43,369 bases of DNA from Halalkalibacter oceani (GTDB taxonomy: Bacteria > Bacillota > Bacilli > Bacillales > Bacillaceae_D). The notes under the pieces are model-generated. The model did no database searches. It was not told the origin of the DNA and saw only the letters and a list, made by a program, of their open reading frames with translations. The translations under genes and the position numbers were made by a program. The stretch is taken from positions 1 to 43,369 of the forward strand of contig NZ_JAMBOL010000027.1 in NCBI RefSeq assembly GCF_023715605.1, read 5' to 3'. Below are positions 1-43,369 of the stretch, piece after piece; the stretch's first letter is position 1; each line of letters begins with the position of its first letter.

Positions 1-3000
1 TCATCAGGTACCCCAAGATTGGAAAATGTCTATGCGGTTGGGAGTGTAGAAGGAAAAGAGGAAGTTGGTGGGATCGTAGGCTATCATCGCCGAGGATCAA
101 TACAACAAGTATTCGCATTAAATCCTTCTTTGGCTGGTGAAAGTCATGTGGGAAAAGTGATAGGTAGTCAGCACAGTAGTGGAGATTTTGAACATGCGTA
201 TATTTATCGGGGGATGACTTCACTTCCTACTACTCATGAAGATGATTATACAGGTATGTATGAAAAAGAAGATCTCTTACTTGAATCGACTTACAGATTG
301 AACGGCTTTGGATTTGAACCAAATGCTTGGAATATTGATGAAGGAAAGACTCTTCCCTACTTTTCATTTAGCAACTTTAAAATTCATTTTGATGGGTATG
401 GGTTTGTACCAATTGAACAAGAGGTGAGCATGCCTGAATTAAAGGAGCCTGTTGAGACTAGTTCTACTAGCGTTACATTGTCTTGGAACGATGTTGCCTT
501 CGCCGACAAATATATCGTTAAAAGGAATGAAGAAATTATAGAAGAAGTAGTTGATACTGTTTTTACGGATGTAGGATTAACTCCAAATACAACTTACCGT
601 TATGAACTAATTGCAATAAACTCTCGCGGGTCTAGTGAAAGTGATCCTTTAATTATTGAAGTAACGACTAATGAACAACAACAAACTGCCCCTCAACTAA
701 CTGTAGTTTCACATTCAACGGATTCAATTTCCTTGGAGTGGGGGGGAGCTGAAGGGGCATCGGAATATGTCTTAGAACGTCGCCTAAAGCCTGCTTCTAT
801 GGTTTCAGCTCGATCAGTTTTGTCATCGGCTTCCGCCGAAGGCTTCACTGAAGTGTACCGGGGCACTGATACTGCGTTTATCGATTCATCTGTCGGCCGC
901 GGGACCCGTTACGAGTACCGGATTCAAGCGGTGAACGCTGACGGCGTGGCGTCGGAGCCGACCTACCAGGATGCCTACACCTATCAGCTGGTGACGTTTA
1001 ACTGGTTCCCGGTGGAGGATGAAGACGGCGAAGAAGCGGTGACATACATTGTCGAACGGAATGGGGAAGAAATTGGCCGTACTGCGGATATCTCGTTTAC
1101 GGATGACAGAGCAGTGCCGGGAGAAACCAACCTGTATCGGGCCATCCCGGTCTTTGAGGACGGCTCCGAAGGAGATCCAATCGATTTTGATGATGTGGAA
1201 GTTCCCGAAGGGGAAGACGAGGAGGAACCATCTGTCACGTTGCCAAGCGCGGCACCCGTCCTCACCGTCTTGGGGATCACCCAAACAAGTGTGGCGTTAT
1301 TCTTTGAGGCGGTCGAAGGCGCTAATGAGTATATTCTTTATCGGGACGGAGTTGAAGTAGAACGCTTTACAGAAGCTCGTCGCTACATTGATGAAACGGT
1401 CGCCCCGAACACGACCTACCACTACACCATTCGTGCGAGGAATGAACAGGGGCTAGGGCCCGCTGCGAGTCAGCGTGTCACGACCTTAATGGAGGCACTG
1501 GCTACGCCGCAAAACCTCCGGCTTGTCGAAGTGACGAGCCGTTCAGCGGAGCTGGCCTGGGATCCGGTAACGGGGGCGGAAGCGTATGAGGTCTACCGGG
1601 ATGGCCGGTTAATCACGACGGTGACGGAGCCAACGGTGACAGACACGGACTTAGCCATTTACCGGACCTATGACTATGAAGTCGTCGCCATCAGTGCGAC
1701 GGGCAAAAGTGAGCCGGCCAGTCTCTCCGTTACCACGGAAAATGAGGCCCCGGAGGCCCCGACACGACTGCGGGCTGAGGAGCGCGGGCAAACAACGCTC
1801 ACCTTACGGTGGACGGAAAGTGAGCGGGCAACGTCATACCGCTTAACACGAAACGGGGTCATCGTTTACGAAGGAAGCGAGCCAACCTTTGTCGATACAG
1901 ACCTCGCCGCAAACACTGCGTATGACTATGAGGTCGTCGCGATCAATGCGGTAGGGGAAAGCGAAGGCACGACAGAGCGTATGACGACTTTACTGGAGCC
2001 GCCAGAGGCGTTTGACCTCTCTGTCACCGACATCGAACCTGATTCCGTGACACTGTCGTGGCCGGACGTAGCCCGGGCCGTCAGCTATACGGTTTATCGC
2101 AATGGCCGGGCCGTGGCGACCTTGAGTGAACCTGGGTATGTCGATGAGGGACTGGAGCCCGCTACCACGTATACCTATTATGTCGTGGCCGCAAATAACG
2201 GGGGAGAGTCGACATCCGAAAGGGTGGAGGTCACCACTGCCCTGACACGGCCGGAGCCGGTTACCGAGGTGCGGACAGAAGAGCTTCGTCAGGATGCTGT
2301 GACGCTTGGATGGCGGTCCTCTCGTATGGCGGAGGCATACAAAGTCCTTCGCGATGGGGTGGAAATTGGCACGACCGATCAATTACGGTTCACCGATTCA
2401 GATGTATCGCCAGATACGGACTATACCTATGAGATTGTCGCAGTGAATGACGTCGGAGAAAGCGAGCCTGCATCTCATGATGTGACGACCTTAAAAGAGG
2501 CGCCGGATCCGATTGAGAATCTGCGCGTCACGGAGTTGGAACCTCGGGAACTGACGCTTGAATGGGATCCGGCGGCCGGCGCTGATTCGTACCGGATTAG
2601 CCGCAACGGGGATGTCGTCGGGACAGTGGAAGAGCCGGTGTTCCATGATGAAAACCTGACCCCTGAAGCCCTTTATTCCTATGAAGTGGTGGCGATGAAC
2701 AACGGGGGCGAGGCAGAGGCCGGTTATGTATCTGTGACAACGCCAACCCCTGTACCGGATGCCGTGTCCAACCTGACGGTCGAAGACCGGACGCAAGAGT
2801 CGATCACGCTTTCCTGGCTGGCCGCTCCCTATGCGACCGAGTACCGGGTCTTGGCCGATGGCGTGGAACTTGGCCGGACCACAGCGACCACCTTTACGGA
2901 TTCAGGCTTACAGGCTGATACCGCATATCGTTATGAAGTCATTGGCTTAAATGATGTAGGCGAAGGAGAAAGCGCTCATGTGGTAGCGCAAACCTTAAAG

Positions 3001-5910
3001 CATCCTCCCGAGCCGGTTACCGGTCTTGTCGTTACGGACGTTACGGCCACTACGGTCGCGTTAGCCTGGGACGGCAGTGAGCGTGCTGACTCGTATCTCA
3101 TTGTCCGAAACGGCGTCCAAGTAGGCGAGACGACAGAAATGACCTACGAAGACAGAAGACTTACCCCTGATACGGTATATGTCTATGAGGTTATCGCCAA
3201 AAACAATGGCGGGGAAAGCGATCCTGCCGAGGTTCAGGCTCGTACAGAAGAGCTGGAGGAAGAAATCGATGAGACCATTCCGCCTCGTCCGGATGATGGA
3301 ACAGAAGATGAGGACGACACTGAAGCGGAAGTGGGGCCCGATTTCATTCGCTTAAGCTGGTATGCGATCCAAGGCGCGAGCCATTATGAGGTATATCGTG
3401 ACGGGGAACGAATTGAACAGATCACTGATCAAGGGGACGAGATTTTCACCTTTGTCGATCAGCCGATTGACCCGACGGTCATGTATCACTATCAAATCGT
3501 CCCGATACGAGGAGATGGGTCGCCAATTGAGGATGATACGCCTGAATTTTCTCCGATTCCGGCGCCTGCATTTCTGGATATGAGAACGCAGGCAGGGGAA
3601 GTGTTACGTTCGCTCGAAGGGCTGGAGAACGGGACGGTGATTACCTATCCGGTCGTGGAGGAAATGTGGATCGCGGCGTCCTACTATGAAGAAAGTGACA
3701 AACTCGTTCATGAATATTACCTGAATGAAGAAGATGGGTGGCAGCTGTATCCAACGGAGGGTATTCACATCGAGGAATCGGGTGTGCTGTATCTGCGGTC
3801 AAGAAACATAGAAACCAATGAAACGAGTCAACCAGTTTTCTTGAAATTCGATAATCTCATCGAGTCAGCGGATCCCGAAGAGCCGATCGATCCTCCGGTC
3901 GATCCAGAGGACCTGTCGATCGTCTTGATTGATGGGCCGCGGCCGGACCGTAAGGGCATCCGGGTGGAGGGAACGAACCAGGAAGTCGATATTACGCTTC
4001 AGCACAAAGAGAATGAGGATATCCGTCTAACGCAACGGACGAGCAACCGCTTATCGTGGTTCTTCAATCTGGAAGACGGGGAATATGAGGTGATCATTGA
4101 AGGCAAAGTCCTTGGCACATTCCGGATTGGTGAAGTAGAAGAGGACGAAGGAGAAGCCGAATCACCAACCATTACAGTGGATATCCTTGATGGTCCACAG
4201 CCGAACCGGAAAGGCGTCCGGGTAAACGGGGTAGCGAGTGCCGATGTCACGCTCATGAAGGATGGAGAGGAAGTGGAAACCAAAACAACCACCAATCAGG
4301 TGGCGTGGTTCTTTAACCTTGAAGACGGGGAGTATGAGGTGGTCATTGAAGGCGAAGTTCTTGGCACATTCCGGATTGGTGAAGTAGAAGAGGACGAAGG
4401 AGAAATCGAAACTCCGGTCATTACAGTAGATATCCTTGATGGTCCGCAGCCGAACCGGAAAGGTATCCGGGTAAACGGGGTAGCGAGTGCCGATGTCACG
4501 CTCATGAAAGATGGAGAGGAAGTGGAGACCAAAGCGACCGCAAACCGGGTGGCGTGGTTTTTAAACCTTGAGGACGGCGAGTATGATATTCACGTTCTCG
4601 GGGAAAAACGTGGTTCCTTTACAATAGGGGAACCGAATAACGAGGGCGAAGAAGAAGAGGAAACAGACTTATCGATTGAGTTCCTTGACACGAATCAGCC
4701 GGACCGGAAAGGGATTGTGGTCAGAGGAACCCCAGGGAATGTCGTCGTCACCCTCAAGCAGGGAGAAGACCTTATTGAGGAAAAGATGACCGCGAATCGA
4801 ACCGCCTGGTTCTTTGAGCTGGCCGATGGCGAATATGAGGTGTATGTCGGTGATGTCTACCTTGGCTCGTTTGTAATTGGACAGGAAGAGAAAGTGGATT
4901 CCGACCTCTCCATTGCCATTTTGGAAGCGGGCCGTGAGGACCGGCGAGGAGTGCATCTTCAAGGGGCCACGACCGATCATATGATCAGTTTGTATAAGGA
5001 CGGCGAGCTCATCGAGGAAAAACGGACGAAGCAATTTATCACGTGGTTCTTTGACCTGACTCCGGGTGCTTATGAGCTCTTTATTGGCGACCAGCAGGTG
5101 GGTAGCTTTGAGGTCGAGGGAATCGAAGAGGAAGAAGACGACATCGGCTTTGACCTGGACGAGCTTGACCTGACGGTTAAGGAGGCTGCCTTGGCCTCAA
5201 CACGCGGGGTGTATCTCGATGGACTGGAAGGCCAGCAGGTGAACGTGACCTTGCAAAATGAGGACGTAAGCTATACCCAGGAAGTGAATGAGGAAGGGTT
5301 TAGCTGGTTCTTCAATATCGAAGAAGGCACGTATCAAGTGCTGGTGGAAGGGTATCAACTGGCTGAGCTTGTGGTAACAGAAGAGGATCCGGCCGATATC
5401 GATGTAGAGGCGCTGGTGGTGACGGTCACACAACCGGAGCCAGGCACGAGGCAGCTGACGATCGATGGTCTGTCGGCCTATGATCTGGAGTACCTGGAAG
5501 TGGAGCTGCGCAAGGCGGGCGAGACGACCGGAGAGAAAACCGTTACGATTGACGGACAGGCGACCTTTACGGAATTGGGTGAAGGCCAGTACGACGTGTA
5601 TCTTGGCGGAAAGCGTTGGGAAACGATTGACGTGACCGAGGCGATTCATGACTTGCCGGAGGCCGCTCTAGTCGGTATCGTGACCACGGGCCGCGTTTAC
5701 AATTACAAGTCGATCCAGTTCCCGGACTTTAGTGGAAGCGGGGAATTAACACTACTGCAAGGGGAGGACGTGATCGAAACCAGACCGGTAAACGGCCGTC
5801 AGGCTGTCTGGTTCTATGGCTTGCCGGACGGAGAGTATCAGGTGTTGGTGGATGGTGACATCGTATACGATACGAACGGGCATCCATTAACCTTTGCGGT
5901 TTTGAGATAA
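1..5910 (+). CDS. giant GLUG/fibronectin-III repeat surface protein, 5' end outside window
   Basis: The frame is open to the left edge, so the true start lies outside; 1969 residues are visible. Residues about 1-75 contain GLUG-like repeats (VYAVGSVEG, VGGIVGY), and a WNIDEGKTLPYF stretch closes that block. About twelve fibronectin type III units follow (residues 135-1175), each with a W core, a YxVxRNG-type hairpin and a TxYxYEV strand. A spacer (about 1185-1290) leads to eight C-terminal beta-type units of about 83 residues with RKGIRV, WFFNLEDGEYEV and LGTFRIG motifs. No LPXTG, SLH or other anchor is visible, so retention at the surface is unexplained. The protein is very acidic. DNA is AT-rich up to about nt 830 and visibly GC-richer after it, matching the paralogue at 6886. 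The role is probably adhesive or structural (inference). Confidence 0.9.
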   Translation, partial: SSGTPRLENVYAVGSVEGKEEVGGIVGYHRRGSIQQVFALNPSLAGESHVGKVIGSQHSSGDFEHAYIYRGMTSLPTTHEDDYTGMYEKEDLLLESTYRLNGFGFEPNAWNIDEGKTLPYFSFSNFKIHFDGYGFVPIEQEVSMPELKEPVETSSTSVTLSWNDVAFADKYIVKRNEEIIEEVVDTVFTDVGLTPNTTYRYELIAINSRGSSESDPLIIEVTTNEQQQTAPQLTVVSHSTDSISLEWGGAEGASEYVLERRLKPASMVSARSVLSSASAEGFTEVYRGTDTAFIDSSVGRGTRYEYRIQAVNADGVASEPTYQDAYTYQLVTFNWFPVEDEDGEEAVTYIVERNGEEIGRTADISFTDDRAVPGETNLYRAIPVFEDGSEGDPIDFDDVEVPEGEDEEEPSVTLPSAAPVLTVLGITQTSVALFFEAVEGANEYILYRDGVEVERFTEARRYIDETVAPNTTYHYTIRARNEQGLGPAASQRVTTLMEALATPQNLRLVEVTSRSAELAWDPVTGAEAYEVYRDGRLITTVTEPTVTDTDLAIYRTYDYEVVAISATGKSEPASLSVTTENEAPEAPTRLRAEERGQTTLTLRWTESERATSYRLTRNGVIVYEGSEPTFVDTDLAANTAYDYEVVAINAVGESEGTTERMTTLLEPPEAFDLSVTDIEPDSVTLSWPDVARAVSYTVYRNGRAVATLSEPGYVDEGLEPATTYTYYVVAANNGGESTSERVEVTTALTRPEPVTEVRTEELRQDAVTLGWRSSRMAEAYKVLRDGVEIGTTDQLRFTDSDVSPDTDYTYEIVAVNDVGESEPASHDVTTLKEAPDPIENLRVTELEPRELTLEWDPAAGADSYRISRNGDVVGTVEEPVFHDENLTPEALYSYEVVAMNNGGEAEAGYVSVTTPTPVPDAVSNLTVEDRTQESITLSWLAAPYATEYRVLADGVELGRTTATTFTDSGLQADTAYRYEVIGLNDVGEGESAHVVAQTLKHPPEPVTGLVVTDVTATTVALAWDGSERADSYLIVRNGVQVGETTEMTYEDRRLTPDTVYVYEVIAKNNGGESDPAEVQARTEELEEEIDETIPPRPDDGTEDEDDTEAEVGPDFIRLSWYAIQGASHYEVYRDGERIEQITDQGDEIFTFVDQPIDPTVMYHYQIVPIRGDGSPIEDDTPEFSPIPAPAFLDMRTQAGEVLRSLEGLENGTVITYPVVEEMWIAASYYEESDKLVHEYYLNEEDGWQLYPTEGIHIEESGVLYLRSRNIETNETSQPVFLKFDNLIESADPEEPIDPPVDPEDLSIVLIDGPRPDRKGIRVEGTNQEVDITLQHKENEDIRLTQRTSNRLSWFFNLEDGEYEVIIEGKVLGTFRIGEVEEDEGEAESPTITVDILDGPQPNRKGVRVNGVASADVTLMKDGEEVETKTTTNQVAWFFNLEDGEYEVVIEGEVLGTFRIGEVEEDEGEIETPVITVDILDGPQPNRKGIRVNGVASADVTLMKDGEEVETKATANRVAWFLNLEDGEYDIHVLGEKRGSFTIGEPNNEGEEEEETDLSIEFLDTNQPDRKGIVVRGTPGNVVVTLKQGEDLIEEKMTANRTAWFFELADGEYEVYVGDVYLGSFVIGQEEKVDSDLSIAILEAGREDRRGVHLQGATTDHMISLYKDGELIEEKRTKQFITWFFDLTPGAYELFIGDQQVGSFEVEGIEEEEDDIGFDLDELDLTVKEAALASTRGVYLDGLEGQQVNVTLQNEDVSYTQEVNEEGFSWFFNIEEGTYQVLVEGYQLAELVVTEEDPADIDVEALVVTVTQPEPGTRQLTIDGLSAYDLEYLEVELRKAGETTGEKTVTIDGQATFTELGEGQYDVYLGGKRWETIDVTEAIHDLPEAALVGIVTTGRVYNYKSIQFPDFSGSGELTLLQGEDVIETRPVNGRQAVWFYGLPDGEYQVLVDGDIVYDTNGHPLTFAVLR
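2323..2983 (+). repeat. 661-bp tract apparently identical to 10129-10789
   Basis: Comparison by eye at a fixed offset of 7806 bp shows no difference over the tract. The first flanking mismatches are at 2322/10128 (T/C) and 2984/10790 (T/A). The flanks differ every few tens of bases. This is the signature expected of recent gene conversion or recombination between the two giant genes. Confidence 0.85.
4171..4668 (+). repeat. tandem 249-bp (83-codon) duplication in the tail
   Basis: Two consecutive in-frame units start at ATTACAGTGGATATCC (4171) and ATTACAGTAGATATCC (4420) and are very similar. The paralogous gene has only one copy at the matching place (around 11990-12240). The first protein therefore has eight tail units and the second seven: unit gain or loss in steps of 83 residues. 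Confidence 0.85.
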
Positions 5911-5931
5911 TCCATTTTTGGCAAACAGAAA

Positions 5932-5964
5932 AGAGAGCTTGGCATAGAGGCCAGGCTCTCTTTT
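5932..5964 (+). terminator. rho-independent terminator after first giant gene
   Basis: The arms AGAGAGCTTGGC and GCCAGGCTCTCT (one G-U pair) are separated by a 6-nt loop and followed by TTTTA. A similar stem follows the second giant gene, so the duplication includes the terminator. Confidence 0.85.
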
Positions 5965-5994
5965 ATCTACTTTGTGTATCGAAAGGAGAAACCG

Positions 5995-6327
5995 ATGACA
6001 AATAAACAAAGTATAAAACGCTTCAATACTCATGACATAAAGCGAATCATTTCTAATTGGCCTATTTTCAGTTTTTCAAAAAGAGACCATATTATTCATC
6101 AAATATTTATGACCTTTTCGCTATCTATTGATTCTTTGGATGACTTTGACTCAGTAGTTGATCGGGTACATCACTTATTTCCACATAAAGACAACACAAA
6201 GGTATCGATGAAAAAATCACAGTCAGGTAAGGGACATATTCTATTAATAAAATTGATAGTGACAAAGGAGAATATGGATGATTTCATGAGAAATAAAAAA
6301 AAATTTAAAGAAGGAGATATCTATTAA
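5995..6327 (+). CDS. hypothetical protein, 110 aa
   Basis: The start is the ATG at 5995, preceded by GAAAGGAG 8 nt upstream; an in-frame GTG at 5974 lies before this site and has none of its own. The product is small, basic and AT-rich in codon use, with a MTNKQSIKRF start and a lysine-rich C-terminus. No signal peptide, membrane segment or known motif was recognised. It sits alone between the two giant genes, after the terminator of the first. It may be a passenger gene of the duplicated locus; function unknown. Confidence 0.65.
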   Translation: MTNKQSIKRFNTHDIKRIISNWPIFSFSKRDHIIHQIFMTFSLSIDSLDDFDSVVDRVHHLFPHKDNTKVSMKKSQSGKGHILLIKLIVTKENMDDFMRNKKKFKEGDIY

Positions 6328-6458
6328 GTCATTCTTGTTATGATCATTAATTTTGTAAATCATTTAAATGGAATACAATTACACATTTAACTAAAGTTGA
6401 ATAAACTAATTATATAGTATAAAATTTAACCGTAAGTAAAAAATATATAAAAAGTTGA

Positions 6459-6540
6459 AACCACCGAAAAGCGGCGTTTCTTATTTATTGGTCTCTTGAA
6501 GACAGATCATAGATAAGGGCGTTGTATTCGGTGGTTTTTT
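6459..6540 (+). terminator. long-loop hairpin ending in a T-run
   Basis: AACCACCGA (6459-6467) pairs with TCGGTGGTT (6528-6536), followed by TTTTC. The 60-nt interior contains a small GTCT...AGAC hairpin, so a folded leader or small RNA ending in a terminator is possible. Upstream (6328-6458) is AT-rich with no ORF. No known riboswitch class was recognised. Confidence 0.45.
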
Positions 6541-6587
6541 CTTTTGGAAGGAGGACAAAAAGGGGTTGAAGTGAAAGAGGTTTGTCC

Positions 6588-6817
6588 ATGAAGAAGGGTT
6601 TCAGATTTTTTGAAACTTGGGTGAATACAAGTTGGAGTTTTATTAGCTTAAGAATTGGGTCCGTGTGTGTTCTTATCCTGAATGGCTTCTGGACAGGAGT
6701 TGTGAGAAGTATTATGGCGTAAATGGTATTGATGGTTCAGATCTAATGTCAGCACTAGGCTATGGCTGGGGATGGGGCGAGTACCGGCTGGTAAGAGCCT
6801 ATATGGCTAAAGAGTAA
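6588..6817 (+). pseudogene. degraded small ORF, probable frameshift remnant
   Basis: An ATG at 6588 opens a 44-codon frame (MKKGFRFFETWVN...), but the more protein-like sequence lies in another frame from about 6650 to the TAA at 6815. That frame reads ...EKYYGVNGIDGS... and ends GWGWGEYRLVRAYMAKE, with no good start of its own. An AAGGAGG is at 6547-6553. A strong terminator overlaps the stop codon, suggesting a former gene now broken by an indel. The family was not recognised. Confidence 0.35.
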
Positions 6818-6855
6818 AGCCCTTAATTTTTCAGTGATTAAGGGCTTTACTCTTT
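6815..6855 (+). terminator. rho-independent terminator before second giant gene
   Basis: TAAAGCCCTTAAT (6815-6827) and ATTAAGGGCTTTA (6837-6849) form a perfect 13-bp stem followed by CTCTTTT. It separates the remnant at 6588 from the next gene. Confidence 0.85.
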
Positions 6856-6885
6856 TAAATCACTACTTAGTTTAGGAGGATTATG

Positions 6886-9800
6886 ATGAAAAAAACGAAT
6901 TATAGTATGTCACCAGATAGAAGAAAGTCAATCTATCAGTCAAAAGGATTTAAGTATTCAACGGCTATGCTAAGTACGACATTGGTGGTTCCTGTTGCGG
7001 TGGCAAGTCTGCCGCAAAATAATGATGATTTTGCTTTAAATGTGTTTACAAATGAATTGAAAAGCATTATAGGGGAGTCAAAAGCACATGCTTCTTCAGA
7101 TATAATACGGTCCTCAGAAGCTGAGCCGGAAACGGGCAATCTGATAATAGATGAACCTATTGAATTGACTACCTCAACAGTTTCGTTTTCATGGGTTGAG
7201 GTCCCAAATGCTGTTAGGTATATTATTAAACGTAATAATGAAGAGATTGCTGTGCTGACAGGAACAAACTTTTTTGATGAAGGATTAACTCCAAATACCC
7301 TATATCAATATGAAATAATTGCTGAGAATGCCTTTAGTCAAACCGAGCCTTATCGTTTTGAAGTAAAAACAAATAATGTTCAAGCTGCAAAAAAATCAAT
7401 AGCAGCAGGTACTGACCATAGCGCAGCAATTTCTTATGATGGTTATCTTTATACCTGGGGTTATAATATTAATGGCCAACTAGGTCTGGGTGATCGTACT
7501 TCTATTGGTGCTCGTCAAAAATTGGTTCCTACTAAAGTAGAAAATTTGGAGAGAGTAACATCAATTTCGTTAGGTAGAAGTAGAGGGGCAGCAATTGATG
7601 AGGCAGGGTATCTATATACTTGGGGCAGTGGTGCGAGTGGAATGCTAGGGCATGGAAATTTCTATTTAAGAGATTCCCCTACTAAAGTAGAATCTCTGAA
7701 TAAAGTAGAATTTGTTGATTTTGGTGTATATGCCACTGCAGCTATTACTGAAGGTGGTGTTCTTTATACATGGGGACAAAACAATAGTGGGCATCTAGGA
7801 CATAACGATACTGTTGATAGAAACATTCCAACAAAAGTAAATGGTTTAGAGAATGTTAAATCAGTGAGTGTAGGAACAGAGCATATGCTGGCAGTTACCG
7901 AAGACGGTTTTCTCTACAGTTGGGGCGCTAATGATAATGGACAATTAGGACTTGGAGATGTAACTACAAGAACTAGCCCAGTAAAAGTCGATCTCTTAAA
8001 TAATGTTAGAGTTGCTAAAACTTATAATCACGCTAATATAGTTCTTACAGAAGATGGAAGTCTTTACACTTGGGGGGCTAATCCCGTTGGAGTTTTGGGA
8101 CATGGGGATCAAGAGAATAAACTTGTTCCAACAAAAGTTGAAGGAATTTCAAATGTGAAATTTGTTGATATCGGTCCAGCTCATGCAGCTGCAATTACGG
8201 AAGATGGCTCACTATATACTTGGGGAAATGGTGGGAACGGCAGATTAGGGCACGGAGATCAAGAAAATAAACCTGTTCCAACAAAAGTCGAGGGAATATC
8301 GAATGTAGTATCTGTTTCATTAGGTTCAACTTATTCTATGGCGTTAACGGAAGATGGCTTAGTTTATACTTGGGGGAATAATACGTGGGGCCCATTAGGT
8401 CATGGAGATAGTGTCGCCAGAAGTGTACCTACTAGAATTGAAGATTTTGTTGCTATTCTCCCAAGTGATTTTGATTTCGATGAAGAAGAGGACGTTACCT
8501 CTCCAACACTGGAAAGCCCACAACTCACAGTTTTTGACCAAACAACAAATTCCGTTTCACTTGATTGGGAAGAAACAGAAGGGGCAACTGAATACATCTT
8601 AGAACGTCGCCTGAAGCCGACTTTTATGTATTCTGCTCTTTCAGTTATGTCAGCGGCTTCGGACGAGGGCTTCACCGAAGTGTACCGAGGATCCGGTACG
8701 ACCTTCACTGATTCGTCTGTCGGCCGTGGGACCCATTACGAGTACCGGATTCAAGCTGTGAACGCTGAAGGGGGGGCGTCGGAGCCGACCTACCAGGATG
8801 CCTACACCTATCAGCTGGTGACGTTTAACTGGTTCCCGGTGGAGGATGAAGACGGCGAAGAAGCGGTAGAATACATTGTCGAGCGCAACGGGGAAGAAAT
8901 CGGCCGGACGTCGGATATTTCGTTTACCGACGACAAGGCCGTACCAGGCGAAACCAACCTGTATCGGGCGATCCCGGTCTTTGATGATGGCTCGGAAGGG
9001 GATCCGATTGATTTTGATGACGTTGAAGTGCCAGAAGGGGATGGTCAACCAAATTCAGCTCCTACTCTTACTATTGAGGAGATCGCTCAAACGAGTGTGA
9101 CGTTGTCCTTTACGGCAGTTGAAGACGCAGATGAGTATATCCTTTATCGAGATGGGATTGAAGTGGAACGCTTTACCGAAGCCGGTCGCTATGTGGATGA
9201 AACAGTCGCGCCAAATACGACCTATCAGTACACAATCCATGCCAAGAATGAAAATGGACAGGGCCCCGCTGCGAGCCAGCGTGTAACGACTCCAATAGAG
9301 GCACTAGCTACGCCACAAAACCTCCGACTTGTCGATGTCACGAGCCGTTCAGCGGAGCTGGCATGGGATCATGTAACGGGGGCGGAAGCGTATGAGGTCT
9401 ACCGGGATGGCCGATTGATCATGACGGTGACGGAGCCGAGGGTGACGGACACGGATTTAGCCATTTACCGGACCTATGAGTATGAAGTAGTCGCCATCAG
9501 TGCGACGGGCAAAAGTGAGCCAGCCAGTCTCTCGGTTACCACGGAAAATGAAGCCCCGGAGGCCCCAACACGACTGCGGGCTGAGGAACGCGGGCAAACG
9601 ACACTCACCTTACGGTGGACCGAAAGTGAGCGGGCAACGTCGTATCGATTAACCCGAAATGGGGCCATCGTTTATGAAGGAAGCGAGCCAACCTTTGTCG
9701 ATACGGGGCTAGCCGCAAACACCACCTATGACTATGAGGTAGTCGCGATCAATGCTGTTGGTGAAAGCGAAGGCACGACAGAGCGTATGACGACTTTAAT

Positions 9801-12800
9801 GGAGCCGCCAGAGGCGTTTGACCTCTCTGTCACCGACATCCAACCTGATTCCGTGACGCTGTCGTGGCCGGACGTAGACCGGGCCGTTAGCTATACGGTC
9901 TATCGCAATGGCCGGGCCGTGGCGACTTTGAGTGATCCCGGGTATGTCGATGAGGGACTGGAGCCCGCTACCACGTATACCTATTATGTCGTGGCCGCAA
10001 ATAACGGGGGAGAGTCGACATCAGAAAGAGTGGAGGTCACAACTGTCCTGACACGGCCGGAGCCGGTTACCGAGGTGCGGACAGAAGAGCTGCGACAGGA
10101 CGCGGTGACACTTGGATGGCGTTCCTCCCGTATGGCGGAGGCATACAAAGTCCTTCGCGATGGGGTGGAAATTGGCACGACCGATCAATTACGGTTCACC
10201 GATTCAGATGTATCGCCAGATACGGACTATACCTATGAGATTGTCGCAGTGAATGACGTCGGAGAAAGCGAGCCTGCATCTCATGATGTGACGACCTTAA
10301 AAGAGGCGCCGGATCCGATTGAGAATCTGCGCGTCACGGAGTTGGAACCTCGGGAACTGACGCTTGAATGGGATCCGGCGGCCGGCGCTGATTCGTACCG
10401 GATTAGCCGCAACGGGGATGTCGTCGGGACAGTGGAAGAGCCGGTGTTCCATGATGAAAACCTGACCCCTGAAGCCCTTTATTCCTATGAAGTGGTGGCG
10501 ATGAACAACGGGGGCGAGGCAGAGGCCGGTTATGTATCTGTGACAACGCCAACCCCTGTACCGGATGCCGTGTCCAACCTGACGGTCGAAGACCGGACGC
10601 AAGAGTCGATCACGCTTTCCTGGCTGGCCGCTCCCTATGCGACCGAGTACCGGGTCTTGGCCGATGGCGTGGAACTTGGCCGGACCACAGCGACCACCTT
10701 TACGGATTCAGGCTTACAGGCTGATACCGCATATCGTTATGAAGTCATTGGCTTAAATGATGTAGGCGAAGGAGAAAGCGCTCATGTGGAGGCGCAGACG
10801 TTAAAGCATCCTCCTGAACCGGTTGCCGGACTAATCGTTACGGACGTTACGGGCACTACAGTCGCGTTAGCTTGGGACGGCAGTGAGCGTGCTGACTCGT
10901 ATCTCATTGTCCGAAACGGCGTCCGAGTAGGCGAAACAACAGAAATCGCCTACGAAGACAGAAGACTTACCCCTGATACGGTGTATGACTATGTGGTCAT
11001 CGCCAAAAACAATGGCGGGGAAAGCGATCCTGCCGAGGTTCAGGCCCGTACAGAAGAGCTGGAGGAAGAAGTCGATGAGACGATTCCGCCTCGTCCGGAT
11101 GATGGCACGGGAGAAGAACCAGATGAAGATGACGATACAGGAGCGGAAGTTGGGCCCGATTTCATTCGCTTAAGCTGGTATGCGATCCAAGGCGCGAGCC
11201 ATTATGAGGTGTATCGTGATGGAGTACCAATTGAACAGATCACCGACAATGGGGACGAGATTTTCACCTTTGTCGATCAGCCGATTGACCCGACGGTCAT
11301 GTATCACTATCAAATCGTCCCGATACGAGGCGATGGCTCGCCAATTGAGGATGATACGCCTGAATTTTCCCCGATTCCAGCTCCTGCTTTTCTGGAGATG
11401 CGAGCAGCGACCGGAGAGAGCTTGCGTTCTCTTGAAGGGTTAGAGAACGGGACGGTGATTACGCATCCGGTTGTGGAGGAGATGTGGATCGCGGCGTCTT
11501 ACTATGAAGAAAGCGACAAGCTCGTCCATGAATATTACCTCAATGCGGATGATGGGTGGCAGCTGTATGCCACGGAAGGCATTCACATCGAGGAACCGGG
11601 TGTGCTGTATCTGCGGTCAAGAAACGTGGAAACAAACGAAACGAGTCAACCGGTCTTCCTGAAATTCGATAACCTTACCGAGTCAGCGGATCCCGAAGAG
11701 CCGACCGATCCTCCGGTCGATCCAGAGGACCTGTCGATTGTTTTGATTGATGGGCCGCAACCGGACCGAAAAGGTATTCGGGTTGAAGGGATGAATGAGG
11801 AAGTGGACATTACCATCCAACACAAAGAGAACGAGGACATTGTTCTAACGCAACGGACATCAAACCGCTTATCGTGGTTCTTCAATCTGGAAGACGGGGA
11901 GTATGAGGTGGTCATTGAAGGCAAAGTCCTTGGCACATTCCGGATTGGGGAAGTGGAAGAGGGCGAAGGCGAGGCCGAACCGCCGGCCATTACAGTGGAT
12001 ATCCTTGATGGCCCGCAACCAAACCGGAAAGGCATTCGGGTAAACGGGGTAGCGAGTGCCGATGTCACGCTCATGAAAGATGGAGAGGAAGTGGAAACCA
12101 AAGCGACCGCAAACCGGGTGGCGTGGTTTTTCAACCTTGAGGATGGCGAGTATGATATTTTCGTTCTCGGGGAAAAGCATGGTTCCTTTACAATAGGCGA
12201 GCCGAATAACGAGGACGAAGAAGAAGAGGAAACAGACTTATCGATTGAGTTTCTCGACGCAATTCAGCCGGACCGGAAAGGGATTGTGGTGAGAGGAACC
12301 CCAGGGAACGTCGTCGTCACCCTCAAGCAAGGAGAAGACCTTATTGAGGAAAAGATGACCGCGAATCGAACCGCCTGGTTCTTTGAGTTGGCCGATGGCG
12401 AATATGAAGTGTATGTCGGTGATGTCTACCTTGGCTCGTTTGTAATTGGCCAGGAAGAGCAAGAGGATTCGGATCTTTCCATTACGATTTTGGAAGCGGG
12501 CCGCGAGGATCGGCGAGGAGTGCATATCCAAGGCGCTTCGACGGATCACATGGTCAGCTTGTATAAGGACAGCGAGCTCGTGGAGGAAAAACGGACGAAG
12601 CAATTTATCACGTGGTTCTTTGACCTGGCTCCGGGTGCTTATGAGATCTTTATTGGCGATCAGCAGCTGGGCAGCTTTGAAGTCGAGGGAACCGAAGAGG
12701 AAGAAGACGACCTCGGCTTTGACCTGGACGAGCTTGACCTGACGGTCAAGGAGGCTGCCTTGGCATCAACACGCGGGGTGTATCTCGATGGACTGGACGG

Positions 12801-13479
12801 CCAGCAGGTGAACGTGACCCTGCACAATGAGGACGTAAGCTATACCCAGGAAGTGAATGATGAAGGGTTTAGCTGGTTCTTCAATATCGAAGAAGGCACG
12901 TATCAAGTGCTGGTGGAAGGATACCAACTAGCTGAACTTGTTATTACGGAAGAGGATACACTCGACATCGATGTGGAGGCGCTGGTGGTAACGGTCGTTC
13001 AACTGGAGCCGGGTACCCGACAGCTGACGATCGACGGTCTGTCGGCCTATGATCTGGAGTACCTGGAAGTGGAACTGCGCAAGGCAGGAGAGACGGCCGG
13101 AAAGAAAACCGTTACGATTGACGGACAGGCGACCTTTACGGATTTGATTGAAGGTCAGTATGACGTGTATCTTGGTGGAAAGCGTTGGGAAACGATTGAC
13201 GTGACCGAGGCGATTCATGACTTGCCGGATACCGCGCACGTCAGTATCGTGGCCACGGGCCGCCTTTACAATTACAAGTCGATCCAGTTTCCGGACTTTA
13301 GCGGAAGCGGGGAATTAACACTACTGCAAGGGGACGAGGTGATTGAAACCAGACCGGTTAACGGCCGTCAGGCTGTCTGGTTCTACGGTTTGCTGGACGG
13401 AGAGTATCAGGTGTTGTTGGATGGTGACATCGTATACGATACGAACGGGCATCCATTAACCTTTGCGGTTGCGAGGTAA
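6886..13479 (+). CDS. giant secreted FN3 - RCC1 propeller - FN3 repeat protein
   Basis: Two ATGs lie side by side (6883, 6886); AGGAGGA at 6874-6880 spaces better for 6886, giving 2197 aa. A basic n-region and hydrophobic stretch (STAMLSTTLVVPVAVA) form a signal peptide likely cleaved near residue 40. One FN3 unit (about 90-163) is followed by seven RCC1-type blades (about 170-520), each with a LYTWG core and LGHGD or LGLGD turn: enough for a closed seven-bladed propeller. Then come about eleven FN3 units and seven C-terminal units with WFFNLEDGEYEV motifs, closely matching the protein ending at 5910. No LPXTG or SLH anchor is seen. Codons shift from AT-rich to GC-rich near nt 8640. The role is probably adhesion or a cell-surface stalk; the ligand of the propeller is unknown. 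Confidence 0.92.
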   Translation: MKKTNYSMSPDRRKSIYQSKGFKYSTAMLSTTLVVPVAVASLPQNNDDFALNVFTNELKSIIGESKAHASSDIIRSSEAEPETGNLIIDEPIELTTSTVSFSWVEVPNAVRYIIKRNNEEIAVLTGTNFFDEGLTPNTLYQYEIIAENAFSQTEPYRFEVKTNNVQAAKKSIAAGTDHSAAISYDGYLYTWGYNINGQLGLGDRTSIGARQKLVPTKVENLERVTSISLGRSRGAAIDEAGYLYTWGSGASGMLGHGNFYLRDSPTKVESLNKVEFVDFGVYATAAITEGGVLYTWGQNNSGHLGHNDTVDRNIPTKVNGLENVKSVSVGTEHMLAVTEDGFLYSWGANDNGQLGLGDVTTRTSPVKVDLLNNVRVAKTYNHANIVLTEDGSLYTWGANPVGVLGHGDQENKLVPTKVEGISNVKFVDIGPAHAAAITEDGSLYTWGNGGNGRLGHGDQENKPVPTKVEGISNVVSVSLGSTYSMALTEDGLVYTWGNNTWGPLGHGDSVARSVPTRIEDFVAILPSDFDFDEEEDVTSPTLESPQLTVFDQTTNSVSLDWEETEGATEYILERRLKPTFMYSALSVMSAASDEGFTEVYRGSGTTFTDSSVGRGTHYEYRIQAVNAEGGASEPTYQDAYTYQLVTFNWFPVEDEDGEEAVEYIVERNGEEIGRTSDISFTDDKAVPGETNLYRAIPVFDDGSEGDPIDFDDVEVPEGDGQPNSAPTLTIEEIAQTSVTLSFTAVEDADEYILYRDGIEVERFTEAGRYVDETVAPNTTYQYTIHAKNENGQGPAASQRVTTPIEALATPQNLRLVDVTSRSAELAWDHVTGAEAYEVYRDGRLIMTVTEPRVTDTDLAIYRTYEYEVVAISATGKSEPASLSVTTENEAPEAPTRLRAEERGQTTLTLRWTESERATSYRLTRNGAIVYEGSEPTFVDTGLAANTTYDYEVVAINAVGESEGTTERMTTLMEPPEAFDLSVTDIQPDSVTLSWPDVDRAVSYTVYRNGRAVATLSDPGYVDEGLEPATTYTYYVVAANNGGESTSERVEVTTVLTRPEPVTEVRTEELRQDAVTLGWRSSRMAEAYKVLRDGVEIGTTDQLRFTDSDVSPDTDYTYEIVAVNDVGESEPASHDVTTLKEAPDPIENLRVTELEPRELTLEWDPAAGADSYRISRNGDVVGTVEEPVFHDENLTPEALYSYEVVAMNNGGEAEAGYVSVTTPTPVPDAVSNLTVEDRTQESITLSWLAAPYATEYRVLADGVELGRTTATTFTDSGLQADTAYRYEVIGLNDVGEGESAHVEAQTLKHPPEPVAGLIVTDVTGTTVALAWDGSERADSYLIVRNGVRVGETTEIAYEDRRLTPDTVYDYVVIAKNNGGESDPAEVQARTEELEEEVDETIPPRPDDGTGEEPDEDDDTGAEVGPDFIRLSWYAIQGASHYEVYRDGVPIEQITDNGDEIFTFVDQPIDPTVMYHYQIVPIRGDGSPIEDDTPEFSPIPAPAFLEMRAATGESLRSLEGLENGTVITHPVVEEMWIAASYYEESDKLVHEYYLNADDGWQLYATEGIHIEEPGVLYLRSRNVETNETSQPVFLKFDNLTESADPEEPTDPPVDPEDLSIVLIDGPQPDRKGIRVEGMNEEVDITIQHKENEDIVLTQRTSNRLSWFFNLEDGEYEVVIEGKVLGTFRIGEVEEGEGEAEPPAITVDILDGPQPNRKGIRVNGVASADVTLMKDGEEVETKATANRVAWFFNLEDGEYDIFVLGEKHGSFTIGEPNNEDEEEEETDLSIEFLDAIQPDRKGIVVRGTPGNVVVTLKQGEDLIEEKMTANRTAWFFELADGEYEVYVGDVYLGSFVIGQEEQEDSDLSITILEAGREDRRGVHIQGASTDHMVSLYKDSELVEEKRTKQFITWFFDLAPGAYEIFIGDQQLGSFEVEGTEEEEDDLGFDLDELDLTVKEAALASTRGVYLDGLDGQQVNVTLHNEDVSYTQEVNDEGFSWFFNIEEGTYQVLVEGYQLAELVITEEDTLDIDVEALVVTVVQLEPGTRQLTIDGLSAYDLEYLEVELRKAGETAGKKTVTIDGQATFTDLIEGQYDVYLGGKRWETIDVTEAIHDLPDTAHVSIVATGRLYNYKSIQFPDFSGSGELTLLQGDEVIETRPVNGRQAVWFYGLLDGEYQVLLDGDIVYDTNGHPLTFAVAR
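10129..10789 (+). repeat. second copy of the 661-bp identical tract
   Basis: Partner of 2323-2983. It covers FN3 units in the middle of the stalk; divergence resumes on both sides. Confidence 0.85.
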
Positions 13480-13494
13480 TAAGTCCTCGGCAAG

Positions 13495-13527
13495 AGAGAG
13501 CTTGGCTTCTAGTCAAGCTCTCTTTAT
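13495..13527 (+). terminator. rho-independent terminator after second giant gene
   Basis: AGAGAGCTTG (13495-13504) pairs with CAAGCTCTCT (13514-13523), followed by TTATAA. It is related in sequence to the terminator at 5932. Confidence 0.85.
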
Positions 13528-13656
13528 AACTTGAGTAGAAAAGTTTTAATTAATTGACTGTTTTATTAATAATTCAAAACACGGCCTTATTAAAAATTAA
13601 TAAAATTTAATTAATTTGTGTTAAAATAAGTAATAAATTGGATTCGGAGGGCTGAT

Positions 13657-14475
13657 GTGCGATTCCTTTATTATTTAATACGCGGAACAATGTTTATGTC
13701 GATATTGGCACTAGTCTTAATTTTTGCTTCTTTTATATGGGGATCTATAAAAGATACCTTTATTTATTCACCGAATAGTCCAGGAGAAAGTTTGAATTGG
13801 TTGTACTTGCTTTTTAATATTCGTGTATGGATATATGGAGCTTTATCACTTGTTTTGTACACTGCAGGAAATGTAATAAAAAAACGCATAGAAAAGGATG
13901 TTTTAAGTGGTTATAGTATTAGATATTCTACAGCTATTTTAGGAACAATAGCTGGATTTATAATGTTCGGGGTAATTAACGACGCTTCTAATGAAGTAAT
14001 AAAAACACTTAGTCATACGAAAACAAACCATCAAGTTCCTCAACAAGCAATACAGGTAGAAGAAAATCATAAATATTATAATGAGTATGATAATAATGTT
14101 TTAACAGCGGATTTCGAATCACATTTAGCTTTTTTGATCGAGATTATGGATGAATGGATGCTTATGGAAGAAGATAAGACAATATCTTTAAACGATAGAT
14201 ATTTGTATGTGAATAACTTTTTAATTTTTGTCGAAGATTCAATTTATAATTCTGAAATTGACTTTTCTGGATATGAGAGATTAGAAGAAGAGTATGATTT
14301 AATATTGAATACACTTATTGAATTTTGCTATGCATATCTGAACTATGACTTACATGGTGATCTGGAATTTTATAACGAAGCTTATGATAACTTTAACTTA
14401 GCTTTATCTTATTTATACGATATGATTGAGCGAATGGAAAGAGATCCAAATACAGAATTAAATTTGGGAGTGTAA
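13657..14475 (+). CDS. membrane protein of unknown function, 272 aa
   Basis: GTG start at 13657 with GGAGG 6 nt upstream; the overlapping ATG at 13655 leads to a stop after seven codons, so GTG is the start. Three hydrophobic segments lie in the first half (about residues 12-30, 47-66 and 88-108), followed by a soluble acidic C-terminal half rich in D, E, Y and N. The second segment runs into a KKRIEK charged patch. Codons are strongly AT-rich, unlike the giant genes before it. No family was recognised. It is a single gene, isolated by terminators on both sides. Confidence 0.75.
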   Translation: MRFLYYLIRGTMFMSILALVLIFASFIWGSIKDTFIYSPNSPGESLNWLYLLFNIRVWIYGALSLVLYTAGNVIKKRIEKDVLSGYSIRYSTAILGTIAGFIMFGVINDASNEVIKTLSHTKTNHQVPQQAIQVEENHKYYNEYDNNVLTADFESHLAFLIEIMDEWMLMEEDKTISLNDRYLYVNNFLIFVEDSIYNSEIDFSGYERLEEEYDLILNTLIEFCYAYLNYDLHGDLEFYNEAYDNFNLALSYLYDMIERMERDPNTELNLGV

Positions 14476-14606
14476 CATGATGCTCATCCTTGCAACAAGC
14501 AGAAAATCATACTAATTATAACCTGGTGTACAAAAATAATTTACTTTTAACTAAGAATATAGTAATATTGACAATATGAAAGAGCTGAAATACTGTCTTT
14601 TAATAG

Positions 14607-14653
14607 AAAAAAAGCCCTTATCGGATTAAAAAATTCGGAAAGGGCTTTTTTCT
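14607..14653 (+). terminator. strong rho-independent terminator
   Basis: AAAAAAGCCCTT and AAGGGCTTTTTT form the stem around an A/T-rich loop; the T-run is clear. The flanking A-run could let it act in both directions. Confidence 0.85.
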
Positions 14654-14685
14654 ATATTCTAACATCTTATAAGGAGGGTGCTGAA

Positions 14686-15024
14686 GTGAATAAAGATAAT
14701 TTTATTTTAAAGGACCTTTTACATTTAATTGATCTTTGGGATGGGGAAGTAGATCTTGGTGAAAGAAATGGTAAAGTTGATTCTCTCACCTTAAAAAAAG
14801 AATATACTGTTGGCAAGGATGCTGATAAAGTGAAAACCATCCTGATTGAAAAAGTCATGAAATCTCATGGCTTTTTAACTTTAAATGGTTCTGGTGAGAA
14901 AGTAACGATAACGGCCATTGTCAAACCAGATTCTTTTGTTAGTGCTAGCCAAATGGTAAACCAATTAAAACTACTAGAGGAAAGCAACACAATTTCCAGA
15001 AGTAAGGAGAAGGATCTAGCTTAA
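14686..15024 (+). CDS. hypothetical protein, 112 aa, first gene of an operon
   Basis: GTG start at 14686 with AAGGAGG about 8 nt upstream. The product is soluble and charged, with a LKDLLHLIDLWDG start and an ITAIVKPDSF strand. Its TAA overlaps the ATG of the RusA-like gene by one base (TAATG), so the two are translationally coupled. The family was not recognised; a DNA-metabolism role is suggested only by this neighbour. Confidence 0.7.
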   Translation: MNKDNFILKDLLHLIDLWDGEVDLGERNGKVDSLTLKKEYTVGKDADKVKTILIEKVMKSHGFLTLNGSGEKVTITAIVKPDSFVSASQMVNQLKLLEESNTISRSKEKDLA

Positions 15025-15704
15025 TGAATGAAATCATAAAGAGTAATAAAGAAGAACCTGGGATTGATTTTGAAGATTTATTTGAAACTGATATTGTAAA
15101 GGAATTTAAGTTTGAAGAGTTAGAATCAGAATTGAGGGTTGTAATGGAAGAGCTGAACCGTCAGCACCTTCTTAATTTATACTTTTATAAACGGTATGAT
15201 GAATTGCTAAAACTAATTGGTGATCGTCATACCGTTTTGTCGTCTTCCCTTAGAAAAGAGTATGATTTTAAAATTTCGTATCAGCCATCTGAGAAAACGA
15301 CTACTTTAAAAACAAAACATGTTCTCCCAACACTAAAGAAGGTGATGCCTAATAAGGTTTATCGTGAATATCGTACACATTTTATAAAATTAATAGCTCC
15401 TGGTTTAACAAAAATACAGCAAGAATTTGGAATACACTATGAAAAAGCAATGGTCATTTTTTTTTACGTTAGCAATACGAAGGAGATAGATGTTGATAAT
15501 CGTTTTCAATCATTTGTATTTGACGCAATTAGAAATGCACGATTAATACAAAATGACAATCTAACTCATCTTTCTACTTTGAGCTATGGACAATATTCTG
15601 ACAAGCCGGAGTCAACGACGATTACAATAATTGAGGAACGTACATTCGCAGAATGGGTAGCTTCTCAGTCAAATTTTTTTTGTAGAAACAATGTGTCTTC
15701 ATAG
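15024..15704 (+). CDS. RusA-like Holliday junction resolvase candidate
   Basis: 226 aa, coupled to the preceding gene. The C-terminal part (about residues 140-205) has the order of RusA: an IFFYVS strand, then EIDVDNRFQSFVFDAIRNA with acidic residues D156 and D158 followed by N159 and D167, then LIQNDNL with D178, and a final TITIIEE strand. E. coli RusA uses two aspartates in a DxDN-type motif plus a third about 19 residues on; here D158 to D178 is 20. The usual lysine after the motif is replaced (RFQ), so activity is uncertain. The N-terminal 80 residues are acidic and helical with no known motif. If real, it would cut recombination or replication intermediates of the plasmid. The fold is inferred from pattern only. 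Confidence 0.5.
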   Translation: MNEIIKSNKEEPGIDFEDLFETDIVKEFKFEELESELRVVMEELNRQHLLNLYFYKRYDELLKLIGDRHTVLSSSLRKEYDFKISYQPSEKTTTLKTKHVLPTLKKVMPNKVYREYRTHFIKLIAPGLTKIQQEFGIHYEKAMVIFFYVSNTKEIDVDNRFQSFVFDAIRNARLIQNDNLTHLSTLSYGQYSDKPESTTITIIEERTFAEWVASQSNFFCRNNVSS

Positions 15705-15789
15705 TAATAGTAGATTGATCAAAATAATGTATAATCAATGTCTTTCATTTATACTAAGGTATCTACATTTTTAGAATTGAAGGATTCCT

Positions 15790-16026
15790 TTGTATTGTTT
15801 TAACATAAAAAAAAGAGATGAACGGTCATCTACACCTGTTTTCACAATGAATGTCTTGGATAAACTGCCATTATCAGACATTGATTCAACATTTTATATG
15901 GTAAATTTTCCTGATGTATTAACCGTTTATACCTCTTACTTTGCCACTAAGAGTGTAGACCGGATTTTGGACGAAGTAGCAGAGGGGATCAGCCACGTTC
16001 CCCTCTGCTACGGTTTTGTGATTTAG
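15790..16026 (+). CDS. possible small protein, 78 aa
   Basis: A TTG start at 15790 with GAAGGA upstream gives YCFNIKKRDERSST... and a plausible soluble sequence up to about 15975. The last dozen codons run through a GC-rich hairpin (15976-16011), which is unusual for a coding end. It may be a true small gene with an overlapping terminator or chance. No family recognised. Confidence 0.35.
   Translation: MYCFNIKKRDERSSTPVFTMNVLDKLPLSDIDSTFYMVNFPDVLTVYTSYFATKSVDRILDEVAEGISHVPLCYGFVI
15976..16018 (+). terminator. GC-rich hairpin, probable terminator
   Basis: GTAGCAGAGGGGA (15976-15988) pairs perfectly with TCCCCTCTGCTAC (15999-16011), followed by GGTTTTG. The T-run is short, so attenuation is also possible. 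Confidence 0.6.
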
Positions 16027-16034
16027 CTGCCGAG

Positions 16035-16107
16035 AAAGCGCGTATGCGCTTTGGAGGACGAGCGGTTTTCAGCAGCATAGAAGAGGAGGGGGAACATTCC
16101 CCCTCCT
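16035..16107 (+). other. two hairpins in the leader of the replication-relaxation gene
   Basis: AAAGCGC/GCGCTTT (16035-16052) and an 11-bp stem AGGAGGGGGAA/TTCCCCCTCCT (16084-16107) sit between the previous hairpin and the RBS at about 16122-16130. The second stem contains an RBS-like purine run that would be sequestered. A role in translation control is speculative. Confidence 0.4.
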
Positions 16108-16140
16108 TCTTGCTTCGCCGAAGAGGAGGAAAGAGAATTA

Positions 16141-17265
16141 ATGAATAGGGAACGAGCCTTAATGGTGGATAGCTATGTAAGCGAACAGAGAGCAAGTAGA
16201 GTGAAGGACCTGGATATTTTGCAAGCAATATATGAGTATCGTATTCTCTCTGCCTCACAAATTAAGAGGCTCTTTTTTACAGATAGCAAGAAATACCACT
16301 ATCGGAAAATGCAAATTATGCGTCAAAAAGGATGGATAGCGTCTAAACCGCACGTTCGCAATGGAAAGAAGTACGAAGTGGTATATTACGTGCTCCAACC
16401 CGCTATTGAGATGCTCTTTAAGAACAACAGGATACGCTTTCAGCGACGCTGGGATCGTAATAAGCTGCTCGATTGGAGGAAAATAGAGCGTGTACTTGAT
16501 GCAAATGAACTCTTTGTTCATTTGCATCATTGGGGTTATACCGTCACAGAGGATCGCACCTGGAAAGAAACGTTTGCGTTATATGCAGGATCCCCTATAC
16601 GCCACGGAATTACATTAGAAAATAGCGAGAAATATCACACCTTTATACTTCCGGATCAAGTGGAAGACGAAACCATTAGGAGAATTCGTCGATTTATCAA
16701 GGAAGAAACTGCGTTATCGCGCTATATGGTGTATTATATGGGGCCTAATGCTGCGCGCTCCTACATGAAAGCGATGTCCGAAGACAAGAGCGTGGAATTA
16801 AGTAAGCTATCTTTTTGTATCATGCCTTATGAGTACATTGCATTGCGAATGCCCTTTATAGGCTCCCAGAATGCCCTGTATGACGTTATAGCTGAAAAGT
16901 ATGGTAAACCTACCCTTTTTCCAGAAAACAAGAGAGAAGAAGCTACTGCGTTCGTCTCGATGCAGTTAAAACATGAAGGTAGTGACTATCTTGTATTTAA
17001 CTATCTAATGAATGACTTCATTGTGGCTAATGCAATATGGAACTATCCCCAGAGAAAACACCAGGAAACAGGGAAGAAAATTGGTGTTTTATGCTGGGAG
17101 GATCAGAAGGACCGGTTTGAGAAATTGAGTGAAAAGAGGGAAGATTTAAAGGTATTTAGCTTCAAGGAGCATGATTTCATGCTCCACCCCTTCTATACGC
17201 GATGGGTGGAGAAAGAAGCGAGCATGGACTATCGGAATCCAAAAAACAGAGCAAAAGGATTATAG
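16141..17265 (+). CDS. replication-relaxation family protein
   Basis: 374 aa; ATG at 16141 with AGAGGAGG upstream. The N-terminal winged helix carries the family pattern: RVKDLDILQAIYEYRILSAS, IKRLFF, YRKMQIMRQKGWIAS, and a YYVLQPA strand (about residues 19-90). A long C-terminal part has few recognisable motifs. Proteins of this family (Replic_Relax) are encoded on Gram-positive plasmids and conjugative elements and are thought to act at plasmid origins or in relaxation; their biochemistry is poorly known. It lies directly upstream of the actin-type partition cassette, which fits a plasmid-maintenance role. Confidence 0.75.
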   Translation: MNRERALMVDSYVSEQRASRVKDLDILQAIYEYRILSASQIKRLFFTDSKKYHYRKMQIMRQKGWIASKPHVRNGKKYEVVYYVLQPAIEMLFKNNRIRFQRRWDRNKLLDWRKIERVLDANELFVHLHHWGYTVTEDRTWKETFALYAGSPIRHGITLENSEKYHTFILPDQVEDETIRRIRRFIKEETALSRYMVYYMGPNAARSYMKAMSEDKSVELSKLSFCIMPYEYIALRMPFIGSQNALYDVIAEKYGKPTLFPENKREEATAFVSMQLKHEGSDYLVFNYLMNDFIVANAIWNYPQRKHQETGKKIGVLCWEDQKDRFEKLSEKREDLKVFSFKEHDFMLHPFYTRWVEKEASMDYRNPKNRAKGL

Positions 17266-17567
17266 ATTGCTGCTCACACCAACAAAATTAATTTGTTGGT
17301 GGCTATTTATGCTGATTTAGGTTGCAGCGGCGGCATCTGCTGCCGCTGCTGCATCGTCCGAACCGAATTGTAAACAAATTCGGTTCTAGTGCAAAAAACG
17401 TAAACAAAGACTCAATCTAAGTCTTGGATAACAGCGGAAAGACGTATAGTTCCGATTGAAAACATACTAGTAATAGTAGCAAAAAATACAATAAGCCAAC
17501 GTGCATTTAAACTATCGTTTAAATGCTTTGTAAACAGTTTAAATGATAAAAGGAGTGTTAATTAGTT
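17266..17567 (+). other. repeat-rich intergenic region, probable parC centromere
   Basis: 302 bp without a gene. It contains CACCAACAAA/TTTGTTGGTG (17278-17302), a long GC-rich GCAGCGGC...GCCGCTGC dyad (about 17324-17352), a GAACCGAATT/AATTCGGTTC dyad (about 17358-17386), CATTTAAAC/GTTTAAATG with a further GTTTAAATG (17504-17545), and GTAAACA at about 17370, 17400 and 17530. In type II systems the adaptor binds repeats upstream of the actin gene, so this is the expected place for the centromere and the autoregulated promoter. The first dyad may also terminate the preceding gene. Confidence 0.5.
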
Positions 17568-18734
17568 ATGAGAATAAGAAGAATGAACACAGATTTTGGT
17601 AATTCGTATTTTATGACGTTAATAAACGGGTATTTAAAAGAGATTCCAACCAATGTCGTTGAAATTAATAAAGACAAAGCAGAAGACTACTTTGTGAATC
17701 CGATTACCGATAAGAGTAAATTCATTTCAAACATGATGATTTCTACGGAAGTTAATGGAGAGGAAAGGTATTTTATTGTAGGGAAACTCGCAGAAAGAGA
17801 GATGTTTAAAAATGAACATATTCGAACCCTGCACGATAAAGTAGAGTCGATTATTCCTTATGTCATGTTCTTAGCTTCTATAGCAGAATTTCAAATAGCA
17901 AGAACAGAAGAAAATAGGGAAGGACAATCAGAAGAATATCATGTGACAGTAGACTACTTCCAAACAATGTTGCCAGTATGGCTACTTCGCAAGGCATCTA
18001 AATTTAGCGACATGCTAAACGAAATGGCCGCTCGTTTTCAAGGGAATCATATTGTACAAGTGAAAACACCGGGCTTGGAACGCTCGATCCATATCGAAGT
18101 CCAACAAAGTAAATGCCGAATTGAAGGAGAAGTCGCCCGCTGGGGCTTAAAGAAAGACCTCTCATTGGAGGATAACCCTGTAGCTGACCTCTTTCAAAAG
18201 GTTGTGACAGTAATTGTTGATATAGGGGGAGGTACTGTAGATATCGTGGTGTTACCACCTGGATTAGACTCTCCCCGGAGTAAGGATTCCTTAACTACAC
18301 TAACCGATGTGGCATATCTAAAGTATTTAGAAAAATTCCGTGAGCATAAACTCCTGGAGCACTTTAGTGATGTGCGTGAACTTGAAGATTTTATTGTACG
18401 CAATATCGGGAGAACGGAAATGGCAAAGAAAGATCCGATCACGCAGCAAGTCACTGAACTCAAGGAGCCTATTAGTGAAATGCTAGAAGGATATGCTGCC
18501 ACGCTATTAAAAAAGCTGGAAGGGGAAATTCGTGATTTAGTGAAATCAGAGTATAAATTCCTTTATATAGGCGGTGTATCTGAAGTCTTACGAGAGGCGA
18601 TGAGGGATGTAGTAGGAAAGAAATACGGCGAAGAAACGTTTGAGAAGCAGCATATTTTTGTGGAAAATGCACGGCAAATGAATTTAATTGGGCTTGAAGT
18701 GATAAGCCTAAGTGAGACCGGTGATTTTGAGTGA
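17568..18734 (+). CDS. parM: ParM-like actin ATPase, plasmid segregation
   Basis: 388 aa. Actin-fold motifs are in order: phosphate-1 DFGNSY (residues 9-14), phosphate-2 VDIGGGTVDI (217-226) and adenosine motif YIGGVSE (333-339). Length is usual for bacterial plasmid actins (ParM, AlfA, Alp). Such proteins polymerise with ATP into filaments that push or pull plasmid copies bound through a ParR-type adaptor. RBS AAAGGAGTG lies about 13 nt before the ATG. It is followed 31 bp later by a small basic protein fitting ParR, and preceded by repeat-rich DNA fitting parC. The subtype cannot be decided by eye. Confidence 0.88.
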   Translation: MRIRRMNTDFGNSYFMTLINGYLKEIPTNVVEINKDKAEDYFVNPITDKSKFISNMMISTEVNGEERYFIVGKLAEREMFKNEHIRTLHDKVESIIPYVMFLASIAEFQIARTEENREGQSEEYHVTVDYFQTMLPVWLLRKASKFSDMLNEMAARFQGNHIVQVKTPGLERSIHIEVQQSKCRIEGEVARWGLKKDLSLEDNPVADLFQKVVTVIVDIGGGTVDIVVLPPGLDSPRSKDSLTTLTDVAYLKYLEKFREHKLLEHFSDVRELEDFIVRNIGRTEMAKKDPITQQVTELKEPISEMLEGYAATLLKKLEGEIRDLVKSEYKFLYIGGVSEVLREAMRDVVGKKYGEETFEKQHIFVENARQMNLIGLEVISLSETGDFE

Positions 18735-18765
18735 GGAATGAAAAGGATAGTAGGGTGAAAACAAG

Positions 18766-19200
18766 ATGGCTAGAAAACCAGGGCGATTGATAAAAACGGA
18801 TAGAAGACCGCTTGTTTCATTTCGAACTGATAAACTTGAAGATAAGCTATTTCATTATTTTGTTGATTTAGCAAATGATCATCCAGATGGACCAAGAGGA
18901 GTCATTTTCGAAATGATTAAGGAACGTTATATGCGTGAACAAGGAGCAGATCCTAAACAAAAAACGGTTGACGAAATACTCCCACAAATAGTAACGGCGT
19001 TTGAGCAGGTCTTAGTTCATCAGCTGCAGCTGTTAGAGTACAAGATCAAGGATCAATTGCAATCAACTACTTCAGTAATACCGGTGCGAGTAGCAAGTTC
19101 ACAGAAGGAGAAAGCAGACGAAATCCAGTTGACTCAAGAGAATTTTAAAGGCAAAAAAGAAAATAAAATTGATCCTTCTCTTTTTTCAGTTTTTGATTAA
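18766..19200 (+). CDS. parR: probable ParR-type DNA-binding adaptor
   Basis: 144 aa. A basic N-terminus (MARKPGRLIKTDRRPLVSF) forms a possible beta strand of a ribbon-helix-helix, followed by helices around KLFHYFVDLAN and PRGVIFEMIKERYM. The C-terminal half is a predicted helix and a disordered tail ending SLFSVFD, comparable to ParR tails that bind the actin filament. Position directly behind the actin gene supports the call. Residue-level similarity to a known ParR was not established. Confidence 0.65.
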   Translation: MARKPGRLIKTDRRPLVSFRTDKLEDKLFHYFVDLANDHPDGPRGVIFEMIKERYMREQGADPKQKTVDEILPQIVTAFEQVLVHQLQLLEYKIKDQLQSTTSVIPVRVASSQKEKADEIQLTQENFKGKKENKIDPSLFSVFD

Positions 19201-19213
19201 GGTAAGTAAATGT

Positions 19214-19262
19214 CATAGCAGCGCGGATAATTCCCCTTTTAAGGGGGATTTCTTATGCTATG
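19214..19262 (+). terminator. terminator after partition cassette
   Basis: An inner stem AATCCCCC-type (AATTCCCC/GGGGGATT, 19229-19250) followed by TCTT is nested in an outer CATAGCA/TGCTATG pairing (19214-19262). Confidence 0.6.
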
Positions 19263-19302
19263 CACTCGCATTGTGAAAAAATGAGCAAAAGGAGGCTTGG
19301 AA

Positions 19303-19497
19303 ATGTCTACAAATGCTGTTTTAAAAACATTCGAGAATCTTATAAACCGCAGTAAATTAACAGGCGATACACGGATCCTTAAAGTGTTTATTACGAATAT
19401 GGAGCGTCTGCAAACAAAGCAGGGGATCGAATTACCTATTGAATTGATGAGAAATCAACTTCAAAATATTGAAAATCATGATATAGATAATTTCTAA
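19303..19497 (+). CDS. hypothetical protein, 64 aa
   Basis: ATG at 19303 with AAGGAGG (19290-19296) 6 nt upstream; the in-frame TTG at 19297 abuts the RBS. The product is a small helical soluble protein (MSTNAVLKTFENLIN...), similar in style to many plasmid-borne small proteins. No family recognised. It follows the partition cassette after a terminator. Confidence 0.65.
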   Translation: MSTNAVLKTFENLINRSKLTGDTRILKVFITNMERLQTKQGIELPIELMRNQLQNIENHDIDNF

Positions 19498-19630
19498 CGA
19501 CTGTGAAACCGCCACAGAATCAACAGAAACCGCTTTGATTTGTCATTTAAAACATCAAATTGAAATTTCAGAAAAGTATTGGAAACATCCATGTTACTTG
19601 TTAAAATAGGAAAAAAGAAGCAAAAAACTA

Positions 19631-19659
19631 TTGTTATTAACGTTTAAATAATATATAAT
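19631..19659 (+). promoter_or_regulatory. SigA-type promoter
   Basis: TTGTTA (19631-19636) and TATAAT (19654-19659) with exact 17-bp spacing, 57 bp before the small membrane protein gene. The rest of 19498-19715 is AT-rich without an ORF. Confidence 0.65.
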
Positions 19660-19715
19660 ATATATATGATATAAACAATAAATTATGTTTCTTTCAAATA
19701 CGAAAGGAGGGATTT

Positions 19716-19895
19716 ATGGATTATAATGATTTGTTGAACTTTATCTTGTTATCCTGGTTGATAGGTCAACTTGCCATTTTTCTTTTGGCATATGTGCGCA
19801 TGATCGGAATGCGACTTGCTTTTGTTTTATTAATATTTCTACTAGCGCTATCATTAAATTTAATTGTGCTTTTTTACTTAAGTGATATAGTTTGA
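19716..19895 (+). CDS. small membrane protein, 59 aa
   Basis: ATG at 19716 with AAAGGAGGG (19703-19711) 4-5 nt upstream, and its own SigA-like promoter. Two hydrophobic helices (FILLSWLIGQLAIFLLAY and LAFVLLIFLLALSLNLIVLF) are joined by a short RMIGMR basic turn. This is the form of small phage/plasmid membrane proteins (holin-like or immunity-like), but nothing fixes the function. It precedes the CAP protein gene by 46 bp and may be co-transcribed with it. Confidence 0.65.
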   Translation: MDYNDLLNFILLSWLIGQLAIFLLAYVRMIGMRLAFVLLIFLLALSLNLIVLFYLSDIV

Positions 19896-19941
19896 ACATT
19901 AAAATTAAAAAGATGTCTACAAAAAAATGCGGAGGCAGATC

Positions 19942-21750
19942 ATGAAAAAAATAAGGTCATATTTAGCGGCAGCTTTCATATCCGGAGTGCTTAGTTTAGC
20001 TCCCATTACAGCAAGCGCGACACCGATTGATGTCATTGATCCTTTTGAGGATCTTGATCAAAAGGATCTTCAACAAACGCAACAGGAATTGTTGGAGTGG
20101 ATTAATGTGCGCAGAGAGATGATGGGATTACCAGCGTATACATTACATGAGGATTTGAATAAGTCTGCACAATCCCATGCGAATTATCAAACAGCTCTAA
20201 ATCAGAGTACCGGACATTTTCAACCGGAAAAAGATCATCCTTTATATACGGGTGAAAGACTCGAGAATCGTACAGCTTATTTTGGATATGATGCAATTAC
20301 AGGTGGCGAAGGGATCACCGGGCACACAGTAACGCCTGTTGTCGCACTACAAGCGCTGCTTGACGCTCCTTATCATCGAATGGATCTTTTAAACCCGAAT
20401 CACCGTCATATAGGCTTTGGCGTGACCAACGTACCATATCGACGTTCTGCACTCGTAAATAATTATGGTGGACCGGAACGGTACACGGCAAAGGAACTTG
20501 TCTCTTATCCCTTTGACGGCCAAATTAACGTACCGATCAGCTGGTACAATTCAGAGATACCAAATCCGCTGGAACGTTTTGGATTGAGTGGGAATTACGT
20601 AGGGTATCCGATCAGTTTGGAAGCCTACGGCTATGACCAATTAAAATATGATGAAGTGATTTTAGAAGACGAATGGGGCCAAGAAATAGACAGCTACTTA
20701 GTAGGAGGCACAAAAGAGAACCCATTTGTGCGGCATTTGCACATTATTCCAAAAGAGGTACTAAAACCAGGAACCACTTATCATGTTTCTGTAAGAGGGA
20801 CTGTAGTGGATCATGATGGGGCGTCAGAGACTTTTGACAAAAACTGGTCGTTTACTACAGTGGAATCATTAGCTATTCAAGGACTTAGTATCCGTGGGGT
20901 AAACCAACTTGTATGGCATTTTTATGCGGGTTCACTAGACGAAGTATCTGTAGAATTATTTAACGGTACTCAATTGTTTCATGTTTACCATCAGAAAGAT
21001 CGCAAAATCAGTGGCTACTATGTACGCCCTTTAATAACAGGTACTTATACGGTTAGGGTTTCATCCCCATACTATGATGAACCATATGTTGGAGAGATCG
21101 AGATTAAGGGGAATCTCCTTCAAGGGTATGAAATTACAGGAGGACATCATGACCTTCCATTAACAGCAGGAGAAAAGCTTGTACCTCCTCCAGAAGAAGA
21201 GCCGGTCGAAGAGGAACCGGTAGAAGAAGATGTTCCAAATGTTCCTGTTGACCCGGTAGTCCCACCGGAAGTAGAAGACCCACCGGCAAACAATGAAGAC
21301 GATTCTGCTCATGAGGAAGAAGTTGTCGAAGAGCCAACAGAAGAACAGCCGCAAGACGAGCAAGATCAACAGGAGACACCTGAAGAGGAACAAAAAGAAA
21401 CGCCAGAACCGGAAAAACCATCAAAGACTATTCCAAGTTCTAGTGACTATCATACGGTAAAAATAGAGAAGAGTATCCGTGCAAATGATGTGTTACGCAT
21501 TAATTTCACAGGCGAAATCGATGCTTCCTCGATCACAAAGGATTCTGTTTTCTTGATTGATCAGAATGGTAATGAGCATCCAGTGGATAGCTGGACCGAA
21601 AGACGTGATATCACATTAGCGTTCCAATCCAGCAGCAAGGATGGTTATCCTCCTGGAAGCTATACGCTAGTGGTCGATCGGGAAAAAGTTAAAGGGCAAA
21701 ATGGTTTGAATATTGCGAGAGGGTTGTTGGTTACATTTACAGTGAGGTAA
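19942..21750 (+). CDS. secreted CAP (SCP/PR1)-domain protein with Ig-like domains
   Basis: ATG at 19942 chosen over the in-frame ATG at 19927 because GCGGAGG lies between them; 602 aa. Signal peptide MKKIRSYLAAAFISG...ASA is likely cleaved near residue 26. The CAP domain (about 45-165) has LLEWINVRREMMGLPAY, ASxSHANYQ-type and TGH elements, and closes with PYHRMDLLNPNHRHIGFG. A bacterial Ig-like region (about 190-310) ends in a WSFTTVE strand, then another beta module (WHFYAGSLDEVSVELF, TGTYTVRV) recalls the tail units of the giant proteins. A Glu/Pro-rich spacer (about 415-490) and a final Ig-like domain follow. CAP proteins of Bacilli are extracellular and of unclear activity. Confidence 0.85.
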   Translation: MKKIRSYLAAAFISGVLSLAPITASATPIDVIDPFEDLDQKDLQQTQQELLEWINVRREMMGLPAYTLHEDLNKSAQSHANYQTALNQSTGHFQPEKDHPLYTGERLENRTAYFGYDAITGGEGITGHTVTPVVALQALLDAPYHRMDLLNPNHRHIGFGVTNVPYRRSALVNNYGGPERYTAKELVSYPFDGQINVPISWYNSEIPNPLERFGLSGNYVGYPISLEAYGYDQLKYDEVILEDEWGQEIDSYLVGGTKENPFVRHLHIIPKEVLKPGTTYHVSVRGTVVDHDGASETFDKNWSFTTVESLAIQGLSIRGVNQLVWHFYAGSLDEVSVELFNGTQLFHVYHQKDRKISGYYVRPLITGTYTVRVSSPYYDEPYVGEIEIKGNLLQGYEITGGHHDLPLTAGEKLVPPPEEEPVEEEPVEEDVPNVPVDPVVPPEVEDPPANNEDDSAHEEEVVEEPTEEQPQDEQDQQETPEEEQKETPEPEKPSKTIPSSSDYHTVKIEKSIRANDVLRINFTGEIDASSITKDSVFLIDQNGNEHPVDSWTERRDITLAFQSSSKDGYPPGSYTLVVDREKVKGQNGLNIARGLLVTFTVR

Positions 21751-21811
21751 GCAGATATTGTAAAGACGATACAGTATTTGCAGGAACAAACTGGATCCGA
21801 CATAAGTTTAT

Positions 21812-21864
21812 ACGTGCTGCCCATGTCCACACAACTATAGAAAAAGGATGTGGCAGCACGTTTT
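21812..21864 (+). terminator. terminator after CAP gene
   Basis: ACGTGCTGCC (21812-21821) pairs with GGCAGCACGT (21852-21861), followed by TTTTAATT. The loop is about 30 nt. Confidence 0.7.
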
Positions 21865-21945
21865 AATTACACTGTATTAAATACTGAATATTCTTAATTG
21901 TTTTAAGGGTTATTAAGCGGAGTCTACTTTAGAAAGGGTGAGAGC

Positions 21946-22224
21946 ATGGAAGGATTGAAAGATATACATCTACATACTCCGACAGAAACAGTATTAGAAG
22001 CAATGGAACAAGCTGGTTTTCAATTAAAAGGAACATTCCATTTTCATTACCCGGAAAGCAGGCTTACATGGTATCAAGAAATCAAAAAAGAAATATTTGA
22101 AAAAGATAACAAACTGTACTATTTTGCCGGGGTTACTGAATGGGAAGGTGAAAAAATTTCAGTGATTCGAATAGGAACAGTAAAAAATAAATGTGATAAT
22201 AATAAGGAATACATGTCTAGCTAA
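21946..22224 (+). CDS. hypothetical protein, 92 aa
   Basis: ATG at 21946 with GAAAGGGTG 7 nt upstream. Soluble, aromatic-rich (FHFHYPESRLTWYQE, LYYFAGVTEWEGE), probably a small alpha/beta protein. No family recognised. It starts a run of small AT-rich genes after the CAP terminator. Confidence 0.65.
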   Translation: MEGLKDIHLHTPTETVLEAMEQAGFQLKGTFHFHYPESRLTWYQEIKKEIFEKDNKLYYFAGVTEWEGEKISVIRIGTVKNKCDNNKEYMSS

Positions 22225-22316
22225 AAACCACATTCTAAGAACGATCATTTATATGATGTATGATTGGGAAGTAACCGTTTCTTTAGTGCAACTGTTCATA
22301 GGTGGCCTAATATAGT

Positions 22317-22490
22317 GTGAAGGAGGTAATTACACCGTGTGAGGTCGATTCTTTTAATTTAAAGCGAGAGGCCGGTGATATTTTCAGACTAATTTACATG
22401 GTTGATGGGAGGATTAATGAGCACCTAATTGCATTAGACGCTTTAGACGCAATTGAAAAACTGGAATCAGTCATAAAACCGAATAAATAA
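22317..22490 (+). CDS. possible 57-aa protein with unusual start
   Basis: The frame CEVDSFNLKREAGDIFRLIYMVDGRINEH... ending in a terminator-overlapping TAA looks coding. The only GTG in frame (22317) overlaps a very good AAGGAGG (22320-22326), whose normal start position would be out of frame. Either the GTG is used with the weak upstream AGGTGG, an ATT start is used, or the 5' end is broken. No family recognised. Confidence 0.4.
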   Translation: MKEVITPCEVDSFNLKREAGDIFRLIYMVDGRINEHLIALDALDAIEKLESVIKPNK

Positions 22491-22524
22491 AGAGCCTTTA
22501 CCCAAGTGTAGAGGCTCTTTATTT
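22489..22524 (+). terminator. rho-independent terminator
   Basis: AAAGAGCC (22489-22496) pairs with GGCTCTTT (22513-22520), followed by ATTTATATT. Confidence 0.75.
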
Positions 22525-22551
22525 ATATTATGAAAGGGGTTAGTTTATTAA

Positions 22552-23085
22552 ATGTACAAAAACGTATTATTTATATTCATGTTTCTAGGTGCCCTATTTT
22601 TTTTGACGGGCTGTAGCTTATCTTTACTCCCATGGTGGGGAGACGACGAGGAAATTGAACAAACTGTTGATCCGAATGAAGAATATGCCGATCTAGTAAC
22701 GGATGTATTCAACGACTCCAATGTTCTGCTGCAGCGGTTTAATAAGATGTTAGATCAACTTTATGGCCAACAGATAAGTAAACAGGCTGTAGCTCAAGAA
22801 TTAGAGGAGATCGTTCCACTTTCTAATCAGTTGCTGCTAAAGCTGGATGATGTTTTATATAACGTAGATGACCGGCTATACGATTTACATCGTGAATTGA
22901 TTGTGTTAATTAATTTCCAGCACCAGACTTTTCTAAGGTGTTTAGAGATGTCAAAAGACGATGAAGAGGAAATCGACAAAGATCAACTAAGGCAAGATTA
23001 TGTAAAAATCAAATCTGATCAAACTCTATTGGTGCAAAATATCAAGCAAGCGCTACAGCAAATTTTGTTTCCCGCTGAAGAATAA
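22552..23085 (+). CDS. lipoprotein of unknown function, 177 aa
   Basis: ATG at 22552 with GAAAGGGG about 12 nt upstream. A type II signal peptide with lipobox LTGC (residues 18-21) should lipidate Cys21 and place the protein on the outer face of the membrane. The mature part is acidic and helical (DDEEIEQTVDPNEEY..., NQLLLKLDDVLYNVDDRLYDL), suggesting a helical bundle. Seventeen bases separate it from the next gene. No family recognised. Confidence 0.8.
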   Translation: MYKNVLFIFMFLGALFFLTGCSLSLLPWWGDDEEIEQTVDPNEEYADLVTDVFNDSNVLLQRFNKMLDQLYGQQISKQAVAQELEEIVPLSNQLLLKLDDVLYNVDDRLYDLHRELIVLINFQHQTFLRCLEMSKDDEEEIDKDQLRQDYVKIKSDQTLLVQNIKQALQQILFPAEE

Positions 23086-23101
23086 CAGAGCTGGAGTTGA
23101 A

Positions 23102-23335
23102 GTGAAAAAACATTTAAATGACATCAAGTTTGTGAATGGCAAATGGATGATTTTTAATAAGGATAAAATTATTGGAGGAGATATTCAGCAATCTGATTAT
23201 CTCCTTTTGGTGTTTCTGATGATAGTAAGAAGTCATCACGAAAACAGAGTAAAAAAGCGCTTGGCTGAAGGGGTTTTACCAGGTGGACAGCTTCGGGTTG
23301 AAGAAAATTTTATCTTGCATAAAAAGTATCTTTAA
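23102..23335 (+). CDS. hypothetical protein, 77 aa
   Basis: GTG start at 23102 with a weak GAGCTGGAG upstream, 16 bp after the lipoprotein gene and probably in its transcript. Small basic protein with a FVNGKWMIFNKDKIIGGD hairpin at the N-terminus and a hydrophobic stretch YLLLVFLMIVRS in the middle. Function unknown. Confidence 0.6.
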   Translation: MKKHLNDIKFVNGKWMIFNKDKIIGGDIQQSDYLLLVFLMIVRSHHENRVKKRLAEGVLPGGQLRVEENFILHKKYL

Positions 23336-23380
23336 AACTTAAATATTAATAAAAATACATAATTTAAACGTTAATATTAA

Positions 23381-23409
23381 TTGAAAAATTAAGACTTAAA
23401 TGCTATAAT
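23381..23409 (+). promoter_or_regulatory. SigA-type promoter of the sigma-factor operon
   Basis: TTGAAA (23381-23386) and TATAAT (23404-23409), 17-bp spacing, in an AT-rich intergenic region 75 bp before the 23484 gene. Confidence 0.7.
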
Positions 23410-23483
23410 ATTAGTAAGTTAAATTATAAATAAGTTTTTTAAAATTAATTTATTAATATAATAAATTGGCTGGAGGGTTTGCG

Positions 23484-24026
23484 ATGGAAGGTAAGATTGA
23501 TGTTCGCGCTGCTCATTTGACAATCAATAATTTCTTTAAAGAGACAAAGAAAAACGAGAGGATGAGAATGAATTTATTTCGACGGATAATGGCTCAAGCA
23601 CCACATCGTATGTATTTTGAGCCATCCTCTTCATCGGTAGTGCTATTCTTTGATAAACCTCAATCGTTGTTATTTGGCTATTATGTCACGTCTCGGCCGG
23701 ACGGCGTTATTCAGGGAGTGGCGCGTAATGTCAATGTAATACCGGAAGTTTGCCCATCAGCCGTTGAAATGTGGAAAATCCTAGCGGGTATAACTACGGA
23801 GAGTGTAATGGAGGAGTTCGCTAGGTATGTTGTGACGCATGCTGCTGGAGATGACTTTTTAAAAAATAGGCGAGCGCTATTGATGTTAAAAACAACATCA
23901 TTTGCAAGAATGTTGGAAGAATTTAATCACAATGTATTTAATGCATTTGTGAACCGTTGCGTGGAGGAGTTCTTTGAGTATGCAAGGTCAATGTTTGACG
24001 AGATCGTTGCCCATATGAAAATTTAA
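23484..24026 (+). CDS. hypothetical protein, 180 aa, first gene of sigma-factor operon
   Basis: ATG at 23484 with TGGAGGG (23471-23477) 6 nt upstream; the in-frame TTG at 23466 lies before this RBS and was not chosen. Soluble, with a beta segment (RMYFEPSSSSVVLFFDKP, LLFGYYVTSRPDG) and a helical C-terminal half (FARMLEEFNHNVFNAFVNR). No known motif. It lies 35 bp upstream of the sigma factor and shares its promoter, so a regulatory role (for example anti-sigma or co-factor) is possible but unsupported by sequence. Confidence 0.7.
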   Translation: MEGKIDVRAAHLTINNFFKETKKNERMRMNLFRRIMAQAPHRMYFEPSSSSVVLFFDKPQSLLFGYYVTSRPDGVIQGVARNVNVIPEVCPSAVEMWKILAGITTESVMEEFARYVVTHAAGDDFLKNRRALLMLKTTSFARMLEEFNHNVFNAFVNRCVEEFFEYARSMFDEIVAHMKI

Positions 24027-24061
24027 CTAAGAATTAAAAAAGGGAAGAAAGGAGGCGCTTT

Positions 24062-24718
24062 ATGAGCGACCGAGAAATCATTAACTTTGAAAATTTACTG
24101 CAAGAGTGGAAGGGTAACATACAAGGTATAGTTAATAAACTCACTCCCGCAGCTCGGCTTAGAGGGTTAGACCAGGATGACCTATATCAAATGGCATGCA
24201 TGGGCTTGTTCGCCGCTTATGATGAATTAGGGGCTTTGGAACAAAAGGAGTTTTTTCAAATGGGTAACGCATTTATTTATCGGTATGTTTTAAAAGAGTT
24301 GAGGGTTCAAGGTAATCGAGGTTTCCGGTATCCGGCATGGCTGATTGATCTAACACAAAAGGTCAGGAGAATCTCAGCTCAGGCTGATACCGATGATCCA
24401 ATCAAGATTGCTGATCTCCTGAATATTCCTATTGAACACGCTAGACAAGCGTTAAATGCAATCAATCAACAAAAGACCTTTTCCTCACTTGATGTCATTC
24501 ACCGCTCAAAAGAACCAATCGTGTACAATCAATCAACTATATATTTTGGAGAGTTTATTCAGGCGTTGACAGAGGTCGAAAAGACCTGCATTTTAGGAAA
24601 ACTTGCTGGTGAAACTCATGCACTATTAGCAAAAAAGTTAGGCGTATCACCATCTATAATCAATAAGCACCTTAACCGAGCAAAAAGAAAGATGCAGGAT
24701 TATTTTATGGCCTCTTAG
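24062..24718 (+). CDS. sigma-70 family factor
   Basis: 218 aa; ATG at 24062 with GAAAGGAGG upstream. Region 2: residues about 25-85, with LDQDDLYQMACMGLFAAYDELG and FIYRYVLKELR. Region 3: about 90-135, RYPAWLIDLTQKVRRISAQ then the helix-turn-helix IADLLNIPIEHARQAL. Region 4: about 165-215, LTEVEKTCILGKLAG and a helix-turn-helix LLAKKLGVSPSIINKHLNRAKRKM. Region 1 is absent, as in the SigB/SigF type rather than housekeeping sigma. All three working regions look complete. It should direct RNA polymerase to a specific promoter set, perhaps genes of this plasmid. Plasmid location among small membrane-protein genes is notable. Confidence 0.8.
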   Translation: MSDREIINFENLLQEWKGNIQGIVNKLTPAARLRGLDQDDLYQMACMGLFAAYDELGALEQKEFFQMGNAFIYRYVLKELRVQGNRGFRYPAWLIDLTQKVRRISAQADTDDPIKIADLLNIPIEHARQALNAINQQKTFSSLDVIHRSKEPIVYNQSTIYFGEFIQALTEVEKTCILGKLAGETHALLAKKLGVSPSIINKHLNRAKRKMQDYFMAS

Positions 24719-24747
24719 AGTTGCAGGAGCTAATGGGAGGATAAATA

Positions 24748-25191
24748 ATGCAATTGACAATAAAAAGATTTTTATTAGAGCTTCTATTCGTTATATGCTT
24801 GTTAGCTTTATTCCTACCGCTCTTTATCATTCCTTGGGCCTTTGAAAAAACAATTGATTGGTTTAATGGGAAAGAAACGATAGTGGAAGCGAAGGGGATG
24901 AAGGTGGAATCGTATGAGCTGATCAAGGATAGAGAAAAAACGATTTTATTACCGAATGAGAAGAAATTAGTCATCCTTCATTTAGAAAAAGGTTCTTCAG
25001 CCATTTTTAATCATGAGGACCTTTTTATTCGAAAAGGGGATGAAAACAGGATGATAGAACAAGCACAGGTATATACGAAAACGAACGTAGAAAAACAGAA
25101 GTCGATAGTGCTGGAATTGGAAGAAGAAGTTTACAAACGCTATGTAAAGGAATATACAGCACTCTTTCATTCACAGCCATTAATAGAATAA
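24748..25191 (+). CDS. single-pass membrane protein, 147 aa
   Basis: ATG at 24748 with GGGAGGA upstream, 29 bp after the sigma factor. One strong N-terminal hydrophobic helix (residues about 9-32, LLFVICLLALFLPLFIIPW), then a soluble charged domain with several beta strands (KKLVILHLEKGSSAIF). Membrane topology with a soluble sensor-like domain would fit an anti-sigma or signalling protein, but no such motif is recognised. Confidence 0.7.
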   Translation: MQLTIKRFLLELLFVICLLALFLPLFIIPWAFEKTIDWFNGKETIVEAKGMKVESYELIKDREKTILLPNEKKLVILHLEKGSSAIFNHEDLFIRKGDENRMIEQAQVYTKTNVEKQKSIVLELEEEVYKRYVKEYTALFHSQPLIE

Positions 25192-25211
25192 TTTTGTAAA
25201 GGGGCTTTTAA

Positions 25212-25415
25212 ATGAGAATATCTTTAGCTGGCATTTTAAGTGCGTTTTTAATTGTCATTTTAAGTCTTTCGCTTTATTCAAAGTATTTGTCTAATGAATT
25301 TGAAGATATTACGAAAAATCTTGAAGAAGGACTGGCTCTTAGTATTGAGCAGGTTCAAAAAGAACAACAAGAGTTGATCGAAAATGGACGAAACGTTATG
25401 GCCCTCGTTGGGTAA
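25212..25415 (+). CDS. small single-pass membrane protein, 67 aa
   Basis: ATG at 25212 with AAAGGGG upstream. N-terminal helix ISLAGILSAFLIVILSLSLY, then a short Glu/Gln-rich helix that could form a coiled coil. Its TAA overlaps the next ATG (TAATG), showing translational coupling. Function unknown. Confidence 0.7.
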   Translation: MRISLAGILSAFLIVILSLSLYSKYLSNEFEDITKNLEEGLALSIEQVQKEQQELIENGRNVMALVG

Positions 25416-25834
25416 TGGTACAACAGCAAGAGCACACCCTTACAAAAGAAGAAGTCACCCAGCAACTAATAGATACTCAAAAATTGAGAATCGCAATGCT
25501 TGAAGGAAATATAAGTGCACTACTGTCCTTGCTTGCGGTTATTATTGCTGTACTTACATTGTTTGGCGGTATATTCGTTTGGGTTTCCAGAAGGGCTTTT
25601 TCGTCTAAGGTAGAGGAAGTAGAGAAACGGCTCGATGAGATGAAGCAGCTCAAAAACGAAGCAATAACGAAAATTGAAACTGTAAGAGAACTTAGCAGCA
25701 ATCTCAATGTGGCGATTCGTGAAGCAGAAGATTTGCAAATCAGCTTAAATAAAAGCAAAAGTGCCTTCAATGAAGAAACCGAGAGAATGGATCAGTTACG
25801 AAAGTATTTTAGAGTTGAAAGTATCGCGGTCTGA
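25415..25834 (+). CDS. membrane coiled-coil protein, 139 aa
   Basis: ATG at 25415 overlaps the stop of the previous gene. One central membrane helix (about residues 33-58, ISALLSLLAVIIAVLTLFGG) is followed by a long heptad-rich helix (VEEVEKRLDEMKQLKNEA... to LNKSKSAFNEE). The last residues overlap the next ORF in another frame; a single-base shift would join the two into one longer coiled-coil protein, so this may be the N-terminal part of a split gene. Confidence 0.65.
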   Translation: MVQQQEHTLTKEEVTQQLIDTQKLRIAMLEGNISALLSLLAVIIAVLTLFGGIFVWVSRRAFSSKVEEVEKRLDEMKQLKNEAITKIETVRELSSNLNVAIREAEDLQISLNKSKSAFNEETERMDQLRKYFRVESIAV

Positions 25835-26240
25835 GATTTTACGTACATTTGAGAACCGTTTGAACCAATCCACAAGATTGATTAGTCAACTTGAAGACTG
25901 GCTTGAAGGAACACTCCCGAACTATAAACAGGCCCTTGGAAAGGTTACAGAAATTTTGGGCAAGAACGTCACAAAGGAAGGAGCTGACGAAACGATCCAA
26001 GAAAAGCTCAGTTACTCGCTAGACTATTTAAAAGAAAATGAAAGTCATTTTTGGGAACAGGCCGAAAAAAACTTAAAATGGGCGGATTTCGAAGATATGG
26101 ATACAGAAGATTATATAGATCCACTCAGTGCAAAATTCGAAGAGTGGGAAGAATCATATAAGAAAATAGAAAAGGTGCATGGAATTATCTGGGCTCAGAT
26201 CACAATGAACCCAGATAAGTTTAAACCAAAACAAAAATAA
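25770..26240 (+). CDS. hypothetical coiled-coil protein, 156 aa
   Basis: The frame is open from 25761 (GTG); the ATG at 25770 is used here, overlapping the previous gene by 65 bp, and neither start has a good RBS. A TTG near 25818 is another option. From residue about 20 the product is clearly protein-like: FENRLNQSTRLISQLEDWLEG, then acidic helices with many W and E. Lack of an RBS and the deep overlap suggest a frameshifted continuation of the 25415 gene or coupled translation. Function unknown. Confidence 0.5.
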   Translation: MKKPREWISYESILELKVSRSEILRTFENRLNQSTRLISQLEDWLEGTLPNYKQALGKVTEILGKNVTKEGADETIQEKLSYSLDYLKENESHFWEQAEKNLKWADFEDMDTEDYIDPLSAKFEEWEESYKKIEKVHGIIWAQITMNPDKFKPKQK

Positions 26241-26753
26241 GGAACTAAAGAAGAGCTTATGTTGAACAAGGCCTTTTCTATCTCAAATCAAAAATTAAAC
26301 AACATTTTAAACCACGCACTACATGTAGTGCGTGGTATGCTTGATTGAGGTTGAATATTTAAGTAACTTTATTGTCATTATACAATTAGAACTTTTCTGT
26401 CTCATTTCTCAAGATAACTTTTGTTTTTGAGACATAAAATATTTATTCACTTTGGTTCCGATAATGTATCTTATGTAAACTAACAAATTAAAGCGGTGAA
26501 GCGTTAAATAATTAAACTCTTCCCTTCCTGTCCGTTGAAGCAATGGTGATGACATGACGTCCTTTTTTGAAGCAATTATGATGACATTGACCGTTATGTA
26601 TACACTTTTACTTCATTTTTTCGGTATGTCACCACAATTATTTCGTCGTCCGCTTCTTTATTGTCCTTTGTCCAATGTTGAAACATCCTATATACAATAT
26701 CCATTAATCATATCAAGGTTCCCTATACACGAAAGAAATACTCAATTAGATCA
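26241..26753. other. 513-bp intergenic region with a perfect palindrome
   Basis: No supported gene. The notable element is a perfect 26-bp palindrome at 26311-26336 (half-site ACCACGCACTACA), not followed by a T-run on the plus strand. A plus-strand ORF (26554-26814) lacks an RBS and overlaps the minus-strand gene, so it was not called. Confidence 0.6.
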
Positions 26754-27176
26754 CTATCTACATCTCGCCCTCTTCCCGTTAATCGATATATCTTTTCCTA
26801 ATGACACGGCATAATAGTCTTCTCCATTATGTTCGATACGAGTAGCATTCCACCGAGAATAATCTCCCTCATCCTCCAGGATCTCGATGGAATCTCCAGA
26901 AGTAAAATATGTACCGCTTTCAAATTCATAACGTCCGTCTGAATTATGCCTTAATATGCCTTCATCTCTTATTGGCTTTTCTAAATATCGAATATTTCTT
27001 ACGACGTCGTCCATTTTATTAAGCATTATTCTACATTCATCAGTATACATATTGTTGTCTGGTGAATGGTCATAAATGATATCCTCACCATCATATCCAA
27101 ATTTATCTACTATTTTTTTGATTTCGCTTTGTAAATTACGAATTTCATCAAAAGCCTCTTTGCCAGTATAGCTCAT
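26754..27176 (-). CDS. DUF5348-like protein, 140 aa
   Basis: Start is the ATG at 27176, with AGGAGGA 8 nt upstream on the minus strand; 16 more in-frame codons upstream precede the RBS. The N-terminal half is helical (EAFDEIRNLQSEIKKIVDKFGYDG). The C-terminal half (about 90-140) has the small SH3-like layout YEFESGTYFTSGDSIEIL, W-N-A-T-R-I-E-H, GEDYYAVSL that I associate with DUF5348, a family of unknown function in Firmicutes mobile elements. Family call from memory of the pattern. Confidence 0.6.
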   Translation of the reverse strand: MSYTGKEAFDEIRNLQSEIKKIVDKFGYDGEDIIYDHSPDNNMYTDECRIMLNKMDDVVRNIRYLEKPIRDEGILRHNSDGRYEFESGTYFTSGDSIEILEDEGDYSRWNATRIEHNGEDYYAVSLGKDISINGKRARCR

Positions 27177-27478
27177 ATTTTCTTTCCTCCTATATATAAT
27201 TGTTAATTGAATCTTATACTGCAATCTATATCTACGTATGTTCTATTCTATTTAGCGCTATCATTTACCTTCAAAATACTTTTATTAACTCTCATAAATC
27301 AAAATTATTGAAAATGTAAGTCTTTCACTCGACTGTCACTATCCAATATGACTGGTCTATATAAAAGCGCATGCCGTTCTTGAAGATTGGGACCCTCTCA
27401 CTATCAATGGAGGTCTCCCCTCTCCACTTTATATCTAGTCATTAATATGCCACTTCTAGCTTCTTATATTATCACTTA
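27177..27478. other. intergenic, nothing recognised
   Basis: 302 bp of AT-rich DNA between two minus-strand genes. It should contain the promoter of the DUF5348-like gene; no clear ORF, repeat or strong hairpin was seen. Confidence 0.5.
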
Positions 27479-28249
27479 TTAGTTACCCTTCTCTTTGGAT
27501 TCTACTGCACCTTTATCTACAGGTAAAACTTCTTTAGTGTATTCTACGAATTCTGACAGTGTTTCTGTCATTTCGTTATATTGTTCTATTTGAGTCTGCT
27601 TTAAGTCGTTTTGCTCGTTTAAAATATTTATTTCTTCACGCTGAATAATGATTACTTGTTCTTGTAATTCATTTTGCTGTTTCAACTCTGTAATCATTTC
27701 GCTGAACTGTTGGGTAGTAGATTCGTTAAGATAGAAAGTTAGAAGTACATTAAAGATTGCAATAAAAATTACTATTAATTGGTCCCAACTTACCTTAACT
27801 GTTCCATTAGACCTCTTAGCCGCATGAACAACTAACCCACTAGGTAAATCAGCATAATCTTCCTTAGGACTTAACCCTTCAAGTTGATCCGCAAGTATCT
27901 GTAATCTTAAACTAATAGCGTCAGAAATAACTCTTTTATTTAAAGGCTCAAGTGACTCTACAATTTCCGAAATACCATCTGCTATCTGATTTAATTGCAC
28001 TTTCTGTACTGAATTGCTCAAATGGTCAATCAAGGTGTGCCTTGCGTTAATTATTGGTAAAAGAGCCTCCTCGTAACTATCCATTTCAAAAGTACTCAAC
28101 AATGCTTGTTGAGCTTTTAATGTCTCTATAACGTGTTTTTTTGCCACCTCACTTATTTGATCAATGACCATCGTTGTTTTGCGCAGTTCAAAATCGCTTA
28201 TAGCATTCAAATTCCTTTGAATACTCTTCCATTGTTCTGATGGATGCAC
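27479..28249 (-). CDS. membrane-anchored coiled-coil protein, 256 aa
   Basis: GTG start at 28249 with GGAGGG 5-6 nt upstream on the minus strand. The N-terminal two thirds are helical and soluble (residues 1-155). One membrane helix is near 157-177 (LIVIFIAIFNVLLTFYL), then a Gln/Glu-rich heptad segment (MITELKQQNELQEQVIIIQ) and a short charged tail. This resembles phage/plasmid abortive or immunity proteins in layout, but no family is recognised. Confidence 0.7.
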   Translation of the reverse strand: MHPSEQWKSIQRNLNAISDFELRKTTMVIDQISEVAKKHVIETLKAQQALLSTFEMDSYEEALLPIINARHTLIDHLSNSVQKVQLNQIADGISEIVESLEPLNKRVISDAISLRLQILADQLEGLSPKEDYADLPSGLVVHAAKRSNGTVKVSWDQLIVIFIAIFNVLLTFYLNESTTQQFSEMITELKQQNELQEQVIIIQREEINILNEQNDLKQTQIEQYNEMTETLSEFVEYTKEVLPVDKGAVESKEKGN

Positions 28250-28386
28250 ACAATCCCCTCCCTATTCTTTGTGAAACCGATACCTACAAGATAATCGACT
28301 TTGCTTTACTGGTCCACCTATACTAATATTATAATTAATACTAAAAGCTAATAAAATAAAATTTAATTTGTTGTAAGGAGCTATTA

Positions 28387-28530
28387 TTGAATTCATATCG
28401 CGTTTCCAGAGAGAATTTTTCAGTATTTCAGCCGATTCTAAGGGATCAATCAGATGTTAAAGCTTTTCGTGGTGCTGCTCAAAAAGGAGGAGATATTATT
28501 TTCACCTATGAGCCAGGATGGACAGCATAA
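28387..28530 (+). CDS. possible 47-aa protein
   Basis: TTG start at 28387 with AAGGAG 7-8 nt upstream. Translation MNSYRVSRENFSVFQ... ending FTYEPGWTA is compact and protein-like. It could be a small protein or the surviving end of a larger one. No family recognised. Confidence 0.4.
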   Translation: MNSYRVSRENFSVFQPILRDQSDVKAFRGAAQKGGDIIFTYEPGWTA

Positions 28531-28920
28531 ACTATTCTTTATTCTCAGGGAAAGTCTACAAAGTCGTTCAAGATATAAATCATTAAAATAATCATGTTGT
28601 TTAAAAATGGCCACGATACGAAAGGCAACCTACCGTGCTTTAAACAGCATTAGTTTGAATAAGTAAGTATATATGGAGTCAGCTTTGAAATTAAGCCTGC
28701 TCCATAGATAAGCTGATTTAGTACGCTAAGCTTAAATAACCCTCTCCCCCCTATTTACAACTCCGCAGCGGCTTCATCAAGTTATTAAGTGTGATTGTTT
28801 TTCATGCACTTTGGGAATACCTCAAATTAATATAACTAATGAACATTCACTATTATATTTTTCTAACCTTCCCCTGAATTACTATAATCTTCGTTTCACT
28901 TCTCTCCCCTTGGTTGTTTT
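28531..28920. other. non-coding stretch with two imperfect hairpins
   Basis: No ORF worth calling. TGTTTAAA/TTTAAACA (28598-28646) with an inner CACG/CGTG pairing, and TATGGAG...CTCCATA (28672-28706) with an inner CAGC/GC(C)TG pairing, are the only structures noted. A small RNA or a decayed gene is possible. Confidence 0.4.
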
Positions 28921-28935
28921 CTTGATTTAGAAAAA

Positions 28936-29058
28936 TTCGACGAAGTTTAACTTCGTTAGCATGAAACGTAGTACTAAACTCGACGCACCAATAGATATTA
29001 ACGAATAAACTTCATACGAAGTAATACGAAAAAATTCGTAGTTGTTCGTGACGAAAAA
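28936..29058. repeat. left TTCGT/ACGAA-rich array beside tub locus
   Basis: Several ACGAA or TTCGT words occur in about 120 bp, including the dyad ACGAAGT/ACTTCGT (28940-28956), TACGAA/TTCGTA around an A4 centre, and TTCGTGACGAA. The same word is frequent downstream of tubZ (31160-31535), so the tubulin genes are bracketed by it. Likely protein-binding or origin DNA (inference). Confidence 0.5.
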
Positions 29059-29177
29059 TTTAAGGAACTAACCCTCGAATATAATGTAAATCCTGAAGTA
29101 TAACGAATATTTAGTATCTTATATGTGATTTTAACTTAATTAGCTATCTCATATAACTACTGCTAATTGTGTCATAT

Positions 29178-29255
29178 TTATTGAAGCGATTATTGCCTTA
29201 ATTATTACCTCAGTTATTGCGTCAATATATTACACTGCGGCATTTATTGCGGTGA
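29178..29255 (+). repeat. tubC: tubC centromere, iteron cluster 1
   Basis: Tandem 12-bp units in exact register: TTATTGAAGCGA (29178), TTATTGCCTTAA (29190), TTATTACCTCAG (29202), TTATTGCGTCAA (29214) and a degenerate TATATTACACTG (29226), with an out-of-register TTATTGCGGTGA at 29244. TubR proteins bind arrays of short repeats upstream of tubRZ to build the centromere complex. Confidence 0.75.
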
Positions 29256-29302
29256 TATCTTGTTAGTGTACGATCTTTAATACAAGGAAACAGCGGTAAT
29301 TG

Positions 29303-29331
29303 TTGACAGTCAAACAATGAGAATTTAATAT
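29303..29331 (+). promoter_or_regulatory. promoter of tubRZ
   Basis: Perfect -35 TTGACA (29303-29308) and TAATAT (29326-29331) with 17-bp spacing. It lies between the two iteron clusters, so TubR binding would occlude it: autorepression is expected. Confidence 0.7.
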
Positions 29332-29333
29332 AG

Positions 29334-29424
29334 TTATTAAGGCAATAATTGCCTTAATTATTACGGTAATAGTTTACTATGTTAGGGAGTATTGCGTCAG
29401 TAATTGACGTAATACTTACCGCAT
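29334..29424 (+). repeat. tubC: tubC centromere, iteron cluster 2
   Basis: Units TTATTAAGGCAA (29334), TAATTGCCTTAA (29346), TTATTACGGTAA (29358) are in register, then GTATTGCGTCAG (29389), TAATTGACGTAA (29401) and TACTTACCGCAT (29413). Neighbouring units also form dyads. The cluster lies just downstream of the tubR promoter and ends 26 bp before the start codon. Confidence 0.7.
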
Positions 29425-29450
29425 CATACTCATTAAGGTGGTGATACATA

Positions 29451-29792
29451 TTGGTTAACATTACTGTCGAGAATATCTTCTCTATATTTTTAGAACGATT
29501 AGACGATGAAGGGATTTGGTTTATGCTAGCATTAAGGAGGGCCAGTCAACCTTTATTAAAGGACAAATTAAAAGATGAAGTTAATCGCTTATATCTTGAA
29601 AATAATATGAATGATGGAGATGAGAAATTACTTGTAACATCTAGGTATATCTTAGATAAATATACTGAACGTCTTGTAGGTGCAGGGCTTGTTAATGTTA
29701 CTGAAATTGGTAAGGCGCGACTTTATAGCCTTTCTCAATTAGGTGAAGAATTTTTAGAATTTAATAAAAGAAAAAGAATCGATAATAATTAG
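29451..29792 (+). CDS. tubR: TubR, DNA-binding adaptor of tubulin partition system
   Basis: 113 aa; TTG start with AAGGTGGTG about 8 nt upstream. A winged helix-turn-helix: helical N-terminus (ENIFSIFLERLDDEGIWFMLAL), recognition segment, and the wing GAGLVNVTEIGKARLYSLSQLGEEFLEF, close in pattern to TubR of Bacillus plasmids (CAGYIDETRVG...YTLSDLG). TubR dimers bind the iterons just upstream and link DNA to TubZ filaments. tubZ follows after 11 bp. Confidence 0.85.
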   Translation: MVNITVENIFSIFLERLDDEGIWFMLALRRASQPLLKDKLKDEVNRLYLENNMNDGDEKLLVTSRYILDKYTERLVGAGLVNVTEIGKARLYSLSQLGEEFLEFNKRKRIDNN

Positions 29793-29803
29793 GAGGTTCT
29801 GCA

Positions 29804-31123
29804 ATGATCGTATCCGGGAAAAATGACACACAAGGACTTCAACAGCAATTGCTTCGAGATAGCAACGTTGACATCAGTATGAAGTTTGGCTTTTTAGGTT
29901 TAGGTATGGGTGGCTGCTCTATTGCAGCAGCATGTGCTGACATCGAAATGGCGAAAACCAACTACCGCTTTCCTTATTCAGCTTTACTGGTGAATACAAA
30001 TAAAGTTGATCTCGACAAAATAGAAACTAAGAATTCTTTAATCCGTAAATTGTTGGTCGGAAATGGTAAAGGAGCTGGTCGTAACCCCTCTGTTGGTGAA
30101 CAGATCTTTCGTGAAAATCAGGAGGCTATTAAAAATGAGATTTTAACACAATTTAAAGACTCTGAATTTGTCTGGGTAGTTGCAGGATTAGGTGGTGGGA
30201 CCGGAACAGGAAGCATCATACAAGCTGCACAAACGCTATATAATAATGGTTTCGATAATAAATTTGGGCTTATACTCACCTTACCTCGACTAACTGAAGG
30301 AAAAGTAGTTCTTGATAATGCATTAGAGCAATTACAGACTATTTCTCGTTTAATGGATTCAGCCTTTGGATCGATCATCCTGGTTGATAATAATAAGCTT
30401 TACGGGGATTATACTACTCTGGAACCAAACGCAAGTGTTTCGGATTACCTGAATTTCAGTAATGAGTATGTCGCTGATACGTTACATGAATTGAATATTA
30501 TTACAGCATCCTTTAAACCATATGGGGAATTTCACTTTGACAGCAGTGAATTTGAGAATCTCATTAAGACACCGCGTATTCTACACTTAGCGAAGTTTAG
30601 TTTACCAGCTAATTCAGTTGATACAGATCAAAGTCTTACTTACATTCGCCAGTTGGAAGAATACATACAGAATGGTGTTTTATCTGGGGGTTATCGCTTA
30701 AATAAAGCATCGCGGCTTGCTGTTAGTATTATTACAAATGAAAGTACTTCACAGCGTATTTTCAACTTAACTTTTAGTAATACTATAGAAAAACAGTTAT
30801 TAGAAATAGCTCCTATTGCTAGTGAAAGACCAATTGCTCAATATAAATATAATCTAAAAAATAAGAATGACATATATTTCTATGTTTTACTAGCAGGTTT
30901 GCCACTTCCTACATCTATTAAAGCATTGGTTGAAGAAAATACTAGACTAATTGACTTAGAAAACGCCACAGATGATGAAGATGAAGTGTTCTCTGCTCTG
31001 GCTGGTTATTCTCGGACAAAAGCTAAGAAAATAACAGAGGAAAAAGTCGATCCTTTCAGTACTCTATCTTCATCCTCAAATAATGCAAAAACAAAAAAAC
31101 CTAATCCTTTCGATTTACTTTAA
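29804..31123 (+). CDS. tubZ: TubZ, tubulin/FtsZ-like segregation GTPase
   Basis: 439 aa; ATG at 29804 with AGGAGG upstream. The GTP-binding signature GLGGGTGTG is at residues 128-136, an N-terminal GFLGLGMGG loop at 29-37 and NGKGAGRNP at 87-95. A C-terminal charged tail (SRTKAKKITEEK... to NPFDLL) matches the TubZ region that touches TubR. TubZ polymers treadmill and drag TubR-centromere complexes; in pXO1 and pBtoxis the homologue (RepX/TubZ) is also needed for stable replication. It is followed by a good terminator. Confidence 0.95.
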   Translation: MIVSGKNDTQGLQQQLLRDSNVDISMKFGFLGLGMGGCSIAAACADIEMAKTNYRFPYSALLVNTNKVDLDKIETKNSLIRKLLVGNGKGAGRNPSVGEQIFRENQEAIKNEILTQFKDSEFVWVVAGLGGGTGTGSIIQAAQTLYNNGFDNKFGLILTLPRLTEGKVVLDNALEQLQTISRLMDSAFGSIILVDNNKLYGDYTTLEPNASVSDYLNFSNEYVADTLHELNIITASFKPYGEFHFDSSEFENLIKTPRILHLAKFSLPANSVDTDQSLTYIRQLEEYIQNGVLSGGYRLNKASRLAVSIITNESTSQRIFNLTFSNTIEKQLLEIAPIASERPIAQYKYNLKNKNDIYFYVLLAGLPLPTSIKALVEENTRLIDLENATDDEDEVFSALAGYSRTKAKKITEEKVDPFSTLSSSSNNAKTKKPNPFDLL

Positions 31124-31150
31124 AAAAGACATCTGAGATGTCTTTTTTTG
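31122..31150 (+). terminator. terminator after tubZ
   Basis: AAAAAAGACATCT and AGATGTCTTTTTT are separated by a single G in a tight hairpin with a long T-run; it begins at the tubZ stop codon. Confidence 0.9.
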
Positions 31151-31159
31151 TGAAATGGA

Positions 31160-31535
31160 CAATCTATTGGTTTAACGAATTTTATCAGCTTTTTTCGTCT
31201 TGATTCCTTGCTTCAACGAACATCAACTAGAAAATTCATTTAAATTCGTTTAAAACTTGGTTGAACGAGAAATTTCGGGTTAATTCGTTGGATATAATAT
31301 TTATTACTAAGTGAATCGAATTGAAACGAAGTATTAATAATAGTTATATAGTTTGTATCTGCGTATAACGTAGTAAGATTTCGTTATAATTAGTAATGAA
31401 AAATTATTCGTGTCTTTTCGTTATTTTGGTGGAAAACCTTATAAATTTCCGTGTTTTGTGGTACGATATCATAAGTTATACTATGATTTCGTGAATTTGA
31501 TACGAATTGTTTCGGTTCGATGAATTTCGTGATGA
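31160..31535. repeat. right TTCGT/ACGAA-rich array, putative origin or tubY operator
   Basis: About a dozen ACGAA/TTCGT words are spread over 375 bp of AT-rich DNA between tubZ and tubY, in both orientations and irregular spacing. A dyad ATCATA...TATGAT at about 31469-31489 overlaps a TATACT -10-like hexamer, as expected for a MerR-type operator. No ORF is present. Confidence 0.5.
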
Positions 31536-31550
31536 TTGGAGGCGTTGTAT

Positions 31551-32417
31551 TTGAATGAAAGAAAGATTATCCCGAATGAAGACGATATATATGTCAAAAT
31601 TGAATCTGATTTGCAGTATGATAACTTATATAATTTAATCATTGAAAGGGATCAGCTTAAAACTGAACTTTTTGACAGTGGATTTCTTTCCCATCTTGAG
31701 AAAGATATGCATAGGTGGTACAGCGTCCAGGAGGCAGGCAGGATTTTAGGAGGAGACAAGCCGATACCTCCAAGTTCACTATCTTATTATATTGATAGTT
31801 TAGAGGAATATATCATTCCAGATGATGCTCCCTCAAATAGTTACATTCGGCTTAATTATTTGTCTTTAGTAAAACTAAAAATGGTATGGCTGTTAAAAGA
31901 TGAGTTTAGACTGAAAGGGTTAAAAGCAGAACTCGGTATTACCGGAAATCCTAAAAATGTTATAAAGGAAACAAAAGAAAGTAGTAGTAATAGGGACAGG
32001 GAATTAGCTGATGCCTTCGAAAAGATCGAACGCTTAGAAACGGTGAGCCAAACGTTATTGGGCTTATTGCTTGAAAAAGGTGAGAATGATCAGCTTCAAC
32101 TAAAGCAACCACTTCAACAACTGTTAAATCAAAATAATTTAATAGAAGAGCAATCTTCAGTGCTGAAAAAATTAGAAGATCAAAACAATGTGTTAAAGGA
32201 AATACAAGAAAAACAACAACAGCAAGAAAAAGAATCAAACAAACGTATTATTGAGAGTGAGAAAAAAGTTAATTCTCTAGCAGAGATCTTCAGACTTAGA
32301 AAGCAAGCTGAAGAAGAATGGGATAAATTAAGTCTACTTACTAAAATTACGAAAAACCGGACAGACTTCATAGAAAGTTGGATTAATAAACATTCAAATA
32401 AGGACAATAAAGAGTAG
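31551..32417 (+). CDS. tubY: TubY-like MerR-type DNA-binding coiled-coil protein
   Basis: TTG at 31551 chosen: GGAGG (31538-31542) is 8 nt upstream, while TTGs at 31536 and 31545 overlap or abut it; 288 aa. Residues about 45-125 form a MerR-like winged helix (WYSVQEAGRILGG, SSLSYYIDSLEEYI, RLNYLSLVKLKMVWLLKDEF). From about 145 a long Q/E/K-rich coiled coil runs to residue 245, then a basic C-terminus. This is the layout of TubY, the fourth component of tubCRZY partition systems described in a C. botulinum phage and Bacillus plasmids, where it modulates TubZ and tub expression. Confidence 0.75.
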   Translation: MNERKIIPNEDDIYVKIESDLQYDNLYNLIIERDQLKTELFDSGFLSHLEKDMHRWYSVQEAGRILGGDKPIPPSSLSYYIDSLEEYIIPDDAPSNSYIRLNYLSLVKLKMVWLLKDEFRLKGLKAELGITGNPKNVIKETKESSSNRDRELADAFEKIERLETVSQTLLGLLLEKGENDQLQLKQPLQQLLNQNNLIEEQSSVLKKLEDQNNVLKEIQEKQQQQEKESNKRIIESEKKVNSLAEIFRLRKQAEEEWDKLSLLTKITKNRTDFIESWINKHSNKDNKE

Positions 32418-32452
32418 TACGTTTTTATGCAGTGTAAGAAAACTTATATATT

Positions 32453-32484
32453 TAGCACTTACTATAAAGTAAGTGCTATTTTAG
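32453..32484 (+). terminator. terminator after tubY
   Basis: TAGCACTTACT (32453-32463) pairs with AGTAAGTGCTA (32468-32478) around ATAA; TTTTAG follows. Confidence 0.8.
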
Positions 32485-32548
32485 TGTCAGCTGACCAAGG
32501 AAAAGTAATTTACTTCTTTTACAGTCAAACCTGAGGGCTAAGATGGTT

Positions 32549-33781
32549 TCATTTGTAGTGTCCACCGATCTTATTTGCTCTTTCCCTTGCCTGGCCTGAA
32601 GGAAGTAAAGATGAGGCCCGTAGAATGGCTGTTTCACCGTAGCGGCCCTTTATGCTGTCCATTGTTGAACCTATTTTTAAGAGACGATCTCTATTCTCTT
32701 CGAAGAGACTAAGTTGTATGACACGATCTGTTTGTAGTTTATCCAAGGTGACTCCAAGTCGCCTTACAGGTAAACCATCCCAAAAGCTATCGAATAGTTT
32801 GATAATGTATTTGTACATTTCCATTGTTACATTTGTAGCAACGGGCATAGTGGTTTGACGATGGAAGCCGGTACGGAGTTCATAATTTGCACCTGATACA
32901 CTCAATGAAACTGTTTTTCCCATTACATGAGAACGACGTGCACGGCTGCATACCTCCTCACAAAGTTCCAGCAAAACGACCTGGATATCCTGCCGAGTTG
33001 TATAATCACAAGGAAGTGTCATCCCATGGCCTATGGCCTTTTGACTCTCATGTGAATGAATGGAAACTGGGGAATAATCAATACCGTTGGCCGTCATCCA
33101 AAGGACATGACCATTGATGCCCCATCTCCTTTTAAGTCGTTCAACTGGACAGGTGGCTAAATGGCCAATCGTCCGAATAGCTATATTACGTAAATGCTGC
33201 TCCATGCGAGAGCCAACCCCAAACATTGACCCGACTGGTAAGGGCCACAGCTGCTCTTCAAGATTGTCTTTTTTTAGCCAGAAAATTCCGCTTTTGCTCT
33301 TTTTAGCAAAGTTATCGCAGGCCATTTTCGCTAAGACTTTATTTTCACCAATCCCAACTCTAGCTCGGACCTGATATCTTTCCCAGATCGCAGCTTTAAT
33401 CATTTCTGCAATGTCATATGGTGAACCAAATAGCTTTTGACTCCCCGTCACGTCCATGAATTGCTCATCAATAGAGTAAGGCTCGACCAATGGTGTGAAA
33501 TTTTCAAGTATCGCTGTGATTCCGGTGGCGACTTTAACATAATCCTCCATGCGGGGCGGAACAATGACCGCTTCTGGGCACTTTTTTTGTGCTTCCCACA
33601 ACCGGTCCGCATTTTTGACGCCTCTTTGCTTAGCCAGGGGGCAGGCAGCCAGCACAATTCCTGATCGACGCTTGGGATCACCCGCGACAATAATAGGTTT
33701 ATTGGTCAATCGGATATCTCGTGCTTTTTCAACGGAAGCATAAAAACTTTGCATATCCACTAGAAAGATTATTTTTTTCAT
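32549..33781 (-). CDS. uvrX: Y-family translesion DNA polymerase, UvrX type
   Basis: 410 aa, full length for Bacillus UvrX/YqjW-type polymerases. Catalytic residues: D9 in FLVDMQSFYASVE and SIDE at 103-106 (YSIDEQFMDVT). A helix-hairpin-helix region contains MFGVGSRMEQHLRNIAI, and a clamp-binding QLSLF is at 356-360. It copies past damaged bases. Two LexA-type boxes lie directly upstream on the minus strand, so it should be SOS-induced. Often carried by plasmids and prophages (for example SPbeta). The usual YolD-type partner gene is not seen here; only a 33-aa ORF lies upstream. Confidence 0.93.
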   Translation of the reverse strand: MKKIIFLVDMQSFYASVEKARDIRLTNKPIIVAGDPKRRSGIVLAACPLAKQRGVKNADRLWEAQKKCPEAVIVPPRMEDYVKVATGITAILENFTPLVEPYSIDEQFMDVTGSQKLFGSPYDIAEMIKAAIWERYQVRARVGIGENKVLAKMACDNFAKKSKSGIFWLKKDNLEEQLWPLPVGSMFGVGSRMEQHLRNIAIRTIGHLATCPVERLKRRWGINGHVLWMTANGIDYSPVSIHSHESQKAIGHGMTLPCDYTTRQDIQVVLLELCEEVCSRARRSHVMGKTVSLSVSGANYELRTGFHRQTTMPVATNVTMEMYKYIIKLFDSFWDGLPVRRLGVTLDKLQTDRVIQLSLFEENRDRLLKIGSTMDSIKGRYGETAILRASSLLPSGQARERANKIGGHYK

Positions 33782-33798
33782 TTCTTACACCCCTAATA

Positions 33799-33812
33799 AG
33801 AACATATATTCT
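33799..33812 (-). promoter_or_regulatory. LexA (SOS) box, proximal
   Basis: AGAACATATATTCT is a palindrome close to the Bacillus consensus CGAACnnnnGTTCG, 18 bp upstream of the uvrX start. Confidence 0.7.
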
Positions 33813-33825
33813 GTTTTATTATATG

Positions 33826-33839
33826 CGAATATACGTTCG
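33826..33839 (-). promoter_or_regulatory. LexA (SOS) box, distal
   Basis: CGAATATACGTTCG differs from CGAACnnnnGTTCG at one position. Two boxes in tandem suggest tight repression of uvrX. Confidence 0.8.
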
Positions 33840-33849
33840 TAAACAACGC

Positions 33850-33880
33850 GAAAAAAATGGAATTAATGCAATCCATTTTA
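33850..33880 (-). terminator. minus-strand terminator after the 33-aa ORF
   Basis: Read on the minus strand, AAAATGGA and TCCATTTT flank a 10-nt loop and continue in a T-run. It isolates uvrX from the ORF at 33967. Confidence 0.6.
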
Positions 33881-33966
33881 AAAGTGATTAGGTAAATACC
33901 ATAGGAAGAAACGTAAAGTATGGATCTAATTTATCTTATAAAAAGGCACATTGTCTCCTTCACAAA

Positions 33967-34068
33967 TTATTTTTCAGTTTTTACAATGCGGTTTTTTTTA
34001 GCAAGCTCGGCTAGTTTTAGGGCTTGTTTTTTTGTTACTTTAGGAACAATCGCTTTATTATTTGACAT
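33967..34068 (-). CDS. possible 33-aa basic peptide
   Basis: Minus-strand ATG at 34068 with a weak AAAGGGAG about 11 nt upstream. Product MSNNKAIVPKVTKKQ... ends KKNRIVKTEK: very basic, one amphipathic helix. A terminator follows. It occupies the place where a YolD-type partner of uvrX often lies, but no similarity was seen. Confidence 0.45.
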   Translation of the reverse strand: MSNNKAIVPKVTKKQALKLAELAKKNRIVKTEK

Positions 34069-34259
34069 ACTTTTTTCAACTCCCTTTATAAGATCGTTCG
34101 TCTTTCATCTATGGTTTCAGCATATCCAATTTTTTTATTTTTAAACGTTCTAGTCCCTCCCACTTTTGAATAATATGGACCAAACAACCCTATAGCCCAG
34201 CGGCCCTGACATCAAAGAGGGTTTTTGAAAAAAAGAAGAGGGGGAGGAAGGGAATAGTA

Positions 34260-34688
34260 ATGAATCGTCCTAATCTTAATCCAATGCTGCGACCAAATTC
34301 ATCACAAATTAGATCCAAATGGAATGAAACGAATATTCGGAAACCGCCAACGGAAACAAGAAAGACTCGAATTGATAAAAAACATGACATCCATATTCCG
34401 TTAGAGTTACAACTATATAAAATGCTGAGGAGACAAGCTCATAAGCAACAACTCTCTATGACTCAATATTCAAGTTGGCTTGTCCAGAAGGGTCTTAGAA
34501 TGGACATCTCCTTGTTTCCGGAATTAGATTATCGTCAACACAAAACTATGGCGCGGGCCAAGCTTGAGCAATATTATTATGATGAGCTTTTCAATTTTTC
34601 GTTAGAGTGGGGATACACGACAATGAGAAGAACGGCTCATCGTATCCTCGTTGAAATGATTAAACGCAAAGAGGGAAGTGTAACATGA
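34260..34688 (+). CDS. probable ribbon-helix-helix DNA-binding protein, 142 aa
   Basis: ATG at 34260 after a purine-rich GGGGGAGGAAGGG. An unstructured basic N-terminus (residues 1-38) is followed by KKHDIHIPLELQLYKMLRR and SMTQYSSWLVQKGL (about 40-80), the strand-helix-helix pattern of RHH proteins. The C-terminal 60 residues are helical and basic. Its TGA overlaps the next ATG (ATGA). The leader (34185-34220) holds an AACCCT/AGGGTT hairpin followed by T's, a possible attenuator. Target unknown; a regulator or accessory partition factor is possible. Confidence 0.6.
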   Translation: MNRPNLNPMLRPNSSQIRSKWNETNIRKPPTETRKTRIDKKHDIHIPLELQLYKMLRRQAHKQQLSMTQYSSWLVQKGLRMDISLFPELDYRQHKTMARAKLEQYYYDELFNFSLEWGYTTMRRTAHRILVEMIKRKEGSVT

Positions 34689-35263
34689 AACCCATTAAAC
34701 GAAAATTCCACGTCCTGGAGGACGAATTAGACCGTTTAGAGTATGGACCACCTAAGACTTTGAAGGCGAAGTGGTTATGGTTGGCGCATGATCTGCTGAG
34801 CTCCACTGTTTCCATTACCATTCAAGTTCCCGCATATGTAGTACTGCGCACAAAGATTTTATGCGAGGATATTGAAGAAAAGGCAGAACAGCCATTTCAT
34901 CCAGCAGATTTGATTGAATTGTTATATGATGATTTTCTTATCAATTTGAAGGAAACCAATCACCTGTATACAACATACAGGCAGCTGCTCAGTCATTCCA
35001 TTGAGCCTGCGGAAGTGACGACATTCCAGGGGGACTATTTCAAAAGAGTGGAAAAAAGAACCTCGTTACGTTTACATCTTGCACGTAAAAAGGTGCTACG
35101 AGGAGAAGTTTTCATTTATGATGTATCACAACAGGTCAACCACCTGGATATTACAATTGAAAACATATTAGAGATTCTTCTAACAGACTTCATGAAAAAG
35201 TATTGTAGCGGTGATGTACCGCAGTTGCTCGATGATTTGATTCATCGTTTAAGTAATGATTAA
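34685..35263 (+). CDS. putative tandem ribbon-helix-helix protein, 192 aa
   Basis: Start overlaps the previous stop (ATGA). Two segments look like RHH units: SITIQVPAYVVLRTKI with FHPADLIELLYDDFL (about 42-85) and SLRLHLARKKVLRGEVFIY with ITIENILEILLTDFM (about 125-175). Such a protein would bind a repeated DNA site as a pseudo-dimer. The assignment rests on pattern only; no close family was recognised. It probably works with its upstream partner. Confidence 0.55.
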   Translation: MKPIKRKFHVLEDELDRLEYGPPKTLKAKWLWLAHDLLSSTVSITIQVPAYVVLRTKILCEDIEEKAEQPFHPADLIELLYDDFLINLKETNHLYTTYRQLLSHSIEPAEVTTFQGDYFKRVEKRTSLRLHLARKKVLRGEVFIYDVSQQVNHLDITIENILEILLTDFMKKYCSGDVPQLLDDLIHRLSND

Positions 35264-35333
35264 TTCAAATTTTAAATGAATCCTTTACGACACCCTTCTA
35301 GCAGTATGTGCTAATTTATCCGAGATAGCTTTG

Positions 35334-35365
35334 ATAAGCGTACTGCAAGTGTGCAATACGCTTAT
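35334..35365. terminator. bidirectional terminator between convergent genes
   Basis: ATAAGCGTACTGC and the matching TACGCTTAT arm form a stem serving the plus-strand RHH operon and the minus-strand SRAP gene. Confidence 0.65.
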
Positions 35366-35377
35366 TTCGACTATAAA

Positions 35378-36043
35378 TTAACTAAGTGGATCAATACATG
35401 CCTCATTATTATTTCTAGGGTTATTCACCAATGTCGATACAGGATAAGCGGACATGTTATTTGCATCATAAGGATTCAGGATGTTCTTTAAAATATGTTT
35501 ATCCTCAATGTCTTTATTTAGCCATATATCCTGGTCATCTCCCTCTAATATGACAGGCATACGGTCGTGAATGCTTTCCATTAGTTGATTTGGCTTCGTG
35601 GTAATGATAGTACAGGAAAAGTATTCCTCTTCTTCAGTTCTCCACTTATCCCACAAGCCAGCGAATGTGAATAGTTGACCGTTCCCGATTGTGATGCGAA
35701 ACGGTTGCTTAGTTTTACCGTCATCTTCTCGTTTCCATTCGTAAAAACCATCAGCTGGTATTAGACAGCGTCTTCTTGAGAGTAAACGTTTGAATGCTGG
35801 CTTTTCATCTAATGTTTCACTTCTTGCATTGATCATTTTATATCCGATTTTCTTATCTTTGGCCCAAGAGGGGACTAATCCCCAATGTAAAAATCCTGCT
35901 TTCTTTTCGTTTCCACCTGATACGATCGCTAAAATTTGTTGACTCGGAGCTACGTTGTAATTTGGAGTGAATTCCGGAAACGGCAAGGAAAATTGCTCTT
36001 GTAGAGTGCCTTTTGTTGCCGTAAGAGTAAATCTTCCACACAT
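35378..36043 (-). CDS. SRAP-domain protein (YedK/HMCES family)
   Basis: Two adjacent minus-strand ATGs (36046, 36043) follow AAAGGAGGG; 36043 gives the required MCGRF start, since Cys2 must become the N-terminal residue to bind abasic sites. 221 aa. Other conserved elements: NVAPSQ, WGLVPSWAKD, MINARSET, PADGFYEWK (catalytic Glu) and SIHDRMPVIL (His). SRAP proteins form a covalent thiazolidine link with abasic sites in single-stranded DNA and protect replication forks. Together with uvrX it makes a DNA-damage group on this plasmid. Confidence 0.92.
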   Translation of the reverse strand: MCGRFTLTATKGTLQEQFSLPFPEFTPNYNVAPSQQILAIVSGGNEKKAGFLHWGLVPSWAKDKKIGYKMINARSETLDEKPAFKRLLSRRRCLIPADGFYEWKREDDGKTKQPFRITIGNGQLFTFAGLWDKWRTEEEEYFSCTIITTKPNQLMESIHDRMPVILEGDDQDIWLNKDIEDKHILKNILNPYDANNMSAYPVSTLVNNPRNNNEACIDPLS

Positions 36044-36193
36044 CATGAACCCTCCTTTCTGTTAAAGTAAGAATAAGGGATTGAAACAGAAGAATCAATG
36101 AACTCTTGTAGTTGTTGAAATAGCCTCAGTGTTTACAAACGCTTAGCAGCATTCCTACTGAGAATATTACTTAAATAAGGAGCGGGAAATGTA

Positions 36194-36559
36194 ATGGATA
36201 TAAATAAAATTCTCAAGTCATTGCAATCAAAAAGACCTTTATTTCATTCAGAGGCAGACTTTCAACATGCTTTAGCCTGGGAAATTCAAAGGTTGTATCC
36301 TCAGGCTGAAATAAGATTAGAGTTTAATTACCCTAATACATCGAAGAATTTTTACCTTGATATATGGGTCAAGTTAGAGGATATCTTTGTTCCCATAGAA
36401 TTAAAATACAAAACTGATGCATCTACTTTTCTGGTTGAAGGAGAACAATTTAGCCTTAAGTACCACGGGGCACAAGATTGGGGAAGGTATGATTTTAGTT
36501 CTAATAATTTTATTCTCATTACTTTCATCCAAAACTTTAAAATACACAAGAGGAGTTAA
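36194..36559 (+). pseudogene. C-terminally truncated PD-(D/E)XK nuclease-like protein
   Basis: 121 codons. The first 100 residues fit a common bacterial family: FHSEADFQHALAWEIQRLYP, then FYLDIWVK and a VPIELKYKT motif giving D...E-x-K of the PD-(D/E)XK fold, then GAQDWGRYDF. Members I know continue well past this point; here the sequence changes abruptly to SSNNFILITFIQNF and stops. Probably a decayed remnant; the catalytic core could still fold. Confidence 0.6.
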
Positions 36560-36564
36560 TTAAT

Positions 36565-37188
36565 ATGAAGAAATGCATCATTGGTATTGCTATAATAGCA
36601 ACAATCCTATCAGGTTGCTCAGTTGCCGAGCTTATTGATAGTCCCAGACAAGGGATGAGCCCAACCGAGAATATCGAATTTCGTAACCCTTTTGAAGAAA
36701 AGTTAAAAGGTACAAATGAAACAGAACAGAAAACGGACAACTTTAACTACACATATTGGCCAACAGAACCCAACCTTGCATTAAGTCCTGGTGAAGTTAG
36801 TCGAGTAATTGATGGGGACACAATTGTTATAAGTGATGGGACACGAATCAGGTTCACTGGGATTGATACTCCTGAAATAAATAGCAACAGTACTCTAGCC
36901 CCTGAGCCATTGGCCGAAGAAGCTAAACAGTTTGTAGAAGGTATTATACAAAATCAAACAATCTTCCTAGAAATCGATCCTGAACATCCTTATGACCCAT
37001 ATGAACGGACATTGGCCTATATTTGGATTGATGACAAAGATAACCAAGAACTTAGTATGTTGAATGCGATGTTGGTCGAAGCCGGTCTAGCCAATGCATT
37101 GACAATCGAGCCGAACACTACTTATTCACATATTTTTGAGGAATTAGAAAAAAATGCAATCTCTAAAAAATTAGGAATTTGGAAATAA
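36565..37188 (+). CDS. lipoprotein thermonuclease (SNase family)
   Basis: 207 aa; ATG at 36565 with GAGGAG upstream. Lipobox LSGC (15-18) anchors it outside the membrane. After a linker, the nuclease domain (about 76-207) has VIDGDTIVI, R96 and E104 in RIRFTGIDTPE, and R148 in YERTLAYIW, matching the catalytic Arg-Glu-Arg of staphylococcal nuclease, and ends KKLGIWK. It degrades DNA and RNA with calcium. Similar to Bacillus YncB/YokF. It may act on incoming or environmental DNA. Confidence 0.9.
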   Translation: MKKCIIGIAIIATILSGCSVAELIDSPRQGMSPTENIEFRNPFEEKLKGTNETEQKTDNFNYTYWPTEPNLALSPGEVSRVIDGDTIVISDGTRIRFTGIDTPEINSNSTLAPEPLAEEAKQFVEGIIQNQTIFLEIDPEHPYDPYERTLAYIWIDDKDNQELSMLNAMLVEAGLANALTIEPNTTYSHIFEELEKNAISKKLGIWK

Positions 37189-37192
37189 ATTC

Positions 37193-37221
37193 TTGACAAT
37201 GACAGTTATTGTTTTTATCAT
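37193..37221 (+). promoter_or_regulatory. SigA-type promoter of the interrupted gene
   Basis: TTGACA (37193-37198), 17 bp, TATCAT (37216-37221), 51 bp before the interrupted ORF. Confidence 0.7.
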
Positions 37222-37271
37222 GTTTACATAAAGAATACTATTCGTTATCAAATTTTATAAGGAGCGTTACT

Positions 37272-37342
37272 ATGAAAACAATTGCTGTCATTGGCGGAAG
37301 TCAAGAACAAACTTATCAATCAATTGGATATGAATTAGGTTT
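37272..37342 (+). pseudogene. DUF2325-like gene interrupted by Tn3-family insertion
   Basis: RBS AAGGAGCG, ATG at 37272, then MKTIAVIGGSQEQTYQSIG, the typical N-terminal beta-alpha start of DUF2325 proteins. The frame runs into the transposon terminal repeat at 37343 and stops inside it (37397). The remainder of the gene was not found to the right of the transposon in this window. Confidence 0.65.
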
Positions 37343-37380
37343 GGGGTACCGCCAACATTTTGACATAAAACCCACGCTAA
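37343..37380 (+). repeat. 38-bp Tn3-family terminal inverted repeat (left)
   Basis: Begins GGGGTACCGCCAACATTT and ends CCCACGCTAA, very close to the 38-bp end of Tn4430 as I recall it. The five bases before it are GGTTT. Confidence 0.8.
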
Positions 37381-37398
37381 TACATTTTTTACCATAAA

Positions 37399-37433
37399 AA
37401 AACCGATATCCCTTACTCTAAGGGTATCGGTTC
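37399..37433 (-). terminator. terminator of tnpA
   Basis: On the minus strand AACCGATACCCTT and AAGGGATATCGGTT pair with one bulge and are followed by seven T's. Confidence 0.75.
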
Positions 37434-37439
37434 AGGGTT

Positions 37440-40269
37440 TTATCGATCTAAAGGTCTTAAAGAGTTGAGTCCCGTCATTCTTTTTATATCAAAATTGTAC
37501 TCTCCTAAAAAGTTAATATGCTCCCACCCTAATGGCGAAATATGTTTTATCATCTGATCTTGTAATATCCCTTTTTCACTCATGACTTTTGTTGCTTCGG
37601 TGAGGTAAACCGTGTTCCAAACGCTTATCGCATTAATTAATATGTTTAAAGCACTTGCTCGCTGAAGCTGGTCTTGTAGTGCTCTTTCCCTGAGTTCGCC
37701 TCGTTTTCCAAAAAATAAAGCTCTGGCTAAGGCATTCATAGCCTCTCCTTTGTTTAATCCTCGTTGAATTCGACGACGTATCGCTTCATTTGAAATATAG
37801 TCTAATATGAAGATAGTTTTTTCAATCCTACCCATTTCACGGAGTGCTGTAGCCAAACGATTTTGCCTTGAATAGGACCTCAACTTTCCCATAATAAGTG
37901 AACCAGAAACTTTCCCTTCCCGAATGGAGTGGGCTAGACGTAAAACGTCATCATAGTTTTCTAGAATAACCTTTGTATTAATACGCCCTCGTAGTAGTTT
38001 TTCTATTGTTGGAAACTCACCAGGCTTATCTATTACGTATAGTCGAGTATCAGACAGATCTCGAAGGCGAGGTGCAAAACGAAAACCAAGTAGATGGCTC
38101 AGTCCAAAAACTTGATCAGTATAACCTGCAGTGTCTGTGTAATGTTCTTCAATATTTAATTCAGATTCATGATGCAGTAACCCGTCTATCACATGAACGG
38201 CATCACGAGCATTGGTATTAATGACTTTTGTGAAGTAAGAAGAAAACTGATCACTTGTGAATCGATAAATTGTAGCTCCTTTACCAGAACCATAATGAGG
38301 ATTTGATTCTGCATGTAGAGAAGACACGCCAACTTGCACACGCATACCATCTGAAGAGGAAGTACTTCCATCTCCCCAATAAGTAGATAAAGCAAGCTGA
38401 TGATGGAAATTCACAAGTGTTGCCTGAGCTTTATTCATCGCATCGTCATAAAGACGCCACTGTGAAGCATGAGCCATTTGGTGATAGTTAATTCCGGGTG
38501 TAGCATCTGCCATTTTTGTTAAGCCAATGTTTGTCCCCATCGCCATAAGCGCGGCCAATAAAATCGACTTTTCCTCTCCTTTGGGAGGACGGCTTGAAGA
38601 AGCATGAATAAATTGTTCGTCAAAACCTGTCCAACTTGCGACTTCCATTAGCAGATCCGTTAGTTTTATCCGTGGCAACATGCTGTATAGGGATGAACTA
38701 AACGCCTTTGCATCTTCGGGCGTATCCTTTTCGAGGCGGTCAATGCGAAATTTTCCCTTTTCTATACTGACACCCTCTAGTTCATCAACGTTTTCGGACA
38801 TGGCTTGCAGCCGTTTTCGTAGAGAATCCATTCTTTCGTTCAAATATTCTTCAGCTGAACTGCTTACAGCAAGGCGATTATGATGTAAATCAGTTTCTAA
38901 CCATTCTTCTTTTGGAATTAGATACTCTTCAAAATCTTTATGTTGTTTACTGCCTTGAACAGATACATCTCCAGATCGAATATGATTTCGTAATTCAGTT
39001 AATGCTGCCATTTCATAATAATGACGATTGATGCTTCCATCATCGTCATATACGTGTTTCTGCCACCGGTTAGAGACAAACCCAAGAGGAGCTCCTTCTG
39101 GAATTTTTCGTTTACCTGAATAATTCAAATTTTTAATAATATCTAGTGCTTCCATCAATGGTTTGGCTGATTGGGTCGATTGAAATTCTAGTGATTTAAG
39201 TAAAGTAGGCGTATATTTTCGAAGATAAAAAAATCGTTTTTCTAAAAGATCTAAATAATCATAGTCGATAGGACGTGATAATTGTTTGGCTTCTTCCACC
39301 GATGCAATCATTTTCTCCCAGGACATGACGGTTTCTAGTGTAGTAAATGGATCTAATCTTTCATTTCTTGCCTTTATTAGTGCAGCACCGATGTCAGCAA
39401 ACTGTATGATTTTTTCATTAATTGTTTTACCGTTTTTGTCTCTGCATTTCTTCTTGGGCCTTACGGCCCTTTGACTGCAAGATCATAATTTGGCGATCGT
39501 GGATTTCAATGGCTTGATCAATTAAGTCTTGACTGAGATTTAAGAGATAAGCCACAAGAATGGCATATTTTTTAGACTCATTAAATCTTCGGAAGGAATG
39601 AGGTTCATATCGCGCACCTAAACGCGACAATTGAAGAAGCCGGTTCGGGTGTATGTCATTACAATCAATAGATAACTCAAGTTTTTTCACATACTCTAAT
39701 CGTTGAGACCGCGATAATATTTTATATATTTTTTGTTCAGCTCGATGACGTGTTTGCCAAACCAGACGTTCAATCGTCGACATAGCTGGAAGAATAATTT
39801 TTCGCTTCTTCATTTCTTCGATAGCCGTCCTAATCAAATACATTGAGTTCTCATTTTCCATTGCATGACTTAGTAAAGAAGAAGAGATGTTACGATATTC
39901 TCTTACTGAGAAGTTCTTATAACCATACTCTTTCCGAATTTCAACCATATGTTCATGCTTAGTTTGTTCCCGTTCAGCATATGATTGAAATTCCAGGGGA
40001 TCTACCTTAATTTGATTGGCAATAAACCGTAAAACTGACTTAGGTATTTCTTTAACATCCGATAATGTCCATCCCGGAAAGCGAAACAGACATAACTGAA
40101 CGGCAAATCCAAGTCGATTATAGTCTCGTCTTCGACGTTTAATCACTTCTAAATCATGTGGTGATAAAGTGTAGGAGGTAGCTATTTCCCACTCACTAAT
40201 ATCAGCTGGAATTGTCATGAAATCTATGCGTTGTTCATGTGTAAGTAGTTCTCTTGCTCTCAAATACAA
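37440..40269 (-). pseudogene. tnpA: Tn3-family transposase TnpA, split by a frameshift
   Basis: TTG start at 40269 (AGGAGG 7 nt upstream on the minus strand). The N-terminal part runs 280 residues to a stop at 39427; the rest continues in another frame through NGKTINEKIIQFADIGAAL and on to MSWEKM... until 37440. Removing one A from the five-A run (T's at 39433-39437) restores RQNGKTINEK, so a single-base insertion broke the gene. Otherwise it is complete for the family (about 940 residues), with the DDE acids visible around SSDGMRVQVGVSSLH, EEHYTDTAGYTDQ and KGEAMNALARALFFGKRGE. A homopolymer sequencing error is the alternative. Confidence 0.85.
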
Positions 40270-40290
40270 GATAGTTCCTCCTGTTCATTT

Positions 40291-40845
40291 CTATATACGT
40301 TCTATAGCTCGATACAACACCGATTTACTAACACCAGTCATATCAGAAATCTCTTTTATACTGTACTCCTTAGAAGCATGTAGTTTTAATGCTCGTTCTA
40401 CTAATTTTGGATCCTTAACTGGTCTTCCGCCCTTTCTACCTCTAATTCTTGCGGATTGTAAGCCTGCTTTAGTGCGTTCGCTGATGATATCCCGTTCTAA
40501 CTCAGCAATACTTGCCATGGTACGGAAGAAAAAACGACCCATTGCATTTGATGTATCAATGTTGTCTCTTATAGAAACAAAATTCACTTTTCTTTCCTCA
40601 AAGGTTTCTGCTAGTTCAATTAAGTGCTTAGTAGATCTTGAGATACGATCTAGTTTATAGACAACCACTGTATCTCCTTCACTTATTGCTTTTAAGAGTT
40701 GCTCTAATTCTGAACGCTCTTTTTTTGTTCCCGTTATTTTTTCTTTGTAGATAACAGCTGCCCCGGCCTTTTGTAATGCATCCATTTGTAATTCTAAATT
40801 TTGATCTTGAGTAGAAACTCGGGCATATCCAAAAATTTTCCCCAT
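40291..40845 (-). CDS. tnpR: serine resolvase TnpR
   Basis: 184 aa; start ATGGGG at 40845 with GGAGGGG upstream. Catalytic Ser11 in GYARVSTQDQN, then YKLDRISRSTKHLIEL, MASIAELERDIISERT and RGRKGGRP, and a C-terminal helix-turn-helix (YSIKEISDMTGVSKSVLYRAI). It resolves Tn3-type cointegrates at res, which lies just upstream. Looks intact. Confidence 0.93.
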   Translation of the reverse strand: MGKIFGYARVSTQDQNLELQMDALQKAGAAVIYKEKITGTKKERSELEQLLKAISEGDTVVVYKLDRISRSTKHLIELAETFEERKVNFVSIRDNIDTSNAMGRFFFRTMASIAELERDIISERTKAGLQSARIRGRKGGRPVKDPKLVERALKLHASKEYSIKEISDMTGVSKSVLYRAIERI

Positions 40846-40865
40846 TCTATTCCCCTCCTAAAATT

Positions 40866-41000
40866 AATTATTCCCTAATACGGGAGTGCCGTCAATTTTA
40901 GGGAAAAAGTTAAAGGGAATAGTTTAGGGAACGGTAAATAGTCTAAAACTACGTAAATTTAAGCATGCGAAAAAAATCCCTAAAACATTCGTTTAAGGGA
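40866..41000. promoter_or_regulatory. res: putative res site
   Basis: Five TTAGGGAA/TTCCCTAA-like words (TTCCCTAA 40871, TTAGGGAA 40898, AAAGGGAA about 40913, TTAGGGAA 40924, TCCCTAAA 40977) plus TTTAAGGGA near 40992, in both orientations directly upstream of tnpR. This is the expected place for the three resolvase subsites, and for tnpR autoregulation. Confidence 0.6.
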
Positions 41001-41230
41001 CTTGCCTTCATCAATTTACAATAGGTTCCATTATTGAATAGAAGAATGTCTCATAAATTAACGAAGATGATTGAGCTCTGACTAAGAGCAATTAGAAGTC
41101 CTTCTCGTTAAGAAGGTTATAAAATGTAGCAAATTGAACACGGATGGGACAGATCAAAGTTTTTTTGAGAATAAATAGGGAAAAGTTACAAATAATAAAA
41201 TCATCATTAATGAAAATGGAGATGAATGAT

Positions 41231-42490
41231 ATGTCAGATACAAATCAAATGCCTCGGGAAGAAGGAATAGATCATAGCTTTAGCCTTATGAGAGAAGGAT
41301 ATATGTACATTTTGAACAGACGTCAAAGTTTTAATTCTAATGTTTTTGAGACTCGATTACTTGGAAAGAAAGCTATCTGTATGGTAGGAAAAGATGCTGC
41401 AGAAGTTTTTTATGACACTGAGAAATTCAAAAGGAAAGATGCAGCACCGAACCGGGCGGTTCAAACATTATTCGGGAAGAATGGTGTTCAGGCGTTGGAT
41501 GGACAAGATCACAAACATCGGAAGGAAATGTTTATGTCCATCATGTCTCCTGAGGGACTTCAAAGCCTAACAGACATCACAAAAAAACAGTGGAAGACAG
41601 CACTAAATAAATGGGAACAGATGGATGAAGTTATTCTTTATGAAGAAGTAAAAGAAGTCCTGTGCAGAACAGCCTGCCAGTGGGCAGGCGTCCCGTTGGA
41701 AGAAGACGATGTTAAAGAAATGACAAAAGACTTGGCCGCGATGTTCGAGTCTCCGGCTGCAGTTGGCCCAAACCATTGGTTAGGGAGAAATGCACGGAAT
41801 AAAGTAGAAAATTGGATTGGTGAGTTGGTTGATAAGGTGCGTAACGGGGAAATAAATCCTCCAGAAGATACAGCTTTACATAGATTTGCCTGGCATCGCG
41901 ATTTAGAAGGGAATCTTCTGGATACTGAGACTGCTGCTGTGGAAGTGATCAATATCTTGAGACCTATTGTTGCGATCGCGATATTCATCAATTTCACTGC
42001 GCTGGCATTGCATCATTTTCCAGAAGAAAGGGAGAAACTTGAATCCCATGATGAAAAATATGCTCAGATGTTTGTACAGGAAGTTCGCCGTTTTTATCCG
42101 TTTTTTCCGTTTGTCGTAGCATTGGTAAAAAAAGATTTCATCTGGAAGGGCTATAAATTTGAAGAAGGCACATTAACTTTACTGGATCTTTATGGTACAA
42201 ATCATGACCCTGAAATTTGGGAAAATCCTGATTTGTTCAGTCCTGATCGGTTTGCTAAATGGGAAGGAAGCCCATTTGGCTTCATTCCGCAAGGTGGTGG
42301 TGATTACTTTATGGGTCATCGCTGTGCTGGAGAGTGGGTCACCATTGAAGTCATGAAAGTAAGTCTTGATTATCTAGCCAACCAAATGGAATATGAAGTT
42401 CCTAACCAGGATTTAAGTTACAGCATGGTGAGCATACCAAGTATTCCCCAAAGTAAAGTAGTTATTGAAAATGTTAAGAGAAGGATATAA
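41231..42490 (+). CDS. CYP152-family fatty-acid peroxygenase P450
   Basis: ATG at 41231 chosen (419 aa) because the N-terminus then aligns with Bacillus P450-BSbeta (417 aa) and GGAG is 10 nt upstream; longer in-frame starts exist back to 41144. Key residues: Q87 in GVQALDG (Gln as in hydroxylating BSbeta, where OleT decarboxylases have His), R244-P245 in LRPIVAIA that binds the fatty-acid carboxylate, and heme ligand C365 in GHRCAGEW after PQGGGD. These enzymes use H2O2 to hydroxylate long-chain fatty acids at alpha or beta carbons. It is oriented away from tnpR, directly beyond res, so it may be transposon cargo. Confidence 0.93.
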
Positions 42491-42599
42491 TAATTTCCTA
42501 CTCTTCTCAATTAGCGTGAGTATTTTACTTTTAGTTAAACAAGACAACTATATAGTTGATTCCTTTACAGGAAATAGACTTATTAAAATTATAGTTTGC

Positions 42600-42630
42600 C
42601 TAGCGTAAAAATCCCCAATTTTTGCGGTAC
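42600..42630 (-). repeat. candidate divergent Tn3-type terminal repeat
   Basis: On the minus strand it reads GTACCGCAAAAATTGGGG... and ends ACGCTA, sharing the GTACCGC and ACGCTA blocks with the left end but with a shorter, different middle and no leading GGGG. It may be the end of another Tn3-family element or a mutated right end. Confidence 0.4.
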
Positions 42631-42660
42631 ATAAAAGTTTAAGGCTATATGAAAGGCCAA

Positions 42661-42702
42661 AGAAAAAGCCAGCATGACCATAAGGTTTTGCGGGCTTTTT
42701 CT
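42661..42702. terminator. hairpin terminator downstream of P450
   Basis: AGAAAAAGCC (42661-42670) pairs with GGCTTTTTCT (42693-42702); T-rich on both strands, so bidirectional. Confidence 0.7.
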
Positions 42703-43222
42703 TCATCTATCCTGGTAAAGGAGAAATATAGTAATGCAATAAGTACTTGACCACCCATCAGTTGCCGATTACTCGTAAAAAAATACTTGCATGGATAGCC
42801 CCTGTAATTACCATACTGAACATTAGATCGCATTACGATTTGGTCCAGTTCTTTCAAGAGGATGAAGAAGTATCTGCAAGAAATAAGATGTACATAAACA
42901 ATTAAGATTGTTATGTCTAGCAATTTTTCTTTTTCCCATCTAAGTCGTATTTATTCTAATATAGGATTTCTTTGAACTCTCAAACATGGACACTTAGTCT
43001 TTTTAGCAAACAGTTTAGATAACAAGGTAGGTTGTAACTTTACATTAAGTGAACAAGGAAGTGATTTCGCTGTCTGTATATTTGGATTAAAATAAGTATT
43101 GAGGAGATAAATAAAAAAATTCTCAGTATATCTGTGGTAAATTTAAACGCTGGTAAAAGTTAAAAAAAATGTTATAATACATATAGGGGTATATCTATTA
43201 TAGGGGGAGAGAGGAATCTTTG
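42703..43222. other. intergenic, no supported gene
   Basis: A minus-strand ORF (42645-42923) overlaps the terminator, lacks an RBS and is not convincing. A TATAAT at about 43172 and GGGGGAGAG near 43203 probably serve the ORF at 43223. Confidence 0.45.
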
Positions 43223-43369
43223 ATGGACATAAATTATCTTATTAACTCAAACTTCGCACCTAAATAATTAGATGAGGTTGTTGATTTTGTTTGGGTTCTC
43301 CCTATTTCAATAGGAGCCTTGACATTATGCTTCATAAATACAAAAAACACCTCATTCTTTGGTATAGTG
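43223..43369 (+). pseudogene. membrane-protein ORF with in-frame stop, cut by window edge
   Basis: RBS GGGGGAGAG and ATG at 43223 give MDINYLINSNFAPK, then TAA at 43265. The same frame continues without stop to the window end as LDEVVDFVWVLPISIGAL..., a hydrophobic, protein-like stretch. Either a nonsense-mutated gene or a 14-codon leader peptide before another gene. Confidence 0.35.

Follow-up and report, generated by a model that had tools for sequence, protein, structure and literature searches.

The 43,369-base contig from Halalkalibacter oceani analyzed here over its whole length (the window) carries an Alp7A-type actin locus together with a tubC-tubR-tubZ-tubY locus (29174-32417), with 10,251 bases (about 10.3 kb) between the end of alp7R and the start of tubR (Table 1). 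We consider it likely that this contig is a plasmid, or another extrachromosomal element, with two partition loci, each complete and wired separately, probably as the outcome of a plasmid fusion. The component parts are of known kinds; intact actin and tubulin loci side by side look rare. A sequence-only reading had described a ParM-like actin with a probable ParR partner and repeat-rich upstream DNA near a full tubC-R-Z-Y set, and thus two cytomotive partition-type loci together. The genes lie where that reading put them, the family matches agree, and both loci are on one contig.

Table 1. Positions of the actin-type and tubulin-type partition features in the window
Feature	Position	Strand	Description
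Candidate alp7C	17266-17567		Hairpins 17277-17301, 17323-17353, 17360-17386
Alp7A-type actin-like ATPase	17568-18734	+	388 aa; Pfam Alp7A_like_C (PF22128) E 1.7e-47
Alp7R-like adaptor	18766-19200	+	144 aa; N-terminal segment aligns with pLS20 Alp7R, long helix, C-terminal end diverged
Terminator-like hairpin after alp7R	19232-19248	+	
ACGAA array upstream of tubC	28886-29110		10 ACGAA/TTCGT at 28890-29107
ACGAA-N5-ACGAA pairs upstream of tubC	29016-29030; 29035-29049	+; -	
tubC	29174-29425		Iterons of TTATTGCC / GGCAATAA / GTCAATA type
TubR	29451-29792	+	TubR-family profile to PDB 6aht, E 2.1e-24
TubZ, RepX-like clade	29804-31123	+	Pfam TubZ_C E 2.5e-24; GLGGGTGTG intact at residue 128
ACGAA array upstream of tubY	31150-31535		12 ACGAA/TTCGT versus ~0.8 expected in 31124-31535
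ACGAA-N5-ACGAA pair upstream of tubY	31407-31421	-	
TubY-like protein	31536-32417	+	Predicted HTH region about residues 61-88, then long helix

Both NTPases are full-length frames with intact catalytic motifs. The actin retains DFGN (residue 9), DIGGGT (residue 218), and GGV (residue 335) and is 47.5-48% identical over its whole length to Alp7A of the B. subtilis plasmid pLS20 (PDB entry 5ec0). As in pLS20, an adaptor gene lies directly downstream and the upstream region is repeat-rich, whereas the C-terminal end of the window adaptor differs and the upstream repeats are of another sequence. We named the product of this downstream gene an Alp7R-like adaptor mainly from its position and layout; it shares 21-22% identity with pLS20 Alp7R, and its identity to six family members is 12-23%. 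A single-sequence structural model of low confidence (pLDDT 56) predicts helices at residues 21-38, 43-58, and 68-100. Of 13 other full-length partners, 10 keep an EGQL motif and all 13 a DF/DL terminus; the C-terminal end of the window adaptor has neither. These partners are not independent, as L051-L056 are six close relatives and L057 and L008 have identical sequences.

Within the candidate alp7C, inverted 8-mers occupied 26 positions, whereas shuffles averaged 2.5 (0 of 300 as high), and direct 8-mers 14 versus 3.2 (6 of 300). Because these repeats are largely hairpins plus three copies of TTGTAAACA/GTAAACAAA (near 17368, 17400, and 17528), the region is structured DNA more than a clean iteron array. 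The same statistic applied upstream of alp7A in pLS20 gave 30 direct versus 4.9 (0/300) and 17 inverted versus 3.5 (1/300). Four non-par stretches served as controls, some of them not clean, with 15/300 shuffles for 26241-26560, 9/300 for 32420-32545, and 218/300 and 300/300 for the others.

The closest solved relative of the window TubZ is RepX (PDB entry 4ei7, profile E 8.5e-137). TubR, which no Pfam or NCBIfam model names, adjoins TubZ upstream. The tubC motif matched 9 times in 300 bases, compared with a null maximum of 5, and a promoter-like TTGACA-17-TAATAT lies inside tubC at 29303-29331. Like the TubZRC systems of the pXO1/pBc10987 kind (RepX 4ei7; TubR-like 6aht), the locus has tubC upstream of tubR-tubZ and TubY nearby; unlike pBc10987, where tubY is upstream according to the portion of the TubY paper covered (PMC7762940), the window tubY is downstream. 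The nearest TubZ relative is found in Anaerobacillus arseniciselenatis (NZ_MLQQ01000044.1, 94.8 kb; locus L012), with TubZ 68% identical, TubR 64% over 111 residues, TubY 56% over 215 residues, similar iterons, and ACGAA pairs in the two corresponding positions. A locus of G209, a genome of the same order, is identical to L012 (L049). Iterons related to the window tubC stand upstream of tubR in L012 and L048, and the relationship extends to iterons of G079. In contrast to the window genome, A. arseniciselenatis has no Alp7A_like_C or ALP_N match, and a comparison of 36 window ORFs with its contig gave matches limited to tubRZY, Tn3-type transposition genes, and one weak nuclease hit.

The name of the TubY-like protein is putative and comes from where the gene lies, how the protein is laid out, and its homologs at other loci, not from a match to a characterized TubY. 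It has no Pfam match, and a sequence search of the PDB found no TubY chain. A low-confidence model (pLDDT 59.9) shows an HTH-like region and a long helix, and the C-terminal tail, with 10 Lys/Arg and 9 Asp/Glu in 45 residues, is not a plain lysine cluster. The TubY profile misses the pBsph-like loci L003 and L004.

We propose, from sequence comparison, that the ACGAA-N5-ACGAA pairs upstream of tubR and tubY are the TubY operator; the portion covered of the TubY paper (PMC7762940) does not give the exact TubY binding sequence. Across the 4.47 Mb genome, 3 of 17 such pairs sit at the tub control regions, and the composite is not commoner than its reversed control (17 versus 27). General 8-mer repeat statistics were not significant upstream of tubY (117/300 shuffles) and weak for 28880-29120 (12/300), so that the case for the arrays rests on the ACGAA count. 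The pair accompanies TubY even with TubRZ from another clade. Metabacillus pB218 (a 330 kb record) encodes a TubY 40.6% identical and has ACGAA-N5-ACGAA upstream of both transcription units, whereas its TubZ is of a distant clade, it has 1 tubC-type match compared with 10 in the window, a 145-aa gene missed by the TubR profile occupies the tubR position, and there is no ALP_N match. Both the tubC and ACGAA motifs were chosen after inspection of the window and L012; fresh tests are thus G079 and Metabacillus for the ACGAA count, and only Metabacillus and 22 other loci for the 10-base pair.

A search of each locus for the motifs of the other showed no clustering of tubC-type iterons or ACGAA pairs at alp7 and none of alp7-type repeats at tub, and the longest words common to both loci are 8-9 bases. 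Each locus has its own terminator-like hairpins. The lack of common DNA sites, together with these separate hairpins, suggests independent wiring rather than coordination and points to alp7 and tub being two independent systems. At the actin locus, Alp7R would bind the upstream region and link the plasmid to Alp7A filaments. At the tubulin locus, TubR would coat tubC, link it to treadmilling TubZ filaments, and repress the promoter-like site inside tubC, and TubY may bind the ACGAA pairs both in front of tubRZ and in front of tubY, where it would be an activator and a partner in the segrosome. In this clade, TubRZ may double as a replicon, as repX is described for pXO1 in the portion covered of PMC4219350. 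A more specific scheme, in which a TubY-controlled tubulin would serve replication and positioning and the Alp7 actin would act at division, with ACGAA-N5-ACGAA as the TubY operator, is speculative, and we regard it as rather doubtful.

Within the order of the window genome and Anaerobacillus, 4 of 397 genomes have this TubZ and 12 a plasmid-grade Alp7A, and the window genome is the only one with both. Plasmid-grade was defined as at least 159 bits to PF22128, with the other group at or below 142.5 bits; the window actin scores 163.6 bits, and tblastn at 1e-3 found no match in the fetched loci of the lower-scoring group. A low PF22128 score was rejected as a plasmid marker, as 217 of the 397 genomes match, 205 of them with a best score of no more than 142.5 bits; the genome tally is complete, while the list of matches is truncated among the lowest scores. 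A search for other plasmids with both systems, a check proposed by the sequence-only reading, found none by tallies in the PLSDB set searched, which has 14 TubZ records, among them no B. cereus-group RepX plasmids though RepX is the nearest solved relative, and 137 Alp7A records; overlap was judged from genus tallies, with 60 of the 137 Alp7A matches listed. The only genus common to both tallies is Lysinibacillus, and NZ_CP106867, the one Alp7A record of that genus, does not figure in the TubZ set; nor does pLS20. L. fusiformis pG5.M11b_2 pairs TubZ with an annotated ParA-family gene. A DNA-level plasmid search with 17000-34000 gave no match, a pattern scan of viral contigs found no TubZ or Alp7A relatives, and an annotated phage set held 1 Alp7A record and 2 TubZ records (phage G, deposited twice; 25.7% identity). 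Rfam returned 0 matches within the window at gathering scores. Several partition systems on one plasmid are common (4144 of 21,790 PLSDB plasmids with recognizable systems; PMC13245405, in the portion covered). The combinations named in that portion are I+I, I+II, II+II, and III+III, with II+III absent from it, and pBMB165 carries ParM and ParA according to the part covered of PMC8026635. Our literature search found no paper describing an Alp7A actin and TubZ pair.

It is very improbable that two plasmids of one strain were joined within the contig during assembly. The genome is a draft of 124 contigs, and tallies of the named plasmids place the two systems on different molecules, but the 15.5 kb segment at 17000-32500 is present once in the genome and holds no repeat likely to cause a misjoin. 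Apart from one 26-base palindrome matching itself, its other genomic matches are only 26-97 bases long and 76-86% identical, and the contig is without Ns. Both loci lie on a single contig free of misjoin-prone repeats, which may belong to one closed molecule; the contig as assembled is not circular, as its ends do not overlap each other and the first open frame begins 19 bases from the left end. That the region is instead an integrated element, with one filament system serving transfer or excision, also appears improbable, if less so. One relative of the window actin (50% identical) does belong to a genome assembled as a single 5.2 Mb contig (G125:C1), and AlpC, an actin encoded by an integrated prophage, transports the DNA of the phage (PMC4446434 and PMC8026635, in the portions covered). 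Against this, among the 31 window proteins scanned, a Tn3-type resolvase was recognized but no phage-type integrase or relaxase, and no chromosomal housekeeping gene.

If the contig is a plasmid, as we favor, it is plausible that the pair results from the merging of two plasmids that each brought one system. The fused plasmid of the sequence-only reading is in keeping with the occurrence of the two systems elsewhere, by the tallies, on different plasmids and with how little else the Anaerobacillus contig shares with the window, although neither a junction nor a parental plasmid was found. After a fusion one partition locus would suffice and the other would decay, and the locus being lost could be Alp7, with its odd adaptor tail. 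We hold this to be possible but on balance unlikely. In agreement with it, the window Alp7R-like tail has diverged, under standard laboratory conditions SCP1 depends critically on only one of its two ParABS systems (PMC13245405, in the portion covered), and Domibacillus robiginosus has an actin-like gene containing stop codons some 2.4 kb upstream of tubRZ-tubY genes that are intact. Beside that actin-like gene is a 62-aa ORF that looks RHH-like by eye, its best Pfam match, Plasmid_stab_B, falling below the cut-off (E 0.0065). However, the window NTPase frames and motifs are undamaged, the alp7A upstream region retains significant repeats, and the Domibacillus actin is of another branch, found with ALP_N and not Alp7A_like_C. 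Unlikelier still, in our judgment, is a division of labor in which TubRZ(Y) would be mainly a replicon with copy-number control and Alp7 would segregate at division. RepX, the closest solved TubZ relative, is called a plasmid replication protein, a repX minireplicon supports pXO1 replication (PMC4219350, in the portion covered), and, a Replic_Relax-family protein aside, Pfam recognized no other replication initiator among the 31 proteins scanned. Relatives of that protein adjoin conjugation genes. On the other side, the locus retains tubC as well as TubR and TubY and so has the layout of a partition locus, and the contig is incomplete, so that another initiator may lie beyond it.

On the reading that we prefer, of two complete, separately wired loci, intact actin and tubulin motors sharing the same DNA cargo would provide a natural test for a tug-of-war between two cytomotive filaments. 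The pair on one plasmid would also allow the role of each motor to be asked, and the ACGAA pairs offer a concrete candidate DNA target for TubY.

The sequence-only reading had proposed that an actin-type and a tubulin-type segregation system share one replicon, and family matches do place both on one contig (17568-19200 and 29451-32417). The genome is a 4.47-Mb draft in 124 contigs, and the window is one entire contig (C44, 43,369 bases) with 0 Ns and two ends without overlap. The region 17000-32500 (15.5 kb) is single copy in the genome, with only 26-97-base copies of parts elsewhere in the genome or contig, which makes a misjoin caused by repeats across this stretch unlikely. A palindrome within it is surrounded by a stretch (26282-26488) that has imperfect copies on other contigs and is perhaps a small repeat element. 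The giant genes of the window contain 52% and 50% G+C, compared with 37% for 13480-43369. The window's Tn3-type transposase is split, whereas in the Anaerobacillus relative the two transposase matches share one frame register.

Features of the window and of compared loci
Feature	Position	Remarks
Two giant genes, 1963 and 2198 aa	19-13479	fn3 repeats in both; RCC1-like repeats also in the second
Replic_Relax-family protein	16141-17265	just upstream of alp7A
Actin gene	17568-18734
Alp7R-like gene	18766-19200	directly after actin gene
Sigma-70-like factor	24062-24718	between the two partition loci
Perfect 26-base palindrome	26311-26336
Iteron cluster	29174-29425	upstream of tubR; motif matches and direct repeats
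Promoter-like TTGACA-17-TAATAT	29303-29331	inside iteron cluster
TubR, TubZ, TubY-like protein	29451-32417	in succession
Tn3-type transposon	37440-40845	transposase split over two frames
Distant TubZ, Metabacillus pB218	L087:9399-11283	unrecognised 145-aa gene at tubR position
TubY-like proteins, Lysinibacillus plasmids	L007:23660-24568; L088:7866-8786	annotated as DNA primase
Lower-scoring PF22128 actin	L064:781-2550	198-aa gene directly after

The actin belongs to the Alp7A family (PF22128, Alp7A_like_C; E = 1.7e-47) and shares 47.5-48% identity with pLS20 Alp7A; its profile match to 5ec0 is not independent, because the alignment included that pLS20 sequence itself. The following gene occupies the position of Alp7R in relatives, and 13 of the 14 other Alp7A loci examined have a downstream open reading frame of 114-240 aa, the exception (L061) having only a 50-aa frame. 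Its product is alignable at the N terminus and coiled-coil part, with 12-23% identity to six relatives. The motif EGQL occurs in 10 of the 13 other partners and a DF or DL end in all 13; the window's protein has neither. Among the 13, L051-L056 form a group of six close kin, and L057 duplicates L008. On five TubZ plasmids examined (L002-L005 and L087), a Replic_Relax-type gene lies divergent to the tubR position, beside a TraM/TraG-like gene. In 205 of the 397 genomes drawn from the order, the best PF22128 match is an actin of the lower-scoring group, in most cases with one copy per genome; the listed frames span approximately 385-437 aa, and several lie on chromosome-sized contigs. The L064 pair resembles a chromosomal ParM-ParR pair (compare chromosome-encoded ParMs, PMC12270681).

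In profile searches, TubZ matched RepX (PDB entry 4ei7) at E = 8.5e-137 and pBtoxis-type TubZ at approximately 1e-16, and TubR matched 6aht at 2.1e-24 and pBtoxis TubR at only 0.019. The iteron cluster holds nine motif matches in 300 bases, compared with a maximum of five in 200 first-order Markov sequences of window length, although the motif was picked after the sequence was seen. Direct 8-mer repeats number 31 there, against 4.7 in shuffles (reached by 0 of 300). With up to three mismatches the motif occurs 10 times upstream of tubR and 50 times across the whole window; kindred iterons precede tubR in the Anaerobacillus locus L012 (10 matches) and in L048 of genome G079 (8 matches). Promoter-like sites in total were not enriched over shuffles (50 found, mean 55).

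DNA flanking the tub genes is rich in ACGAA/TTCGT at two places, with 10 occurrences in 28800-29450 (~1.3 expected) and 12 in 31124-31535 (~0.8 expected). Same-strand ACGAA pairs exactly 10 bases apart are found in all six control regions of the window, L012, and L048; against these seven pairs, random placement gave a mean of 0.65 and none of 5000 trials reached seven, the spacing having been seen first and tested afterwards. The composite ACGAA-N5-ACGAA has three copies in the window, a number that none of 100 shuffles reached. Its 17 genomic copies, against 27 for the reversed control, indicate no genome-wide enrichment; three of the 17 fall within 2.4 kb at the tub locus. Among 86 loci compared it occurs in seven, every one a tub locus; these amount to fewer independent cases, since L001 and L010 share DNA with the window and L012, L082, and L049 represent a single place.

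Of 26 TubZ loci, four (the window, L012, L048, and L087 of Metabacillus plasmid pB218) encode a TubY that shares at least 40% identity with that of the window, and all four carry the composite 5' of tubR and of tubY. Among the remaining 22, one has it (L015, one copy), and five with a more distant TubY-profile match have none. The strongest point for this association is L087, which was retrieved via TubY and has one composite in each of two control regions. The L087 TubZ falls in a remote clade (1.2e-23, versus 7.9e-125 or better for the others) and the locus has a single tubC-type match, indicating that the element goes with TubY. This agrees with a report that TubY binds upstream of tubRZ in pBc10987 (PMC7762940). 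We propose the composite as a putative TubY operator, the most testable new point of this analysis. L087 itself looks like a module swap beneath a conserved TubY. Around the TubY-like gene of L088, no tubZ is annotated within 16 kb.

The individual parts belong to known kinds; their combination is uncommon. TubZ_C was found in one of 41 genomes of the family, that of H. oceani, and in four of 397 of the order (this genome, G079, G105, and G209, the G209 locus being identical to the Anaerobacillus locus). Alp7A_like_C at plasmid grade (at least 159 bits) was found in 12 of the 397, and only the H. oceani genome also has TubZ_C. The other TubZ C-domain, PF22453, searched in 14 genomes including the 11 other plasmid-grade Alp7A genomes, matched in G000 and G079 only. 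In the plasmid set, 14 records match the window TubZ, B. cereus-group plasmids not among them, and 137 match Alp7A; as judged from these tallies, no record is in common. Across 22 TubZ genomes or records (16 genomes, six plasmid records), Alp7A_like_C matched in five and ALP_N in nine; a search of two more TubZ plasmid records for ALP_N found nothing. The single ALP_N match of G079 lies on a contig other than that of TubZ. Of the 22, only Domibacillus robiginosus has an actin match on the TubZ contig, a gene with two stops that starts ~2.4 kb upstream of an intact tubRZ-tubY and adjoins a 62-aa frame of RHH-like appearance. The circular 62-kb L. fusiformis plasmid pG5.M11b_2 carries TubZ alongside an annotated ParA-family gene. 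A PLSDB survey counts 4144 plasmids with several partition systems, and its text, figure and supplements aside, names no type II plus type III combination (PMC13245405). No paper on TubZ and Alp7A on one plasmid was found among titles, abstract openings, and passages that covered few subscription papers.

We envisage that Alp7R on its upstream region would form one segrosome and TubR on tubC a second, and that Alp7A and TubZ filaments would each move the plasmid, motor actions drawn from the families (ParM and TubZ, PMC7762940). TubY would activate tubRZ, and perhaps its own gene, through the ACGAA sites; a site common to the alp7 and tub loci was looked for and none was found. TubRZ may also serve as a replicon, as repX supports pXO1 replication (PMC4219350). 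Two or more minireplicons occur in 29 of 31 B. cereus-group megaplasmids and are attributed to plasmid fusion (PMC4219350); for the actin-tubulin pair, fusion is the likeliest origin.
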